Assembly: GCF_029510815.1 (NCBI RefSeq)
Contig: NZ_CP120360.1
Location: 1,364,001 to 1,428,000, forward strand
Length of the DNA: 64,000 nt
Origin: Janibacter sp. DB-40
GTDB taxonomy: Bacteria > Actinomycetota > Actinomycetes > Actinomycetales > Dermatophilaceae
Reading direction: 5' to 3'
Shown: positions 1-64,000 of the stretch, piece by piece
Numbering within the stretch: the stretch's first letter is position 1
Layout of the letters: every line of letters starts with the position of its first letter
Translations under genes and position numbers: made by a program
Notes under the pieces: generated by a model
Databases searched by the model: none
What the model was told of the DNA's origin: nothing
Seen by the model: only the letters and a program-made list of their open reading frames with translations

Positions 1-1040
1 TGTCTTATTCGGATCTATTGCTCTCAATGGCGACGAATCAGTGGGAGGAACTCGACGCACGTGAGGAAGTGCGCGACCTGGTTCAGGAACTAAACACCGG
101 AGGTACCCGACAGTTCTCCTTCTCCAAGGATGTGGTGCTCAAGTCGGCTCTGATGATTGCTGGCGTAGACCTGCGCTTCAGGGTGTCCAACTTCACCCAA
201 GAAAACATGGCAAAAGTCGAGAAGGCTTGGCCAGATATCGAGAACGCGCTAACCCGCGCAGCCAACCTATTGCGCCAATTCGGCTTCACGGATCAAACCC
301 TGACGGCCGACAGCGTGATCGTTCCTATCGCCTACTATTTCCACCGTAGAGGTCTTGGGGACGCGTACCTTGACAGTGGAAAGGATGCTGCTGACCGCCA
401 AGAGGTGCAGAAGTGGGTTACCCGATCTCTCATCAAGAGAGGGGTCTGGGGGTCAGGGCTTGACACTGCTTTGACTCGCATCCGTTCCGCGATGGATAGC
501 AGTACGGAGCCGATGTTCCCTGTAGAGGCGATCGAGGTCGAGATGTCTGGGGCTGGCAAATCGCTAGCCTTTGAAGAGACAGAGATCGACGAGCTGTTGT
601 CCTTGAAGTACGGTGGTCGTCGGACATTCGCCGTGCTGTCGATTCTCTACCCTGGACTCGACTTCGGTAAGTCTTTTCATCAGGACCACGTTTTCCCTAA
701 ATCGCGATTTACGCCCAAGCGGCTCACTGCCTCGGGGGTTCCTGCCGATCAGGTGGATGACTTCCGTGAGGCGTTCAACCTTTTACCCAATCTGCAGTTA
801 CTGGTCGGCGCTGCGAACGTGGAGAAGCAGAGCGCCGAACCTTCCGCGTGGTTGCAATCCCACTTTGCTTCTGACGCCCAGAGGCAGACCTACCTGGCGG
901 AGAACGATCTCATCGGACTACCTCTTGAGTTAACCGATTTCATGGACTTCTTTACTGAGAGGAAGGCGCGGATGCGTGCAAGGCTTACCGAGGCTCTCGG
1001 TGCGGGCGCTGGTGGTGCTCGCTCCAAAGTTGAAGACTGA
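1..1040 (+). CDS. GmrSD-like DUF262/DUF1524 protein, 3' part only
   Basis: The reading frame is open to the window edge, so the N-terminal DUF262 nucleotide-binding half lies mostly upstream; an in-frame TTG at 18 is not the real start. The visible part begins with a segment typical of the middle of DUF262 proteins (LLLSMATNQWEELDAREE) and ends in a DUF1524-type HNH nuclease: DHVFPK near residue 220 of the visible chain, then NLLPNLQLL and the N-x2-K of AANVEK. In GmrSD-type (type IV) restriction, the DUF262 half is an NTPase and the DUF1524 half cuts modified phage DNA. A defence role is inferred from family and from the neighbouring island. Fairly sure of family, not of specificity. Confidence 0.75.
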   Translation, partial: SYSDLLLSMATNQWEELDAREEVRDLVQELNTGGTRQFSFSKDVVLKSALMIAGVDLRFRVSNFTQENMAKVEKAWPDIENALTRAANLLRQFGFTDQTLTADSVIVPIAYYFHRRGLGDAYLDSGKDAADRQEVQKWVTRSLIKRGVWGSGLDTALTRIRSAMDSSTEPMFPVEAIEVEMSGAGKSLAFEETEIDELLSLKYGGRRTFAVLSILYPGLDFGKSFHQDHVFPKSRFTPKRLTASGVPADQVDDFREAFNLLPNLQLLVGAANVEKQSAEPSAWLQSHFASDAQRQTYLAENDLIGLPLELTDFMDFFTERKARMRARLTEALGAGAGGARSKVED

Positions 1041-1136
1041 TGTAACACTTTGCCCGAGCCGCGCGCTGACGACTGTTTGCAGTGTTAATTCTTCGGGCTG
1101 TGTGAAGCGAGAGGGTCTTTCCGCAACACACTTGCT

Positions 1137-1841
1137 TCAGGTCTGGGGTGATTTCACGTATGAAATGGCCGGTCGGCCTCGGCCGGAGCTGGACCTTAAC
1201 ACCTCACCACCTCGCATAACCGGGGTGAGCTGAGGCTTCATTCGCCGCGCAAAGTTGTCCTTGTGCAGCTTGTCGCCGACGACCGCCTCGTGGACCTTGC
1301 GCAGCTGGTGCAGTGTGAACGGCTCGGTCAGGAAGCCATCCGGATCAGGCATCGTGTCGTTGTAGCGCTGCCGGAACTCATATCGCCCCTGCAGTGACTT
1401 CACCGCTGCCGTGACGATCTCGTCGTGGTCCCAGAGCAGCGGGCCTCCTTCCTCGAGAGTGCCGTTCCGAGTCACGGCGACCATTTCGCCCTTCGCCCCC
1501 TCGAGCTCGTGCTCCGGCATCGACACCGAGTGGGCCACCGAGATGGCCCACGTCCGATCGTCACGATCGGGCGCGTCGAAGAGCCGCAGCAGCCGTGGGG
1601 GAGTGACCTCGCTCGGGCTCACCCCGACCTTCTGCTCGAAGACCTCTTGCACCGTGTCAACGACCGTATGCCGCTCCCGCAGGAACCGCCCCGGCAGCAC
1701 CCGCCCATCGGGGTCCTGACGTTCCTGCACGAGCACCCGCAGGGCCGCGTCGTCGGTGCCCGCTGAGGTGACCGTGAGGATCGCCAGATCCACGGTCACC
1801 CCAGGGCGGGGGTAGGCGTCGAGCGGGGGGCGTCGGGACAT
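1137..1841 (-). CDS. NrtR-like Nudix-domain transcriptional regulator
   Basis: 234 aa, ATG start. Residues ~15-150 resemble a Nudix-like sensor fold without a clear intact Nudix box. Residues ~170-230 form the winged-helix typical of NrtR: FTLHQLRKVHEAVVG, then DNFARRM and GRGRPA. In known NrtR proteins the degenerate Nudix domain binds ADP-ribose or a related nucleotide and the C-terminal domain represses NAD-metabolism genes. It is divergent from a TY-Chap-like gene and an ADP-ribosylglycohydrolase, so its likely targets are those neighbours; an inverted repeat at 1867-1879 lies in the shared 75-bp intergenic space. Regulation by an ADP-ribose-type ligand is an inference from family plus the neighbouring hydrolase. 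Confidence 0.8.
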   Translation of the reverse strand: MSRRPPLDAYPRPGVTVDLAILTVTSAGTDDAALRVLVQERQDPDGRVLPGRFLRERHTVVDTVQEVFEQKVGVSPSEVTPPRLLRLFDAPDRDDRTWAISVAHSVSMPEHELEGAKGEMVAVTRNGTLEEGGPLLWDHDEIVTAAVKSLQGRYEFRQRYNDTMPDPDGFLTEPFTLHQLRKVHEAVVGDKLHKDNFARRMKPQLTPVMRGGEVLRSSSGRGRPAISYVKSPQT

Positions 1842-1866
1842 GGGCTCACATTAGCGCGGATCACGT

Positions 1867-1879
1867 GCTAATCTTTAGC
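1867..1879. promoter_or_regulatory. Candidate NrtR-like operator overlapping a promoter
   Basis: A perfect inverted repeat GCTAA-N3-TTAGC sits between the divergent regulator (start 1841) and the gene starting at 1917. A -10-like TAGGAT at 1880-1885 directly abuts it, so a bound repressor would block transcription to the right. The repeat is seen in the sequence; its use as the operator is inferred. Confidence 0.5.
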
Positions 1880-1916
1880 TAGGATGACGAACTAAACAAG
1901 AGGGGAAGTGGTCACG

Positions 1917-2711
1917 ATGACTGACATCAACCACGAAGAGCTGGTGGCGGGGGCCAAGGAGACGAACCGGGAGTGGCGGGCCTTCGAGCACCGGCTGCGG
2001 ACCTTCGTCCACACGATGAAGGTCGAAGGGGACAGCCTCGTCCTCGAGGTGGGGCGAACCGGCGGACTGCACGACCTGCCGACCATGGAGTTCGTCATGG
2101 GGGACATCCTCATGCTCGCCATCGCCGGCGACCACCTCGACGAGCGCCACGGGGGCCGTGCGGTGCTCGTGACCCGAGCGATGATGTGGCTCCGCAACAA
2201 GTCCGCGATCCCGCACCCGCACCTGCTGACGCACCGGGCATCCGGCCCCTGCGCCCAGTGGTCCGGTGTCCTGGGTCTCGAGTGGACGAAGGGGGCCCGC
2301 CCCGGCTACGCGCACCCCGCCGACCGCGACACGCTGCTCGACCTCGTCGAGCAGACCATCGGCGCCGAGATGCCCGTGGGCCGCGACGAGGACGACGACT
2401 TCTTCGTCGACCACGAGGGTCAACGGATTTGGATCCGTGTCATCCCCAACGTGCCCGCCATCGAGATCACGGCCCGAGCCGCGCACGGGACCACTTCACG
2501 CCGGCAGGCCGCAGTCGAGGTCGGCATTCTCAACCGATCCAACCCGTGGATCTGGTGGCAGGTGATCGGCCGCGACGTCATCCAGACGGCGATCATCGAC
2601 ACCTCGCCCTTCGCGCCGGAGCACCTGAAGACGACGCTGGAGCTCTTCCTCAACACGCTGAGCGCAACCCGCGACGACCTGGCGCTGCGCGTCGGGGGAG
2701 ATGTGGCCTGA
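1917..2711 (+). CDS. TY-Chap (YbjN/T3SS-chaperone-like) domain protein
   Basis: 264 aa. I chose ATG 1917 because AGGGGA at 1901-1906 is well spaced to it, whereas the in-frame GTG at 1908 is too close. The N-terminal half contains charged helices and TGGLHDLPTMEF; the C-terminal half (FFVDHEGQRIWIRVIPN ... SPFAPEHLKTTLELFLN ... DDLALRVGG) resembles the YbjN/type III chaperone-like TY-Chap fold found in actinobacterial conflict and regulatory loci. The stop overlaps the start of the ADP-ribosylglycohydrolase by one base, so the two are translationally coupled and probably co-regulated from the 1867-1885 site. Its molecular role is unknown; the fold is a moderate-confidence call from sequence flavour. 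Confidence 0.5.
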   Translation: MTDINHEELVAGAKETNREWRAFEHRLRTFVHTMKVEGDSLVLEVGRTGGLHDLPTMEFVMGDILMLAIAGDHLDERHGGRAVLVTRAMMWLRNKSAIPHPHLLTHRASGPCAQWSGVLGLEWTKGARPGYAHPADRDTLLDLVEQTIGAEMPVGRDEDDDFFVDHEGQRIWIRVIPNVPAIEITARAAHGTTSRRQAAVEVGILNRSNPWIWWQVIGRDVIQTAIIDTSPFAPEHLKTTLELFLNTLSATRDDLALRVGGDVA

Positions 2712-4273
2712 TGTATCTCACCACCGCACAGAACGACCGCGCCTGCGGCGTCATCCTCGGCTCGGCCGTGGGTGACGCCCTCGGCGCCGGTTACGAGTTC
2801 GGCTGCGCGCCGCTCGGCCCTGACGGACCCGAGATGATCGGCGGCGGCCTCGGCGGATTCGCGCCGGGGGAGTGGACCGACGACACGTCAATGACTTGGG
2901 CGATCGCGGAGGTCGCGGCGAAGGGAGCGGACCTCACCTCCCCGGAGGCGCTCGACGACATCGCCCGCGGCTTCCTGCGTTGGTACGACTCGCACCCACC
3001 GGACATTGGCATGCAGACCAGCAGCGTCCTCGGCGATGTCTCACGAATGCTCCCTGAGGAGCTTGCGCAGCAAGCGTCTCGAAGGGAGGGAACCCGACCC
3101 TCGAAGCCAGGCACCCCACCGCTCCCTGAGGAGGTCGCCCCGCGACCGTCTCGAAGGGAGAACACAGGCGCCCTCGCAGCAGCCATGACTCAAGCCGCCG
3201 CGAAGCTCCACGAGCGGACTGGTCACACGGCCGGCAACGGCTCACTCATGCGAACCAGTCCGGTCGCGCTCGCCCACCTCGGCGACCCCGCGGTGATCGT
3301 CGAGGCAGCGACGGCGATCTCCGCCCTGACCCACACCGACCCCCGCGCCGGCGAAGCCTGCGCCCTGTGGTCGCTCGCCATCAACCACGCCGTCCTCGAG
3401 GGCGAGCTCGATCTCCGGGCCGGCCTGCAGCACCTCCCTGCAGAGGCCCAGGCCTTCTGGACTGCCCGCATCGATGAAGCCGAGTCCCAAGACCCGTCGA
3501 CCTTCGCCCCCAACGGCTACGTCGTCACCGCGTTGCAGGCCGCGTGGTCGGCGATCCACCACACGCCGGTCCCGGACGAGATGGCGTGCCTGCACCTGCA
3601 GCACACCCTCGACACCGCGATCCGGATCGGCAACGACACCGACACCGTCGCGGCGATCGCCTGCGGCCTCCTCGGTGCTCGGTGGGGAGCCTCGGCGGTC
3701 CCCGCTGCATGGCGTCGGATCGTCCACGGTTACCCGGGCCGTACGGCGGAGGACCTCGTCGAGCTCGCCTTCCTCGCGACCCGCGGCGGTGAGCCCAACG
3801 GGTACGGCTGGCCGGGCTGCGAGTACATCTCCTACTGGCAGGCCCACCGGCCGGTCCTCGTGCAGCACCCTTTCGACGAAGGGGTGTGGCTCGGCAACGT
3901 CAAGGCGCTCGACGAGCTGCCGCAGGAGATCACCGCCGTGGTCAGCCTGTGCCTCACTGGCTCGAAGCAGGTCCCGGCGGGCGTGCTCCAGGTGCCCTTC
4001 CGCCTCATCGACGAGCCAGCGCCGGAGTCGAATCTCAACCTCGAGCTCGTCATCACCGATGCGGCCCGGACCGTGGCAGACCTGCGAGCCGACGACCACC
4101 AGGTCCTCATTCACTGCGTGGCCGCTGAGTCGCGAACCCCAACGGTGGGCATCGCCTACGCCATGATCGGCGGTGTGGATGTGGAGACAGCGACGAAGGG
4201 GGTCTGCTCGGCTCTGCCGGCGGCCTCGCCCAACAGCGCGTTCCGGACGCTCCTCCACGCCGTGGCGAACTGA
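2711..4273 (+). CDS. ADP-ribosylglycohydrolase (DraG family) fused to a dual-specificity phosphatase-like domain
   Basis: 520 aa. The N-terminal ~370 residues are a DraG-type hydrolase: GSAVGDALGAGYEF, the metal-binding GEWTDDTSM, and IGNDTDTVAAI. The C-terminal ~130 residues carry a CX5R phosphatase loop (HCVAAESRTPTVG). Such a protein would remove ADP-ribose from proteins or nucleic acids, and the phosphatase half may act on a phosphorylated product; the pairing is seen here, its chemistry is inferred. About 40 extra residues near position 115-150 are encoded by two 39-bp palindromic repeats inserted in frame. A near-identical but 5'-truncated copy lies at 13754-14623. The gene is coupled to the TY-Chap-like gene upstream. 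Confidence 0.85.
   Translation: MYLTTAQNDRACGVILGSAVGDALGAGYEFGCAPLGPDGPEMIGGGLGGFAPGEWTDDTSMTWAIAEVAAKGADLTSPEALDDIARGFLRWYDSHPPDIGMQTSSVLGDVSRMLPEELAQQASRREGTRPSKPGTPPLPEEVAPRPSRRENTGALAAAMTQAAAKLHERTGHTAGNGSLMRTSPVALAHLGDPAVIVEAATAISALTHTDPRAGEACALWSLAINHAVLEGELDLRAGLQHLPAEAQAFWTARIDEAESQDPSTFAPNGYVVTALQAAWSAIHHTPVPDEMACLHLQHTLDTAIRIGNDTDTVAAIACGLLGARWGASAVPAAWRRIVHGYPGRTAEDLVELAFLATRGGEPNGYGWPGCEYISYWQAHRPVLVQHPFDEGVWLGNVKALDELPQEITAVVSLCLTGSKQVPAGVLQVPFRLIDEPAPESNLNLELVITDAARTVADLRADDHQVLIHCVAAESRTPTVGIAYAMIGGVDVETATKGVCSALPAASPNSAFRTLLHAVAN
3050..3088. repeat. REP-like palindromic repeat, copy 1, inside a coding region
   Basis: 39 bp starting CTCCCTGAGGA and ending TCTCGAAGGGAG, with an inner stem GCTTGC/GCAAGC. 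It is read in frame within the ADP-ribosylglycohydrolase and encodes the segment around LPEELAQQASRREG. A sister copy lies 72 bp downstream. Confidence 0.75.
3122..3160. repeat. REP-like palindromic repeat, copy 2, inside a coding region
   Basis: 39 bp with the same outer arms as copy 1 but an inner stem of GGTCGC/GCGACC. Both strands of the stem changed together, so pairing is kept. It is in frame and encodes the segment around LPEEVAPRPSRREN. Confidence 0.75.
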
Positions 4274-4317
4274 CCATCGCTTCCCTGACCAGTCCGATGC
4301 AGAAAGTGGGAGTTCCC

Positions 4318-5235
4318 ATGCACGAAGCAGCTGTTCCCCAGGACGGACTCCGCCTCGATGAGTTCAACGCCTATCTCACCGACTGGCTCGGTGAGAGCTA
4401 CGACAAGACCCTCGCTGAGGGTAGCTACTACAAGCAGAATTTCCTCACCGTGACGATCGGGGGCGTCGAGTGTGGGCTCAGTGGCGACACCACCCGGGCG
4501 GCAGTGACGAAGTACCTCATTGCCTATGAGACGTCTGACCCGGTCTTCGTCGTGGTGGCCAACCAGAAGGGTGTCTTCAACCGTGTCGTCCTCGGGCACG
4601 GAGGCGAACCCATCCCTGGCTTCTACCTATACACGAAGGAGCCGCAGGCAGGCTCGACCGTGCTGGAGGAGGCGCTGGAGTGGCCCGTGGCCGAGACAAG
4701 GGGCGGGTCAGCTCCGCCATCGCACGTGCTGTGGAGTGCACCGGACCTGACCAGCGCCTCGGCCAGCGACCTCTTCGTCCTCCAGGGGCAGCTCCTCGGA
4801 GAGCTTCGGAGCCGCGGAGTGCTGCGGACCAACAACCCCCCGGTCGGCGACTACGCCGAATGGCTCGTGTCCCAAGCACTCGGCAGTAACCGTCTTCCAG
4901 CCAACTCGACCAAGTCGTTCGACCTCGAGTCGCGGGTCTATGGAAAGGTGCAGGTCAAGGCGCGGTTGGTCTCGTCACCTGCCAAGTCGGGTCAGTTGCA
5001 GACAAGTCCGTTCCGGACCGATGGCTTCGACTACGCAGCTCTTGTCCTGCTGTCGGACATCGACTTCAGTGTCGTCTCAGCGGTGCTCCTTCCTCTTGCT
5101 GCTGTGCAGGAGCGATGGAGCTGGCACCAGCACGTCAAGGGCTGGACGGTCCAGATGAACGGCCCGACGATGGACCACAACGACAAGATCGATATCTCCG
5201 ACGGGCTGCGGCGTGCGGCTGCCGGACTGGCCTAA
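4318..5235 (+). CDS. Protein with C-terminal PD-(D/E)XK nuclease-like domain
   Basis: 305 aa from ATG 4318, preferred over an in-frame ATG at 4297 because GTGGGAG at 4306-4312 precedes it. The N-terminal ~150 residues have no family I recognise. Residues ~165-260 show the pattern GDYAEWLVSQALG ... STKSFDLES ... YGKVQVKARL, matching actinobacterial restriction-endonuclease-like domains in which E, D and QVK form the metal-binding core. It starts 44 bp after the ADP-ribosylglycohydrolase and 25 bp before a nuclease/helicase, suggesting an operon. A role in DNA cleavage is inferred; the N-terminal part may recognise substrate. Confidence 0.6.
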   Translation: MHEAAVPQDGLRLDEFNAYLTDWLGESYDKTLAEGSYYKQNFLTVTIGGVECGLSGDTTRAAVTKYLIAYETSDPVFVVVANQKGVFNRVVLGHGGEPIPGFYLYTKEPQAGSTVLEEALEWPVAETRGGSAPPSHVLWSAPDLTSASASDLFVLQGQLLGELRSRGVLRTNNPPVGDYAEWLVSQALGSNRLPANSTKSFDLESRVYGKVQVKARLVSSPAKSGQLQTSPFRTDGFDYAALVLLSDIDFSVVSAVLLPLAAVQERWSWHQHVKGWTVQMNGPTMDHNDKIDISDGLRRAAAGLA

Positions 5236-5260
5236 CACGTCATTTGACGAGAGGTAGCGC

Positions 5261-8200
5261 ATGTTCATCATCGGCGACCAACTCCACTGGAGCGCGGGCG
5301 ACCTCACCACAGCGGCAGTGTGCGAGTATGCGCTGCTCCGTCGACTCGACGACGCCATGGGGTGGTCGCCGAAGGTTGCCGCCGCCGAGGATCCCCTTCA
5401 GGCGCACATCGCCCGGCTTGGCATCGCGCACGAGGAGCGCATCCTCACCGCTTGGCTCCAAGATCGCGATGTCGCGGTCCTCGACCACGTGTCGGCCCCC
5501 TTCTCGCGGGATGGCATTGATGCCGCCAGATCGGCGACGCTCGCGGCCTTCCGGTCCGAAGCAGACGTGCTCTATCAAGCGACCTTCTGCGATGGTGAGT
5601 TCTTCGGTTACGCCGATTTCGTCGAGCGTGCCGACGACGGGTGGCGGGTGTGTGACGCCAAGATCGCGCGCTCCGCCAAGCCCAAGGCCCTCATCCAGCT
5701 CGGTGCCTACGCCGATCAGATCCAGCGCGCCGGTTTGCCGCTGTCCTCCACGGTCTCCCTGCTGCTGGGCGACGGTGCGCGGGCGGACTTCCCCACGGCC
5801 GACGTGCTGCCGGTCTTCGCGGAGCGAAGGGAGCGACTGCGCGGCCTCATCGCGGAACACCGGGCCGGTGGAGTGGCCGTCACATGGGGCGACGATCGCT
5901 ATGTCGCGTGCACCCGATGCCCCGAGTGCGAGCAGGCTGCCGCTGACGCCGACGACCTGATTGTGGTCGCCGGGCTGCGCACCGAGCAGCGGAGCAAGCT
6001 CCGGTCGGCGGGCATCCACACAGTCGGCGGGCTCGCCTCCGCGACAACTGCCCCTGTAGGCATGAGGCAGGCGACCTTCGCCAAGCTTCGCTCCCAGGCA
6101 GCCATGCAGTGGCAGCAGATGCAGGCGGGCGGCGACGTGAGCTACGAGCTGATCGACGGGGCGGCCGAGACACTCAGCCGCCTGCCGGCACCCTCGCCCG
6201 GCGACGTGTTCTTCGACTTCGAGGGTGACCCCCTGTACGACGAGGGCGACCCCACCCGGGCTGGCTTGGAGTACCTGTGGGGCGTGCTCGATACCGACGA
6301 GGTCTACACCGCGACCTGGGCCCACTCCGCGGCCGAGGAGCGTGAGGCCTTCGTGACCTTCATGGACGACCTCGCCGCACGCAGGTCCGCCCATCCCGAC
6401 ATGCACGTCTACCACTACGCCCCCTACGAGACGACGGCTCTCAAGCGCCTCGCGATGAGGTACCAGACCAAGGAGAAGGAACTCGACGACCTGCTTCGCT
6501 CCGAGGTCTTCGTCGACCTGTACGCGACGGTGCGCGGATCCGTCAGGGTCTCTCAGCCCTCCTACAGCATCAAGAAGCTCGAGCCTCTCTACATGGGCGA
6601 CCAGCTTCGCGAGAGCGACGTCGCCGACGGCGCCGGGTCCATCGCGGCCTATGTCGAGTACCGCGACCTGCGGGAGACAGACCCCCGAGAGGCAGACCGG
6701 CGACTGGTCTCCCTCGCCGACTACAACGAGTACGACTGCCTCTCGACATTGCGTCTGCGCGACTGGCTCCTCGAGCGGGCTGCCGAGGCCGGCGTGCGCG
6801 ATCAGATCGGTCCACGCGCCATCGATGAGCAGGGGGAGGAGCTCTCGGAGCACGACCCCCTCTTCGTCACCCTCATGGCTCGGTCCGGCCCGGAGCAGCG
6901 CCCGGATCGCACTGCCGAGGAACAGGCCTACGCGATGCTGGCGACATCTCTCGACTACTACCGTCGAGAGCGCAAGCAGTTCTGGTGGGAGCACTTCGAG
7001 CGTCTCAACCATCCCATCAGCGAGTGGTCAGAGAGTCGTGACGTCTTCGTCGTCGAGTCGGCCGAGGTCTTCGCGGATTGGGCAGTGCCCGAGGGGAAGG
7101 CCAAGAACCCCCGTCGCACCCTCCGTCTGGTGGGCGATTGGGCTCCCGGAAGTGCGCCGAGCGCCCAGGTGCAGGTCGTCTACCCGACACCCGCTCCGCC
7201 GAGGAGTATGGGACCGGAGGGCGCTCCCTTCGCCTCGGCAGCCGTGGCAGGGCTCGAGGTCGACGCCGATGACCCACGCATCTTGTTGCTCACCGAGAGC
7301 CGCCCGGCAGCGGATACTTTCGCGGATCTGCCGTGCGCACTGGTACCCGGGTTTCCTCCGCAGACCAAGAGCATCGAGGAGGCCATCGCAGAGGTGGCCG
7401 AGCGTGCGACCTCGGCCCACTCACTTCCATGCACGAGTGCCTTTGACCTGCTGGCTCGTCGTACTCCGAGGCTAGATCGCGCGGGGGCTGCCCTGCCGCA
7501 TCACGAGTCGCAGATCGACAGCATCGTCGATGCGCTGCGTTCGATGAGCAACTCATATGTCGCCGTGCAGGGCCCGCCTGGGACTGGTAAGACGTATTCC
7601 GGCTCGCGGGTGATCAAGCGGCTCGTCGAGGAGGACGGGTGGCGCATCGGGATCGTCGCGCAGTCGCACGCGGTCGTCGAAAACATGCTGGGCGGCGTCG
7701 TCAAGGCTGGCCTGGACCCCGCTCTCGTTGGCAAGGACAAGAAGAAGACGCAGAGCCCAACCCCGACGTGGTCCTTGGTGGACAAGGTGTCGAAGTACAT
7801 CGACGAGCACGCAAACACGGGATGCGTCGTCGGGGGGACAGTGTGGGACTTCACCAACGAAAAGACGGTGCCACGTGGCAGTCTCGACCTGCTCGTCGTC
7901 GACGAGGCCGGACAATTTTCCCTCGTTCCGACGCTCGCCGCGTCGGTGGCGGCCGATAGGCTCCTCCTGCTGGGCGACCCACAGCAGCTGCCACAAGTCA
8001 GTCAGGGCACTCACGCGGAGCCCGTCGACGAGTCCGCACTTGGCTGGATCATGGGGGAGCACGACACCCTGCCCCGGGACCATGGCTACTTCCTCGCGGA
8101 GACCTATCGGATGCACCCCGCGCTCTGCGAGCCGGTCTCGGTCCTGTCCTACGACGGTGAGCTCCAGCCCGCGCCGGCGGCAGGGGAGCGCCGACTCGAC

Positions 8201-8776
8201 GGGGTGGAGCCCGGCATCGGCGTCGTCTCGCTCCCGCACTCGGGTAACCGGACCCACTCGAGCGAGGAGGCCGACGCGATCGTCGCCAAGGTGCAGCGGC
8301 TGCTTGGCCGGGAGTGGACCGACCCCGATGACGCGAGTACCCCGCGGGGTCTGGGCGAAGGCGATTTCCTCGTCGTTGCGCCCTACAACGCGCAGGTCAT
8401 GTGTATCCGTGAGGCGCTGGCTGGCGCGGGTCTCAGCGGAGTGCGGGTGGGGACGGTCGACAAGTTCCAGGGCCAAGAGGCCCCGGTGGTACTCGTGTCG
8501 ATGACCGCTTCGTCCCACGGTGACGTGCCGCGGGGTATGGACTTCTTGCTGAGCCGCAACCGGGTCAATGTTGCCGTATCACGTGCCCAGTGGCGCTCTG
8601 TCATCGTCAGATCAGATGCGTTGACGGCGTTCATGCCGAGCAGAGTTGAGGGGCTCTTGGAACTGGGAGCCTTCATCGGTCTGTGTCGCGAAGGCTCAAC
8701 TCCGGGTCACGGAGTGAGGTCATCGTGGACGGCAACCCGCGACAACTCGATCCGGCCCGAGTCGTCGCGCCAGTAG
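5261..8776 (+). CDS. TM0106-family RecB-like nuclease fused to an SF1B helicase
   Basis: 1171 aa. Domains in order: a Cas4/RecB-like nuclease (residues ~1-230) with GIAHEERIL, GYADFVERADDGWRVCDAK near 130 and a C-x2-C-x2-C cluster near 216; a middle RNase H/DEDD-like domain starting DVFFDFEGDP near 316 and ending around YNEYDCLSTLRLRDWL near 490; a C-terminal Dna2/Nam7-like SF1B helicase with GPPGTGKT near 770, VVDEAGQFSL near 880, and a VGTVDKFQGQEAP motif near 1065. This order is the TM0106 arrangement. It likely unwinds and degrades DNA or RNA ends, as repair or defence. The 3' end overlaps the convergent downstream gene by 70 bp. Confidence 0.85.
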   Translation: MFIIGDQLHWSAGDLTTAAVCEYALLRRLDDAMGWSPKVAAAEDPLQAHIARLGIAHEERILTAWLQDRDVAVLDHVSAPFSRDGIDAARSATLAAFRSEADVLYQATFCDGEFFGYADFVERADDGWRVCDAKIARSAKPKALIQLGAYADQIQRAGLPLSSTVSLLLGDGARADFPTADVLPVFAERRERLRGLIAEHRAGGVAVTWGDDRYVACTRCPECEQAAADADDLIVVAGLRTEQRSKLRSAGIHTVGGLASATTAPVGMRQATFAKLRSQAAMQWQQMQAGGDVSYELIDGAAETLSRLPAPSPGDVFFDFEGDPLYDEGDPTRAGLEYLWGVLDTDEVYTATWAHSAAEEREAFVTFMDDLAARRSAHPDMHVYHYAPYETTALKRLAMRYQTKEKELDDLLRSEVFVDLYATVRGSVRVSQPSYSIKKLEPLYMGDQLRESDVADGAGSIAAYVEYRDLRETDPREADRRLVSLADYNEYDCLSTLRLRDWLLERAAEAGVRDQIGPRAIDEQGEELSEHDPLFVTLMARSGPEQRPDRTAEEQAYAMLATSLDYYRRERKQFWWEHFERLNHPISEWSESRDVFVVESAEVFADWAVPEGKAKNPRRTLRLVGDWAPGSAPSAQVQVVYPTPAPPRSMGPEGAPFASAAVAGLEVDADDPRILLLTESRPAADTFADLPCALVPGFPPQTKSIEEAIAEVAERATSAHSLPCTSAFDLLARRTPRLDRAGAALPHHESQIDSIVDALRSMSNSYVAVQGPPGTGKTYSGSRVIKRLVEEDGWRIGIVAQSHAVVENMLGGVVKAGLDPALVGKDKKKTQSPTPTWSLVDKVSKYIDEHANTGCVVGGTVWDFTNEKTVPRGSLDLLVVDEAGQFSLVPTLAASVAADRLLLLGDPQQLPQVSQGTHAEPVDESALGWIMGEHDTLPRDHGYFLAETYRMHPALCEPVSVLSYDGELQPAPAAGERRLDGVEPGIGVVSLPHSGNRTHSSEEADAIVAKVQRLLGREWTDPDDASTPRGLGEGDFLVVAPYNAQVMCIREALAGAGLSGVRVGTVDKFQGQEAPVVLVSMTASSHGDVPRGMDFLLSRNRVNVAVSRAQWRSVIVRSDALTAFMPSRVEGLLELGAFIGLCREGSTPGHGVRSSWTATRDNSIRPESSRQ

Positions 8777-10842
8777 CTCAACCGCCGCGCAGACGGGGCC
8801 GACTGCTGTAGAGGCGCCCGTCGACACAGCCATTCAACCCCGTCCACCACGCGGGTGACAGCCGGAGAGTTGCCGCTCCTGTTCTTTCTCAAAGGGTGGT
8901 CGTCGGGCACACCCCGGCCGGTCAGCAAGCGGACCAGCACATGCAGGACCCGGTCACGGCTCACCCCTTCGACGTCGTGGAGGGACTCGCAGAAGTCCGG
9001 TCCCACGGCGTACGCCTTTGGGAGGCGCCACTCGTCCTTGTCCTCGGGGCGGGTGCTCTCGACCCACGTCCGCTGGATGTCCCACCGCAACTGCTGCTCT
9101 GGGTCGGCGAATCCCTGGAGCTCGCGCTGCTCGTCACCTTTGCTCTTGTTCGACCTCTGCACCGCTCGCCGTCTCACCATGCGCTCGTGCTCTAGCTGAC
9201 GTTCCAGTGACGAGACCTTGCGCATGGCATCTCGGATCTCGCGGTGCATGGTGTCGATCTCGAGGTCGCGAGCCCTCAGCTTGATCTCGAGCTCGGCGTT
9301 TCGTCTCGCGAGGTCATCGCTGCGGACGGAGTCTGCGGCCAACTCCGCCAGCCGCTCCTCGGCCTCGCGCAAGGCGCTCTCGAGTCGCGCCTGATTGAGT
9401 CGCTCGTCGCCGGTCTCGTCGGCAGGCTGCAAATCATCCTGTGGCCCCGTCGGGTCAGCTCCCGGTGCTGGGACCGTCAGCCAACTGGGCCCCTCGGGCA
9501 CGAGTGCCACAGGCACGACCGGTTCGTCGTCGTCGACATCTGCCATCCTCAGCGACCATGACGCCGCCTCCAGTCCAGGACCGAGATAGCGAACGGGGAC
9601 GACCTCGTCCGGGCTGAGCAACTCGGTGAGGTCGTCGAGCTCGTAGCCGGTGACGGCGGCCGCGGAGAGGGTCGAGGTCACCCCGGGATACGGGACGAGG
9701 ACGACCTCGCTCGCAGTGACGTCCTTGACAGATGCGGCGATGACGACACCCGCCGAAAGCTCGGCACGTACGTCGCTGGACGACCGCAGCATCTCGCTGA
9801 TGTCGACCCTGCGCGATTCCGGGTCGTACTCGCCGGAGATGGCCAACCCCGTCTCGACGATGGCGCCGATGTCGAGACCGGGGCTGACCAATTCGGCCCA
9901 GATCGTGGCGATGTCCCCGTTGTCCAACCGGACCAAGGCGCGCGACGGGGGCACGAGCCCGGCCACTTCGCCGGTGACCCGCTTCGTCGTCACCGATGAC
10001 TGTGTCGAAAGATGGCCCGTCCGGGCGAGGGCGCCCACGAGATCACTGATGAGGTCGGCGCACGCACGCATCCCTTCGACTTGGTCGTAGGCGAATCGCA
10101 GGGGCGAGAGGTATGGATTGGCCAGCCACTCCTGGCCCACGTCGTAGACGCGGCCAGCGCCCCCGTAGACACCTGCCGTCCGGTTGAGGTGGGAGGTGAG
10201 CTGGAAGGTTCGCGGCCCCGTCTCGAGGAGGTGCACCTCCGCACCCGAGCCCACGGTGGTGACGATTTCCTGCGGGTCGATCCACGGTTTCGTGCGGTTC
10301 GAAGGGATGGTGACCACGGCGAGAGGACGGTCGCGGGTGGGGTCGAGCAGATGGTGGGCGAGCGCGTCGACTTTCGCGGCGGTGTCTGCGAGGTGCAGAC
10401 CGCCGCTCGGTCGTGTGCTCCCCGTCGTTTCCTCGGCTTCGTGGGTCACGGTCGATCGCCGAGCAGCCCTGCCTGGGGCGGCTTCGCGCGCGGTCGCGAC
10501 GATGTCTTCGTTCGCTGCCCCGCTGCTCCCTGTACGGACTGTGCTCCGCAGGTCGTCGCCGGCCAGCGGCGGATAGACCGCGGCAGCGTCACCGAAGACC
10601 TTGTGGGGCCCCAGCCTCTCGTTCAGATCCCAGGTGCACCCTGAGTTGACGACCCAGACGTCTGCGTGGATCCGCAGAGTGGCAGCGATGTCGTCCGCGT
10701 TGAAGCTCGACGTGCCCGAGTCATCCTTCGTGATGACGACGAAGGGGTGGCGGCGCTGCGGATCGGTGATGCGCTGGGCAAGGTGGCGCGCCTGCTCTGA
10801 CGTCGATACGTGGGTGGCGGTCCCCGGTGCGGCCTTCATCAT
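8707..10842 (-). CDS. Duplicated-domain, S1-like, coiled-coil protein of unknown function
   Basis: 711 aa; an in-frame ATG one codon later (10839) is equally possible behind the G-rich ribosome site. I recognise no family. Visible parts: two related ~80-residue modules (residues ~17-95 and ~155-240), each running from a DP-x-R-x2-P-x-VV-x-T core to VYP/VYD; two S1/OB-like stretches (~280-345 and ~350-430, the first with GEVAGLVPPSRALVRLDNGD); a charged coiled coil (~480-575); and a globular C-terminus with WDIQRTWVESTRPEDKDEW. It follows the sigma-4 protein by 15 bp in an evident operon and is convergent with the nuclease/helicase. The S1-like parts hint at nucleic-acid binding; the function is unknown. 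Confidence 0.7.
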   Translation of the reverse strand: MMKAAPGTATHVSTSEQARHLAQRITDPQRRHPFVVITKDDSGTSSFNADDIAATLRIHADVWVVNSGCTWDLNERLGPHKVFGDAAAVYPPLAGDDLRSTVRTGSSGAANEDIVATAREAAPGRAARRSTVTHEAEETTGSTRPSGGLHLADTAAKVDALAHHLLDPTRDRPLAVVTIPSNRTKPWIDPQEIVTTVGSGAEVHLLETGPRTFQLTSHLNRTAGVYGGAGRVYDVGQEWLANPYLSPLRFAYDQVEGMRACADLISDLVGALARTGHLSTQSSVTTKRVTGEVAGLVPPSRALVRLDNGDIATIWAELVSPGLDIGAIVETGLAISGEYDPESRRVDISEMLRSSSDVRAELSAGVVIAASVKDVTASEVVLVPYPGVTSTLSAAAVTGYELDDLTELLSPDEVVPVRYLGPGLEAASWSLRMADVDDDEPVVPVALVPEGPSWLTVPAPGADPTGPQDDLQPADETGDERLNQARLESALREAEERLAELAADSVRSDDLARRNAELEIKLRARDLEIDTMHREIRDAMRKVSSLERQLEHERMVRRRAVQRSNKSKGDEQRELQGFADPEQQLRWDIQRTWVESTRPEDKDEWRLPKAYAVGPDFCESLHDVEGVSRDRVLHVLVRLLTGRGVPDDHPLRKNRSGNSPAVTRVVDGVEWLCRRAPLQQSAPSARRLSYWRDDSGRIELSRVAVHDDLTP

Positions 10843-10857
10843 GTCCCCCCTGTCGTC

Positions 10858-12507
10858 TCAGTGCGTTGGAAGCGTGTCGACGAGGTCGGCCACGGCACCG
10901 TCACCGCGACTGCGCAGAAGCTCGACAAGATCGTCGTGGCCCGCGCCGACGGTCTTGGCGAATGCCGTCTGGCTCGCGAGGTGCTGCTCGCCGATCCCGG
11001 TGAGTTGGGCGAGCATCTCTGGCGGATCGCCGTCCGGGGAGGTGGTCTCGACGACGTGGGCTGTGACGGAGTGGTCAGTCCGGTCGAGGACAAGCCGGAG
11101 CAGAACCCCTTCGTGGCTCCCGGCCCCGAGAGCGAGCTCGCGGATGGATCCGATCGATGGCCCCACGTGACTGGTCTCCGCCCACGTGAAGGCGATGTCC
11201 CTGCCAGTGTTCTTCAGTTGCAGCGACAGCGGGGGAGCGCCGGCGAGGAAGATGCCGATCTCGTCGGGCACGGCGCGACCACTACCGCGCAGGACGTCGT
11301 GGTCGACGCGCAGGTGCCAGGCCAACCGGTCCGTGTCGAGGCGATAGAGGCCGGCGACAGTCTCCGGTGCGTTGGTCGGGACGAAGGGGTCGTCAGCCGG
11401 CCGCAACTCGATCATGCCCTTGTGGGTGCGGAAGACCGGTGCTGCGCTGTACATCAACACCGAGTTGGGCGAGACCTTGAAGGCCATCGACAGATCCTGC
11501 GCGAGATCGGACAAGACAGCCGGACCACTTCCCAGGCGCTCGATCATCGCAGGAACGACCCCTCCGTACTCCGGCAGTTCCCACGCGCGTAGGGCTACGT
11601 GGTGGCGACTGGACCGCATGACCCGCGGCTCGTTGAAGACCCGGTCACGGAATCCTCGCCTGTTGAAGTCCTCGTCGATGACGTCCGCGATCTCGTCCGT
11701 GGTCATCGGTCGGCCCCGCAGGGCGAGGACAGCGACCCCCTTGCGGGCGATGTTGCGAGGCCACAGGACGAGTGACCCCTCGAGGCGACGGATACCGGCA
11801 ATATGTTCAATGGCGAAGGGGAGGTGCTGGAGCGCGACACCATCCTGAGTGAGTTGTTCCTCGAGTCCCGCCTCGTCGACGACCGGGCCCTCGCCCACGA
11901 GCGGCAACGCATCAGGTTGCGGGAGCCGGAAGTCATTACGGCGAATGGCGGCGAGCTCGGCGTCGTGGACGTAGCCGCTCACGTGGAGCATCAGTCGGAA
12001 GGCTCCCGCGTCGGCGGAATCCTCGTCGAGTGGCACCTCTGCCTCCGGCGCGAAGGCACCCAGACCCGACTCGAACTGAAAGAGGGCCCACCGGACCGCA
12101 CGAAATCGAGGTTGTGCGAGCTTCTCCCGGAAGCGCGTGAGGAGGCGCGACTCGAGTTGTCGCACCCGCTCACGGGTCACGCCATGCGCTTGGCCGATCT
12201 CATCAAGGGTCCTGCGACCTGGCCCGAGCTTGAGCAGGCGGTGGGTGAGAATGTCCGATTCTCGCGGGTCGAGACCCTGCTGCCACTCGCTCAGCAGGTC
12301 CATGGGGTCCTGCCCGTCAGCTGGCGCGATCTCGGTGTCGCGCAGACGCTCCACCGCCTCGGTGACATCAGCAGGAGCCGGCCGGGTCAGCACCTGCTCG
12401 ACGCCTCGCCACGTCCCTGCGCCCGCAGAGAATCGAGCCCACTCGAGGACCGTCGTGAGGTCGTCGAGAGGGACGGAATCGTTGGGCGCTGACGAACTGA
12501 TGTGCAT
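10858..12507 (-). CDS. Sigma-70 region 4-like HTH protein
   Basis: 549 aa from ATG 12507 (an upstream TTG at 12537 lacks a ribosome site, while GGTAGG precedes the ATG). Residues ~79-130 are a sigma region 4-type helix-turn-helix: LDPRESDILTHRLL, then TLDEIGQAHGVTRERVRQLE. The rest lacks region 2, so it is not a complete sigma factor. Residues ~260-330 resemble the winged-helix segment of actinobacterial sigma-like HTH proteins (MTTDEIADVIDEDF), and the C-terminus is unassigned. It is likely a DNA-binding partner or regulator of the downstream duplicated-domain protein. It is divergent from the gene at 12687, with a promoter between them. Confidence 0.75.
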   Translation of the reverse strand: MHISSSAPNDSVPLDDLTTVLEWARFSAGAGTWRGVEQVLTRPAPADVTEAVERLRDTEIAPADGQDPMDLLSEWQQGLDPRESDILTHRLLKLGPGRRTLDEIGQAHGVTRERVRQLESRLLTRFREKLAQPRFRAVRWALFQFESGLGAFAPEAEVPLDEDSADAGAFRLMLHVSGYVHDAELAAIRRNDFRLPQPDALPLVGEGPVVDEAGLEEQLTQDGVALQHLPFAIEHIAGIRRLEGSLVLWPRNIARKGVAVLALRGRPMTTDEIADVIDEDFNRRGFRDRVFNEPRVMRSSRHHVALRAWELPEYGGVVPAMIERLGSGPAVLSDLAQDLSMAFKVSPNSVLMYSAAPVFRTHKGMIELRPADDPFVPTNAPETVAGLYRLDTDRLAWHLRVDHDVLRGSGRAVPDEIGIFLAGAPPLSLQLKNTGRDIAFTWAETSHVGPSIGSIRELALGAGSHEGVLLRLVLDRTDHSVTAHVVETTSPDGDPPEMLAQLTGIGEQHLASQTAFAKTVGAGHDDLVELLRSRGDGAVADLVDTLPTH

Positions 12508-12599
12508 AGTGATAAACCTACCGTTGACCACCGACAACGTCGGCCGAGAGCCCTTCGAATCCAGATAGATTTGCCGAGGGTGAGCGGGGGTTTTCCGCC

Positions 12600-12628
12600 T
12601 TGGTTGGTTGGTGGAATGACGCTAAAAT
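12600..12628 (+). promoter_or_regulatory. Sigma-70-type promoter for the 247-aa gene
   Basis: TTGGTT at 12600-12605 and TAAAAT at 12623-12628 are separated by 17 bp, in a locally AT-rich stretch upstream of ATG 12687. The -10 matches consensus in five of six positions; the -35 is weaker. Confidence 0.55.
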
Positions 12629-12686
12629 AGACCTAGAAGGTGCAAGGGGAATTGCTGCTTCAATTCCTTCCGATGAAAGGCTCCTC

Positions 12687-13430
12687 ATGAGTTCCATTTT
12701 TCTTGTCAATTCCGACCTCGATGAAGGCTTCTACGTCACCGAAGAAGATGCTCGCAGCCGTGTCGACGAGCTGGCTTCCCAGTCAGCAGGAGGACAGCGC
12801 GGCCGCTACTCGTCGATCCTCGAGATCGAGGACACGAAGTACGAGATCCACCGGGGTGGAAGCGTCCCCGACAGCGTATGGCTCTTGCTCGAGGAGGGTG
12901 AGATCTGCGACGACTTGGGCTACAGCGTGACGCGTGCCAGCGCGCGCGAGGACCTCGAGGCCTGGGACATCACCGGCTTCGAGAACTGGGAGATCTCGCA
13001 GGAGCGGGAGCAGGGCATGCGTCTGGCCGATTACCTGCAGGAGTGCTGGGGCCCGTACGAGATCGTGCAGGTTCAACGCCACGACATCCAAGGCGAGCAG
13101 GGCCAACCAAGCGTTGCCGCCATCCGCGCGAAGAACCTCATTCGCCACGACACCGACCTGCCGGAGCCGATGATGAGCGTACGAGATGACTTGACCACGT
13201 ACACGTGGGTGCCGAGCGACGACATCGTCGTTGAGGTCCGAGTCAAGGGCGAGACGTGGGAGTCGCTGGTCGTGCACAAGCCCGACGCTCGGCCCAGCGT
13301 CCGTGTCCACGCAGATGAGATCGTCGACTCTGCCCGGTGGGCGATGGGTATCCAGTCGCGGGTCGACCTGCGCCTCTACCTCGGGCCAGATCAGACAGGG
13401 ATTTTGCATATGGCGGATCTAGACGTTTGA
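12687..13430 (+). CDS. Uncharacterised acidic 247-aa protein
   Basis: Start ATG 12687 follows GAAAGG; longer in-frame starts lack a ribosome site. No family recognised. The protein is acidic and globular, with MSSIFLVNSDLDEGFYVTEE at the N-terminus and a mixed alpha/beta pattern throughout, without signal peptide or membrane segments. It has its own promoter and a strong terminator, so it is a single-gene unit inside the island. Lower GC in its flanks suggests transfer. It could be an immunity or accessory protein, but nothing in the sequence proves that. Confidence 0.6.
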   Translation: MSSIFLVNSDLDEGFYVTEEDARSRVDELASQSAGGQRGRYSSILEIEDTKYEIHRGGSVPDSVWLLLEEGEICDDLGYSVTRASAREDLEAWDITGFENWEISQEREQGMRLADYLQECWGPYEIVQVQRHDIQGEQGQPSVAAIRAKNLIRHDTDLPEPMMSVRDDLTTYTWVPSDDIVVEVRVKGETWESLVVHKPDARPSVRVHADEIVDSARWAMGIQSRVDLRLYLGPDQTGILHMADLDV

Positions 13431-13753
13431 TCGAACGAATGAGGGTGCAGGCGCGAATAATTCCTGCACCCTTATTCGATACGCATTTACGCGTGCGTGC
13501 AGGGCGTGAGTATTCGTGTTCATATTGTCCTCCGCATATGTATCAACGAGCGACGCGGGGATAGCCACTGAATTGCTCAAAATAGAGATTTTCGTGGTGA
13601 TTTACGAACTTCAGAGTCAGTCGATTGCTTAGCGCGGTACCAGATTTATACGGGCCAGCTTCGCGGCAGCAGTTTCGATCTGATTGAGCACCAAGCCGAC
13701 GATGTCCTTCGGCGCGACCGCCACAGAGCTGACCGACAGAGCGCCGCGTCCCG
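13431..13753. other. Gene-poor, AT-richer spacer with a gene fragment
   Basis: 323 bp without a full gene. After the terminator (13442-13472) there is an AT-richer stretch to about 13620. From 13629 to about 13750 the minus strand reads as the C-terminus of a protein ending QIETAAAKLARINLVPR and a stop codon; it has no start and is cut where the ADP-ribosylglycohydrolase fragment begins. This looks like a recombination scar joining two gene remnants. Confidence 0.5.
13442..13472 (+). terminator. Rho-independent-like terminator
   Basis: Perfect 10-bp stem AGGGTGCAGG/CCTGCACCCT around an 11-base loop, extended by a CGAAT/ATTCG outer arm, 12 bp after the stop of the 247-aa gene. There is only a short T-rich tail, as is common in high-GC hosts. 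Confidence 0.7.
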
Positions 13754-14623
13754 TTGAACGTGCGCGTTGGGCTGCCTCACCTGTCGAGCGAAGCCCAGGT
13801 CTTCTGGGCCGCTCGCATCGACGAAGCTGAGTCCCAGGATCCGTCGATCTTCACCCCCAACGGCTACGTCGTCAGCGCGTTGCAGGCGGCGTGGTCGGCG
13901 ATCCACCACACGCCGGTCCCGGACGAGATGGCGTGCCTGCACCTGCAGCACACCCTCGACACCGCGATCCGGATCGGCAACGACACCGACACCGTCGCGG
14001 CGATCGCCGGCGGCCTCCTCGGTGCTCGGTGGGGAGCCTCGGCGGTGCCCGCTGCATGGCGTCGGATCGTCCACGGCTACCCGGGCCGTACGGCGGAGGA
14101 CCTCGTCGAGCTCGCCTTCCTCGCGACACGCGGCGGAGAGCCCAACGGGTACGGCTGGCCCGGCTGCGAGTACATCCCGTACTGGCAGGCCCACCTGCCG
14201 GTCCTCGTGCAGCACCCTTTTGACGAAGGGGTGTGGCTCGGCAACGTCAAGGCGCTCGACGACCTGCCGCAGGAGATCACTGCCGTGGTCAGCCTCTGCC
14301 TCACTGGCTCGAAGCAGGTCCCAGCTGGCGTGCTTCAGGTGCCCTTCCGCCTCATCGATGAACCAGAGCGCGAGGCGAATCTCAACGTCGAGCACGTCAT
14401 CACCGACGCTGCCCGGACCGTGGCCGACCTGCGGGCCGAAGGCCACCAGGTCCTCATCCACTGCGTGGCCGCCGAGTCGCGAACCCCCACGGTGGGCATC
14501 GCCTACGCCATGATCGGCGGTGTGGATGTGGAGACCGCGACGAAGGGGTCTGCGCGGCTATGCCCGACGCTTCATCCAATCGAGGTTCTGTCCGTCCTCA
14601 GGGAGGTCTTGCCTGACAGGTGA
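13754..14623 (+). pseudogene. Truncated duplicate of the ADP-ribosylglycohydrolase/phosphatase
   Basis: This copy matches the C-terminal ~285 residues of the protein at 2711-4273 with roughly 20 substitutions up to the ETATKG segment. It lacks the first ~235 residues, including the metal-binding GEWTDDTSM, so it cannot be an active hydrolase. The IGNDTDTV metal site and the CX5R phosphatase loop (HCVAAESRTPTVG) remain. An apparent loss of one G in the run at 14545-14548 shifts the last ~25 residues; restoring it gives a tail GVCAAMPDASSN that resembles the intact copy. A free phosphatase domain could still be made from the TTG at 13754, but no ribosome site is evident. Confidence 0.8.
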
Positions 14624-14921
14624 TCCGGCTCTAGCGCCGACGAAGGCTCATGCAGTGGCGCACATGTCTCGTCGGCAGAGGTCTACCCGTCTTGCCGATT
14701 CAGGGCGGTGCGCAAAGTCTCACTTGTGAGCTCGATCCTTCCTCGCATAGGGCGGTAGGCGACTGCGCACGCGTCAGCATGAGATGGCCATCAGAGCGGT
14801 AATGTTCACTAGGCCGAGGTGATTGGGTCATCGGGGCGTCGCTGCTGTCGCGAAGGTTAGGCGCACGATGGAGGGCGTGAGCCACATCGCGGTGACGAAG
14901 GGATTAATAGGGGAGTGTTTT
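14624..14921. other. Intergenic region with an IS-end-like sequence
   Basis: 298 bp with no convincing gene. GAGCGGTAATG at 14794-14804 recurs at 34961-34971 next to a transposase remnant and may be part of an IS terminus. A ribosome site (AGGGGAG) near the right end serves the gene at 14922. Confidence 0.4.
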
Positions 14922-16139
14922 ATGGCGGATGAGATTGAACTGGTCGGTGACGGCGATGGCGTCGCGATCGTGGGAAACCCCTCGGCTGTTGAGCGATTCC
15001 TCGATCACGCGGGCCTTCGGGAGCAAGCTCAGCGGTTCGACCTCGGCAGGCTCCGCACTGCTACGCAGGCCGGGGGTGACACTCTCACAACCGTGGCCAA
15101 AATCGTGGAGAAGTCCGGGATGTACCTCAAATTGACGCCCGAGTCGGCACAACAGCTTCGAGATGCCGGCGGTCTTATGAAGACCAAGACCAAGGGCGTA
15201 AGCCATGCGATGCTCGGTGAGACTGGCAAGAAGTCGCTCAAGTGGCTCCAGGTGGAGGATGGTCCGAGTTCGCTCCTGTCGAACCCTGCCGTGCTCTCTG
15301 GCGTGGGTGGCCTCATGAGTCAACTCGCTCAGCAGGTCGAGGCGCACGAGTTGAAGGAGCTGCTCGTCCGCATCGACGAGAAGCTTGATGATGTACGGCG
15401 CGTGCAGCGGGACGCCGTGCTCGCCAGGATGACGAGCGCTGGGGCCGCTATCGATGAGGCCATGACTATTCATGCACAGGGCGGTGACCCGAAGACGGTG
15501 TGGGACAAGGTCAGCGGGGTCTCGACCACGATCTTCAACGTGCAAGATCAGGCGCTCCTTGACCTACGCGCACTCGCAGACAATATGGATGGCAAGACCA
15601 AGACCGGCGAGTTAAAGCGAGCGGCACGGGGCATCGACGGTGAGGTTGCAGTTCAACTCGCGATCCTCGCTCGCTGCTTTGAGCTCCAGGACAGTTTCCG
15701 GGTGGTCGAGCTCGACTACGTCCTTAGTACGGCCCCTGAGAACCTTGAAGGTCACCGGCTTGGCGTCGCAGCGGCACGGGAGATGCGGCGAGCAGCTGTG
15801 CTCGGCAGCACGAGTCGGCTCATGTCCCGGTTGGATGCAGCCGGTGCGATAGCCAACGACAACATCCTTCTTCATGCTCGCGCGGCGCGCTCCGTGATCG
15901 GTTGGCTCAATGCCACGGCGGAGATTGTGGAGGATTTTCACGCCCCTCTGGGGATCGGGTCCGCTCGCAGACCGCTAAGTGCGATCCGGTGGCGTGAGGC
16001 TGTGCGTGACCCGCAACAAAGGCGGACAGCCGGGAAGGAAGCGGGTCAGAAGGCCCTTGTGGCTGGTGGCGCTGTCGCGGCTCTGGCCTTCACTGGCCAG
16101 GCGTTGACGCCCACGGATGATTCCCAGTCCACCTCGTAG
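14922..16139 (+). CDS. Uncharacterised helical protein with C-terminal hydrophobic segment
   Basis: 405 aa; ATG 14922 lies behind AGGGGAG with good spacing, better than the upstream in-frame start at 14823. No family recognised with confidence. Residues ~50-90 contain a TVAKIVEKSGMYLKLTPE segment; residues ~140-175 look coiled-coil (LAQQVEAHELKELLVRID); the middle is helical and Ala/Arg-rich; and the extreme C-terminus carries a possible membrane segment (KALVAGGAVAALAFTGQAL). A single C-terminal hydrophobic stretch after a helical body is compatible with an effector-like protein, but that is speculation. It stands alone between the duplicated fragment and the helicase operon. Confidence 0.6.
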   Translation: MADEIELVGDGDGVAIVGNPSAVERFLDHAGLREQAQRFDLGRLRTATQAGGDTLTTVAKIVEKSGMYLKLTPESAQQLRDAGGLMKTKTKGVSHAMLGETGKKSLKWLQVEDGPSSLLSNPAVLSGVGGLMSQLAQQVEAHELKELLVRIDEKLDDVRRVQRDAVLARMTSAGAAIDEAMTIHAQGGDPKTVWDKVSGVSTTIFNVQDQALLDLRALADNMDGKTKTGELKRAARGIDGEVAVQLAILARCFELQDSFRVVELDYVLSTAPENLEGHRLGVAAAREMRRAAVLGSTSRLMSRLDAAGAIANDNILLHARAARSVIGWLNATAEIVEDFHAPLGIGSARRPLSAIRWREAVRDPQQRRTAGKEAGQKALVAGGAVAALAFTGQALTPTDDSQSTS

Positions 16140-16254
16140 CGGCGTCTTGCACTTCAGTAGGCGGTATGCCAAATGGTTAGACAGACGTGCTGCTCATTGT
16201 CGGTGGCGTCGGATAGGTTCCGATGCATCGTGGCATTTCAATGGAGGAGGTGCG

Positions 16255-16992
16255 GTGGGGCAGGTCAGCACGTGGGGTGAATCGAGCGCTCCGACGGCTT
16301 CAGCTCGTGGCGGATGCGCTCGGTTCCTCGGATCGGATGCGCTCGTTGCGGCGTTTCTGCGGGCGGCGCTAGGCGCGCAGGCTACTGACGCTCGGTCGGT
16401 CCTCCTCCACGGGAAGCACGTGTCGGAATTCGGCGTCCCGGCTGTGTCACGCATCGCGTGCCTCCAGCGGCTCCCTACGTGGAACGAGCAGGTCGAGACG
16501 ATGGAGTCCGCCCCACCGATCCGAGACTTGATCGACCACGGCCAGCACCTCAAGGCGACGCACGACCCCGACGCAACGGTGGCAGCTCACCCATCGGCCA
16601 ACGGACTCGCAAGCGAGTTACGCGCCAAGATCGCCTCTCACGGGGGCGACCCTGCCCCAGTGCGACTCCTCAAGGCCGAATTGACTCAATTGCTGGAAGG
16701 GAACGATGAGCTGTGCAAGCAGCCACGCGTATCACGTCAAGAAATCAACTGCTTTGAACGTCGCATCGCCGTGGATGCCCTCGGCGCGATCCACCACGAC
16801 GACCCGCATACCACACCCTCCCCGCCTCCGACCCCAGACCGTCCAAGCCCAGAGGACCCTCGGTGCCAAACATCTACGACAACCTGGACCACACAACCAT
16901 GCTTGGTCCCGCTCTGCGCACCTCGCTTGAGCACTTCGAGACGGTCGACGCGGCGACCGGCTACCTGGACCTGCGGGGTTGGGACTCGTTAG
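16255..16992 (+). CDS. Doubtful ORF preceding the helicase operon
   Basis: GTG 16255 follows a strong GGAGGAGG (16243-16250), which argues for a real gene, but the last 130 bp overlap the helicase out of frame and there translate into a Thr/Arg-rich string that looks artificial. The central part (around PIRDLIDHGQHLKATHDPD and QEINCFERRIAVDALG) has plausible protein composition. One explanation is an ancestral gene ending near 16860 whose stop was lost by a small indel. No function can be assigned; it could be a small leader protein of the defence operon. Confidence 0.35.
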   Translation: MGQVSTWGESSAPTASARGGCARFLGSDALVAAFLRAALGAQATDARSVLLHGKHVSEFGVPAVSRIACLQRLPTWNEQVETMESAPPIRDLIDHGQHLKATHDPDATVAAHPSANGLASELRAKIASHGGDPAPVRLLKAELTQLLEGNDELCKQPRVSRQEINCFERRIAVDALGAIHHDDPHTTPSPPPTPDRPSPEDPRCQTSTTTWTTQPCLVPLCAPRLSTSRRSTRRPATWTCGVGTR

Positions 16993-19900
16993 CGGACGTG
17001 GTCGAGGCCAAGGCGTTCGAGGAAGGCGATCCTCCGGTGGCACGGGTGCTGGTCGGGATGGTTGCCCCAGCGGATTCACAGCAGCTGCTGGACTCCCTCA
17101 AGGAGCAGGTGCAGCCGCCAGCCTACGGAGCCGACATCGTCGATATGGACAGGGCCCGGGAGCGGCGCGACCAGCTCGTCAAACACTTGCGCAACCAGTT
17201 GATGCGCGGCCTGGCAACCGCCAAGGGCCAGCAAACCCTCCAGACGCTCAAGGGCCAGCTCCAAACGGGCCGTGTCCAGATGAAGGTGTTCACCCAGCGG
17301 CCCCTGCACGGCAAGACCTACATCTTCCACGCACCGGATGACCCATTCGCGAGCAAGTGGGGCTACGTCGGGTCCTCCAACCTGACCGGCGCCGGCCTGC
17401 ACAACAACCTCGAGCTGAACATCGACGTCCAGGACTCCGACGCAACAGCGAAGCTGGCCACCTGGTTCGACGAGCAGTGGGAGGACCCCTTCTCGCTACC
17501 CATCACCGAAGAGATCATCGAGCTGATCGCCAACTCGTGGGCCGAGCAGGACCAGCCCACCCCCTTCGAGGTCTACCTCAAGGTCTGCCACGCCCTGAGC
17601 CAAGACGCCCGTGACGGCATGGGCTATGTCCTTCCGAAGTCGATGAGCACCCTGTTGCTCGACTACCAGGAGAACGCCGTGCGGACGCTCTCCCGGCGCA
17701 TCGTGCGCCGTGGGGGGACCATGCTCGGCGACGTCGTCGGTCTGGGCAAGACGCTGACCGCCGTCGCGACCGCTCTGATGCTGCAGGCCGCCGAGGACTA
17801 CTCCACCCTCGTGCTATGCCCCAAGAACCTCGAGAAGATGTGGAACGAGCACCTCGAGAAGTACGACATCACCGGCCGCGTGGTGCCCTACTCCATGGCC
17901 GAGAAGGTGCTGCCGGAACTGAAGAGGTTCAACCTCGTCATCTGCGACGAGTCGCACAACCTGCGCAACAACAGCACCGTCGCCTACGAAGCGATCCACG
18001 ACTACATCCGCGCCAACAGCTCCAAGGTGCTGTTGTTGACCGCGACCCCGTACAACCTGGCCTTCACCGACGTGGCCAACCAGCTCGCCCTGTACATCGA
18101 CGAGGACGACGACCTGGGCTTCACGCCCAGCGCGGCCCTGGCCAAGGACCCAAACCTGCGGACCAAGGTCGATGGCAAGATCGACACCTTGGCTGCCTTC
18201 CGCCTCTCGGAGGAGCCCGAGGACTGGCGACGGCTGATGAGTGACCACCTCATCCGCCGCACCCGCTCCTTCATCAAGCGCACCGCCCGCACCGAAACGG
18301 TGCGCGGCCCGGACGGCTCGCTCGTGGAACGGGAGTACCTGCAGTTCGCCAACGGGGCGAAGTTCCACTTCCCCACCCGCGTCGCCACCCCGATCAGCCA
18401 CCCTTTCAGCAGGGACGACCCGGCCCGGCTGATGGAAGACGAGGCGACCCTCGACGCTGTTCGTGATCTCGAGCTGCCCCGCTATCGCCTCGCGGACTAC
18501 GAAGACCCCAAAGCACGTAAGACTGACGAGGACCGAACGATCCTCGAAGACATTCGCTCAGGGCGTGGCAATGTCAGCGGCTTTGTGCGCATCGGCCTGT
18601 TCAAGCGGCTCAGCTCCTCGGGGCACTCCTTCGTCCTGTCCCTGCAGCGTCAACGGGCCCGCAACGAGCTGTTCATCTACGCCATCGAGGCTGGCAAACC
18701 GATTCCTATCGGTTCATTGAGCAACCGACAGGTGATGGTCAGCGACGAAGATGTCGAGGCCAACGCCGACACGGGTGGAAGCCTCGCCACCCGGTACGAG
18801 GCCATGGTCGACTCCGCACCGGCCAAGACCCGCTGGATCAACTCCGGCGTCTTCAAACCAACACTGCGGGCCGAACTCGAGCAGGACAACGAGGCCATCA
18901 ACGACATGCTCGACCGGTTTGGCAACTGGGATGCCAGTCGCGACTCCAAGATCAACGCGCTCATCGACCTACTCGCGCACGACCACAAGGGTGAGAAGGT
19001 CCTGGTTTTCACTGAGTACAGCGACACCGCGTCCTACGTCGCCTCCGCCCTCACCGCGGCGGCCATCAACAACGTCGGGCTGGCCACCGGTGACAGCGAG
19101 AATCCGTCGGATCTTGCCCGTCGCTTCTCCCCAGAGTCCAACCTTCTCCCCGGGCAAGACTCCACCACCCCGGTGACGGTGAAGGACCCGATCGATGTCC
19201 TCGTAGCTACCGACGTTCTCTCCGAGGGACAGAACCTGCAGGATAGCCACATCGTCGTCAACTACGACTTGCCGTGGGCGATCATCCGCATCATCCAGCG
19301 CGCCGGCCGCGTCGACCGCATCGGACAGAAGTCCGACGTGGTCAACGTCTACCTGATCACCCACGAGAAGATCGAAGAGCAGATCAACCTGCGCAAGCGG
19401 ATCAAGCACCGCCTGGGTGCAGCAGCCCAAGCCTTCGGCTCGGACGAGCGCTTCTTCGGCGGCGACGAGGAAGTCAGGATCCTCGACGACCTCTACAAGG
19501 GCCGCGTCGGCGACGACGAGGAAGCCGAGGCCGACGTTGACGCCGTCAGCGAAGCCTGGCTGGTCTGGTCTCAAGCGCAGGACAAGCACCCCGCCATCAC
19601 CCAGAAGGTCCTGACCATGCAGGACATGGTCCACACCACCCGCGACCAGCGCCTCAACGAACCCGGCGGATCGGTCAGCTGCTTCGTCTCGACCGAGTCG
19701 GGGGTCGACGCATTCGCCACCGCCAGCATCACCCCCGACGGGCAGGGCAGCACCAAGCTCCTCACCCCGCTCGAAGCGATGACCCTCTTCCGCGCCGAAC
19801 CGACCACCCCGACCGTGGCGATTCGCGAAGACCACTTCGAGTGGGAAGCAGAACTCGTCCACGGACCCCTACACATCGAATCCCTGGCGGCAGGCAACCT

Positions 19901-20165
19901 CAAAGGCATCCGAAAGTGGACCTGGCAACGACTCGGTGGCACCGTCTTCGGCAATGCAGCCGGCCCCGGCCTCGACGCCCTCCACGAGCGGCCACTCACA
20001 GCCCATGCGACGGTGCGTCTGACGCAGGCGCGACGCAACAAGTACAGCCTCGACGACCTCGCAGCGCTCATCGCCCAACTGCACGGCGAAGACCGCCTCG
20101 TCATCGGCACACGAGACTCCGACACCATCAAAATCGTCTGCTCACTGGGGGTACAGAACGCATGA
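16863..20165 (+). CDS. PLD-domain SNF2-type helicase
   Basis: 1100 aa, GTG start behind AGAGGA. The N-terminal ~220 residues are phospholipase-D-like, with an HxK motif (HGKTYIF near 148) and GSSNLTGAGL near 170. A SNF2/SF2 motor follows: GDVVGLGKT near 291, ICDESHN near 361, LLLTATPYN near 385, and QRAGRVDRIGQ near 813. The C-terminal ~250 residues are unassigned. The PLD module may cut or bind nucleic acid while the motor translocates on double-stranded DNA, as in other restriction-linked helicases. The stop overlaps the methyltransferase start (ATGA), so the two are coupled and probably act as a restriction-modification pair. Confidence 0.85.
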   Translation: MPNIYDNLDHTTMLGPALRTSLEHFETVDAATGYLDLRGWDSLADVVEAKAFEEGDPPVARVLVGMVAPADSQQLLDSLKEQVQPPAYGADIVDMDRARERRDQLVKHLRNQLMRGLATAKGQQTLQTLKGQLQTGRVQMKVFTQRPLHGKTYIFHAPDDPFASKWGYVGSSNLTGAGLHNNLELNIDVQDSDATAKLATWFDEQWEDPFSLPITEEIIELIANSWAEQDQPTPFEVYLKVCHALSQDARDGMGYVLPKSMSTLLLDYQENAVRTLSRRIVRRGGTMLGDVVGLGKTLTAVATALMLQAAEDYSTLVLCPKNLEKMWNEHLEKYDITGRVVPYSMAEKVLPELKRFNLVICDESHNLRNNSTVAYEAIHDYIRANSSKVLLLTATPYNLAFTDVANQLALYIDEDDDLGFTPSAALAKDPNLRTKVDGKIDTLAAFRLSEEPEDWRRLMSDHLIRRTRSFIKRTARTETVRGPDGSLVEREYLQFANGAKFHFPTRVATPISHPFSRDDPARLMEDEATLDAVRDLELPRYRLADYEDPKARKTDEDRTILEDIRSGRGNVSGFVRIGLFKRLSSSGHSFVLSLQRQRARNELFIYAIEAGKPIPIGSLSNRQVMVSDEDVEANADTGGSLATRYEAMVDSAPAKTRWINSGVFKPTLRAELEQDNEAINDMLDRFGNWDASRDSKINALIDLLAHDHKGEKVLVFTEYSDTASYVASALTAAAINNVGLATGDSENPSDLARRFSPESNLLPGQDSTTPVTVKDPIDVLVATDVLSEGQNLQDSHIVVNYDLPWAIIRIIQRAGRVDRIGQKSDVVNVYLITHEKIEEQINLRKRIKHRLGAAAQAFGSDERFFGGDEEVRILDDLYKGRVGDDEEAEADVDAVSEAWLVWSQAQDKHPAITQKVLTMQDMVHTTRDQRLNEPGGSVSCFVSTESGVDAFATASITPDGQGSTKLLTPLEAMTLFRAEPTTPTVAIREDHFEWEAELVHGPLHIESLAAGNLKGIRKWTWQRLGGTVFGNAAGPGLDALHERPLTAHATVRLTQARRNKYSLDDLAALIAQLHGEDRLVIGTRDSDTIKIVCSLGVQNA

Positions 20166-22924
20166 CCGACCCACTCGTCGCCCGCACCGAGGCCCGCGAC
20201 TATCAGCGCCTCTTCCTGCAAGACCTGCATTGGTCCGCACCCGACCACCCACCCGTCGTCTACGACCACGAGGGGCGCTCGGTGACTGCGACCAACGTCT
20301 CCTCCTTCAAGGGCCTACGGGTGTGGGCGGTCAACGAGAAGCCCGAGTCCAAGCTCGAGGCCGAGATCGACCGGCTGTTGGCGCAGAACAGCACCGACCG
20401 GATCGTCATCTTCCACGACGACAACACGCAGGTCTGGCGCTGGCCAGCCAGACGCGTCACAGGAAACAGCACCGCCACTCGCCTGAGTCGCCACCGCCAC
20501 ACCACCGGCAGCGCCGATCCAACCTTCGCCGCCAAACTCGACGTCATCCGCCTACCGCACGACCGCGGGCTCAACGTCAACGAGGTCGTGGCCAAGGTAC
20601 GCGAAGCCTTCGACATCGAAGCGCAGAACGAAACCAAGGCCGCATCAAAGCTGATGGCCCGCATGTACGCGGCCATGACAGATGCCTACGCCGGCCTGCG
20701 GACGACCGCTACTGAGCGGGATCACCAGATCTCGGTCACCCTCGCCAGACTCCTATTCCTGATGTTCGGCGACGACACTGATATGTGGCGGCCCAACCTC
20801 TTTCGCGACTACATCTACAACCACACCGCCCAAGATGGATCCGACATCGGGCAACGGATCACTGACCTGTTTGCCTACCTCGACACCAGCGACACCGACC
20901 GGACAGACACGCCGGAGGCTCTCGTCGAATTCCCCTATGTCAATGGTGGCATCTTCGAAGAAGCCATCACCCTCCCGGCCAGCATGACCGCCGAGTTCCG
21001 CACCGTCGTGCTGGAAGCCTGCGACCGCGACTGGGCAACCATCAGCCCGGCCATCTTCGGATCCATGTTCCAATCCGTGCGCGATGCTGAAACCCGTCGT
21101 CAGCTCGGGGAGCACTACACCTCCGAAGAGAACATCCTCAGAACGCTTGATCCGCTCTTCCTCGACGAACTTCGTGCCGAGTTCAACCACATCAAGACTC
21201 TCGGTAGATACGAAGCCGACAGGCTCCGCAAGTTGCGCGACAAGCTCGGCCGCATCCGATACATGGACCCAGCCTGCGGCTGTGGCAACTTCATCATCGT
21301 CGCCTATCGCGAGTTGCGGGACCTCGAACTGGCAATTATGGAACGTCTCCAAGAGATAACCGGCGACAACCCGATGCTCTTAGCCAATGTCGGCCTAAAA
21401 GTCACCCTGGACCACTTCTACGGCATCGAGATCGATGAGTGGCCCGCCCGCATCGCCGAAACCGCAATGTTCCTCGTTGACCGCCAATGCGACCTCAAGC
21501 TCACTGCCTCTCTCGGTTTCGCCCCCGATCGGCTGCCAATCCAAGAGCAGGCCACCATCGTCGTCGGTAACGCCCTCCGCACAGACTGGGCCCGAGTGTG
21601 TCCTCCCGAGGGTGAAGTCGTGATCGCCGGCAACCCTCCCTTCTTGGGACACGCCACCCGCACCGGGGAACAGGCCGAGGACTTGCGTCAGGCCTGGGGG
21701 AAAGACGACATCAGCCGCCTGGACTACGTCACTGGGTGGCATGCCCAAGCACTGCGCTACTTCCAGGGCCGCGACGGGCTCTTCGCTTTTGTCACCACCA
21801 ACTCGATAACTCAAGGTGACCCGGTGCCACACCTTTTCGGGCCGATCTTCGACGCTGGTTGGGTGATCAAGTTCGCCCACCGCACCTTCCCGTGGTCCTC
21901 CGAGGCAGTCGGCAAGGCCGCGGTGCACTGCGTCATCGTCGGTTTCACAACGGTGCTGGGCAAGACCAAGCCAAGGCTGTTCGACCACGCCCCCGACGCG
22001 CATGCGGCCGACCGTCGGGTGAACACAATCAACGCCTACCTCGTCGAAGGCCCCAACGTCTTCATCACCAAACGCTCCAGACCCCTCGTCGCCGGATTGC
22101 CCGAAGCCACCTTCGGGAACATGCCACGGGATGACGGCAACCTCGTCGTTCTGCCCAACTCCTTCGACGAAGTCCACCGCGACCCAGTCGCTCGCAAGTA
22201 CCTTCGGCCGTTCATCGGAGCCGAAGAACTTCTGAACGGGAAGAAGCGATGGTGCCTGTGGCTTACCGCTCTCGACCCTGAGGACCTGCACCGCAGCAGT
22301 ATCCTTCAAGACCGTGTCAACGCGGTACGTCGGTTCAGGCTGAAAAGCACCGCCGCAAGTACGCACAAGATGGCAGAGACGCCGCACTTGTTCGGCCAAC
22401 GCCCTGCCCTCTACACCCAGCCATACCTCGTCATCCCCCGTGTCTCCAGTGAACTCCGCGATTACTACCCCGTCTGCCGCGTCGACTCGGGCGTGATCGC
22501 AAGCGATGCCACCTTCACCGCAGCTGACCCTGACGGGCTGCTTTTCCCAATCATCTCTTCTGCCATGTTCATGGCCTGGCAGTCCACTGTCGGCGGTCGA
22601 TTGGAGTCACGACTGCGCTTCTCCAACACGATCGTGTGGAACAACCTGCCCATCCCCACGTTCAGCCCTGAGACCAGGCAGGCACTCATCGCAGCCGGCA
22701 AGGCACTTGAGGTCGCTCGCGAGGCCTATCCAGATAGAACCATGTCCGACTTGTACCGGACTACAAGTATGCCCGCTGACTTGCGTGGGGCCCACGATGA
22801 TGTCGATGCAATCGTGGACGGTGCCTTCGGAGCCCGAGGCGCGACACCCACGCTGGAGGAGCGACAACGGCTGCTCTTCAAGGCCTACGAAGAGACTACG
22901 ACGGCACAAACTGGGGCGCGCTAG
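20162..22924 (+). CDS. MmeI-like DNA N6-adenine methyltransferase
   Basis: 920 aa, the usual length of MmeI-type enzymes. Motif I is DPACGCGNF near 368 and the catalytic motif IV is GNPPF near 489, giving an adenine-N6 methylase. Further family blocks include FVTTNSITQGDPVPHLF and FAHRTFPWSSEAVGKAAVH. Residues ~620-850 should be the target-recognition domain. MmeI proteins carry a PD-(D/E)XK nuclease at the N-terminus; I see no clear D-(D/E)XK there, so cutting may be left to the coupled PLD-helicase or to genes downstream. The likely job is to mark host DNA at an asymmetric site. Confidence 0.85.
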   Translation: MTDPLVARTEARDYQRLFLQDLHWSAPDHPPVVYDHEGRSVTATNVSSFKGLRVWAVNEKPESKLEAEIDRLLAQNSTDRIVIFHDDNTQVWRWPARRVTGNSTATRLSRHRHTTGSADPTFAAKLDVIRLPHDRGLNVNEVVAKVREAFDIEAQNETKAASKLMARMYAAMTDAYAGLRTTATERDHQISVTLARLLFLMFGDDTDMWRPNLFRDYIYNHTAQDGSDIGQRITDLFAYLDTSDTDRTDTPEALVEFPYVNGGIFEEAITLPASMTAEFRTVVLEACDRDWATISPAIFGSMFQSVRDAETRRQLGEHYTSEENILRTLDPLFLDELRAEFNHIKTLGRYEADRLRKLRDKLGRIRYMDPACGCGNFIIVAYRELRDLELAIMERLQEITGDNPMLLANVGLKVTLDHFYGIEIDEWPARIAETAMFLVDRQCDLKLTASLGFAPDRLPIQEQATIVVGNALRTDWARVCPPEGEVVIAGNPPFLGHATRTGEQAEDLRQAWGKDDISRLDYVTGWHAQALRYFQGRDGLFAFVTTNSITQGDPVPHLFGPIFDAGWVIKFAHRTFPWSSEAVGKAAVHCVIVGFTTVLGKTKPRLFDHAPDAHAADRRVNTINAYLVEGPNVFITKRSRPLVAGLPEATFGNMPRDDGNLVVLPNSFDEVHRDPVARKYLRPFIGAEELLNGKKRWCLWLTALDPEDLHRSSILQDRVNAVRRFRLKSTAASTHKMAETPHLFGQRPALYTQPYLVIPRVSSELRDYYPVCRVDSGVIASDATFTAADPDGLLFPIISSAMFMAWQSTVGGRLESRLRFSNTIVWNNLPIPTFSPETRQALIAAGKALEVAREAYPDRTMSDLYRTTSMPADLRGAHDDVDAIVDGAFGARGATPTLEERQRLLFKAYEETTTAQTGAR

Positions 22925-23014
22925 CCCCATTCAGGGAGGATGACAGGATGCCCCTAACACCTCATGCAGCGAGGCGCGGGTCAAGACATCTGGGTAGAAG
23001 GGGGGTTCACCAGG

Positions 23015-24577
23015 ATGGGTAGTGCTAGTGCCGCCGACTTGGAAGACGCATTGTCCATGCACCTCAGCGAGGTGGGCTTTGACGTCTACCGTCCACAATC
23101 CGAAGAATTGCCGTGGTTGGTCGCGGCTGATCTGCATTTGGGGCTGCTTGTTATCGACCTCGCGGACGATGAAGAGCTCGGAATGGTGGACCTGAACCAA
23201 AAGCTGGGTCGTCTGCGCAAGGACATTCCAGAAATCTCACGGGTACCCGCCCAGAGACTTGTCATCACCCACGGCGCGACAGCATCCAGTGAACAGATTG
23301 CGACTGCCGAGGATGCTGTCGCGGGCGCGTTTCTCAAACACCTTGCACGAAAGGGCATGGAGGACGAGGCGCGGAGCGCGGTATCCGCTCACTTCGCTCC
23401 TCGTCTCAACATCGACGTCCCGCGACGCGACCCCCTGTCCGATGAGGGAGCGGCTGAGAGGGCTGTTCAGCGTTTGGTTCTTGACGCAGAGCAGAGTGAG
23501 ATTGCCTGCCGGCCTGTAGACGATGTCCTCCTCCTCACGGGGCCACCGGGCAGCGGGAAGACGCTTGTCCTGGCCGCGAGGGCTAAGTGGTTGGCGCGCC
23601 AGCATCCCAGTTGGAGGATTGCACTTCTCTGCTACAACCGGGCGCTCGTCCCCTACTTGGAAGCACTCGTCTGGGGACATGCCAACATCAGCGTGTACAC
23701 CGTAGGAAGGTTTGCAAGTCTGCTGCGCGTGCGAGTCTCCCTGGATGATGAGGAGCGGGCCGAGCGCGACGTCGACCGGGCGTTGAGGGAGATCACGCCA
23801 GCGTTTGACGCCGTTCTGGTCGATGAGTGGCAGGACTTCATGGATGCATGGACACGTCTGATCCTCGGCGTGGTTCGGCCGGGCCGGGGCGGTGTGGCCC
23901 TCGCCGGTGACCCGAAGCAGGCGCTCTACCGCGACGGTGACTGGGATGTTGCCCTGGCAGGGCGGACGGTCGAGATGGCAACTCTCTCCAAGCCGTATCG
24001 ATCGACGAGACAAATTCTCGACGTAACCTCTGCGCTGGATCCGACCATGGATGTCTCTGGCAGAGACCAAGCTCTCGACGGCCAACCCGTCGATCTTGTC
24101 TGGGCGGAGAACGTCGCCAGTAGCGCGGATGCCGTTGCGAGAGACGTTCGATTGCTTTTGGATGAAGATGAACGCCAGCTTCAGGATATCGGTGTCCTGG
24201 TGACGCGGAAATGGGACATGGGAAGGGTGCTTCATGCCCTGAAGAACGCGGACATCCCGGCCGAACCCGTGTACCCCAATAAGGCGGCAGAGTTTGATCT
24301 GTCCAAGCCCGTCGTCAAGGTCCTGACCGTACACTCCGCCAAAGGTTATGAGTTCGACGTCGTCTTCCTTGTAGGCATGGAGCACTTGGCCAACCCTGAC
24401 GGGAGTGTTCGCGCCAACAGGGAGGGACGCAGCGGCTATGTCGGCGCGACCCGGGCCAAGGATCAGCTAGTGCTCACCTACAGCAAGGAGAACGTCTACC
24501 TGGACCGGATTCGAGCGTTGCCCGCTGATCTCGTTCGTCAGTGGGTCTGGCCCGACGACTATCCCGAGGAGGACTGA
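23015..24577 (+). CDS. UvrD/Rep-like SF1A helicase with divergent N-terminal domain
   Basis: 520 aa from ATG 23015 behind AAGGGGGG; an in-frame ATG at 22964 lacks a ribosome site. Residues ~1-160 form an alpha/beta domain (LVAADLHLGLLVIDLADDEE) reminiscent of NERD-like nuclease domains but without a clear active site. The motor carries GPPGSGKT near 175, VLVDEWQDF near 269, LTVHSAKGYEFD near 438 and GYVGATRAKDQL near 475. It starts 90 bp after the methyltransferase, and its stop overlaps the kinase start by one base. It probably unwinds DNA for the same defence system; compact UvrD-like proteins of this kind are common in such loci. Confidence 0.8.
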   Translation: MGSASAADLEDALSMHLSEVGFDVYRPQSEELPWLVAADLHLGLLVIDLADDEELGMVDLNQKLGRLRKDIPEISRVPAQRLVITHGATASSEQIATAEDAVAGAFLKHLARKGMEDEARSAVSAHFAPRLNIDVPRRDPLSDEGAAERAVQRLVLDAEQSEIACRPVDDVLLLTGPPGSGKTLVLAARAKWLARQHPSWRIALLCYNRALVPYLEALVWGHANISVYTVGRFASLLRVRVSLDDEERAERDVDRALREITPAFDAVLVDEWQDFMDAWTRLILGVVRPGRGGVALAGDPKQALYRDGDWDVALAGRTVEMATLSKPYRSTRQILDVTSALDPTMDVSGRDQALDGQPVDLVWAENVASSADAVARDVRLLLDEDERQLQDIGVLVTRKWDMGRVLHALKNADIPAEPVYPNKAAEFDLSKPVVKVLTVHSAKGYEFDVVFLVGMEHLANPDGSVRANREGRSGYVGATRAKDQLVLTYSKENVYLDRIRALPADLVRQWVWPDDYPEED

Positions 24578-27500
24578 TGGCAGATCTGAGAGTCAAGGGC
24601 GAGTACGTCGGACCCGGCGAGCAAAAGACCGCGGAGCACCTCGGCGGGGCGTTGCCCGACGACTGGGTCATCTTCGCCGGTCGCAAGCTTCCCGGGCCGA
24701 ACCGGGACGACGCCGACTTGGTGATCGTGGGGCAGAATCTCCTCTTCGTCGTCGAAGAAAAGGCATGGGGCCCCACCGTGGTCGTCGACGACAACCACTG
24801 GTACGTGGGCAACGATCCAAGACCAAATCCCCTCAACCGGGTGGCTCAGGTGGCACGCATCGTGGCGACCACGTTGAAGCAGAACGCCAAGGGGTACAAG
24901 AACCTGGGGCGCGCCCACCGGGTGGTGCCGGCTGTGGTGTTGAGCCACTCCAATCTGCAGGTGCTGGGGGGAGCGAACCACGACGGGCGGGAGCACATCT
25001 GGAGCCTCAAGGAGGCGGCACCTGCTCTCACCCGCCTCGATCGCGAATTCGACGGCCCGTCGCTGGGGCATGCACGTCGATCAGCGATGGCCTATCTGGA
25101 CGATCTGCCCAAACCGGTGGGGAAGCCCACGCTCGGCCCCTACCGATTGGAGTCCCGACTCTCCAGTGCGGGCCAGGAACAGTCCTGGTCCGCTGTCGAC
25201 TCCGCAGGTGAGCGCGTCATTCTCAAGTCATACCCCATGGCTGCCCTCGGCGGGCATGGGGATCCCGGAGAGTTCCTCCGGCGCGAGTATGTCGCTGTCA
25301 ACCGTGTCGCCGACCTCGGTCGGACTTGGCGGGCGTTCCCACCCTTCAAGGACGACCCCAGCGGCCTGTTCGTGGTCCCTGTCGTCCCGCCCCGCGGGGG
25401 GATGACGCTCCACAAGTCCGTGCAGAAGGCCGTTCCGGAGCGCGTTGATGGCAGGCTAGACACCGACTTGGCTCGTGCTGTGGTGATCGACGCCTTCGAA
25501 GGTCTGAACGATCTGCACGCCGCCGGGCTGGTGCACCGAGCGTTGCACCCTAAGCGAGTGTGGCTGCACCAGAGGCGACGGATCATGTTCAGCGACCTCA
25601 ACCTCGCACGGGTCGTCGGGGACGAGTCGATCGCCCTGTGGGCGGTCGACGGCGACATGAGCGAGGATTTCCGAGCCCCTGAGTGCGCCGCCAGCATCTC
25701 CTTCGCCACGCCGAAATCTGACGTCTACAGTCTGGCCATGTGCACGGCCTACTGGCTGCTGGGCATGGACGTGCTGGATCTTACGCACGAGCAACTGGGG
25801 CAAGCCGTGGTGCGCGCCTATCCGTGGGCCGAGCCAATGCTGAAGGCACTGTCGGGCGACGCGAAGGATCGGCCAGACGCAGAGGAGTTGGTCGGCGAAC
25901 TCAGGCCTGTGCGCGCGGAGACACCCGCAGTCACGACCGAGCTGGGCGTTTTCGAAGAAGGAGGTCTTATCGACGACCGCTACGAGATCCTCGAGGAGTT
26001 GGGGCGCGGCGGGTTCGCTACGTCGTGGAAGGTCCATGACCGCCAGCGCGAGCTGTCCCTGGTCCTGAAGCAGTTTCATGCCGATCTGCCGGAGACCGTC
26101 CGGTCCGAATTCCGTGCAGCCCACAGCCTGCACTCCGACTACCTTGGCGGGGTCTACGATCTTCACGTCAACGAGGCACCGTTGTACATCGTCTCGGAGT
26201 ACGTCGAGGGAGAGAGTCTCGGGGACGAGGGGCAGGCCTTCACCGTTGAGCAGCTGAGGGCGATCGCAGCAGACGCGCTTCGCGGGTTGGAATACATTCA
26301 TGGTCGTGACTTGGTCCACGGGGACGTCACCCCGTCCAACGTCATCGTCGCTCCCGACGGAAACTCCGCGAAGCTCATCGACTTCGGTCTCATGGTGCGT
26401 TCGGGTGAGCAACCGGCTGGCCAGACGCCCAAGTTCGCAGCACCGGAGCTGGTCAAGGGCTCGCCGGCGACGATCGCTAGCGACATGTTCGGAATCGCGG
26501 CGACGATGGCCTACGCCATGCTGGGTCGGACGATCAGCTCCACCGCTTCGGGCAGCTTTGAGCTGCTTCCCCCGACACCGGATGAGAAGTCAACCTGGGG
26601 GCAAGGCGGCGAACGCCTGTTGGAGATGTTCCTCAGCAGCGCCACAGAGGACCCTTCTGAGCGACCGTCCGCCAAGGAGTTTCTCAGCCTCCTGCGCAGC
26701 ACCCAGCTTGCATCACGTCCTGAGGAGCTGACGGCCAATGACAAGTATGTGGTCAATGAGAACGTCGGAGCGATCAGACGGCTTTACCGCGCGAGCTCGG
26801 AGGGCAATGCTGGCAACCGTGGGCTGGATGACAAGTTCGCGCTAGCGACATACGTCCCGACGCGTCTGGACGAACGCCTTCTTCCGCGGGTGCTCGCGGG
26901 AGAGCTGGACGTCGTCCTGCTGAGCGGGAACCCTGGAGACGGTAAGACCTCCCTCTTGGTGCAGCTCGGCCACGAGCTCAAGGGATCGCCAGAGGCGAGG
27001 ATTCTGCACGAGGACGACGCTGGGTGGGCCATTCAACACGGTGACAGGGCATTCCACGCAGTCTTCGACGCGAGCGAATCACATGGGGAGCTCACGTCCG
27101 ACGAGCTCGTGAAAAGGGCACTGGATCCTGTCCTGTCACAGAAGCAAGGCCCCGCCACGGCGCTGATCGCAATCAACGACGGACGCTTGCACCAGTTCTT
27201 CGAGGACAACAGTGACGTGTACGAGGACTGGTGGTTCGAGGTCCAGGACCAACTCGCGGGGAAGGATGTAGGCGAGTCCAGGGTGGTGCTTGTCGACTTG
27301 AAGCGTCGCGCCTTCGCGTCGGCAGACGGTGAGGGGCTGGCCGACAGGACCCTGAAATCCTTGGTCCACCAAGATCTGTGGGAGGACTGCTCGTCGTGTG
27401 CGGCCCGCTCCCTGTGCCCGATCCTCAGCAACCGAGAGAAGTTGGTGGGTGAGGGAGCCGCAGCCTTCGGCGAACTCGTCTTGATCAGCCACCTTCGCCG

Positions 27501-28365
27501 GCGCCGCCGAGCTACCTTCCGAGATGTCAGGTCCGCTGCAGCTTGGCTCATCACCGGTGACAGGGACTGTTCCGACGTGCACAAACTGGTGAAAGAGGGG
27601 AAGGACCCGCGACTGATGCCCCACGCACTCACCCACGACCTCGGTTTCGTGACCGACAGCAACGACTACCTCGTCGACGAGTGGAGCGACCTCGACCCGG
27701 CGCTGGTCCCGAGTCCGGCCGTTGACCGTGTCCGCCGGCTGTCGACCACTGCCGATAGAGAGCCCTTCTTCCGAAGTGCCGACAGCGCTGCTCGTGCCAT
27801 CTACTTCGGCGATCGCTCTTTTCAGGATGTCGAACGGCACCAAGTGAGGGTGTACCGGTACCTGGACGAGTTTCTCGGCATGCTCAGAGATGCGGATCCC
27901 GTTACGACGAGGGACCGGCTGCTCCTGGGCATGAGCCGACTTCTTGGGGCACCTGGTTACGGGCAGCCCGGACTGGCGTTCAGCATGGGCGTCAGGGACT
28001 CCGGGTGGGCGGTCCTGCACGGCATCGAGCGGGAGTCCTTCAGCGTGCGTGTCGCCGACCCCACCCATCGCTATCTGGAGACGATCCCCGATCTCGTCGA
28101 GCTGCAACATGTGGATGGTTCGGTCCGGAGCACCCTCAGGCTCAATCTCGACACGGCGGAGATGATCCTGCGTGCAGCCGACGGTGAGCTCGTGGACGAC
28201 CCAGCTTCCGACGCGATTCGCCAAGAGATCGACGCCTTCGCCGGCCAACTGAGCATGCATCCGTCCAAGACTGCACACATCGTCGACTCGTCTGGCTCCG
28301 TGTCCACGGCGACGATCTCTGGTGTCAACATCGCCTTCGACATCGAGGGAGGTCTGCCAGCATGA
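24577..28365 (+). CDS. NERD-pseudokinase-kinase-ATPase fusion (MAD6-like)
   Basis: 1262 aa. Domains: NERD-like nuclease-related domain (~12-125; DDADLVIVGQNLLFVVEEKAWG); a first kinase fold (~185-445) whose catalytic loop reads HRALHPKRV, lacking the catalytic Asp, and whose DFG is SDLN, so probably a pseudokinase; a second kinase (~466-720) with GRGGFATSW, VLKQF, HGDVTPSNV and IDFGL, so probably active; a C-terminal P-loop ATPase with SGNPGDGKTS near 782 and a Cys cluster (C-x2-C-x5-C) near 937, resembling the DptF-type ATPases of phosphorothioation-dependent restriction. Kinases with NERD domains occur in MADS (MAD6) and BREX type 2 (PglW). It likely senses infection and phosphorylates partner proteins. 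Coupled on both sides by 1-4 bp overlaps. Confidence 0.8.
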   Translation: MADLRVKGEYVGPGEQKTAEHLGGALPDDWVIFAGRKLPGPNRDDADLVIVGQNLLFVVEEKAWGPTVVVDDNHWYVGNDPRPNPLNRVAQVARIVATTLKQNAKGYKNLGRAHRVVPAVVLSHSNLQVLGGANHDGREHIWSLKEAAPALTRLDREFDGPSLGHARRSAMAYLDDLPKPVGKPTLGPYRLESRLSSAGQEQSWSAVDSAGERVILKSYPMAALGGHGDPGEFLRREYVAVNRVADLGRTWRAFPPFKDDPSGLFVVPVVPPRGGMTLHKSVQKAVPERVDGRLDTDLARAVVIDAFEGLNDLHAAGLVHRALHPKRVWLHQRRRIMFSDLNLARVVGDESIALWAVDGDMSEDFRAPECAASISFATPKSDVYSLAMCTAYWLLGMDVLDLTHEQLGQAVVRAYPWAEPMLKALSGDAKDRPDAEELVGELRPVRAETPAVTTELGVFEEGGLIDDRYEILEELGRGGFATSWKVHDRQRELSLVLKQFHADLPETVRSEFRAAHSLHSDYLGGVYDLHVNEAPLYIVSEYVEGESLGDEGQAFTVEQLRAIAADALRGLEYIHGRDLVHGDVTPSNVIVAPDGNSAKLIDFGLMVRSGEQPAGQTPKFAAPELVKGSPATIASDMFGIAATMAYAMLGRTISSTASGSFELLPPTPDEKSTWGQGGERLLEMFLSSATEDPSERPSAKEFLSLLRSTQLASRPEELTANDKYVVNENVGAIRRLYRASSEGNAGNRGLDDKFALATYVPTRLDERLLPRVLAGELDVVLLSGNPGDGKTSLLVQLGHELKGSPEARILHEDDAGWAIQHGDRAFHAVFDASESHGELTSDELVKRALDPVLSQKQGPATALIAINDGRLHQFFEDNSDVYEDWWFEVQDQLAGKDVGESRVVLVDLKRRAFASADGEGLADRTLKSLVHQDLWEDCSSCAARSLCPILSNREKLVGEGAAAFGELVLISHLRRRRRATFRDVRSAAAWLITGDRDCSDVHKLVKEGKDPRLMPHALTHDLGFVTDSNDYLVDEWSDLDPALVPSPAVDRVRRLSTTADREPFFRSADSAARAIYFGDRSFQDVERHQVRVYRYLDEFLGMLRDADPVTTRDRLLLGMSRLLGAPGYGQPGLAFSMGVRDSGWAVLHGIERESFSVRVADPTHRYLETIPDLVELQHVDGSVRSTLRLNLDTAEMILRAADGELVDDPASDAIRQEIDAFAGQLSMHPSKTAHIVDSSGSVSTATISGVNIAFDIEGGLPA

Positions 28366-29972
28366 GGTTCGCCATCCCCAAGGGGCTTCCGCAGAACTCG
28401 TTGGTTACGGAGAACGTCATCAACGTCGAGCTGAACGACACGGACGTGGACCGAATGATGACCAAGATCCTCGAGCGCGGCGTGAAGAGGGGCCGGGTCG
28501 CGGGTTCCAAAGTCGACACGAAGGACTACGAGGGATACCTGAGGAGACTCCAGGCGTCGCCACACCTCACGGGGGTCGGGGGTGCTCGGGGGTTGGAAGT
28601 GCTCGACGGCTGGATCCGGTCCTCGGTACTGGTGCAGGAGACGGCGGGGCTTCGTCGGGACACAGTCCAGATGGGCTATCTGACGCCCCTGACGGTCGCT
28701 GCTTACCGCACGGGTCTGCCCCGGAGTCAATCGCGTAACAGAAAGGCCGACGCGCTGGTTTACAAGGCCATGGCCCGCGACCTCGGGAGCCGTGGCGAGA
28801 CGAACGTGTCTGCGGTGATCCAGAGGTTGTTCGTGGACACGTTCGGTCGTGGTGTGGACCTTGGCCCATATCCGTCCACCAACCCGGCGTACAACGGGTC
28901 GGAGGTGGACATCGACACTCTGCTGGCTCTGAGGTTCATCGAGCAGTTCACCGGTAACGAGGCCCACAAGAGGGAGCTGGAGCGACTAGATCCTCCTGTT
29001 CCTCTGGCCGTGGACCCCATCGCCCGGGACCTCTTGGAATTCTTGACCTTCTACGGATCCAACGTCCCCGTGGCGGAGGCTTATACCCAGTTCTCGGCTC
29101 TCCTCAGCTTGCGCCTGTTCCAGCTGCCGATCGTCACTGCGCATGTGGTCCGGGCACTCCTGTCCGGGGAGGCTGCTCCTCCCTCGACCGGAAACCCGTG
29201 TGCTCAGTACGTAGATTTTGTCCGTCGACGCGGCCACCCATCGGACGAGCTGTCCCGCATGTCCGTCCAGCGCGACCTTGAGGTAATGCGGACCTTCTTC
29301 GGCGACCGTCTCCTCATGCGTTCCCTCCAGGCTGCAGTCCCGATGCTCCCGAGCCGACCGAACCTGGGAGAGACGGCTGCGGACGAGCTCTCCGGACTCG
29401 CGAACCTAAAGAACGATCCCATGATGCAGATGGCTCTGAAGATGCAGATCAGTCAGATCGAGCAAGGGCTGGCGCCCGATGACGAGGGCCGGTCCTTCAT
29501 CGGCGAGCTCAGGGAGTCCGAGGGTCTCAACGCTGCGGATCAGCTCACGGCGATCCTTGTGGAGGGCCTGCGCAAGCGGGGCTTGGAGAACCAGGTCAAG
29601 TGGTTCCACTCGGCAGGCGGGATCAAGAAATCCTACGGCCTGCTCAAGGGGGAGCTCCGGTCCCGTGCCACCTGGCGCTACTCCCTGTCGGACGAGACGC
29701 TCGTCGCCCTTCTCTGCATGATCTTCGTCGACGACAGCGGCCGGCGCACTACCTCACGGCTCCCTATCCGCGAGGTCTTGGCTCGGTTGGAGAGGCGTTT
29801 CGGCCTGCTCATCGCCACACCGCCACGGGGACTCGACTCCGCGGACGCCCGTGCTGGTGCCGCAGAGAATCTATCCGCGTTCACCCAACGCATGAAGCTC
29901 CTCGGCTGCTTTGAGGGGTTGTCCGATGACTTCAGTGCTCAGTTCGTGACCAGGCCGAGAAAGGCTGTGTGA
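28362..29972 (+). CDS. MAD7/DptG-position protein, unknown fold
   Basis: 536 aa, ATG in a 4-bp overlap with the kinase stop. No catalytic motif is visible; the protein is mostly helical (e.g. MMQMALKMQISQIEQGL near residue 355), soluble, without Cys clusters or membrane segments. By position between a kinase/DptF-like ATPase and a HerA-like ATPase it corresponds to MAD7 of MADS and, more distantly, to DptG of Dnd restriction. It is probably a structural adaptor of the complex. The identification rests mainly on gene order. Confidence 0.55.
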   Translation: MRFAIPKGLPQNSLVTENVINVELNDTDVDRMMTKILERGVKRGRVAGSKVDTKDYEGYLRRLQASPHLTGVGGARGLEVLDGWIRSSVLVQETAGLRRDTVQMGYLTPLTVAAYRTGLPRSQSRNRKADALVYKAMARDLGSRGETNVSAVIQRLFVDTFGRGVDLGPYPSTNPAYNGSEVDIDTLLALRFIEQFTGNEAHKRELERLDPPVPLAVDPIARDLLEFLTFYGSNVPVAEAYTQFSALLSLRLFQLPIVTAHVVRALLSGEAAPPSTGNPCAQYVDFVRRRGHPSDELSRMSVQRDLEVMRTFFGDRLLMRSLQAAVPMLPSRPNLGETAADELSGLANLKNDPMMQMALKMQISQIEQGLAPDDEGRSFIGELRESEGLNAADQLTAILVEGLRKRGLENQVKWFHSAGGIKKSYGLLKGELRSRATWRYSLSDETLVALLCMIFVDDSGRRTTSRLPIREVLARLERRFGLLIATPPRGLDSADARAGAAENLSAFTQRMKLLGCFEGLSDDFSAQFVTRPRKAV

Positions 29973-32900
29973 TGAGTTCTTCTTGCCGTGAATTGCTCGC
30001 CTCGACGCTAGCCGAGCATCTGGCGTCTCAACTTCAGGACGCAGAGCCAGGACACTGCGTGCGGGTGGACGACGTCAACGCCGACCTCGCGCCCAACCTT
30101 GCAGCCGCCTTGGCCCGGCAACTCCCTTCGGCAGCGGTGCACATCCTTCGGGCGCATCCGCAAGAGGAGCGGGATATTGCTGCCGAGCGCGCCATTGAGA
30201 TCCGGAACCGGAAGCAGCAGGTTTGCTTACTCGTGGTTCCTGCCGGCGAGGGACACGCCGCCAGCTCGCTCGACAACTCGTTCAACCGGATCCCCATCCT
30301 CGATGCGTTCACCCAGGTTGAACGCCTGCTCACTGACGGCATCGAGGACGAAAACGTTCGTGACTTGGTCTCGCGAAACCGCCGCGGGCTACGGGCCCAA
30401 GGGGGGCGGGAAGCTTGGAGTCTCTTCTTGGCGCAGCTGTGCATTGACCCGGTCGTCACCTCCTTCGGCGAGAACCTCTGGATGATCGGGCTGGTGCCGG
30501 ACCGAGGCCCTGACCCTGGCGCGAGGGTGGAGCGAAACCGGCTGGCCGTGCAGGCGATCAGCCGTCCGAACCGACCGGCCGCGTCCACGGACGAGCGGTT
30601 CACCGTCGCAGGCCTGCAAGAGGGAGCCTGGCGAGCTCCACTACGTCAGTTCTGTGAGCAGCGGGGTGCTGAACTGGCGAACCCACGCGTGTGGACGCGG
30701 ACTCTCGCGGAGAGCCTGCCCGAGCTCACGTTCGACAACTGGGTGCTCGCAGAGGACGTGGCTGAAGACCTCGCCGAGATGGAGATCGTCTCCTTCATTC
30801 GCGCCGGTGGTGCCCTTGAGAAGTGGAGCAAGCTCAAGCAGGGAGCGGACGGACAGCTGGTCCTGGAGGTCCCGGAGGACCGTCCCGGACCCATCACGGT
30901 CAAGTGGAAGACCTCGCCTCCGAGGGTGGCGGGAGTCGCGAGGTGGGAGCTATCGGTCGTACCGCCGGACGATCTGCGGACCGACGACACGATTCCGCTG
31001 GCCTCCTCGACTGTGCCTGGCGGGCGGAGGCAGGCGACTGTCAAGGTTGAGTTGGAAGAGGATTCCTTGTCCGAGGGCACGCGCTTCGTCGTGAGCGTCA
31101 AGGCGCTGGGGGAGCACGGGGAGTCGATCAACCTCATCTCCGGGGAGCCCGCCGCGGCTGACAGCCAGGAGTTTCAGATCGTCGGCGGACCGGAAGTGGA
31201 CTCCTCGCCGAGACGAACGGTGGCTGAGAGTATTCCGGAGGCCGTCTTATTGGCAGCTCACGGCGGTCTCGATGACCTGACTGAGGATTTGCCGTCATGG
31301 GACTTGGAGGGGCAGGTCTTCTCCGTCCGGCTTGGCAACAAGCGAGCTGTCCAGATCCGCATCTGTGCTCCTCTGATCAGTTGTCAACGAGCGGCTACCG
31401 CTAACCCCGATCGCGCACTGCGCTTCCAAATGGGAGGGGCGTACGGCACACCCCTGGACCCTTCGGGTGTGGAGGAGATCGAGGTGCCCCTCCCACCCGC
31501 CCTCAGTAAAGCTCGCTCAGAATTTCTCACCGCGCTAGCAGCGACACCCCATCGCGACACCATGGAAGCGACGGCCTGGGAGGGAGGGCTGCGAGACCTG
31601 GCTGCGGCGTACGCAGCGTCGTACAAGCGGGCGTTGGAGCAGCAGTCGGGCCAGCACCTGGAGAGCCTGCTGCAGATGGACACTCTCCGTCTTGACGTCT
31701 TGCGCAACAACACCGTGGTCCGCGCAGTCGTCGTGCTGCCCACGCATCCCCTTCGGGCTGCCTGGTCGGCAACTCACGACATGGTCCTGCGGGGCTGGGC
31801 CCGAGAGCTGACGGAACTCTCTCCTCGAGGAGCGCGGTCCCGGATGGTGGATCCGGGTCAAGTCAGCCAAGTGGTACCGGCAAACCTGCCCTTTACCGTT
31901 CCCTGTGAGGGCGAAGTGGCGGTCTACGCCGAAGAGCTGACGTTCGGTGCAGGTCTCTACCTTGTGCCCGGCCAGGTCGAGAGCGAGGCAGCGGCCGAGT
32001 CGGTGGCCTCCGTCCTCGGGCTGCAACGCGCTGGCTCCACGATGCGGGCGTCGTCGCAGATGGTCGCCGAAAGGATCCGGGCGTACGAAGGTGCACACAA
32101 CCCGGGAGGGACGCTGCGGATGCTTGCGGCTAATCCTGGCTCGGGAGAGTTGCTCGCGGGCGCAATCCGTCAGCCCGGCCGGGCTGATGTCGAGGACGAG
32201 GACGATCCGCGGCGGCTCGAGCTGTTGGCATACTCGGACAGTCCGTCCTTCACGAGACCGGTGCCAGCCTTGGCCGATCTGCAACGGTCTGTGCGTCGCA
32301 AGGATCTGACCCGTAAGACGACCCATCTGGTTCCACCCGTCTCGCTCTCCGTCCGCCCGATGAAGCAGTTCAAGTCGGACCCGCAGGACGCTCATCTGGC
32401 CCTGATGCAGGACATCGGGTCACCTACCGTCGCCTTCGCTCAAGCACCTGAGCGGCAGCCTGCTTTCGAGAACCTGTTGGTGCCGCTCGTGACTCGCTCG
32501 TATAGGGCAGCCGGTGATCTCGTCTGGGAGAGCGCGGCTGCCGCGGGAGGTGGCGAAGGGGGGCTCCCCGCCGTGCACAGAGCCCATCAGCGCGCTGTAG
32601 CGCGGTACTACTCGGGGCCGGACTCCGCCGTCCCATCAGTGCGGATCACTCTGGACCGCGAGGGCCAGGCCCGTATCGCTGCTGCTCATTCGCGGGCGGA
32701 CTGGGTGATCGGCGTCGACCGCTTCGTCGGCGTTGACCTGTTTGAGTCAGGGGGTGAGGGCCCCTTCGGCGAGGCCTACATCCTCGACTATGCCCCTGAT
32801 TTCGTTGAAGGGATTGGTGAGCGGCTGACGGTCACGACGGGAAACCGGCGCGAGGTAGAAGTCCTCCTCGAAGAGGCCATGCACGAGCTCGGCCTGGCGA

Positions 32901-34942
32901 ACGTCCAGCACAGCGTGGGTGCCGTCCTGTCAACTCTGGCCGTTGTCTCCGGGCGTCTGGCGTTGCGCTTGCTCGAGAGCAGCAACCGGGCGAGGGAGGC
33001 AGTCTCCCTGGCCGCAGTGGTAACTCATCTGCGAGCCCGCGGTGACTTGGACGGCCTGATCGTCGTGCCCGTAGACGCACACCCGGAGATCTTCGGTGTC
33101 GCGGCTCGGGATGCGGGACCTGCGCGACGCTGTGATCTGCTCCTCGTGAAGGTCAGCCAGCGGTCGTTCAAGATCGAGTGCGTTGAGGTGAAGTCACGCA
33201 AGGAGGCTCGCCTCCCTCAGGTGCTGGCCGACCACATCGTCAACCAGGTCCAAGACACCAGACGGGTTCTGGAGTCGCGGTTCTTCGCCAATGACCCGCC
33301 CCGCATTGACATCAAGCTCCAGTTGGCCCGCTTGGCGAGCGTTCTGCACTACTACGCAGATCGCTCTGTGCGGAATGGTCTGATCCCCGAGGAGAGGGCG
33401 GCCGACGTCCATCGCCACATCGACCGGGTGACAGAGGGCCAGGTCGTACCTGAGATGTCGTTGCGCGGCTATGTGATCAGCTTGGAGGGCGCTGAGGGCT
33501 TCAAGAAGAAGTACGGTGAGGTCCCGCTCACGGTCCTGACCGCTGCGGACTTGAGGCAGGTCGGCTTCACCACCGTGCTGCCCCCATCGCCACAAGACCC
33601 ACAGTCGACCCACACGGAGGAGCCGCTTCGACCCGAGACCTCCGAGACGCCCCGGGAGACCCGCTCTCCCAGCAGAGCGCCACAGCCTGCTGAGCCCGAG
33701 AGCCAAGGTGGGGGGCGGCCGGACGAGCACCCGTCCGACGAACCTGGTCCCGCTGCTGAGGGCTTGGAGGTGACCGCAGGTGCCAAGGTGCCCGTCCCGG
33801 CCGGCTCCAGAACGATCAAGGAGACCGGCGAAGAGGTTGTCCGGAGGGAGACCACCGCGACTGGTACCAGCGATGCGGAAGTGGCAGCCGGGCCTGCGGA
33901 AGCGAGCCATCCCACAGAGGCCGAGACCGTATTGGGGGTCGATGCGCATTCTGCGGACGTCCTGTGGCCAGTCAGTACCAAGGGGAGTCCGCACGCCTTC
34001 CTCCTTGGTATACCGGGGCAGGGGAAGTCTGTTTCCACCCGACACATCATCCGAAGCTTCGCGTCACAGGGACTGCCGTCACTCGTCTTCGACTTCCATG
34101 GCGATATGGCTAAGGACCCGCCGGCGGGTGCCACGGTCCTCAACGCTGCGGAGGGGCTTCCCTTCAGCCCCTTTGAGGCAGAGGTCAGGGTCGGCCGCCC
34201 AATCAACACGACTGCGTGGGAGATATCGGAGATCGTCGCCTACGTCACCAACCTGGGTGAGATTCAACGGAACCATGTCTACGACGCACTCCAGTCGATG
34301 TATGCGACGCACGGTTGGGAAGGCACCACGCCCGGAGACGGTCTCCCGGTGATCAGCGAGTTCGGGCCCGCTATGGAGGCAGCTGAGGCAGAGTCTCGGG
34401 GTCGGAACGCTCGCCAGAGGCTCCGCCCGATGACGGACTTCGGTCTCTTCCGAGATGATGCGGACGAGTCCTTCGACCTCTTGAGCGCATATCGCGGCGG
34501 GGTGGTTGTCGACCTAAGCCAGCTCGGTCTCGAGGCGGTCCAACTGTTCGCAGCCTCGTTCATGCTGCGCAAGGTCTATCGGGAGATGTTCAAGTGGCCG
34601 CAGGATGGTTCGATGAAGCTGGCCGTGGTCCTTGACGAGGCACACCGGATGGCGCGGGACGTCACCCTTCCCAAGCTGATGAAGGAAGGGCGAAAGTACG
34701 GCATGAGTGTCGTCGTGGCGAGTCAGAACGCAGATGACTTCCACAAGGATGTCCTGGCGAATGCCGGCACCAAGATCGTCTTCCGGACGAACTACCCGGC
34801 CTCTCGCGGAGTGGCCGGGTACCTTCGGGGCAGACGTGGCGCAGACCTGAGCGTCGAGATTGAGAAGTTGGGTGTCGGCGTGGCATACGTAGCAACGCCC
34901 GATCATCCACAAGCCCGCCGGACCTACATGTCGCTGGGATGA
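29972..34942 (+). CDS. PD-(D/E)XK nuclease-HerA-like ATPase (MAD8/DptH-like)
   Basis: 1656 aa from ATG 29972 (one-base overlap); a GTG at 29969 is an alternative. The first ~1000 residues are unassigned, with beta-rich parts. Near 1053-1075 the pattern CDLLLVKV ... IECVEVKSRKEA fits a PD-(D/E)XK nuclease core. A low-complexity Pro/Glu/Thr-rich linker (~1210-1310) joins it to a HerA/FtsK-like motor: GIPGQGKS near 1348, LVFDFHGD near 1370, LAVVLDEAHRM near 1550, and VVVASQNADDF near 1580. Size and layout match the large ATPases DptH and MAD8. It is the probable effector that translocates along and cuts non-self DNA. Confidence 0.8.
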   Translation: MSSSCRELLASTLAEHLASQLQDAEPGHCVRVDDVNADLAPNLAAALARQLPSAAVHILRAHPQEERDIAAERAIEIRNRKQQVCLLVVPAGEGHAASSLDNSFNRIPILDAFTQVERLLTDGIEDENVRDLVSRNRRGLRAQGGREAWSLFLAQLCIDPVVTSFGENLWMIGLVPDRGPDPGARVERNRLAVQAISRPNRPAASTDERFTVAGLQEGAWRAPLRQFCEQRGAELANPRVWTRTLAESLPELTFDNWVLAEDVAEDLAEMEIVSFIRAGGALEKWSKLKQGADGQLVLEVPEDRPGPITVKWKTSPPRVAGVARWELSVVPPDDLRTDDTIPLASSTVPGGRRQATVKVELEEDSLSEGTRFVVSVKALGEHGESINLISGEPAAADSQEFQIVGGPEVDSSPRRTVAESIPEAVLLAAHGGLDDLTEDLPSWDLEGQVFSVRLGNKRAVQIRICAPLISCQRAATANPDRALRFQMGGAYGTPLDPSGVEEIEVPLPPALSKARSEFLTALAATPHRDTMEATAWEGGLRDLAAAYAASYKRALEQQSGQHLESLLQMDTLRLDVLRNNTVVRAVVVLPTHPLRAAWSATHDMVLRGWARELTELSPRGARSRMVDPGQVSQVVPANLPFTVPCEGEVAVYAEELTFGAGLYLVPGQVESEAAAESVASVLGLQRAGSTMRASSQMVAERIRAYEGAHNPGGTLRMLAANPGSGELLAGAIRQPGRADVEDEDDPRRLELLAYSDSPSFTRPVPALADLQRSVRRKDLTRKTTHLVPPVSLSVRPMKQFKSDPQDAHLALMQDIGSPTVAFAQAPERQPAFENLLVPLVTRSYRAAGDLVWESAAAAGGGEGGLPAVHRAHQRAVARYYSGPDSAVPSVRITLDREGQARIAAAHSRADWVIGVDRFVGVDLFESGGEGPFGEAYILDYAPDFVEGIGERLTVTTGNRREVEVLLEEAMHELGLANVQHSVGAVLSTLAVVSGRLALRLLESSNRAREAVSLAAVVTHLRARGDLDGLIVVPVDAHPEIFGVAARDAGPARRCDLLLVKVSQRSFKIECVEVKSRKEARLPQVLADHIVNQVQDTRRVLESRFFANDPPRIDIKLQLARLASVLHYYADRSVRNGLIPEERAADVHRHIDRVTEGQVVPEMSLRGYVISLEGAEGFKKKYGEVPLTVLTAADLRQVGFTTVLPPSPQDPQSTHTEEPLRPETSETPRETRSPSRAPQPAEPESQGGGRPDEHPSDEPGPAAEGLEVTAGAKVPVPAGSRTIKETGEEVVRRETTATGTSDAEVAAGPAEASHPTEAETVLGVDAHSADVLWPVSTKGSPHAFLLGIPGQGKSVSTRHIIRSFASQGLPSLVFDFHGDMAKDPPAGATVLNAAEGLPFSPFEAEVRVGRPINTTAWEISEIVAYVTNLGEIQRNHVYDALQSMYATHGWEGTTPGDGLPVISEFGPAMEAAEAESRGRNARQRLRPMTDFGLFRDDADESFDLLSAYRGGVVVDLSQLGLEAVQLFAASFMLRKVYREMFKWPQDGSMKLAVVLDEAHRMARDVTLPKLMKEGRKYGMSVVVASQNADDFHKDVLANAGTKIVFRTNYPASRGVAGYLRGRRGADLSVEIEKLGVGVAYVATPDHPQARRTYMSLG

Positions 34943-35289
34943 GCACTCAGACCAACATTCGAGCGGTAATGCTCGGTCAGGAAGGCTGACCTCAACCGCA
35001 CCGCTAGTTGTAATTGGGAAGGGTCTTGGTGACGTCGGTGGGGAGTCGTGACGCGGGGGGTTGGTCGCCTGCAGCGCTGTGGGGGCAATGGTAGTTGTAG
35101 TGGTTCAGTCAGGTCTGGAGCTGGTCGCGGCGTGCTTGTTCTGATTCGTACGGTGCCCCTTCGAGGGGACGCCGACTCGCATCCTGCTGCTCAGCGAATT
35201 CGCTCCGACCGAGCAGGCATCTGACGCGAGAGGGCGTCATCAATTGATGGCGGCCCCCGAATGTCGTTGCCGTGGTGCAAAATGTGCCC
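34943..35289. other. Right boundary of the defence island
   Basis: 347 bp holding a short hairpin (CGAGC at 34960-34964 pairing with GCTCG at 34971-34975), an IS-end-like GAGCGGTAATG at 34961-34971, and the transposase remnant annotated separately. From about 35165 to 35289 I see only the upstream region of the HelR-like gene. Confidence 0.5.
35004..35165 (-). mobile_element. IS481-like transposase, C-terminal remnant
   Basis: Read on the minus strand, the DNA encodes APYESEQARRDQLQT, then a TGA in place of the family's conserved Trp codon, then LNHYNYHCPHSAAG and DQPPASRLPTDVTKTLPNYN before a stop. This matches the C-terminus of IS481-family integrases (YN-x3-PH-x-A-x-G-x2-PP-x-SR). Everything upstream of this fragment is missing, and the in-frame TGA shows it is dead. 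It marks an old insertion or recombination point at the edge of the island. Confidence 0.8.
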
Positions 35290-37593
35290 ATGACGGGGAG
35301 TACTGATGAGATCTTGGCAGGGGAGCAGCAGCACTTCGATCTGGCGTTCGATGCGCGTGAGGCCTCACGCCAGCGACTGACAGGTGCGGCGAACGCTGCC
35401 GGGGGTCCGAGCAAGGTGGCTGCGATAGTGGGGAAAGCCGGTAAGGAGGCTGCCGCCAAGCTCGGTGACCCGGAGTCGCCAGTCGCCTTCGGAAAGATTG
35501 ATCGTGGGGGCGAGGAGTACTACATCGGTACGCACTCGATTCTGGACGGTGAGCAAGATCCTCTCGTCATCAACTGGCAGGCCCCTCTGGCAGCGGCCTA
35601 TTACGAGGCCTCCGTGGCCGATCCCATGGGCGTGTCCGTGCGGAGGGCCTTCCGCACCGACGGAAACGAGGTGCTGGACTTCGAAGACATCGTCTTCGCA
35701 GAACTCGCGGAACGCGTGGGCAACCTCACAGGGCAGGAGCAGTGGGGTGTCAACGACACCTTGTTGCGGGACTTGGACAAGGGACGCACGGGCGAGATGG
35801 ACGACATCGTCCAGACCATCCATGCAGCCCAGTACGCGCTCATTCGTCGCCCCATGTCGGGACTCCTGGTCATCCAGGGTGGACCGGGAACGGGGAAGAC
35901 TGCAGTCGCCCTTCACCGCGTCTCATGGCTGCTCTACAACGAGCCCGGGCTGGACGCATCGGACGTTCTCGTCATCGGGCCCAATCCCACTTTCACGCGC
36001 TACATCCGCAAGGTGCTGCCGTCACTTGGTGACGCGAACGTGCAGCACAGCAGCCTGCGCGAACTCGGACCGGTGCGATCGAACGGACGGGTGGAGTCCG
36101 CTGAGTTGGCTGAGCTCAAGGGTGACGCGCGCATGGCAAAGGTGCTGGTGACCGCACTCCGACAACGGGTGAGATTGGCAGAGCGAGCGCCGTCCCTCCA
36201 GATCGGTGGCAACACTGGACCGGTTTTCGACCGGTCCGAGATCGACGAGATGGTCGAGCGCTTCCTCGACCGTAGTACCTACAACGTCGGTAGAACGGCC
36301 TTCCGCAATCACCTTGCCGCTCAGGCAAGGGAGCGTGCCAAGCGCGCGGAAATCTCCGCCCAGGCCATCGAGCAGGCTGTTGATCGTGTGTGGCCACCTC
36401 TGACACCACAATCCTTCCTCCGGGAGTTCTTCGCTTCACGCGACAGGTTGTTGGCTGCAGCGGGTGATGACTTCACTGCCTCTGAGGTCACCCTCCTGTC
36501 GCGGGCGCCATCGACACGACTGTCCGAAGAGAAGTGGTCTGACGCCGACGTCGCGCTGTTGGACGAGGCGGAGTACCTGATCCAAGGAAGCGCGCGGGCC
36601 TACCGGCACGTCGTCGTGGACGAGGCGCAAGATCTCTCGCCCATGCAGATGCGTTCGGTGAGTCGTCGGGCCCCCTCCGGGTCTCTCACCGTGGTGGGTG
36701 ACTTGGCCCAAGGGACCGGCGCTTGGGCTCGCGAGAGCTGGGATGAAGTCGTTGCCCAACTGGCGACAGATGCGGGGTCCGAAGTCGTGGAGTTGGATCT
36801 TGGCTATCGCGTGCCCCGACAGATCTACGAGTTCGCCGCTCAGCTTCTGCCATACGCTGCGCCGCGACTGACGCCGCCAACAGTCGTTCGCGAGGGTCCG
36901 GCCGACCCAGACCTGATCGAACACGACCCGTGGTACCTCAGTCAGACCGGTGTCGAGCACGCACAAGAGCACGCGGGCAAGGGGCGCTTCGTGGGCATCG
37001 TCTGCCCCGAGGAGCTGCGAGAGGAGGTGGAGGACGAGCTCCGCAACAACGACGTGGCTTTCGGGGATGTCTCGCGGGGGGACCTCACGTCCTCAATTAA
37101 TGTCATGACTCCCCAGGAGTCGAAGGGCCTCGAGTTCGACGCGGTTGTCGTAATTCATCCGGAGCTGATCGCCCAGGCTCCTCACGGCCACCGACTCCTA
37201 TACATAGCCATGACGCGCACGACGCGGCACCTCTCGGTGGTGCACAGCGGGTCGCCCTTGGGACTGCCCAGCATCTCCACAGACAGCGTCGCGGTGACCA
37301 CGATCGACGCCACCGCCCCTCCGCAAGAGCCAGCCTCGCCGTCTGACGAACTGCTCGGTCAGGCATTGCCGGAGCCGGTCACTCTCGAGGGTCAATCCAC
37401 GCCCGTGCCGGGCCTGATGCACGTTCAGACCGAAGTGCTCGCCGAGGATGATTTCGCTCAGCAGATGGCGCGGCAGGCAGCCCGAAAGGTCACCACTGAT
37501 CTACGTCGCATTCTTGCCCCTGACTTGTGGCCGGTGGTCGTGAGCATGATCGCCGAAGAGATGTCAGCGGCAACGGCACGGACCGACGACTGA
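35290..37593 (+). CDS. HelD/HelR-like RNA polymerase-recycling ATPase
   Basis: 767 aa from ATG 35290. The N-terminus (ILAGEQQHFDLAFDAREASR) is the helical finger typical of actinobacterial HelD proteins. The split UvrD-like motor has IQGGPGTGKTAVALHR near 203, VVDEAQDLSPMQMR near 445 and VMTPQESKGLEFDAVVV near 605, with IAMTRTTRHLSVVHSG near 643. Members of this family pry stalled RNA polymerase off DNA, and some (HelR) protect it from rifamycins. I see no clear rifamycin-associated element upstream. It has no defence partner on either side, so it is probably a core gene outside the island. Confidence 0.85.
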   Translation: MTGSTDEILAGEQQHFDLAFDAREASRQRLTGAANAAGGPSKVAAIVGKAGKEAAAKLGDPESPVAFGKIDRGGEEYYIGTHSILDGEQDPLVINWQAPLAAAYYEASVADPMGVSVRRAFRTDGNEVLDFEDIVFAELAERVGNLTGQEQWGVNDTLLRDLDKGRTGEMDDIVQTIHAAQYALIRRPMSGLLVIQGGPGTGKTAVALHRVSWLLYNEPGLDASDVLVIGPNPTFTRYIRKVLPSLGDANVQHSSLRELGPVRSNGRVESAELAELKGDARMAKVLVTALRQRVRLAERAPSLQIGGNTGPVFDRSEIDEMVERFLDRSTYNVGRTAFRNHLAAQARERAKRAEISAQAIEQAVDRVWPPLTPQSFLREFFASRDRLLAAAGDDFTASEVTLLSRAPSTRLSEEKWSDADVALLDEAEYLIQGSARAYRHVVVDEAQDLSPMQMRSVSRRAPSGSLTVVGDLAQGTGAWARESWDEVVAQLATDAGSEVVELDLGYRVPRQIYEFAAQLLPYAAPRLTPPTVVREGPADPDLIEHDPWYLSQTGVEHAQEHAGKGRFVGIVCPEELREEVEDELRNNDVAFGDVSRGDLTSSINVMTPQESKGLEFDAVVVIHPELIAQAPHGHRLLYIAMTRTTRHLSVVHSGSPLGLPSISTDSVAVTTIDATAPPQEPASPSDELLGQALPEPVTLEGQSTPVPGLMHVQTEVLAEDDFAQQMARQAARKVTTDLRRILAPDLWPVVVSMIAEEMSAATARTDD

Positions 37594-37620
37594 ACCAAGA
37601 ACGACCGGTGAGCGGAGGCG

Positions 37621-37815
37621 TCAGTTGTGAATCCCCAGGAGCTGGTTGCTGGCGAGCTCGACGATCACCTCGCGGCCCACCGAGCTCAGATCGACGAAGG
37701 GAGCCTGCTGAGCTCCCTTGGCAGGGGTCCGGTGCAGAGTGATGACGAAGGGGGCGTCACGCCAGGCGGCCGCGCTGTGAGTATGAGGAGCAGCAGATGC
37801 GTTAGCGCGGCGAGC
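37621..37815 (-). pseudogene. Possible C-terminal gene fragment on the minus strand
   Basis: The minus strand reads as plausible protein: AAWRDAPFVITLHRTPAKGA, then QQAPFVDLSSVGREVIVEL and ASNQLLGIHN before a stop. No start codon is found before the frame runs into the LON-domain gene. Composition and codon use look coding, but I know no matching family. A hairpin (37697-37719) lies inside. It may be the 3' end of a lost gene. Confidence 0.3.
37697..37719. repeat. Hairpin
   Basis: AAGGGAGC at 37697-37704 pairs with GCTCCCTT at 37712-37719 around a 7-base loop. It could end transcription of the HelR-like gene, 100 bp upstream, or be a decayed palindromic repeat with arms similar to those at 3050-3160. 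Confidence 0.4.
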
Positions 37816-37848
37816 GCGTCTGACCTGAGACTGTGCGAGATTGATCGG

Positions 37849-38472
37849 ATGGACGCCCTGCCGATGTTCCCGCTGGGGTCAGCCCTGCTCCCCGGCAACC
37901 TGCTGCCCCTGCAGATCTTCGAACCGCGCTACCTGGGGATGGTGCGGGATATTGTCGGCGGTGATGGGCGCTTCGGTGTGGTGCTGATCGAGCGGGGCTT
38001 CGAGGTCGGCGGGGGAGACGAGCGGTTCTCGATCGGCACCGTCGCCACCATCGAGCGGCTGCAGCCGACGGCGGATGGCAGCGTCCGGCTGCTGGCGCGT
38101 GGAGGGGATCGATTCGAGGTCGCCACGTGGCTGCCCGAGGACCCTTACCCACGCGCCGAGGTGCGCACCCTGCCGGCTCTGGAGTGGAGCAGCGAACAGC
38201 TCACGCATCTGGCGGAGACCGAGCGCACCGTGCGACGGGCCCTGGTGGTGATGAGCGAGTACCGCGCCGACCTCTGGCCGTCCGATGTCGAGCTCTCCGA
38301 CGACCCGGTCACCAGGAGTTGGCAGCTGGCCGGAATCTCGCCTCTGGGCGCCCTCGACCAGCTGGCCCTCCTGCGGTCCTCCTCCGTCGGTGACTTGCTG
38401 GAGCACACCGCGCGGTTGACCACCGAGGCGTTGGACCTGCTGCCGATGCAGTTGCCTGATGATCCGGTGTGA
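37849..38472 (+). CDS. LON substrate-binding domain protein
   Basis: 207 aa from ATG 37849. Almost the whole protein is the LON N-terminal domain: LPMFPLGSALLPGNLLPLQI, FEPRYLGMV near 23 and FGVVLIERGFEVGGGD near 42, followed by helical residues 110-200. There is no ATPase or protease part, so it is a stand-alone LON-domain protein, as is common in actinobacteria. Its role is uncertain; it may act as a substrate adaptor. It stands apart from the neighbouring genes. Confidence 0.85.
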   Translation: MDALPMFPLGSALLPGNLLPLQIFEPRYLGMVRDIVGGDGRFGVVLIERGFEVGGGDERFSIGTVATIERLQPTADGSVRLLARGGDRFEVATWLPEDPYPRAEVRTLPALEWSSEQLTHLAETERTVRRALVVMSEYRADLWPSDVELSDDPVTRSWQLAGISPLGALDQLALLRSSSVGDLLEHTARLTTEALDLLPMQLPDDPV

Positions 38473-38733
38473 TCCCACGAGGGCGAAGTCGGAGAAAGTA
38501 GCGCTCGCGCCAACGACGTCGTCTGTCGCCGGGTCTCACCACTCTAAGAAGCGGGAACTTGGTCCTGAGTGCTGCGATGACGACCGTCCCGGCTGAGGCG
38601 GTGGAGCAACGCACCGAGGGACCGACCATCCCAACGGTCTTTGCGAACTCCAGACCTGCTGCCCCAAGGTCTCAGGCGGCCATGGATGGCGAGTGCGCTT
38701 CCACGACCTCAGCAAGTGCCCTTATTCGGTGAC

Positions 38734-39575
38734 TCAGCGGGGTGGAGGTGCCGAGACGTCAGCCATGACAAGCGCATGGTCGCTGCCTGCCTCCACTGAT
38801 GCCTCGTACTCGTACGTAACGGAGCTCGGGACCAGATCGGGGCTCAGCCATAGTGCGTCGTAGCGGCGCGGCGTCCCGTCGCTGTTTCGTCTGCGACCGG
38901 TGCGATGTGAGAGTGCGAGGGGACCCGACGGGTTCGCCCGTGCCAGGCGTTCCGATTCATCCGGGTGGTGGTCCAGCCACAATCGAAGGGCGTCACGGAG
39001 ACGGTGCTGTGGTCGCCCGCCGAAAGTGATGTCGTCGCCCTCAATCCCTGCGAGTTTCCTGGCGCCGGTCGGCCAGTGCGTGCGGACCAACTCGGGATCC
39101 GGATGATCAATGGCCGGGTGTTCGCGTCGGCGCCGACGATGACAGAGCCATCGGTTTCATCGATCCACTTCAACAACGCATGCGCGTGGTGCACCTTGGT
39201 GATGCCCCACGAGACGCCGGGCGGAGCGTGATAGGAGGCCACACTCAAAGGTCCAGCATCGGTAGTCAGGTGCGCGAAGACCATCCGCTCTTGGAGCGTC
39301 AGTTCGGCCAGCACACCAGATTCGGTAGTTGGGGCCTGCCCTCGGCCGGCGATGGCCGTGACTCGACGGCGCCCTGTCGCGCTCGGGTAGGTCGCTCCCT
39401 CCGTGAAGGCTGTGATGACCCAGTCCAGACCCGCAGCCGTTACCAACTGGTCCAGTGAGTTGGGATTTGCTTCTTGGAGCAGGAGGAGATCGACACCCCG
39501 TTCACGTGCCATCTGGCCCAGCGACTGAGAGACCGCCGGGCCGGGATAGTTGATGTTCCAGGTGGCAACGCGCAC
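38734..39575 (-). pseudogene. Endonuclease/exonuclease/phosphatase-family protein with frameshift
   Basis: The upstream part (from GTG 39575) encodes VRVATWNIN, LLLQEANPNS and VGADANT, the metal-binding N, E and D/N sites of the EEP fold. The downstream part, in another frame, encodes VRTHWPTGARKLAGIEGDD, RYDALWLSPDL and the catalytic SDHALVMADV. They join if one base is restored in the G run at 39116-39118 (C run on the coding strand), giving DANT-PAIDHPDPELVRTH and a ~280-aa protein. It is either a recent pseudogene or an assembly error; several similar cases in this window favour the latter. Family members hydrolyse phosphodiesters in nucleic acids or lipids. Confidence 0.75.
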
Positions 39576-39698
39576 GAATACGATCGGTACCACGAACCGG
39601 GGCTAGGGCGCAGGCCATCGACGAACTTTCGCGCCGCATCCCTGTTGGGGCGCGGCCCCTCGCCGTGAGGGCGGGAGGCACGGTTCGTTCCCGATGCT

Positions 39699-40928
39699 CT
39701 ACTCGAAATGACGGTGGTCGCCTCGCCGCACCTGCACGAGTCGGGCCAGTGCGCTGGTCGCGGCGAGTGCTGCGAGCACGAACATCGGAGCCGAGGCGCC
39801 GATGCTGTCCTCGTAGGTGTTGAGGACGAAGGGAAGGGCGAAGCCCGTGTAGGTGACGACGTAGAAGATGCCGATGACCAGCCCCCGGGTGGAGCGGGGT
39901 GCGAGCCGGTCGACGTCGCGCAGGCCCTGCCCGAGACACAGGCCGTACGCGGCCCCGAAGGTGACCGAGCACAGGACGAAGGTCGCGATGCTCATCTGGC
40001 CACCGGGCACCCCGGAGATGACGAAGCCGGTTGCCGCCAACGCCGCTCCGACGACCCCGAGTGGTCGCCAGCCGGCGAGCCGGCGAGTCCCGAGCTGGAC
40101 GAGGATCCCGGTGCCCAGACCCAGGACGGCTGCCACCGCCGGCAGGAGCGGCCCGCCGTACTGGCCCCCGATCCGCTCGGTCAGCACGAGCATGGCGACG
40201 GTGACGCAGGAGAAGACCCACAGCGCCATGGGCAGAGCGGCGGCGAGAGCGGTGCCGATGCGCCGGTCCTCGACGAAGGGGGCGGGGCTTCCGTCGCGAT
40301 CCTGATGGGGTCTCGTGGCAGTCGCCACGTGACTGGCGCGGTCCGGGACCAGGCAGAGCAGCGCCGAGAGTCCGGTGAGGAGCACGGGAACGGTGAAGGC
40401 CACGACCAGTCCGATCCGACCGGGGGTGAACTGCGCGATCAGCCCGGAGGCCAGCGGACCGGCCGCGAACCCGGTGGTGAGCACGACCCCTGCCCGCATG
40501 GCCCCCTTCGCCGAGTCCTGGTCGGCCGCCCACGCGGTCCCCGCGCTCGCCACCAAGCCGACCCCCACTCCGACGACGAGCCTGCCAGTCAGCACCCCGG
40601 CCAGCGTCGGCCAGAGCAGCATCACCACGTTGCCCGTGGCGCACAGGACCAGCCCGGTCAGCACGACCGGCCGTCGACCCCTGCGATCCGACAGGCCTCC
40701 GCCGAGCAGCAGACCCGGAAGCAGACCGATGGCGTAGAGGCCGAAGGCCGCATCCAGGCCAGGCTTGGAGATGTGCGCGACCTCCGCGAGCACGGGTAGG
40801 AGGGCGGCGAAGTGGTTCGTCGACCACCCCGCTGCCAGCAGGGCCGCGAGCGTGATCCAGATCGATCGGCGGCGGCCGGATGACGGTGTGGCGACAGGGC
40901 GCGTCTGCGCGAAGCTGCCCTGCCTCAT
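39699..40928 (-). CDS. MFS transporter
   Basis: 409 aa with about 12 hydrophobic segments. The conserved loop between segments 2 and 3 reads GGGLSDRRGRRPVVLTG (the G-x3-D-R-x-G-R-R signature of the major facilitator superfamily). A cytoplasmic loop in the middle (TATRPHQDRDGSPAPFVEDRR) separates the two halves. It resembles Bcr/CflA- or YbfB-like drug or metabolite exporters, but the substrate cannot be read from sequence. It is divergent from the small monooxygenase at 41045, with a 116-bp shared promoter region. Confidence 0.85.
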   Translation of the reverse strand: MRQGSFAQTRPVATPSSGRRRSIWITLAALLAAGWSTNHFAALLPVLAEVAHISKPGLDAAFGLYAIGLLPGLLLGGGLSDRRGRRPVVLTGLVLCATGNVVMLLWPTLAGVLTGRLVVGVGVGLVASAGTAWAADQDSAKGAMRAGVVLTTGFAAGPLASGLIAQFTPGRIGLVVAFTVPVLLTGLSALLCLVPDRASHVATATRPHQDRDGSPAPFVEDRRIGTALAAALPMALWVFSCVTVAMLVLTERIGGQYGGPLLPAVAAVLGLGTGILVQLGTRRLAGWRPLGVVGAALAATGFVISGVPGGQMSIATFVLCSVTFGAAYGLCLGQGLRDVDRLAPRSTRGLVIGIFYVVTYTGFALPFVLNTYEDSIGASAPMFVLAALAATSALARLVQVRRGDHRHFE

Positions 40929-41032
40929 CGATCCTCCCGGAGGACCACGATCGGCCGTGGCCCGACGCGAGCCTAGTCGGCCGACCCTCGAAGTGTCGCC
41001 GCCGCGAGCCTCGACCTGAAGCCGGATTCACC

Positions 41033-41038
41033 TATGGT
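41033..41038 (+). promoter_or_regulatory. -10 box for a leaderless transcript
   Basis: TATGGT lies six bases before ATG 41045, so transcription would begin at or next to the start codon. No ribosome site is visible, consistent with a leaderless mRNA, which is common in actinobacteria. Confidence 0.4.
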
Positions 41039-41044
41039 GTGGAC

Positions 41045-41353
41045 ATGATCAATGTCATCGCCCGAATCTCCGTCAAGCCCGAGTCCACCGAGGACTTCGA
41101 GGCAGCCGTCGCGGCAGCTCGTGCACCCTTCCTCGCGGATGCCGGCTGCCTGCGTTACGACCTCCAGCGCGTCGCGAAGAGCGACGGGGACTACGTCCTC
41201 CTGGAGAGCTACGACTCGCAGGAGGCTCTGCGCAGGCACAGCTCGATGGACGAATTCGCTGCATTTGGCGAGGCGATCAAGACCCTCGTGCAAGGCCCGC
41301 CCGAGATCACCCTGCTCTCGCCCGTGGGCGATCAGGTGGGCCTGGCGGTCTGA
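41045..41353 (+). CDS. Antibiotic biosynthesis monooxygenase (ABM)-domain protein
   Basis: 102 aa, a single dimeric alpha/beta ABM domain: VIARISVKPESTEDF at the start, CLRYDLQRVAKSDGDYVLLE in the middle, EALRRHSSMDEFAAF towards the end. Such small proteins act as cofactor-free quinol monooxygenases (YgiN-like) or as heme-binding homologues; the C-Y/E-S-Y pattern fits the YgiN type. It is divergent from the MFS transporter, so quinone or antibiotic detoxification together is plausible. Confidence 0.85.
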   Translation: MINVIARISVKPESTEDFEAAVAAARAPFLADAGCLRYDLQRVAKSDGDYVLLESYDSQEALRRHSSMDEFAAFGEAIKTLVQGPPEITLLSPVGDQVGLAV

Positions 41354-41380
41354 TACGCCATCTGGGGGGCTGAAGGTACT

Positions 41381-41411
41381 GAGGTGTAGCCTTCACGGTA
41401 TGGAGGTGTAG
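41381..41411. promoter_or_regulatory. Direct-repeat operator candidate for vapBC
   Basis: GAGGTGTAG occurs at 41381-41389 and 41403-41411, 22 bp apart centre to centre (two helical turns), directly before ATG 41414. The second copy overlaps the ribosome site. VapB-VapC complexes usually repress their own operon through such repeats; the assignment is inferred. Confidence 0.45.
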
Positions 41412-41413
41412 TC

Positions 41414-41686
41414 ATGGCGATGAACATCAAGAACGAGCGGGTTCATGAATTGGCGCGCGAGGCCGCTCGACGTGCCGGTACCACCCAGACGAGTGTGTTG
41501 GAGGCGGCCTTGGAGCAGTATCTCGAGGTGCTGCGCGCCGAGGACGGCACGTCGGGTGCGGCGGTGAAGTTGGCGCGAGCCCGCGACATCGTCCACCAGA
41601 TGCGTTCGGACATGACCGATGAGCAGCGTTCGGGGATCCGCCATGATCTGGAGGCGATGTACGACGAAGACGGCCTCCCCGCATGA
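41414..41686 (+). CDS. vapB: VapB-type antitoxin
   Basis: 90 aa. The N-terminus (MNIKNERVHELAREAARR then TQTSVLEAALEQYL) is the ribbon-helix-helix-like domain of the Rv0623/PSK-type VapB family, with a charged C-terminus that should wrap the toxin. Its stop overlaps the toxin start (ATGA), the usual toxin-antitoxin layout. Confidence 0.85.
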   Translation: MAMNIKNERVHELAREAARRAGTTQTSVLEAALEQYLEVLRAEDGTSGAAVKLARARDIVHQMRSDMTDEQRSGIRHDLEAMYDEDGLPA

Positions 41687-42078
41687 TCATCGACACCTCG
41701 GCCCTCGTCGCCATCATCACCGGCGAGCCCGAGGCCGACCGCCTGCTGACCGCCATCGCTGAGGCGGAGTCCGCGCGCATGTCTGCTGCGACCTACGTCG
41801 AGTGCGCCATCGTCATCGACCGGCGGTCGAGCCCGGCCACACGACGCCGCTTCGACCAACTCCTGACCACGCTGGAGATCGGCATCGCCGATCTGACGGC
41901 GGATCAGGCTCGAATCGCCCGTGAGGCCCACCGCGACTTCGGCAGAGGGAGCGGTAGCGGTGCCCGCCTCAACCTGGGTGACTGCTATTCGTACGCCTTG
42001 GCCGTCGCGAGTGACGATGAGCTGCTCTTCAAGGGAGACGACTTCTCTGCAACGGACATCGTGGCGGCGAAGTACTGA
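41683..42078 (+). CDS. vapC: VapC-type PIN-domain ribonuclease toxin
   Basis: 131 aa, full PIN domain. Acidic metal-binding residues are seen in MIIDTSALV (D4), SAATYVECAIV (E near 42), LNLGDCYSYALA (D near 100) and the last LFKGDDFSATDIV. PIN toxins cut specific tRNAs or rRNA loops to stop translation. It is coupled to vapB by a 4-bp overlap. All four acidic positions appear intact, so it is probably functional. Confidence 0.9.
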   Translation: MIIDTSALVAIITGEPEADRLLTAIAEAESARMSAATYVECAIVIDRRSSPATRRRFDQLLTTLEIGIADLTADQARIAREAHRDFGRGSGSGARLNLGDCYSYALAVASDDELLFKGDDFSATDIVAAKY

Positions 42079-42085
42079 CTGAGGG

Positions 42086-42976
42086 TCACTGCAGGGCAAG
42101 GAGGTCCTGATGGTGGACCGTCGCCGTCAACTGACGCCTATCGATCTGTTGGATGCGGCGACCTCGGTACTCGGAAGCCTCGATGCGGATCGAAGGGTCC
42201 TGCTCACAAGCAGCGTCGACCCATCCCTCGAGCCATGCCTTCAGCAGGGCGGAGTCGTCTGAACACAGGCGCCACAGGCTCGGGGTTGACTGGAGGGTGT
42301 AGCCCGCCTGCTTCAGTGCGTGCGCTGCGACGTAGACCGCATCCGGGCCCGCCAGCGGCTGCCCATGACTGGTATCCCGCATCTGGTGGGCGTTGAATGC
42401 CGCATTCAGATGGCCATCGAGCGGGTGCGCCGGCGCCAGCTCCACCTGACCGACGACGGTGAGCGTGATCAACGCCGGACACCTGGCTGCAGAAATACTC
42501 GCAACCGTGCGAGAGATCTCATCGCTCGTCATCATGTCGAGCAGCGCCGAAGCCGTGATGAGTGACGCTCCGTCGAGGTCGTCTGTCGGCAGGCGAGTGA
42601 TATCGCGCAGGCGCGTCTCGATCGTGACCGGTTGGCCGTCGCGCGACAGCGGTGGGGGAGCAGCGGCGGCGCGGGAGAGGAGTTCATCGTCGCGTTCGTA
42701 GCCGACCCAATGCTGTGGGCCGGCCAGCTGCGGTGCGAGCCAGCGCGCCATGGAGCCGGTGCCGCAGCCGAGGTCGTGGACCATAAGACCGTCGGTTGGC
42801 AGGTGAGGGCGGAGTGCTTCGACGAGGTCCGTCGAGCGGGCCCCTGCGTCGGCTGGTTCGCGAAGGGCGAGCCAGTCGGCGTCGGCGCGGGCTACGTTGT
42901 CGGGCACGTCTTCAGTCTTCCGCCAACGGGTGGTGGTTTCGAGGCTTCGTTGCAGAGCTCCTTGCACTTCAACCAC
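42086..42976 (-). CDS. Class I SAM-dependent methyltransferase
   Basis: 296 aa from GTG 42976, chosen because GGAG lies 8 bases upstream and because the longer frame (to 43096) would run into the divergent gene at 43002. Motif I is VHDLGCGTGSMARWLA near 85, followed by GYERDDELL; the rest is a standard Rossmann methylase with a C-terminal substrate lid. The substrate is unknown. It belongs to the cluster of small-molecule genes at 42.1-48.6 kb; its start lies 26 bp from that of the fusion enzyme on the other strand, so both probably use one bidirectional control region. Confidence 0.85.
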   Translation of the reverse strand: MVEVQGALQRSLETTTRWRKTEDVPDNVARADADWLALREPADAGARSTDLVEALRPHLPTDGLMVHDLGCGTGSMARWLAPQLAGPQHWVGYERDDELLSRAAAAPPPLSRDGQPVTIETRLRDITRLPTDDLDGASLITASALLDMMTSDEISRTVASISAARCPALITLTVVGQVELAPAHPLDGHLNAAFNAHQMRDTSHGQPLAGPDAVYVAAHALKQAGYTLQSTPSLWRLCSDDSALLKAWLEGWVDAACEQDPSIRIEASEYRGRRIQQIDRRQLTATVHHQDLLALQ

Positions 42977-43001
42977 CGTTGGGTCTCCATAGACTCGTCG
43001 G

Positions 43002-44501
43002 ATGACTGTTCGAGTAGTACCGCTGCTGCAAGCGGTGCTGCTGTTCGGGCTCGCCCTGGCCACCGCATGGGGCGTGACCGGGTGGCTCGTGGCCATCGCT
43101 GCTGCAGTCGTACTGGACGGATTCGCTATGGTCTGGATGCGGCGCTACCAAGCCCACACACTCGCGCCGGCCGACATGGTGACCATCGGCAGGGCCACAC
43201 TGACCTGTGCGGTCGCAGCGCTCGTCGTCGAGTCGCTCACTCTTGGCGAGCTGCTTGAGACCTCGCCGTGGACGGCCAGCATCACCGTCCTCGCAGGGGT
43301 CTCGCTCTCGCTCGACCTCGTGGATGGATGGGTGGCGCGGGGGACCGGGCGGGTGACTCCCTTCGGGGCGCGGTTCGACGGGGAGGCTGATGCCGCGCTC
43401 ATGCTCGTCCTGAGCGTCTGGGTCGCGCCGGTGCTCGGGTGGTGGGTGCTCGCGATCGGGCTGGCGCGCTACGCCTTCGCGTCCGCAGGCTGGGTGCTGC
43501 CGTGGATGCGCGCGCAGCTGCCCCCGCGGTACTGGCGCAAAGTCGTCACCGCCGTCACGAGCACGATCCTCGTCGTCGCCACCGCTGGAGTAGTTCCGTC
43601 GCTCGCCATGGTCATCGCACTGCTGATGGGACTCGCCCTGATCGCGGAGTCCTTCGGCCGGGACATCTGGTGGCTGTGGCGCCACCGCGACGACACCGAG
43701 GACGTGCTCCAGGAGGCACGACGCGGTGCCTATGGTCTGGGGGAGTTCGTCGACCAGCAGGGATTCATGCGCGCGAGCGAGATCCTCGAGCTCGCCGCCG
43801 CGGCGGACATCGGAACGGGCACGCGAGTGCTCGACCTCTGCTGCGGCAGAGGTGGCCCCGGACGTCTGGTCGCTCAGGAGTCGGGGTGCGAGCTGCTCGG
43901 CGTGGACGCGGATGCCGCCGCCGTCGCGGTTGCTCGGGACGACGCTAGCGCTCCGCAGTGCAGCTACGAGATCGGGCACATCCCGCCTGTCCCACCTGGC
44001 ACCTTCGACGTGGTCCTGCTCCTCGAGACGATGCTCGCCTTCCGTAACAAGGACGCCCTGCTGCGCGAGGTCCACGCCGCGCTGGCACCCGGTGGCCGCT
44101 TCGCCTTCACCGTAGAGGAGGGGCAGCCCCTCGACGAGCACGAGCGCGCTGCCATGCCCGCCGCAGACACGGTCTGGCCGATCCCGTTGAACCAGCTGCA
44201 CGAGCTGCTCGAGCGGACCGGCTTCGGGGTGACCTGGCAGCGGGACCGCACAGAGGCCCACCTCGAGGTCGTCGACTCTCTCCTGACCGAGTTCAGGACG
44301 CTCGAGTCGACGATCGCCGCCCAGCTCGGTCGGGAGGAGCTCGAGGCTCTGGTGACGTCGCATCGCCTCTGGCGCGCGTGGCTGCGCACGGGGAGGGTCC
44401 GCAAGTTCGCGGTCGTCGCGGTCGCTCAGCCGGTCCGTCGCGGTTCAGGCGTTGAGGCCCTCACCCCTCAGGACACCCGACAGCGGTCGGACAACGCGTA
44501 A
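43002..44501 (+). CDS. CDP-alcohol phosphatidyltransferase fused to a methyltransferase
   Basis: 499 aa. Residues 1-~220 are a membrane enzyme with 5-6 hydrophobic segments and the complete signature D-x2-D-G-x2-A-R-x8-G-x3-D-x3-D near 105-131. Residues ~250-490 are a Rossmann methyltransferase with RVLDLCCGRGGPGRLVAQE near 277 and LLGVDADAAAVAVA. The first domain would transfer a phosphoalcohol from a CDP-activated lipid or alcohol; the second would methylate the product or a precursor. The fusion couples both steps at the membrane. It ends 34 bp inside the convergent RibD-like gene. Confidence 0.85.
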   Translation: MTVRVVPLLQAVLLFGLALATAWGVTGWLVAIAAAVVLDGFAMVWMRRYQAHTLAPADMVTIGRATLTCAVAALVVESLTLGELLETSPWTASITVLAGVSLSLDLVDGWVARGTGRVTPFGARFDGEADAALMLVLSVWVAPVLGWWVLAIGLARYAFASAGWVLPWMRAQLPPRYWRKVVTAVTSTILVVATAGVVPSLAMVIALLMGLALIAESFGRDIWWLWRHRDDTEDVLQEARRGAYGLGEFVDQQGFMRASEILELAAAADIGTGTRVLDLCCGRGGPGRLVAQESGCELLGVDADAAAVAVARDDASAPQCSYEIGHIPPVPPGTFDVVLLLETMLAFRNKDALLREVHAALAPGGRFAFTVEEGQPLDEHERAAMPAADTVWPIPLNQLHELLERTGFGVTWQRDRTEAHLEVVDSLLTEFRTLESTIAAQLGREELEALVTSHRLWRAWLRTGRVRKFAVVAVAQPVRRGSGVEALTPQDTRQRSDNA

Positions 44502-45157
44502 CGCAGCAGCACGACGTCGCCGATGGCGCGGGTCTCGACGAGGTGCGCGGGGGAGTCCTGACGCCACGGGAAGTGCCCGTCGTCGACGAACCGCCGCGCC
44601 CGCGAGTCGCCGATGAGGAAGGGCGCGATCACCAGGTGCATCTCGTCGGCCAGCCCCTCCTGGAGGAACTGCGTGAGCACGGTGCCCCCACCCTCGACGA
44701 GCAGGCGCTCGACACCCCGCTCGAGCAGGTCGTGGCACACCCACGGCATGACCACCGGATGGCCGCCGTCGACCACCGTTGCCGCCGAGCCGAGTCGGTC
44801 GCGTGCGTCGTCGAACCCGTAGTGCCCGCAGTAGACGAGCTTGTCGACGTCGCCGCGGGTGAAGAAGTTGGCGCCCGGGTCGAAGTCGGCGTGATCGCTC
44901 ACCGTCACCTTGATCGGTGATGCCGTGCGCCCAGCCGCGATGCGCTCGTGCACTCGCTGGTCGCTGCGGACGAGCAGCCGGGGGTTGTCCTTGCGCAGGG
45001 TGCAGGCGCCGACGAGGATCGCGTCGCTGTCCGCGCGGACCTGGTCGACCCGGTCGAAGTCGGCGTCGTTGGAGAGCATCAGGCGCTGCGGTGAGGCGTC
45101 GTCGAGGTAGCCGTCGAGGGAGACGGCGCAACTGACCACGGTGTACGGGCGGGTCAC
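44468..45157 (-). CDS. RibD C-terminal/dihydrofolate reductase-like reductase
   Basis: 229 aa from GTG 45157, in a GTGA overlap with the gene before it. A RibD_C fold: YTVVSCAVSLDGYLDDASPQ at the N-terminus, ADSDAILVGACTLRKDNPRL near 41, LLVEGGGTVLTQFLQEGLAD near 150. These enzymes reduce pyrimidine or pterin intermediates with NADPH. Beside a PTPS-like protein, a pterin or riboflavin-like substrate is a reasonable guess. It is the last gene of a five-gene coupled operon. Confidence 0.85.
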   Translation of the reverse strand: MTRPYTVVSCAVSLDGYLDDASPQRLMLSNDADFDRVDQVRADSDAILVGACTLRKDNPRLLVRSDQRVHERIAAGRTASPIKVTVSDHADFDPGANFFTRGDVDKLVYCGHYGFDDARDRLGSAATVVDGGHPVVMPWVCHDLLERGVERLLVEGGGTVLTQFLQEGLADEMHLVIAPFLIGDSRARRFVDDGHFPWRQDSPAHLVETRAIGDVVLLRYALSDRCRVS

Positions 45158-46131
45158 CGGTCGGCCCCTTCGCAACTGCTTAGGCTCTTGCGAAGGAAGG
45201 GGGTCCGGCCCTCGCAACTGCTTAGGCTCCTGCGAGATCCGCCGTCACCCGCGAGGCTGCCGCCACCGACCAGCAGCAGCGCACCGGGGAGGGTGGCCAC
45301 CAGCGCGAGCACCCCGTAGAGCACCGCCACGCTCACGCCCGCGGCAGCGCCGAGGCCGGCTGCCTCGAAGGCCCAGGCCGCCACCCCTTCGCGCGGGCCC
45401 CAACCGGCGAGGCTCGTCGGGATCGCGGCGCCGAGCAGCACGATCAGCGCCAGCGCCACCTGACGACCGAACGACACCTCCACCCCCGAGGCCGACATAG
45501 CCACGAGGAACACCGTGACGTGACCGAGCACAGCGAGCCCCGACGTGAGCGCGATGCCCACCGGCGCTCCCGCCACGCGCAGGATGCGACGCAGGTCGTC
45601 GAGCAGCACCCCGCTGACCCGCACGAGCGCGAAGCCGAGCCCCACGGCCACGAGCCCGACGACGGCGATCGCCACCAGTGCGTGCACCGGCGAGGGCAGC
45701 ACGAGCAGCAGCACCACGGTGAGCACCACCTGGACCACCTGACCGAGGACACGCTCCCAGACCACGGAGCGGACCCCCCTTCCCATCCGGTGCACGTCGT
45801 GGCCGTGGCGCACGGCGCGGTGGACGTCCCCGAGGACACCGCCGGGCAGGACGGAGTTGAGGAACTGCGACCGGTAGTACGCCGCGACCGCGGCGGGCAG
45901 GCCGATCCGCACGCCCAGGCCGGTCGCGACCGTGCTCCACCGCCACGCGGCGCACACCGTCGTCAGCACGGTGATCACCAGCGCGGCCAGCAGTGACCAC
46001 CACGTGACCTCGGTCAGCGCGGTGACGAAGGGGGCGGCGCCCACCTGCCACAGCAGCACCGCGAGGATCGCGGCGCCGATGGTGGGGCGGAGCCACGGCA
46101 GCCAGTGGGACTCAGGGGGTGCGCGGCCCAT
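45154..46131 (-). CDS. YbhN/LPG-synthase-like integral membrane protein (flippase-like)
   Basis: 325 aa with 8-9 hydrophobic segments. The family motif YRSQFLNSVLPGGVLGDVHR is near residue 87, and PTSLAGWGPREGVAAW near 235. This is the transmembrane module of lysylphosphatidylglycerol synthases without the transferase half; stand-alone forms are thought to move lipids across the membrane. The C-terminal tail repeats SLSSCEG twice because two palindromic repeats lie inside the 3' end of the gene. It starts within the end of the glycosyltransferase gene and overlaps the RibD-like gene by 4 bp. Confidence 0.8.
   Translation of the reverse strand: MGRAPPESHWLPWLRPTIGAAILAVLLWQVGAAPFVTALTEVTWWSLLAALVITVLTTVCAAWRWSTVATGLGVRIGLPAAVAAYYRSQFLNSVLPGGVLGDVHRAVRHGHDVHRMGRGVRSVVWERVLGQVVQVVLTVVLLLVLPSPVHALVAIAVVGLVAVGLGFALVRVSGVLLDDLRRILRVAGAPVGIALTSGLAVLGHVTVFLVAMSASGVEVSFGRQVALALIVLLGAAIPTSLAGWGPREGVAAWAFEAAGLGAAAGVSVAVLYGVLALVATLPGALLLVGGGSLAGDGGSRRSLSSCEGRTPFLRKSLSSCEGADR
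45169..45194. repeat. Palindromic repeat, copy A, in a gene 3' end
   Basis: 26 bp, arms TTCGCAA/TTGCGAA around a core CTGCTTAGGCTC. It adds residues to the C-terminus of the YbhN-like protein. Confidence 0.7.
45211..45236. repeat. Palindromic repeat, copy B, in a gene 3' end
   Basis: 26 bp, same core as copy A; the outermost pair is C-G instead of T-A, so base pairing is kept despite the change. It lies in the same reading frame and encodes a second SLSSCEG. Confidence 0.7.
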
Positions 46132-47164
46132 CCGCCACCTCACTCAGCACCTGCGCCACGCGGGTGACCGTCTCCGGCCACGGCGTCAGCTCGCGCCGGC
46201 GCACCCGGGCCACGTCCCGCAACCGTTGTCGCGTCCCGGGGTCGCCGAGCCAGCGGCGCAGCGCACCGGCGAGGGCGTGGGCGTCGCCGGGCGGGACGAC
46301 GACCCCGGGGCGGTGGCCGTCGCCGTCACGGCCGAGCGCCAGCGGCACCCCACCGACGCCGCAGGCGAGGACGGGCACCCCGTGGGCGAGGGCCTCGGTG
46401 ACGACCATCCCGTAGGAGTCGGCCCGGGTGGGGTGGACCAGCAGGTCGGTGTGGGCGTACTGCTCTTCGAGGTCGGGGAGGGGTCCGGTGAAGGTGATCC
46501 GGTCGGTCAGGCCCAGCTCCTCGACGCGATCGCGCAGCGCGCTCGCCAGCTCCGGGTCCCGGTCGAGCGGACCGACACAGGTGCACTCCCACGACAGGTC
46601 GGCGATGTCGGCCAGGGCGTCAAGGAGGATGTCGTGGCCCTTGGCCCGGGAGACCGGCCCGACGCACAGCAACCGCCCGCCGCTCTCGCTGCCGACGGTG
46701 CGCTCGGCGGGGTGGGCACCCGGCTCGGCCACGTGCACGCGCTCGGCCGGCAGGGCGTGCCGCTCGACCAGCTCGTCCCGAGTCCACGCGCTCGTGGTCA
46801 CGACCGCCCGCGCGGACAGCAGCGCGACCCGCTCGGCCGGTGCGTCGTCCTCCGCGGCGACCATGTGCGCGAGCACGACGAGGCGCACGCGCTCGCTCGC
46901 CGTGGCCGTCTGCGTCGGCGCGCCGACCGCGACCAGCCCGTCGACGAGCACCAGCGAGTCATCGGCGATGCCTGCGAGCATCGTCGCCAGCCGCGCACGC
47001 GACTCCGGGTCGGGGTGCGGCCACGAGCCGGGCACCGGGTGCTCGCGCACGGTCCAGCCGAGGTCGGTCAGGCCGGTGCACACCTCGCGGTCGTAGGCAT
47101 TGCCCCCGCTCGGGTGGAGCGGGTCGTCGATGTCGCCGGGCAGGACGACGTGCACGGTGCTCAC
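46112..47164 (-). CDS. GT4-family glycosyltransferase
   Basis: 350 aa, GT-B fold. N-terminal acceptor half: [23 protein letters not shown]-terminal nucleotide-sugar half: [18 protein letters not shown] near 190, and the E-x7-E region as [19 protein letters not shown] near 275, then GGVPLALG. The donor is not readable. ATG 47164 overlaps the stop of the PTPS-like gene (ATGA). In this cluster it probably glycosylates a lipid or pterin-linked product. Confidence 0.85.
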
Positions 47165-47568
47165 AGCACCACCTCGCAGCTGGCGGAGGCGATGTGCGAC
47201 TCGTGCAGGGTGACCGTGATCCGGCTCAGGTGGTCACCCGGACCGAGCTGATCGGCGGCCACCCGCCGGGCGAGCTGCTCGGCGACGGCGAAGGCCAGCG
47301 CCTCGGTCGTCGTGTTGCGCCCGGCGAAGTCCGGCTCCTCGTCGAGGTTGCGGTAGTTCAGCCCGGCGAGCACGTCCTTCAGCTCCTCCGCCGCCCGACC
47401 GATGTCCACGACGATCCCGTCCGCCGTCAGCGTCCCGCTGTGGAAGGTCGCGTCCACGACGTACGTCGCCCCGTGCAGCCGCTGCGCGGGTCCGAAGACC
47501 TCACCGCCCAGGCTGTGCGCGATCATCATGTGGTCGCGCACCGTCGCGGAGAACTTCGCGTGCTTCAC
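47161..47568 (-). CDS. 6-pyruvoyl/carboxytetrahydropterin synthase homologue with altered active site
   Basis: 135 aa from GTG 47568 behind GAGGAGGGAAC, in a GTGA overlap with the dehydrogenase. The tunnel-fold (PTPS/QueD) layout is clear: [48 protein letters not shown]. The canonical Cys before HGH is absent, HGH reads HGA, and the LDH catalytic pair reads LNY. Canonical synthase or QueD activity is therefore unlikely; a related tunnel-fold reaction or binding role is inferred. Confidence 0.75.
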
Positions 47569-48563
47569 GTTCCCTCCTCGTGCTCGTAGGTGACGACGTG
47601 GCAGATGGCCGGCAGCCGCCCTTCGCACACGTCGGCCATGACCTGCGGCACTTCGGCGAAGGGGGTCGCCCCCGTCAGCAGCACGTCGAACGTCGGGTCC
47701 CGCAACAGCTGGAGCGAGACCGCCTTGCGGTCGGCCATGGAGCGGCTCCCGCGCCGGGCGTCGGCGATCGTGCCGACCTGGCTGGAGCGGATCCGCAGCC
47801 TCCCCGAGTGGTAGGTGCCGCCGAGGTCCAGCGCGACGCCGTGGGTGCCGTACCAGCTGAGGTCGAGCACGGTGCCCTCCGCGCGCAGCAGGTCCAGCGA
47901 GGTCTGCAGGCCGGCCGACGACGCACTGGTGTGCACGACGAGGTCCTGAGCCCCCTTCGCCTCCTCGGGTCGGGCGAAGCCGGCCCCCAACGCCTCCGCC
48001 ACCGGCGCTCGGGCGGCGTCCACATCGACGAGGGTGACCTCGACGCCGGGGAAGCGCGCGAGCAGCCGTGCGGCACAACAACCGACCATCCCGCCACCGA
48101 CGACCGTGACCCGGTCACCGATGAGCGGCGGGACGTCCCACAGGCCGTTGACCGCGGTCTCGACGGCACCGGTGAGCACCGCCCGCCGCGGGGGCACGTC
48201 GTCGGGGACGGGCACGACCGCGTCGGCCGGGACGACGTAGCGGGTCTGGTGCGGGTGCAGGCTGAAGACGACCCGGTCGAGCAGGTGCGCGGGCCCGTCC
48301 TCGACGACGCCGACGGAGAGGTAGCCGTACTTGACCGGGCCGGGGAAGTCCCCCTGCTGCAACGGTGCCCGCATCACCTCGTACTGGTCCGGCGGGACCT
48401 CCCCGCGCAGGACGAGCGCCTCGGTGCCGCGGCTGATCCCCGAGCAGAGCGCCCGCACGAGCACCTCGTCGGGACCGGGGGCCGGGAGCGGCTCGGAGCG
48501 GATCTCGCCGCGACCGGGCTCGAGGACCCAGTAGGCGCGCGCGTCGTGGGCCCGGGCACTCAC
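47565..48563 (-). CDS. MDR-family (zinc-type alcohol) dehydrogenase
   Basis: 332 aa from GTG 48563. N-terminal GroES-like domain: [20 protein letters not shown], with the usual first Cys position of the catalytic zinc (C near 40). Rossmann domain: [20 protein letters not shown] near 149, then [18 protein letters not shown]. It lacks the structural-zinc Cys cluster. The likely role is NAD(P)-dependent oxidation of an alcohol intermediate. It is the first gene of the five-gene operon that runs leftward to 44468. Confidence 0.8.
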
Positions 48564-48629
48564 GGTCGGCCACCTCCTCCAGCGACGGCGCTGCCGCTGA
48601 CCTCCCTATCGTAGGACCACGGAGGCACC

Positions 48630-50341
48630 ATGGTTCGGGACAGATCGGGTCAGGTCCGAGCGACGGTCTGGGGCGTGCTGGCCGCTGCCCTCGTCTGGGG
48701 TGCTCTGGTGCTGCCGTCGTCGCTGGCGTCGCTGTCCTGGGCCTCCCTCGTCCGCCTGCCGCTCGGGGTGCTCGTGGTGCTGGCGGCACTGCTGGTGGTG
48801 CCGCCAGCGGCCCGGCGGGCGGTGGCGCTCGTGATCGGGGGAGTGCTCGCGCTGGTCGTCGTCGTGAAGTCGCTGGACATCGGCTTCTCCGCGGTGCTGG
48901 ACCGGCGCTTCCACGCGCTCCACGACCTCGCGAACCTCGAGCGCGGGTACGCGGTGCTCACCGACTGGGTGGGGCGCGGCTGGGCGGTCGCCGCTGTGGT
49001 CGCGCTCGTGCTGGTGACCGTGCTCGTCGTCGCGCTCCTCGTGCCGGCCGTGCTGCGGCTGTCGCGGGTGGTCGCTGGCCACCGCACACCGTCGCTCGCG
49101 GCGCTGCTCGTGGGCGCTCTCGTCTGGGGTGCCTGCGCGCTCACGGGCGTGCAGGTGGGCGGCGGGCCGGTCGCGTCGACGAGCACCGCCGGGCTGGTGC
49201 GCGAGCACGTCGCCGGTGGTTACGCCGACCACCGCGACCCGTCGGTCTTCGGCTCGGCTATCGCGGATGACCCGTGGGCGGGGCGGTCGGGGCTCCTTGA
49301 CGGGCTGGCGGGCAAGGACGTGCTGATCGTCTTCGTCGAGAGCTACGGCGCGGCGGCGCTGACCGACCCCGAGCTGGCGAAGGGGGTCGCCCCCGTCCTC
49401 ACGGCCGGCGAGCAGTCCTTGGCCGAGGTGGGGGTCGAGGCGCGGAGCGGGTGGCTGACGTCGCCGACCTTCGGCGCCGGGTCGTGGCTGGCGCACGCGA
49501 CACTGCAGTCGGGGCTGTGGGTGGACGACGACCGACGGCACGAGCAGCTGCTGTCGGCGCAGCGGCTGACGCTGACCCGGGCGTTCTCGCAGGCGGGGTG
49601 GCGGACCGGCTTCGTGCAGCCGGCGGTGGAGGAGGCATGGCCGCAGGGGAAAGCGTTCTACGGCTTCGACCGGCTGCACGCAGCGGAGGACCTGGGTTAC
49701 CGGGGGCCGGTGCTGGGGTGGGGCGAGGTGCCGGACCAGTACACGCTGTCGTGGCTCCACCGGGAGGTGCTGTCGGGCGGCGGGGCACCGGTGATGGCGC
49801 AGGTCGACCTCGTCACCAGCCACAACCCGTGGCCGCACCCACCCCCTTCGTGCCGTGGGCCGAGGTGGGCGACGGGTCGGTCTACGCGTGCATGCCGGGG
49901 TGCGCCGGCGATGGCGCCGACGACGTGCGCTCGCGGTACGCCGCGTCGGTCGGGTACTCGCTGCAGTCGGTCGTCTCCTTCGCTGCCGAGCACCCCGACC
50001 TCGTCGTGCTGCTCGTGGGCGACCACCAGCCGTGGCGCCAGGTCGCGGGGGAGGACCCGGGCCACGACGTGCCGGCCTCGCTCGTCGCTGCCGATCCGGC
50101 GGTGCTGGAGCGGATCTCGCAGTGGGGTTGGACGCCCGGGCTGGTGCCGGGCGAGCAGTCACCGGTGTGGCGGATGGACGCCTTCCGGGACCACTTCCTC
50201 ACGGCGTTCTCGACTCGTCCTCCTGGCCCAGCGCCCGGCGCAGCCCATCGCCGATCGGCAGGTAGTCGTAGTCGGGCTCCAGCAGCGCGTCGCGGACGTC
50301 GTAGTCCTCGCACACCATGTCGTGACGCAGGCTCTCGATGA
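48630..50341 (+). pseudogene. Membrane-anchored alkaline phosphatase/sulfatase-superfamily protein with frameshift
   Basis: The first ~200 residues hold 4-5 hydrophobic segments. The extracellular domain starts with DVLIVFVESYGAAALTD (the Ser/Thr-region of LTA-synthase-like enzymes) and continues to AQVDLVTSHNPW near 400. The frame then breaks in the C-rich run at 49841-49852; the other frame continues PFVPWAEVGDGSVYACMPG, VLLVGDHQPWRQVAGE (metal-binding DH) and WRMDAFRDHFLTAF. One restored C rejoins them. The 3' end overlaps the opposite-strand SDR gene. Homologues transfer or hydrolyse phosphate groups on envelope polymers. An assembly error is as likely as a true mutation. Confidence 0.7.
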
Positions 50342-51152
50342 GGTTGTTGACCTCGTTGCGCGGCATCCCCGAGATGATCGCGCTGGACTCACCCACGACC
50401 TCCTGGGGCAGACCGGGCACGCTGACCTGGACGCGGAGCAGGCCGGCGACCCGGGCGAAGAGCTGCAGCAGCTCGAAGTAGGTCAGGACGTCCTCGCCGC
50501 CGACGTCGAAGGCCCGGTTGATCGTCTCGGGGGAGGCCACCGCGCGCTGCATTATGCGCGTGACGTCCTCGATCGCGATCGGCTGGATCAGGCTGCGCAT
50601 CCACGACGGGACCGGGGTGAAGATCGGCAACCGCTCGCTGAGCCTGCGCAGCAGCTCGTAGGAGGTGGAGCCGGCACCGATGATCATCGAGGCCCGCAGC
50701 ACGACCGTCGGGACCGCGGACTCCAGGAAGATCTGCTCCACCTCGTGCCGGGAGCGCAGGTGCGGGGACAGCTCGCCGTCGGGGACGAGGCCGGAGAGGT
50801 AGACGATGCGGTCCACCCCGGCCCGCTCGCACGCCGCGGCGACCCGCGTCGCGGCCTCGCGGTCCCGGCGCTCGAAGTCCGAGGAGGCCATGGAGTGGAT
50901 CAGGTAGATGACGACGTCGACCCCCTCGACCGCGCGATCGATCAGCTCCTCGTCCTCGACGTCGAACTCGCGGGTCTCGACGTCCCCGTCCCAGGGGAAG
51001 GCGCTGGTGCCCGACCGGCTGGCGGCGAGGACGGTGTGTCCCGCGTCGAGGAGCGCCGGTACGAGGTGGGACCCGACGTAGCCGGTCGCCCCCGTGACCA
51101 GGACCCGCCGGGACGATCCGATGGTGTCGTCCTGTGCTGTCGAGGAAGCCAT
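50199..51152 (-). CDS. NAD(P)-binding SDR/NmrA-like protein
   Basis: 317 aa from ATG 51152. Rossmann start RVLVTGATGYVGSHLVPALL near 16, VVIYLIHSMASSDFERRDRE near 80, and the atypical-SDR region VYLSGLVPDG near 113. The C-terminal lid contains FDVGGEDVLTYFELLQLFARV near 205. It resembles DUF2867-linked SDRs annotated as NAD(P)H-binding or complex-I intermediate-associated. The substrate is unknown. It stands as a single gene, convergent with the phosphatase-like gene. Confidence 0.8.
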   Translation of the reverse strand: MASSTAQDDTIGSSRRVLVTGATGYVGSHLVPALLDAGHTVLAASRSGTSAFPWDGDVETREFDVEDEELIDRAVEGVDVVIYLIHSMASSDFERRDREAATRVAAACERAGVDRIVYLSGLVPDGELSPHLRSRHEVEQIFLESAVPTVVLRASMIIGAGSTSYELLRRLSERLPIFTPVPSWMRSLIQPIAIEDVTRIMQRAVASPETINRAFDVGGEDVLTYFELLQLFARVAGLLRVQVSVPGLPQEVVGESSAIISGMPRNEVNNLIESLRHDMVCEDYDVRDALLEPDYDYLPIGDGLRRALGQEDESRTP

Positions 51153-51238
51153 GCCATGCACTCTAGGGCGATCCTGAGGCACGAGACGGCGGAATGGCTC
51201 CGCCGGGGCCCCTGCCCAGTGGTGGTCCTGACAGTTGT

Positions 51239-52486
51239 CTACCGAGTCGTTCGCCCGGGCGCGGCTAGTCGCATCCGGCGAGCGTGCAGCCACCCACTGA
51301 AGGGGGCTGCCGTGAGCCCGTGCACGAGTACGGAGACCGTGATGGCCAGGCTGGCGTGGACGAAGATCTCCTGGTTCCCGGTGTGTCGCTCGGCCAGCGT
51401 GGCGTAGAACAACGCCGAGACGCCGACGGGTGCGAACCAGCTCAAGAAGGCCGTCTCGCTACGGTCGTGGACGGTCTTCAGCAGTGGCCGCAGGGACCAC
51501 ACGGTGGCCATCCGTCGCGCGATGACGGCGACCGCGATCACCGCCGGGGCGGCCCACCCCAACGAGGCCCACTCCTGCACGGGCAGTGCGGTGCCGAGCA
51601 GCAGGAAGACCGGCAGGAGGAACAGGCGGGCGACGGCGTCATGGATCTTGTCCTCCTCGGCTTCGTCACGCTGCGGGATGACCTGCCCGAAGACCGCCAC
51701 ACCGACGAAGACCACGAGGAGTCCGTCGGTGCCGATGAGCTTGCCGGCACCCAGCAGCAGCAATGCCAGGGGCACGATGAAGGCCAGGTACGAGCTCTCC
51801 TCCATCCACCCCCGCTCCTGCACCAGCACGAAGACCCGGCCCAGCAGGTACCCGGCCACGAGGCCCAGCGCCACGGCACCGAGCACCTCGACCAGCAGGA
51901 CCCGGGTGAGCAGGTCGTGCCAGGCCCGCCCGGGAGAGGTCATCAGGAGCACTGGAAGCATGACGAAGAGATAGGCCAGCCCGTCGTTGATGCCGCTCTC
52001 GGCCGAGAGGTCGTGACGGACCCGCTCGGGCACCTTCTCGGCCGCCAGGGAGCCGGTGACGATGGGTGTGGTGACCACCGGATCGGTCGGTGTCACGACG
52101 GCGCCGAGCAGCAGCGCCAGCAGGAACGAGACGCCCAGACCCCACCACAGCGCCGCGGTGGCGACGAGCAACATCATCGCCATCCCCACCCCGATGATGA
52201 GCACGAGCCAGCGCACACTGGCCCGCCAGTACCCGTGCGGCAGGCGCAGAGCGACACCAGCCAGTCCCACGGCCAGGGTGATCCGGGCGACCTGCTCCAG
52301 CAGGCCGGAGGTCGAGACCCCCAGCGCATGAGGGTCCAGCAGGCTCAGGGCGTGCGGCCCGACCAGCAGCCCGAAGAGCAGGCAGAGCAGCGGACCCGGC
52401 AGGCTGACCCGTTGCAGCACGGTCGAGAACGCGGCGAAGACCAGCAACGCCCCGGCAAAGAGCGTCAGCACCACATTGACATCCAC
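51239..52486 (-). CDS. Na+/H+ antiporter, CPA1 family
   Basis: 415 aa with about 12 hydrophobic segments. Family markers: GAVVTPTDPVVTTPIVTG near 128 (unwound helix with the conserved TDP), and the ion-binding region AESGINDGLAYLFVMLP near 166. The C-terminus lacks a long cytoplasmic regulatory domain. It exchanges Na+ or K+ for protons and controls pH and salt tolerance. It is divergent from the gas vesicle operon. Confidence 0.9.
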   Translation of the reverse strand: MDVNVVLTLFAGALLVFAAFSTVLQRVSLPGPLLCLLFGLLVGPHALSLLDPHALGVSTSGLLEQVARITLAVGLAGVALRLPHGYWRASVRWLVLIIGVGMAMMLLVATAALWWGLGVSFLLALLLGAVVTPTDPVVTTPIVTGSLAAEKVPERVRHDLSAESGINDGLAYLFVMLPVLLMTSPGRAWHDLLTRVLLVEVLGAVALGLVAGYLLGRVFVLVQERGWMEESSYLAFIVPLALLLLGAGKLIGTDGLLVVFVGVAVFGQVIPQRDEAEEDKIHDAVARLFLLPVFLLLGTALPVQEWASLGWAAPAVIAVAVIARRMATVWSLRPLLKTVHDRSETAFLSWFAPVGVSALFYATLAERHTGNQEIFVHASLAITVSVLVHGLTAAPFSGWLHARRMRLAAPGRTTR

Positions 52487-52546
52487 GACGATCCACGCCT
52501 CCTTCAGTCGACTCCACCCGCGGATCCAGCCAGACCATCACGCGCG

Positions 52547-52572
52547 GTTTTGCCCATCGACGTCTTGGGTAT
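52547..52572 (+). promoter_or_regulatory. SigB/SigF-type promoter of the gas vesicle operon
   Basis: GTTT at 52547-52550 and GGGTAT at 52567-52572 are 16 bp apart, matching the actinobacterial stress-sigma consensus (GTTT-N14-16-GGGTA). It lies 45 bp before ATG 52617, which has AGGAGG at 52605-52610. This suggests the cluster is switched on by osmotic or general stress. Confidence 0.7.
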
Positions 52573-52616
52573 GACAGGTTGGTCACAACATCGCAACGAA
52601 GCTCAGGAGGCACCGC

Positions 52617-53561
52617 ATGAGTGCTGAAGCGCGAATTATCGCTGGTGTCACTGCCGGCTACCTGCTCGGGCGCGGCAAGAAGATGAAGCTGGCGTTCAGC
52701 CTGGCCAGCATGCTGATCGGCAAGCAGGTGAGCACCGACCCCAAGGAGCTGGCGAAGCAGCTGGCCACCATGATCGAGACCAACCCGAAGTTGGCCGAGC
52801 TGAAGGGTGAGATCACCGGAGAGCTCTTCCAGGCCGCGCAGGCCGCGGCCACCGCGATCCTCACCAACCGGATGAACACCCTCTCCGACACGCTCAAGGA
52901 CCGCTCCGACTCCCTTCGCGGTCTGGTCGAGGAGGTCGAGGACATCAAGGGCGAGCTCGTGGAGGAGGACGAAGGGGGCGAGTCCGAGGACGCTGCCGAC
53001 GAGGAGTCGGCAGGGGACGAGTCCGCCGAGGACACCTCCGAGGAAGAGGCCCCTGAAGAGCCCCAGGACGAGGAGCCCCAGGACGAGGAGCCATCGGAGG
53101 AGGAGCCTGCGGAGGAGGAGCCCCAGGACGCCTCCGAGGAGGAGGCCCCGGCCGAGGACGAGGAGCAGTCCGCCGAGGAGGAGCCTGCCCGTGAGCAGGC
53201 CCCTGCGCAGCAGCGGTCCGAGCGCGGCGCCAGGAGGGCCTCGGCCACGAAGTCGTCGGCCAGCAAGCAGGCACCGGCCAAGAAGGCCAGCAAGCGGGCG
53301 CCGGCGAAGAAGAGCAGCAGCAAGCAGGCCTCCGCCAAGAAGAGTGCCAGCAAGCAGGCGCCGGCCAAGAAGAGCAGCAGCAAGCAGGCCTCCGCCAAGA
53401 AGAGCGCCAGCAAGCAGGCGCCGGCCAAGAAGAGCGCGTCGAAGTCCGCCCCGGCGAAGAAGTCCGCCAGCAAGCAGGCTTCGGCGAAGAAGAGCGCTCC
53501 CCGCAAGAAGACCGCGTCGTCCGGTAACGGGCGCCGCCGGTCGTCGACGAAGAAGTCCTGA
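52617..53561 (+). CDS. gvpY: GvpY-position protein with histone-like Lys/Ala-rich tail
   Basis: 314 aa. Residues 1-~110 are a helical domain (IIAGVTAGYLLGRGKKMKLA, LFQAAQAAATAILTNRM) as in the first accessory protein of actinobacterial gas vesicle clusters. Residues ~115-205 are highly acidic with EEP/DE repeats, and ~215-314 are Lys/Ala/Ser-rich in tandem (SKQAPAKK and SKQASAKK units), like histone H1 tails. It is first in the operon. The name is by position and resemblance to Streptomyces clusters; the function is unknown. Confidence 0.65.
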   Translation: MSAEARIIAGVTAGYLLGRGKKMKLAFSLASMLIGKQVSTDPKELAKQLATMIETNPKLAELKGEITGELFQAAQAAATAILTNRMNTLSDTLKDRSDSLRGLVEEVEDIKGELVEEDEGGESEDAADEESAGDESAEDTSEEEAPEEPQDEEPQDEEPSEEEPAEEEPQDASEEEAPAEDEEQSAEEEPAREQAPAQQRSERGARRASATKSSASKQAPAKKASKRAPAKKSSSKQASAKKSASKQAPAKKSSSKQASAKKSASKQAPAKKSASKSAPAKKSASKQASAKKSAPRKKTASSGNGRRRSSTKKS

Positions 53562-53572
53562 AGGGAGCAACG

Positions 53573-54763
53573 ATGAGCGCACGCGACAATGCAGGCAAGG
53601 TCCTCAAGGAGATCGGCGGCAACCTGCCGCTGGACCGGTTGAAGGACGAGGCGAAGAACGCCCTCGGCGCTGCCGGGGACAAGGCGATCTCGTCAGCGGG
53701 GGACAAGGTCAAGCAGGCGACCGGTTCCCTCAACGACATCACCGAGGGTGGAGGTGTCGTCGGACGGGCGACCAAGGAGGGCGCCGAGGCGGCCGCCAAG
53801 GGTGACTCGCCCGTCAAGGGGGCCATCGCCGGAGGCGCGAAGGGGGTCAAGGACAAGATCGTCTCCGTCTTCACCGGCGGCGACAAGGACCCCTCGCACT
53901 CGACCAACATCATCGAGTCGGTCGAGGTCGGCGTGCCGCTGAGCGTCGCCTACAACCAGTGGACGCTCTTCCACGAGCAGGCCGACTACATGCGCAAGGT
54001 CAAGAACGTCGACACGCCCGAGGACAACCAGGTCAAGTACACGGCCAAGATCTTCCTGTCGAAGCGCACCTGGACCGGCACGATCATCGAGCAGGTCCCG
54101 GACCAGCACATCGTCTGGCGCTCCGAGGGGGAGAAGGGCCACGTCGACGGGACGATCAGCTTCCACGAGCTGGCTCCGCGCCTGACGAAGGTGATCGTCG
54201 TCCTCGAGTACTACCCCGGAGGCTTCTTCGAGAAGACCGCCAACCTCTGGCGCGCCCAGGGCCGCCGGGCCCGCTCGGACCTGCGCCACTACGCCCGCCA
54301 CGTCCAGACCCGCAGCATCCTGCAGGACGCCGACGAGATCGAGGGCTGGCGCGGCGAGATCCGCGACGAGGAGGTCGTCGCGGACCACGACGAGGTCGTG
54401 GAGGAGGAGCAGCAGCAGCGCGACGAAGGGAGCGAGGCACCTCCCGAGGACGAGTACTCCGACGACGAGGTGGCCGAGGACGAGGCACCTGAGGAAGACT
54501 ACGAGGACGAGGGGGAGTACCCCGAGGAGGAGTACGCCGAGGAAGAAGGCGAGTACGCCGAGGGGGAGCCTGCCGAGGAGGAAGGCGAGTACGCGGAGGA
54601 GGAGCCCGCCGAGGAGGAAGGCGAGTACGCCGAGGAAGAAGGCGAGTACGCCGAGGAGGAGCCCGCCGAGGAAGAAGGCGAGTACGCCGACGAGGAGGAG
54701 TACGACGTCGAGCCCGTCGAGGACGAGCCCGAGGAAGAGCTGGACGAGGAGCGCGAGCGCTGA
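53573..54763 (+). CDS. gvpZ: SRPBCC-domain gas vesicle accessory protein (GvpZ-like)
   Basis: 396 aa. Residues ~1-110 are helical and Gly/Ala/Lys-rich. Residues ~110-245 are a START/SRPBCC (cyclase-like) domain: ESVEVGVPLSVAYNQWTLF, ADYMRKVKNVD, HIVWRSEGEKGHVDGTISF, VVLEYYPGGFFEK. The C-terminal ~120 residues are almost wholly Glu/Asp/Tyr/Pro repeats (EEEGEYAEEEPA units). SRPBCC proteins bind hydrophobic ligands, so it may chaperone the hydrophobic shell proteins. It starts 11 bp after the gvpY-like gene. Confidence 0.7.
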   Translation: MSARDNAGKVLKEIGGNLPLDRLKDEAKNALGAAGDKAISSAGDKVKQATGSLNDITEGGGVVGRATKEGAEAAAKGDSPVKGAIAGGAKGVKDKIVSVFTGGDKDPSHSTNIIESVEVGVPLSVAYNQWTLFHEQADYMRKVKNVDTPEDNQVKYTAKIFLSKRTWTGTIIEQVPDQHIVWRSEGEKGHVDGTISFHELAPRLTKVIVVLEYYPGGFFEKTANLWRAQGRRARSDLRHYARHVQTRSILQDADEIEGWRGEIRDEEVVADHDEVVEEEQQQRDEGSEAPPEDEYSDDEVAEDEAPEEDYEDEGEYPEEEYAEEEGEYAEGEPAEEEGEYAEEEPAEEEGEYAEEEGEYAEEEPAEEEGEYADEEEYDVEPVEDEPEEELDEERER

Positions 54764-54803
54764 GCCTGCGCGTCCATAGATTCGCCCGACGAAAGGACAC
54801 ACC

Positions 54804-55238
54804 ATGACCGTGACATCCGGCCGCTCCGGCGGCGGTTACCTGTCCCGACCCGAACCGAGCGGCCTGGCGGACGTCATCGAGATCATCCTGGACAAGGGAC
54901 TGGTCATCGATGCGTACGTGCGCGTCTCCCTGATCGGCATCGAGGTGCTGACCATCGATGCGCGCATCGTCATCGCCTCGGTCGACACCTACCTGCGCTT
55001 CGCGGAGGCGACCAACCGACTCGACCTGGAGGCGAAGTCCAAGGACCTGCAGGACCTGGTCGGCGGCACCATGGAGAGCGGGGCCAAGGGCAAGACGAAG
55101 GGCGCCCTCGAGGGCGCCAAGGACGCCGTCTTCGGCGACGACGACGATGACGACGACGACGGCGAGCAGTCGCGTCCCCGTCGTTCCAGCAGCTCCTCCA
55201 GCCGTCCCCGCAAGCAGGCGGCGCGATCCAGTCGGTGA
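54804..55238 (+). CDS. gvpA: Gas vesicle structural protein GvpA
   Basis: 144 aa. Residues ~18-75 are the conserved shell-forming core: [20 protein letters not shown], then [20 protein letters not shown]. The C-terminal ~60 residues are an unusual extension with a run of Asp and Ser/Arg-rich segments. GvpA forms the ribs of the hollow vesicle wall. The extension resembles those seen in actinobacterial GvpA/J proteins rather than the short cyanobacterial form. The stop overlaps the next gene (GTGA). Confidence 0.85.
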
Positions 55239-55977
55239 CCGTGGAGACCACGCGGGGCTTCTACGCGTACGGCATCGTCCCCTCGAGTCGGACCGACCTG
55301 CCGGACACGGGCATGGGCTTCGACGAGCCGCACCTTGCGGCCGTCGGGCCCGTGGCCGTCGTCGGCGAGTGGGTCGACCTGCAGGCGAACCTCGCGAAGA
55401 AGCGGCACCTCACCGCGCACACCGATCTGCTCAACCGCTTGGCGCAGGACGGCCCGGTCCTGCCCCTGCAGTTCGGCTCGGTGCTGGCGGACGACGGCCA
55501 AGCCGTCGTCGACCTGTTCGGTGCAGACCCGGGCTGGTACGCCGATCGGCTCGCCGAGCTCGAGGGCCTGAGCCAGTACGTCCTGAGGGCTCAGTACGAC
55601 CTCGACGAGGCGCTCGCGCAGCTGGTGGACTCCGACCCGGAGATCGCCCGGTTGCGCGAGCGCACGCGGGGGCGACCCGACGAGGAGCGGCACGACGAGC
55701 GCGTGCGGCTCGGTGAGCTGGTCTCGCAGGCGATGGAGGCCCGCAAGGGGCAGGACGCGGAGTGGGTGCGCTCCCGCATCGAGCCATGGGTCACCGCCGT
55801 GGCCCCCGCGACGTGGGCGGCATGGACGGGCTCGCGGAGCTGGCACTCGCGCTGAGCACCGACCAGGTCGCCGACTTCGAGGCGGCCGCCGAGGAGCTCG
55901 CCGAGCAGGCCCACCCCTGGGCCCGGGTGAGCCTGGTCGGACCGATGGCGATGTACGACTTCGTCCCGACCGACTGA
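55235..55977 (+). pseudogene. gvpF: Gas vesicle protein GvpF, apparent frameshift
   Basis: The first frame (GTG 55235) encodes GFYAYGIVPSS, HTDLLNRLAQDGPVLPLQFG and SQYVLRAQYDLDEALAQL, clearly GvpF/L. It ends early at 55855. The natural C-terminus (MDGLAELALALSTDQVADFE, then VSLVGPMAMYDFVPTD) continues in another frame to 55977. Adding one C to the run near 55801-55806 restores a ~247-aa protein. GvpF helps keep GvpA soluble during assembly. With all other gvp genes intact, an assembly error is more likely than decay. Confidence 0.8.
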
Positions 55978-55983
55978 GCGCCC

Positions 55984-56241
55984 ATGGGCCTGATCAAGGA
56001 GGTGCTCCTGCTGCCCGCCGCCCCCCTTCGCGGGACGGTCTGGGTGGCCGAGCGCGTGCTGGAGAAGGCCGAGGAGGACTACTACAACCCCGGGTTGATC
56101 CGTCGCGAGATCGAGCAGGTGGACGAGCTGCGGCGCACCGGGCAGATCAGCGATGAGGCCGCCGAGGAGTGGGAGGATGCGCTCATCGAGCGACTCATCG
56201 AGAGCAGGCGCCGACCCGGCGCCCGAGGAGGAGGACACTGA
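55984..56241 (+). CDS. gvpG: Gas vesicle protein GvpG
   Basis: 85 aa: KEVLLLPAAPLRGTVWVAER followed by an acidic/Arg-rich helix (LIRREIEQVDELRRTGQISD). This is the GvpG family, an assembly factor of the vesicle shell. It lies 6 bp after the gvpF frame and overlaps gvpO by one base. Confidence 0.9.
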   Translation: MGLIKEVLLLPAAPLRGTVWVAERVLEKAEEDYYNPGLIRREIEQVDELRRTGQISDEAAEEWEDALIERLIESRRRPGARGGGH

Positions 56242-56729
56242 TGGCCGAGCAGAGCGAGACAGCCGCCCAGGAGGAGACCGACAGCACGACGTCGGAGGAC
56301 TCGACGACCCCGGCCAAGAAGTCGACCGCCAAGAAGACGACGGCGAAGAAGTCGGCACCGAAGAAGCGCGCCGTCTCCACGAAGAAGTCGACCTCGGACG
56401 ACAGCGACTCGCGCTCGTCCTCGGACGGCGACTCGCGCTCGTCCTCGGGTCGTGGCTCGCGGCTGAACGCCGTGAAGATCGCCCGCTCGGCCAAGCAGCA
56501 GCTCGCCGAGCTGCTCAACAAGGAGAGCGAGACGGTCATCGGCGTCCAGCGCACCGACGACGGCTGGGAGGTCGACCTCGAGGTCGTCGAGACCCGCCGC
56601 ATCCCCGACACCACGGACGTGCTGGCGATCTACCGCGTCGAGCTCGACGACGACGGGGAGATCGAGGGCTACGAGCGCCTCGAGCGCTACATCCGCGGCA
56701 AGACCGAGGGTGGCGGTACGCGTGGCTGA
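56241..56729 (+). CDS. gvpO: Gas vesicle protein GvpO
   Basis: 162 aa. A Lys/Ser/Thr-rich disordered N-terminus (~75 residues with KKSTAKKTTAKKSAPKK) precedes the GvpO domain: AKQQLAELLNKESETVIGV, then GWEVDLEVVETRRIPD and YRVELDDDGEIEGYERLERY. GvpO is an accessory or regulatory vesicle protein. The stop overlaps gvpJ. Confidence 0.85.
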   Translation: MAEQSETAAQEETDSTTSEDSTTPAKKSTAKKTTAKKSAPKKRAVSTKKSTSDDSDSRSSSDGDSRSSSGRGSRLNAVKIARSAKQQLAELLNKESETVIGVQRTDDGWEVDLEVVETRRIPDTTDVLAIYRVELDDDGEIEGYERLERYIRGKTEGGGTRG

Positions 56730-57108
56730 GGACCAGCCCTCGCAGCGGGAGCAGCCCGCCGCACCGCCGCAAGCCTTCCAGGGCGCGATGCAGCGACAGA
56801 TGGAGCCGCGCAACGCCAACCTCGCCGACATCCTCGAGCGGGTGCTGGACAAGGGCATCGTCATCGCCGGCGACATCTCCGTCTCGCTCGTCGACGTCGA
56901 GCTGCTGACGATCCGCATCCGGCTGCTCGTCGCCTCGGTGGACAAGGCCAAGGAGATGGGCATCGACTGGTGGGAGAACGACCCGATGCTCAGCTCCCGG
57001 GCCCGTCGCCAGGAGATCGACGCGGGCCGGGAGCGCTCGGACTCGCTGGAGCAGGAGAACGCCGAGCTGCGCCGTCGTCTCGAGCAGCTGGAGGCCGACC
57101 GTGGCTGA
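56722..57108 (+). CDS. gvpJ: Gas vesicle protein GvpJ (GvpA-like)
   Basis: 128 aa from GTG 56722, which sits behind GAGGGTGG and overlaps the gvpO stop; an in-frame GTG at 56710 is less well placed. The core NLADILERVLDKGIVIAGDI and VDVELLTIRIRLLVASVDKA is a GvpA homologue. The C-terminus is a coiled coil (LEQENAELRRRLEQLE). The extra helix and position next to gvpL point to GvpJ, thought to act at vesicle tips or in nucleation. Confidence 0.8.
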   Translation: MAEDQPSQREQPAAPPQAFQGAMQRQMEPRNANLADILERVLDKGIVIAGDISVSLVDVELLTIRIRLLVASVDKAKEMGIDWWENDPMLSSRARRQEIDAGRERSDSLEQENAELRRRLEQLEADRG

Positions 57109-57850
57109 TGGTCTCTACGCGTACGCCCTCACCCGGGCGGACGTCGCGGACCGGGTCGCCACCACCGGGATCCACGGCGCCCCGGTCACGACCGTCACCC
57201 ACGAGGGCCTCGCGGCGCTCGTCTCCACGGTGGATCTCGAGGAGTTCGGCGAGGAGGGCCTGCGCCGGCACCTGGAGGACCTGGACTGGGTGCGCGACGT
57301 CGCCTTCGCCCACGACGACGTCGTGCGCGAGGTGGCCCAGGCCGGTCCCGTCGCACCGATGCGGCTGGCGACCGTCTTCTTCGGAGCCGACTCGGTGGTC
57401 GAGCGCCTGGCCGGCATGGCGGCGGAGCTGACGGAGGTCCTCGACCGCGTCGACGGCCGCAGCGAGTGGAGCGTCAAGGCCTTCAGCGAGCGGGGCGATG
57501 CAGCGCCGGAGGGCGAGGAGAAGCCACTCTCCGGACGGGACTACCTCGCCCGCCGCAAGCAGCAGGCCCAGGCCAGGGAGACGGCGTCCGAGCGGCACGT
57601 CGACGCGGTGGAGGCACTGCACGGTGAGCTGGCCCAGCTCGCCCTCGCCGGACGGCACCTCAGCGCCCAGGACCGGCAGCTCGGGGGGTACACCGGCGAG
57701 ATGATCATGAATGCCGCCTACCTCGTGGGCGACGAGGACGCCGAGCGCTTCCGCGGGCTCGTCGAAGAGCGTCCGGCCCCCGCCGGGTTGCGCTTCACGG
57801 TCGAGGGCCCGTGGCCCCCGTACTCCTTCGCCGTGCTGGAGCAGGGATGA
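57101..57850 (+). CDS. gvpL: Gas vesicle protein GvpL
   Basis: 249 aa, GTG start overlapping gvpJ. GvpF/L fold: GLYAYALTRADVADRV, DLDWVRDVAFAHDDVVREVA, VAPMRLATVFFGADSVVERL, and the C-terminal FTVEGPWPPYSFAVLE. It is full length, unlike the interrupted gvpF. GvpL joins GvpF as a chaperone-like assembly component. Confidence 0.9.
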   Translation: MADGLYAYALTRADVADRVATTGIHGAPVTTVTHEGLAALVSTVDLEEFGEEGLRRHLEDLDWVRDVAFAHDDVVREVAQAGPVAPMRLATVFFGADSVVERLAGMAAELTEVLDRVDGRSEWSVKAFSERGDAAPEGEEKPLSGRDYLARRKQQAQARETASERHVDAVEALHGELAQLALAGRHLSAQDRQLGGYTGEMIMNAAYLVGDEDAERFRGLVEERPAPAGLRFTVEGPWPPYSFAVLEQG

Positions 57851-58071
57851 GCCTGCCCGCCGACGACCGTCGCCCCGGGGAGGTGCACCAGCGGTCCCAG
57901 GCCGCCCTGGCGCCCGTGGCGCTGGTCGACCTGCTCGACCGGCTGCTCGGGCAGGGAGTCGTCCTCTCCGGCGACCTCGTGATCTCCCTCGCGGGGGTCG
58001 ACCTCGTGGAGGTGCACCTGCACGCGCTCATCACCTCCGTGCGCAGCGAGATGAGCAGGGACGGCGCATGA
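57847..58071 (+). CDS. gvpS: Gas vesicle protein GvpS (GvpA-like)
   Basis: 74 aa from ATG 57847 (ATGA overlap with gvpL). The core ALVDLLDRLLGQGVVLSGDL and GVDLVEVHLHALITSV is a short GvpA homologue. It is the third GvpA-type gene in the operon; by place between gvpL and gvpK it corresponds to GvpS of Streptomyces. Confidence 0.8.
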   Translation: MSLPADDRRPGEVHQRSQAALAPVALVDLLDRLLGQGVVLSGDLVISLAGVDLVEVHLHALITSVRSEMSRDGA

Positions 58072-58382
58072 GCGACCCAGAGGGCGACCCACCCGGGCAG
58101 GGGCAGGCGTACTCCCTTCCCCGGCGGATGGAGACCGACGCCGACTCCGTCGAGCGCGACCTGATCAAGCTCGTGCTGACCATCGTCGAGCTCGTGCGCC
58201 AGCTGATGGAGAAGCAGGCCCTGCGACGCGTCGACGAGGGCGACCTCAGCGACGACCAGGTCGAGGAGCTGGGCACCGCCCTGATGCGCCTCGAGGAGGC
58301 GATGACCGACCTGCAGGAGCGCTTCGACCTCACCGCCGAGGACCTCAACCTCGACCTCGGACCGCTGGGCACCATCCTCTGA
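58068..58382 (+). CDS. gvpK: Gas vesicle protein GvpK
   Basis: 104 aa: SVERDLIKLVLTIVELVRQL, EKQALRRVDEGDLSDDQVEE and LEEAMTDLQERFDLTAEDLN are the GvpK signature. It is the last gene of the operon, overlapping gvpS by 4 bp. Confidence 0.9.
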   Translation: MSDPEGDPPGQGQAYSLPRRMETDADSVERDLIKLVLTIVELVRQLMEKQALRRVDEGDLSDDQVEELGTALMRLEEAMTDLQERFDLTAEDLNLDLGPLGTIL

Positions 58383-58396
58383 CGGGCCGGCGCCCG
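58383..58396. terminator. Short hairpin between convergent genes
   Basis: CGGGC (58383-58387) pairs with GCCCG (58392-58396) around a four-base loop, one base after the gvpK stop and 4 bp before the stop of the convergent MFS gene. It may act in both directions; the stem is short. Confidence 0.35.
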
Positions 58397-58400
58397 GCAC

Positions 58401-59570
58401 TCAGGTGACGGGTCGACGAGCTGGTCGGTGCAGCAGGGTGAGCGGAAGCGTCAGCAGCGCGAAGGCCGCGGTGACGAGCAGCGCCACGGAGAAGTCGTAC
58501 CGCACGGCGATCGCGCCCACGGTCACGGACCCGACGGCGGTGCCCAGATCGAAGCCGACGTTCCAGATCGAGCTGGCCAGCCCGATGTGCCGGCGGGTCA
58601 CCGCGGCGAAGGAGATGACGAGGGTGAGGTTCTGCAGGGCGCCGTAGGCGCTGCCGAGCAGGACCGCGCCCAGGAGGAGCAGCGGCACGGACTGCACGTG
58701 CACCGCCCAGGCGATCGCGCTGACCCCGACCACGGTGAGGACGACGAAGGGGGCGACGAACCGCTCCGCGCCGTACCGGTCCGCGACGCCGCCGATCCAC
58801 CAGCGCAGGATCGCGGCCATGAGCTCCAGCAAGGCCAGGGCCGGGATGACGACGGCCGGGTCGCGCACCATCTGGGGACCGAAGGTGAGCACGGCCCCGC
58901 CGGCGATCGTCACGCCGACGAGCAGGACCATCGGACGCAGGAGCGTCAGTGCCACGCGTGGCGTGCTGGGCCCGTCGGGGGCGTCGGCCACCTCGTCGTG
59001 CTGGGGGGAGGCTTGGAGCGCACGTCCGAGGGCCAGGGCCGCCGGCACCCCGAGCAGCGGTAGGGCGCCGACGGCGAAGACGAGCGTGAAGCCGACCGTC
59101 TCGGCGACCCACGAGCCCAGCGGCAGCAGGACGACCTGGGGCCCGGCGATCGACAGGCCGTAGGCGCCGACGGCCTTGCCGCGCGTGCTCGGGTCGGACA
59201 GCTCCGCGACGGCCGCGCTCCCGGTGACGGTGAGGATGCCGAAGCCGACGCCGCGCACGGCCGAGAGCCCGAGGATGGTTGCCAACGAGTCGGTGGCGAT
59301 GAGGCCGAGTGACGGCGCTCCGAGCAGGACCAGACCGGCGGCGAGCGTCGGTCCCCAGCCGAAGCGACCCAGCAGCGCCGGGACGGAGAACTGCGTGAGG
59401 ACCGTGACGAGGAGCAGGACGCCGTTGACGAGGCCGGCGCCCCCTTCGTCCGCGCCGCCGTGCACGGCCCAGAGAGGGGCGACCGGCAGGAGGACCGCGA
59501 AGCCACTGAACCCGAGGAAGGTCGCCCACAGCAGCGAGGGCATCCCCCGCGCGGTCCACACACTGCTCAC
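58401..59570 (-). CDS. MFS transporter
   Basis: 389 aa with about 12 hydrophobic segments, without long loops except DVRSK/QASPQHDEVADAPDGPST in the middle. Markers include FGFGILTVTGSAAVAELSDPSTRGKAVGAYG-type residues near segment 4 (read in two parts: GFGILTVTGSAAVAELSD, STRGKAVGAYG) and WWIGGVADRYGAERFVAP in the second half. It is a proton-coupled exporter of unknown substrate. It is unrelated to gas vesicles by function and faces them tail to tail. Confidence 0.85.
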   Translation of the reverse strand: MSSVWTARGMPSLLWATFLGFSGFAVLLPVAPLWAVHGGADEGGAGLVNGVLLLVTVLTQFSVPALLGRFGWGPTLAAGLVLLGAPSLGLIATDSLATILGLSAVRGVGFGILTVTGSAAVAELSDPSTRGKAVGAYGLSIAGPQVVLLPLGSWVAETVGFTLVFAVGALPLLGVPAALALGRALQASPQHDEVADAPDGPSTPRVALTLLRPMVLLVGVTIAGGAVLTFGPQMVRDPAVVIPALALLELMAAILRWWIGGVADRYGAERFVAPFVVLTVVGVSAIAWAVHVQSVPLLLLGAVLLGSAYGALQNLTLVISFAAVTRRHIGLASSIWNVGFDLGTAVGSVTVGAIAVRYDFSVALLVTAAFALLTLPLTLLHRPARRPVT

Positions 59571-59597
59571 CGGGCGGAGTCTCTCACCTCCGCGTCA

Positions 59598-60374
59598 TCA
59601 CGAGCCCTCGGGCCAGCTGTCGTCCACGGGGGCCCCGCCCTCGATGACGGGCTCGTCCTCGGGGGCGAGGTCGGACCAGGAGTCCTGCGGCCGGTAGCCC
59701 AGCTCGAGGTTGGTATTGGTCATCGACCAGCGGCGGTTGGGGTTGTCGGAGATCGCGTAGTAGGTCCCGAACTCGACTTCCGCCTCGATGGCCCGCCGCA
59801 CCACCTGGACGGTGTCGTCCTCGCTGAGCCACATCGCGTGCAGGACGTCGGCGTCCACGGTCGTGGGGTCGCCGGCCACCCACCCGATGCGCAACGCGAT
59901 GAAGGACAGCCCGTACTCGTCGTGGTAGTAGCGGCCGAGGACCTCGCCGAAGACCTTCGAGACCCCGTAGAGCGAGTCCGGGCGGGGAGGGCTGTCCGGG
60001 TAGACCGGCCACTCCTCGTGACGGTCGTACATGCCCATCGCGTGGTTCGAGGAGGCGAAGACCACCCGCCGCACGCCGGCATCACGCGCCGCCTCGAGGA
60101 CGTTGCGGGAGCCGATGATGTTCGCCCCGAGCACCGCGTCCCAGGAGGACTCGGGGGAGGCGGCGCCGGCGAGGTGGACGACCGTGTCGATGCCGGACAT
60201 CAGGGTGCGCACCGCCTCGTAGTCGGCGAGGTCCGCCCCCAGGACCACCGGGTCCGCGTCCGGCACGGCGGTCAGGTCGTGTCCGGTGATCTCGTACTCG
60301 TGCTGGAGGCGCTGCGTGAGGATCGAGCCCACGCCGCCTGCCGATCCGGTGATGAGGATGCGTCGCTTGGTCAT
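59598..60374 (-). CDS. NAD-dependent epimerase/dehydratase (uronate dehydrogenase-like)
   Basis: 258 aa from ATG 60374. Extended SDR: RILITGSAGGVGSILTQRLQ (G-x2-G-x2-G), DTVVHLAGAASPESSWD near 62, and the catalytic Tyr-x3-Lys as LYGVSKVFGEVLGRYYHDEY near 135. The short length and NHAMGMY/WVAGDPTT segments match uronate dehydrogenase-like enzymes, which oxidise hexuronic acids. The substrate is inferred by resemblance only. It stands alone. Confidence 0.8.
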   Translation of the reverse strand: MTKRRILITGSAGGVGSILTQRLQHEYEITGHDLTAVPDADPVVLGADLADYEAVRTLMSGIDTVVHLAGAASPESSWDAVLGANIIGSRNVLEAARDAGVRRVVFASSNHAMGMYDRHEEWPVYPDSPPRPDSLYGVSKVFGEVLGRYYHDEYGLSFIALRIGWVAGDPTTVDADVLHAMWLSEDDTVQVVRRAIEAEVEFGTYYAISDNPNRRWSMTNTNLELGYRPQDSWSDLAPEDEPVIEGGAPVDDSWPEGS

Positions 60375-60450
60375 GTCCTCACTCTGCCCCGGCCCGGTGC
60401 ACCCGGCAACGCAGGCCGCCCCTTCGCGCGTGGTCGCCGGGTCGTCGACC

Positions 60451-61542
60451 TCACTCGTCGTCGTCGTCGTCGAGGTCGATGACCCTGACGGCGGCGGCGA
60501 TGTCCGGGTGGTCGTCGGTGTCCAGCGCCTGGATCTCACGCGCGATGCCCTTCTGCTCCAGGACGTACTCGGTGGAGGCGTCGGTGAGCACCTGCATCGC
60601 GTCGGCCTCCTCCCAGCGGACGCCCTCGAGCGTCTCCCGGGTGAACCGTGCCGCCATGAGCGCCTCGGGCTCCCGGTCCCCGTACGCATCGGCCGGGGTG
60701 CGGCGGACGGCGACCACGCCGGCCTCCCGGATCGACGGGGCGGTGGCCAGGACCTCCTTGGCCGTGACGACGACGTACCCGGCGACCATGTGGGAGTAGA
60801 GGGCGTTCCACTGGCTCCTGGTCGCCTTGCGCAGCGAGAGATTGCCCGCTGCCGTGGTGCCGGGGATCCGCTCCGGCAGCGCCTCGGCGTCGGGCACCCG
60901 CACGACCACCGACGCAACGTCCGCCTCAACGCCCACCGGGGCGGACTCGGCGTCGTTGTCCTCGAGCGCTCGTGCGAGGGCCGCGAGGACGGCGTCGTGG
61001 TCGTTGTCCAGCAGCCGGTGCCACCAGGCGTCCAGGACCAGCTGGTCCTGCTCCTGCTGGACGTCCGCCGAGCGCACCAGCGCCGCGTGCTCGGCGATCG
61101 CCGTGGCCCGGGCGCGCTTGCGGGCGGCCCGGCGCTTGCGGACGGCGAAGAGCCAGTGCTCCGCGGCGGCTGCCTTCTCCCGGCGCCGGATCAGCTCGCC
61201 CAGGGGGAGCACGTCCCACCGCTCGGCCTCGGGCCGCTCGGCGGGCGGAAAGTGTGGTCGGTGCAGCTCGAGGACGGCGTCGATCGCCCGGGCGATCTGC
61301 TCGGCCTGCTCGGCCTTGGTCGCCGCCGCGAGGGAGCGACTGCGCTGCCCGGTCGAGCCGCGCCGACGCGGCCGTGACCCACCGAGGCCGTGGTAGTAGC
61401 TGACCGGGCCGGCACCGGTGGAGACCCCGGGCCCGCCTGCACCGACGTGCACGCGCGCAGCCCGCGGCCCGAGGCTGGTGCGCACCCCACGGCCGGTCAG
61501 GCGCACCCGGACCCCGGGCGCGACCCTGAAGTAGAAACCCAT
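60451..61542 (-). CDS. DUF4236-like protein
   Basis: 363 aa from ATG 61542. The first ~50 residues (GFYFRVAPGVRVRLTGRGV, then TSLGPRAARVHVGAGGPGVS) match DUF4236, a short beta domain common at the N-terminus of bacterial proteins of unknown role. A basic linker and a long helical middle (EQAEQIARAIDAVLELH, RKRRAARKRARATAIAEHA) follow, then an alpha/beta C-terminus ending in a run of Asp/Glu. No membrane segment. The function is unknown. Confidence 0.7.
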   Translation of the reverse strand: MGFYFRVAPGVRVRLTGRGVRTSLGPRAARVHVGAGGPGVSTGAGPVSYYHGLGGSRPRRRGSTGQRSRSLAAATKAEQAEQIARAIDAVLELHRPHFPPAERPEAERWDVLPLGELIRRREKAAAAEHWLFAVRKRRAARKRARATAIAEHAALVRSADVQQEQDQLVLDAWWHRLLDNDHDAVLAALARALEDNDAESAPVGVEADVASVVVRVPDAEALPERIPGTTAAGNLSLRKATRSQWNALYSHMVAGYVVVTAKEVLATAPSIREAGVVAVRRTPADAYGDREPEALMAARFTRETLEGVRWEEADAMQVLTDASTEYVLEQKGIAREIQALDTDDHPDIAAAVRVIDLDDDDDE

Positions 61543-61553
61543 ACACCCCAACC

Positions 61554-62486
61554 CTAGTGAGTCCCGCCCGCCCCGGGCCGCTCGACACGACGACTGGCGA
61601 CGGCGTCGAGGGCCCCGAGGGCGGTGGCGACAGCGGGTTGCCTGCGGCCGCCCCGGCGCACGGCAGTCAGGAGGTGACGCGCAGGAGCCGGCTCGCCGCG
61701 CAGGGGGACGCGCACGGTCCGCTCCCCGGTGGGCAGGCGGGCGAGCCGGGGGATCAGGGCGACACCCAGTCCGGCGCTCACGAGGGCGGCGCCGGTGTCC
61801 CACTCGGAGGTCTCGTGGGCCGCTGACGGAGTGAAGCCGGCGGCGGCGCAGGCGGCCAGGACCAGGCGGTGGTGCGGCCGGCCGGGGCGGTCGAGGATCC
61901 ACGGCTCCTGCGCGGCGTCGCGCAGCAGGACCGAGGGTCTGGTGGCGAAGGGGTGGTCGGCCGGGACGAGCAGGTCCAGCGGATCGTCGAGGAGGGCCTT
62001 CTGGTCGAAGCGGGGATCGGTGCTCGTCGGGATCGTCGCGGTCGCGACGACCACCGCCAGGTCCGCCTGCTGGGCCAGCAGGAGGTCGAAGCACTCCTCG
62101 GGGTCGGCCTCGATGATCCGCACGCTGCACCGCGGGTGGATGGAGCGCACCTGTGCAGCCACCGAGGGCAGCAGCGCGGACGCCGCGGTGGCGAAACCGC
62201 ACAGCCGCAGCGACCTGACCTGGTCGGGGTCGGTCTGCTCCAGGTCGGCGCGGACCTCCTCCCAGAGCGCGAAGAGGTCGTCGGCGTGCTCCAGCAGGAT
62301 CCGGGCCGGCTCGGTCAACCGGATCCCGCGCCCGTCCTGCTCCAGCAGCGGCACACCGAGCTCGGCGGACAGCGAGCGCAGCTGGTGCGAGACCGCGGAC
62401 GGGGAGAAGCCGAGCGCCTGGGCGGCGGCGGTCACGGTGCCGTGCGAGGCGACGACGCGCAGCACGTTGAGACGGCGATCGATCAT
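61554..62486 (-). CDS. LysR-family transcriptional regulator
   Basis: 310 aa from ATG 62486. The N-terminal winged HTH reads RRLNVLRVVASHGTVTAAAQ, then LGFSPSAVSHQLRSLSAELG; residues ~90-290 are the periplasmic-binding-like ligand domain (LRLCGFATAASALLPSVAAQ ... DLAVVVATATIPTS). It is divergent from the Rieske oxygenase and probably controls it through the palindrome at 62495-62514, 9 bp upstream of its own start. Confidence 0.9.
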   Translation of the reverse strand: MIDRRLNVLRVVASHGTVTAAAQALGFSPSAVSHQLRSLSAELGVPLLEQDGRGIRLTEPARILLEHADDLFALWEEVRADLEQTDPDQVRSLRLCGFATAASALLPSVAAQVRSIHPRCSVRIIEADPEECFDLLLAQQADLAVVVATATIPTSTDPRFDQKALLDDPLDLLVPADHPFATRPSVLLRDAAQEPWILDRPGRPHHRLVLAACAAAGFTPSAAHETSEWDTGAALVSAGLGVALIPRLARLPTGERTVRVPLRGEPAPARHLLTAVRRGGRRQPAVATALGALDAVASRRVERPGAGGTH

Positions 62487-62494
62487 GCAACGAT

Positions 62495-62514
62495 CTTGCA
62501 CGACGCCGTGCAAG
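62495..62514. promoter_or_regulatory. LysR-type operator candidate
   Basis: CTTGCACG/CGTGCAAG, perfect 8-bp arms around a 4-base spacer, between the divergent regulator and oxygenase genes. An extra TGCAA half-site at 62486-62490 fits the recognition-plus-activation site arrangement of LysR regulators. Confidence 0.65.
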
Positions 62515-62588
62515 AACGTGCGCTTCTCCTCACCAGTGATCCGGGTCACAATCGACGTGGGACGCCCGATCGGATCGAGGAGTGCACC

Positions 62589-63919
62589 GTGACCGCGCAG
62601 GCAGCAACCACCCGGCCCCAACCACCGACCACCCCGGACACGGCCGCCGCGTCCACGGCCGGACCGCCGCCGGGGACCTCGGAGCCGCCGGGCTGGCGCA
62701 GCTCGTCGCGCGGCGCGCGCCCGGCCGGTCGCTCGAGGCGCCGTTCTACACCAGCCCGGAGGTCTTCGACCTCGACGTGGCGGCGGTCTTCGCTCGCCAC
62801 TGGGTCTTCGTCGCCACGGAGCCGGAGATCCCCGAGCCCGGTGACTACGTGACCGTCGACATCGGTCCGTACTCCGTCATCGTGCTGCGCGACGACGAGG
62901 AGCAGGTGCGCGCCTTCCACAACGTGTGCCGGCACCGCGGCGCACGACTGCTCCCCGAGGCCTCCGGGTCCGTGGGCAACCTCGTGTGCGGCTACCACCA
63001 GTGGACCTACGCCACCGACGGGCGCCTGCTGCACGCCGGGCAGCAGTCATCCGGCTTCGACGCCGGCTGCTGGAGCCTGAAGCAGCTCCACGTGCGCTCC
63101 GTGGACGGGCTGGTCCTCGTCTGCCTGGCGCCCGACCCGCCCTCGGACATCGACGACGTCGCTGCCCGGCTGCGGCCCTACCTCGCGCCCCACCGGCTGG
63201 CCCGCACGAAGGTCGCCGCCCGGGAGGACCTGGTCGAGCACGCGAACTGGAAGCTGGTGATGGAGAACAACCGCGAGTGCTACCACTGCGAGGCCGGCCA
63301 CCCGGAGCTCACCCGCACGTTCTTCCCGACGTGGGGATACGCCGAGGACGAGATCCCGCGCCGGCTCCTGCCGGCGCACGAGCGGTACCTGGGTGCGACG
63401 GCCGAGCTGGAGGAGACCTGTCGCACGCGCGACATCCCCACCGCGCTGATCCGTGAGGTGTCCGGCCGGCCGACGGCGTTCCGGGTGGACCGGGGGCCGC
63501 TGGACGGTGCGGGGGAGTCCTACACCCGCGACGGGCGGGCCGTCTGCGAGCGCCTGCTGGGGGACCTGGACGTCCGCCGCCTGGGCCGACTGTCGATCCA
63601 CCTGCAGCCCAACTCGTGGTTCCACGTCGTCGGTGACCACGCCGTCACCTTCACCGCGCTGCCGCTGGCGGCCGACCGCACCCTGGTGCGCACCACGTGG
63701 CTGGTCCACGAGGACGCCGTCGAGGGCGTCGACTACGACCTGGCGACACTCACCGACGTGTGGCACCGGACCAATGCCCAGGACGCGGGCCTCGTCTCCC
63801 GCGCCCAGGCCGGGATCAGCGACCCCGCGTACGAGCCCGGCCCCTACTCGCCCTCCGAGAGCGACGTGGACGCCTTCGTCACCTGGTACGTCGAGCGGCT
63901 GGCGGAGGAGCTCGGATGA
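62589..63919 (+). CDS. Rieske non-heme iron oxygenase, alpha subunit
   Basis: About 440 aa. Rieske cluster: CRHRGARLLPEASGSVGNLV then CGYHQWTY (C-x-H ... C-x2-H). Catalytic domain: NWKLVMENNRECYHCEAGHP (bridging and Fe ligands), with the last ligand in the LVSRAQAG region. It resembles the GbcA/stachydrine or carnitine demethylases that oxidise N-methyl groups; the substrate is inferred. Start: GTG 62589 has GAGGAG well spaced, but the main frame differs from it; the in-frame start at 62582 sits too close to the same site. A lost G near 62664-62668 would reconcile both. The next gene overlaps by 4 bp. Confidence 0.85.
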
Positions 63920-64000
63920 CCGACATGCTGGTCCGCCCAGCGGGGCCCGGAGCGGACACCGGGGGAGCGTGGACCGACACGATCGACGGTCCGCTCACGT
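63916..64000 (+). CDS. Start of a gene coupled to the Rieske oxygenase (partial)
   Basis: ATG 63916 in an ATGA overlap with the oxygenase stop; 28 residues are visible (MTDMLVRPAGPGADTGGAW...). By position it should be the ferredoxin-reductase subunit that feeds electrons to the oxygenase, but too little is present to show a domain. Confidence 0.45.
   Translation, partial: MTDMLVRPAGPGADTGGAWTDTIDGPLT

Follow-up and report, generated by a model that had tools for sequence, protein, structure and literature searches.

Two neighbouring putative defence modules in a variable island of Janibacter sp. DB-40: a PLD-SNF2/MmeI-type pair and a DndFGH-type unit with a UvrD helicase

The locus described here raises the question of whether six adjoining genes form one defence system or two. 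The window, a stretch of 64,000 nucleotides from Janibacter sp. DB-40, contains six long open reading frames (g1–g6) on the + strand within positions 16863–34942, confirming the six same-strand genes reported in an earlier note on this DNA. That note took them for a single hybrid, in which an MmeI/PLD/UvrD front end precedes a MAD6-7-8-like module. Not mentioned in the note is a 4-bp overlap (ATGA) of g1 and g2; the last four genes are joined, as it stated, by short overlaps of 1 bp (g3–g4), 4 bp (g4–g5) and 1 (or 4) bp (g5–g6). The sole gap among the six, between g2 and g3, is 39 bp long and would widen to 90 bp with a g3 start at the ATG at 23015, where the alignments of several relatives to g3 start. 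No terminator was found between g2 and g3, the scan giving no more sites than shuffled sequence, which counts against a division at this point. Nevertheless, the locus probably represents two neighbouring putative defence modules in a variable island, namely an ATP-dependent restriction–modification pair (g1–g2) and a DndFGH-type unit with a UvrD helicase (g3–g6). The computed basis of this reading is the gene order, the tight spacing, the motifs, the predicted folds of g5 and of the g6 methylase region, the congruent inheritance of g3–g6 and the separate occurrence of the modules; we infer every biochemical step and the trigger.

The genome, a single 3.35-Mb contig, has only one match to MAD7. 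Two genomes of the same genus (G461 and G460) have pieces in common with the window as far as about 14.6 kb and then again from a LON gene at 37.8 kb. Two others (G465 and G456) have only LON in common with it, apart from DNA further to the left in G456. Six stretches taken from these four genomes contain no match to the region from 14.6 to 37.8 kb, which places the g1–g6 locus in a variable island before LON. The GC content is 0.62–0.66 at 14–38 kb versus 0.68–0.75 from 44 kb onwards, and Rfam gave nothing at the gathering threshold within 12–40 kb.

The first module consists of g1 (16863–20165, + strand) and g2 (20162–22924, + strand), and the profiles bear out the domains that the earlier note had assigned to these and to the four following genes. 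Gene g1 matches the Pfam profiles PLDc_2, RE_NgoFVII, SNF2-rel_dom and Helicase_C, which together with its motifs indicate a fusion of an NgoFVII/PLD-type nuclease with an SNF2 helicase, suited to restriction and translocation. The motifs LHGK and GSSN are kept in all 37 aligned g1 sequences (the window's own, 6 locus sequences and 30 of the 120 homologues listed), and the catalytic motifs of the SNF2 part (GDVVGLGKT, DESH and GRVDR) are intact. Gene g2 matches profiles for the MmeI helical spacer (MmeI_hel), methylase, target-recognition (TRD) and C-terminal domains, and its NPPF and DPACGCG motifs are intact. It is thus assigned as an MmeI-type adenine methylase that carries its own TRD in the same chain, as in type IIL/IIG MmeI. 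Although g2 shares the methylase, TRD and C-terminal domain of MmeI (PDB 5HR4), the alignment to this structure runs from residue 186 only, and the N-terminal nuclease is unrecognisable: the first ~150 residues contain no conserved D..(D/E)xK (10 sequences) and gave no nuclease profile or sequence match. A further difference from MmeI is the coupling of g2 to a PLD-SNF2 partner. As the g2 N-terminus is without a conserved nuclease motif while g1 keeps LHGK and GSSN throughout, we infer that g2 recognises and methylates and that g1 cuts.

The pair also occurs away from the other four genes. On plasmids, 20 records contain at least 80% of g1, and in 10 of the best 11 of these g2 lies directly behind it on the same strand; the eleventh, from Microbacterium, falls outside the g2 matches listed and is not counted among the 10. 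A class-level search of 394 genomes gave a g1 match at 1e-20 in 17, the window included. Besides the window, five of these are strong (46–65% identical) and all five have g2 next to g1. Around the other matches (26–30% identical) flanks of 1.5 kb contain no g2, which counts against the two-module reading and confines the known pairing to the closer g1 lineage. No match to g3–g7 was found in nine stretches around g1–g2 relatives (four plasmids with flanks of up to 12 kb and five genomes with flanks of 1.5 kb). The g1–g2 pair is a cassette of its own and, judged by its protein families, a putative restriction–modification pair of known parts. An SNF2-type helicase gene with a large single-chain methylase gene is also seen in ARMADA and DISARM class I as described in PMC12458937; g1–g2 differs in that the methylase is MmeI-type and a PLD nuclease is fused to the helicase. 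A PADLOC scan of 10 window proteins showed no YprA-like gene, a component of ARMADA. No description of a g1–g2 pair was found, judged by titles, in the open-licence literature, outside which most subscription journals lie.

The second module begins with g3 (22964–24577, + strand, with the start possibly at ATG 23015), a UvrD-family helicase by its profiles (UvrD_C and AAA_19) and its intact catalytic motifs, GPPGSGKT, DEWQD and TVHSAKG. The following gene, g4 (24577–28365, + strand), encodes a MAD6/DndF-like protein with profile matches to NERD, protein kinase and P-loop domains. In an alignment of 13 members a NERD motif D..(E/Q)K is followed by a first kinase-like domain that has HR[AG] instead of HRD and is missing its catalytic motifs, a predicted pseudokinase. 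The second kinase, of Ser/Thr type, is intact (H[GR]D..N and DFG), as is the P-loop module, where GNPGDGKT and NDGR are found in 13/13. Gene g5 (28362–29972, + strand) is MAD7/DndG-like by profile and predicted fold. PDB sequences gave no match to the MAD7 profile, and the DndG likeness is seen by fold comparison only. The last gene, g6 (29972 (or 29969)–34942, + strand), is MAD8/DndH-like by profile, motifs and predicted fold. Its PD-(D/E)xK nuclease and HerA/FtsK motor motifs are intact, and its methylase-like part is degenerate and without catalytic motifs. The fold search predicts a methylase fold, with mostly small-molecule methylases among the matches listed; none of these is a PD-(D/E)xK entry, and the putative nuclease assignment rests on the motif.

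These proteins are closest in plan to DndF, DndG and DndH, for which the domain plan in PMC10853773 (Rakesh et al. 2024) serves as the reference and includes DndF variants with NERD, pseudokinase and kinase domains. In agreement with that plan, g4 has a P-loop with an NDG motif behind the NERD and two kinase domains, g5 has the predicted DndG fold, and g6 combines a dead methylase fold, a PD-(D/E)xK site (by motif only) and a HerA/FtsK motor; the plan of DndH further comprises N-terminal SNF2-like, beta-sandwich and TRD parts. Likewise, g3–g6 is not bound to one modification system. The unit differs in the co-inherited UvrD helicase gene that precedes g4, of which PMC10853773 makes no mention; nor was DndFGH together with UvrD found in the open-licence literature, a body that leaves most subscription journals outside. 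PADLOC profiles of SspFGH give weak matches (g4–SspF 2.1e-19, g5–SspG 5.9e-5). The order NERD, pseudokinase and kinase in g4 is also that of PglW of type 2 BREX as set out in PMC12839542 (PglW profile 8.7e-16), but g4 continues into the DndF P-loop module (SspF match, GNPGDGKT, NDGR).

The relation to MADS, whose features are taken here from citations and family names, is one of homology with differences. As the earlier note held, g4–g6 show the order and homology of MAD6-7-8, with matches to all three. However, these lie below the curated equivalog cut-offs (g4 to MAD6, 354.6 bits versus 460; g5 to MAD7, 389.7 versus 410; g6 to MAD8, 51.6 versus 175), and the locus is no classic MADS. In two relatives, individual proteins do reach the NCBI cut-off for MAD6 or MAD7. 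The mad2-type methylase and mad5-type specificity genes that mark MADS are not found together at the window locus: among 10 window proteins scanned none matched mad5, and the sole mad2 match was g2 at a weak 52 bits, which counts against the two-module reading. A mad2-type methylase is present in all six MADS-like loci. In G107, Piscinibacter, Bacteroides and Hymenobacter it belongs to an unbroken run of genes leading up to the kinase, and it is found ~9 kb upstream in G193 and ~11 kb upstream in the second Actinomadura set. At the Rhizobium locus, the 13 kb that precede the kinase gene contain no annotated methylase. Unlike MADS, the window unit has UvrD before MAD6 and belongs to a separate group in the trees. 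In A. xylanilytica a g3–g6-type unit and a MADS lie within one 42-kb stretch.

The distribution of the second module was surveyed through g5. A search of genome contigs for g5 relatives gave 11 loci. Within 186 genomes of the same family only the window's g5 and that of O. faecis (G515) were found, g5 being absent from 15 same-genus genomes in this search. Among 396 genomes of the order the window's was joined by G669, whose contig position coincides with that of Kineosporia; a broader MAD7 model applied to 396 genomes of the phylum added two MADS-like loci to the window's. The MAD7-found set comprises 13 loci, with the window and O. faecis included, and stretches of 21–50 kb were read around the 12 relatives. 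UvrD stands before MAD6-7-8 in 11 of the 13 (10 of 12 relatives and the window). The Micromonosporaceae MAG and Actinomycetospora loci are without it and contain no UvrD remnants, and with 2 of 13 loci lacking it UvrD is not indispensable for the unit. A search of 148 genomes with a UvrD alignment, scoring nine candidates per genome, gave one strong match besides the window, G1016, where the three other core genes come after UvrD; counting this locus, UvrD is ahead of MAD6 in 12 of 14. In the 11 loci measured that have all four genes, the core junctions range from +8 to −16 bp. Pairwise distances computed for the four genes show correlations of 0.958–0.988, and the gene trees have 7–8 of 8 splits in common. 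In the MAD6, MAD7 and MAD8 trees, one split (support 0.999–1.000) sets the 13 members apart from an outgroup of seven, made up of six MADS-like sequences and one from Rhizobium. This congruent inheritance supports g3–g6 as one unit. Plasmids were rejected as a source of the core: MAD7 had no match on 72,556 plasmid records, MAD6 only distant relatives (23–27% identical) and MAD8 no match covering 80%. Viral contigs were rejected likewise, with a MAD7 relative in none of 20 pattern matches.

Downstream of the core lies g7 (35290–37593, + strand), a HelR/HelD-like ATPase by profile matches below cut-off and a possible accessory gene. Across the 12 other genomes with a core, its two best matches immediately precede the core, one in Kineosporia and one in Actinotalea. 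It was rejected as an obligatory part, being beside the core in only 3 of 13 loci and having a strong relative in G1037 without a MAD6-8 match in the 40 kb fetched.

If all six genes formed one hybrid, the MmeI-type methylase and PLD-SNF2 helicase would be the modification and recognition side of the MAD6-7-8-like effector. The common strand, the 39–90 bp between g2 and g3 and the lack of a detected terminator suit this proposal, as does a PLD-SNF2 and methylase pair next to g3 in N. caldifontis and N. zhouii, which counts against two modules. In these two loci, however, the methylase is of another type and the PLD-SNF2 protein is only 27–33% identical to g1, and the likeness to the window is that of an adjacent pair from other families. 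In 40 kb fetched from O. faecis, whose core is 77–88% identical to that of the window, g2 is without a match and g1 is matched only by a distant SNF2 sequence. No tblastn match to g2 at E 1e-5 was found in the stretches around the 12 relatives, nor any match to g1 or g2 in 34 kb fetched from G1016, and g1–g2 is complete elsewhere without the core in the stretches read. The co-occurrence of the first three genes with the last three, which the earlier note had set as its test, therefore holds for UvrD (12 of 14 loci) and fails for MmeI, which adjoins the core in the window only (1 of 14). A single six-gene hybrid is thus improbable, and the note's 'undescribed subtype in actinobacteria' is a fair description of g3–g6, not of all six genes.

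A second alternative, possible if unlikely, is that g3–g6 acts as a plug-in effector that reads the methyl marks of whichever modification system adjoins it, here the mark made by g2. Of the 13 loci, 9 have a methylase, confirmed by profile, no more than 11 kb from the core, a raw count in islands that are rich in such genes: MmeI in the window; a IIG methylase with SNF2 and DruE-like helicases, ARMADA-like, in O. faecis; a type I methylase in Actinopolymorpha; a IIG methylase with PLD-SNF2 in N. caldifontis and N. zhouii; BREX (BrxC, PglX, BrxHI and PglZ) in Nocardioides Soil805; a type III methylase in Actinotalea; MADS (mad2, mad3 and mad5) in Actinomadura; and HsdM in Nonomuraea. The dead methylase fold kept in g6 and the methylase of MADS-like loci also favour it. 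The neighbouring system nevertheless differs in most loci, and four have no methylase among the few ORFs scanned (Micromonospora, 1; MAG, 2; Kineosporia, 4; Actinomycetospora, 4), these being partial scans with three contigs under 35 kb. As the methylase frequency is a raw count, the proposal is kept as a rival. Phosphorothioate-dependent restriction, as by DndFGH beside DndABCDE, would fit the DndFGH type of the g4–g6 trio and is extremely improbable. The genomic link of DndFGH to phosphorothioate genes was not found here: a search for DndC (TIGR03183) at E 0.001 drew a blank in all 13 core genomes, and among 14 control genomes too none passed its cut-off. According to PMC10853773, this link is not universal.

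Under the preferred reading of two modules, g2 would recognise an asymmetric site and methylate adenine on self DNA. As g2 is without a recognisable MmeI nuclease, g1, with its HKD nuclease and SNF2 translocase, would most likely cut unmethylated DNA in partnership with it. The g3–g6 unit probably attacks foreign DNA, a function suggested by its protein families, as an attack complex of DndFGH type that has a UvrD helicase of its own. In such a complex the DndG-like g5 would bind DNA. In the DndH-like g6, the dead methylase and recognition region would scan the DNA, the HerA motor would drive the protein along it and the PD-(D/E)xK site would cut. The DndF-like g4 may be sensor and switch, through a nucleotide-binding P-loop and a kinase controlled by the pseudokinase, with the NERD nuclease as co-effector, and the UvrD protein g3 may open or process the ends, forks or nicks of the DNA that the complex targets.

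Two systems that would otherwise share one name are told apart by this analysis. The g3–g6 unit is rarer than the g1–g2-type pair and carries a helicase gene in the position that methylase genes occupy in related systems. It appears to be a new DndFGH/MADS678 variant, a naturally occurring unit of DndFGH type with a UvrD helicase, and not a modification enzyme, as its tightly linked partner. With a MAD7-family protein predicted to have the DndG fold, MADS678 and DndFGH would look like one kind of effector. It is a more doubtful suggestion, one that we consider rather unlikely, that UvrD-DndFGH is a methylase-free relative of MADS in which the helicase replaces the methylase and S subunit, and which borrows its self-marks from a neighbouring restriction–modification system, BREX or MADS; if true, one effector would serve many modification systems. 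The g3–g6 unit makes it possible to test how DndFGH-type complexes without dedicated modification genes may tell self from invader.

The core, the UvrD-DndFGH unit of the window, is followed by a gene for a HelR/HelD-like ATPase (35290-37593). When compared with the 12 other genomes that carry the core, this protein gives two top matches of 539 and 523 bits, encoded in Kineosporia and Actinotalea by the genes that immediately precede the core; the next match reaches 315 bits. Comparison with 393 further genomes from the class gives a single match beyond an E-value of 1e-115, and MAD6-8 are absent from the 40 kb fetched around it.

The window holds two copies of a stretch of approximately 800 bp, the first at approximately 3443-4234 and the second (13790-14587) on the left border of the island's variable part. 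In G461 and G460, two genomes of the same genus, both copies match one single stretch. The shared part of the island contains an ADP-ribosylglycohydrolase (1973-4273) whose end weakly matches a dual-specificity phosphatase, and a helicase with RNase_H_2 and AAA_12 domains (5261-8776) is common to the window and G461.

Relatives of g1 and g2, the PLD-SNF2 nuclease-helicase and MmeI-type methylase pair, are annotated as separate pieces on an Ornithinimicrobium plasmid (L092 8712-14756), and this copy may therefore be broken.

Near the Kineosporia core there are a viperin-like (pVip) gene, an integrase and an IS110 transposase (L059 2980-6919). In O. faecis an ARMADA-like trio, formed from a DrmD-like SNF2 helicase, a type IIG methylase and a DruE/YprA-like helicase, is located downstream of the core on the reverse strand (L038 1-12231). 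The Actinomadura xylanilytica contig (L053/L071) carries the UvrD-DndFGH unit and MADS together within approximately 42 kb, the latter in the order mad2, mad3, mad5 and then, approximately 8 kb on, the kinase, MAD7 and MAD8.
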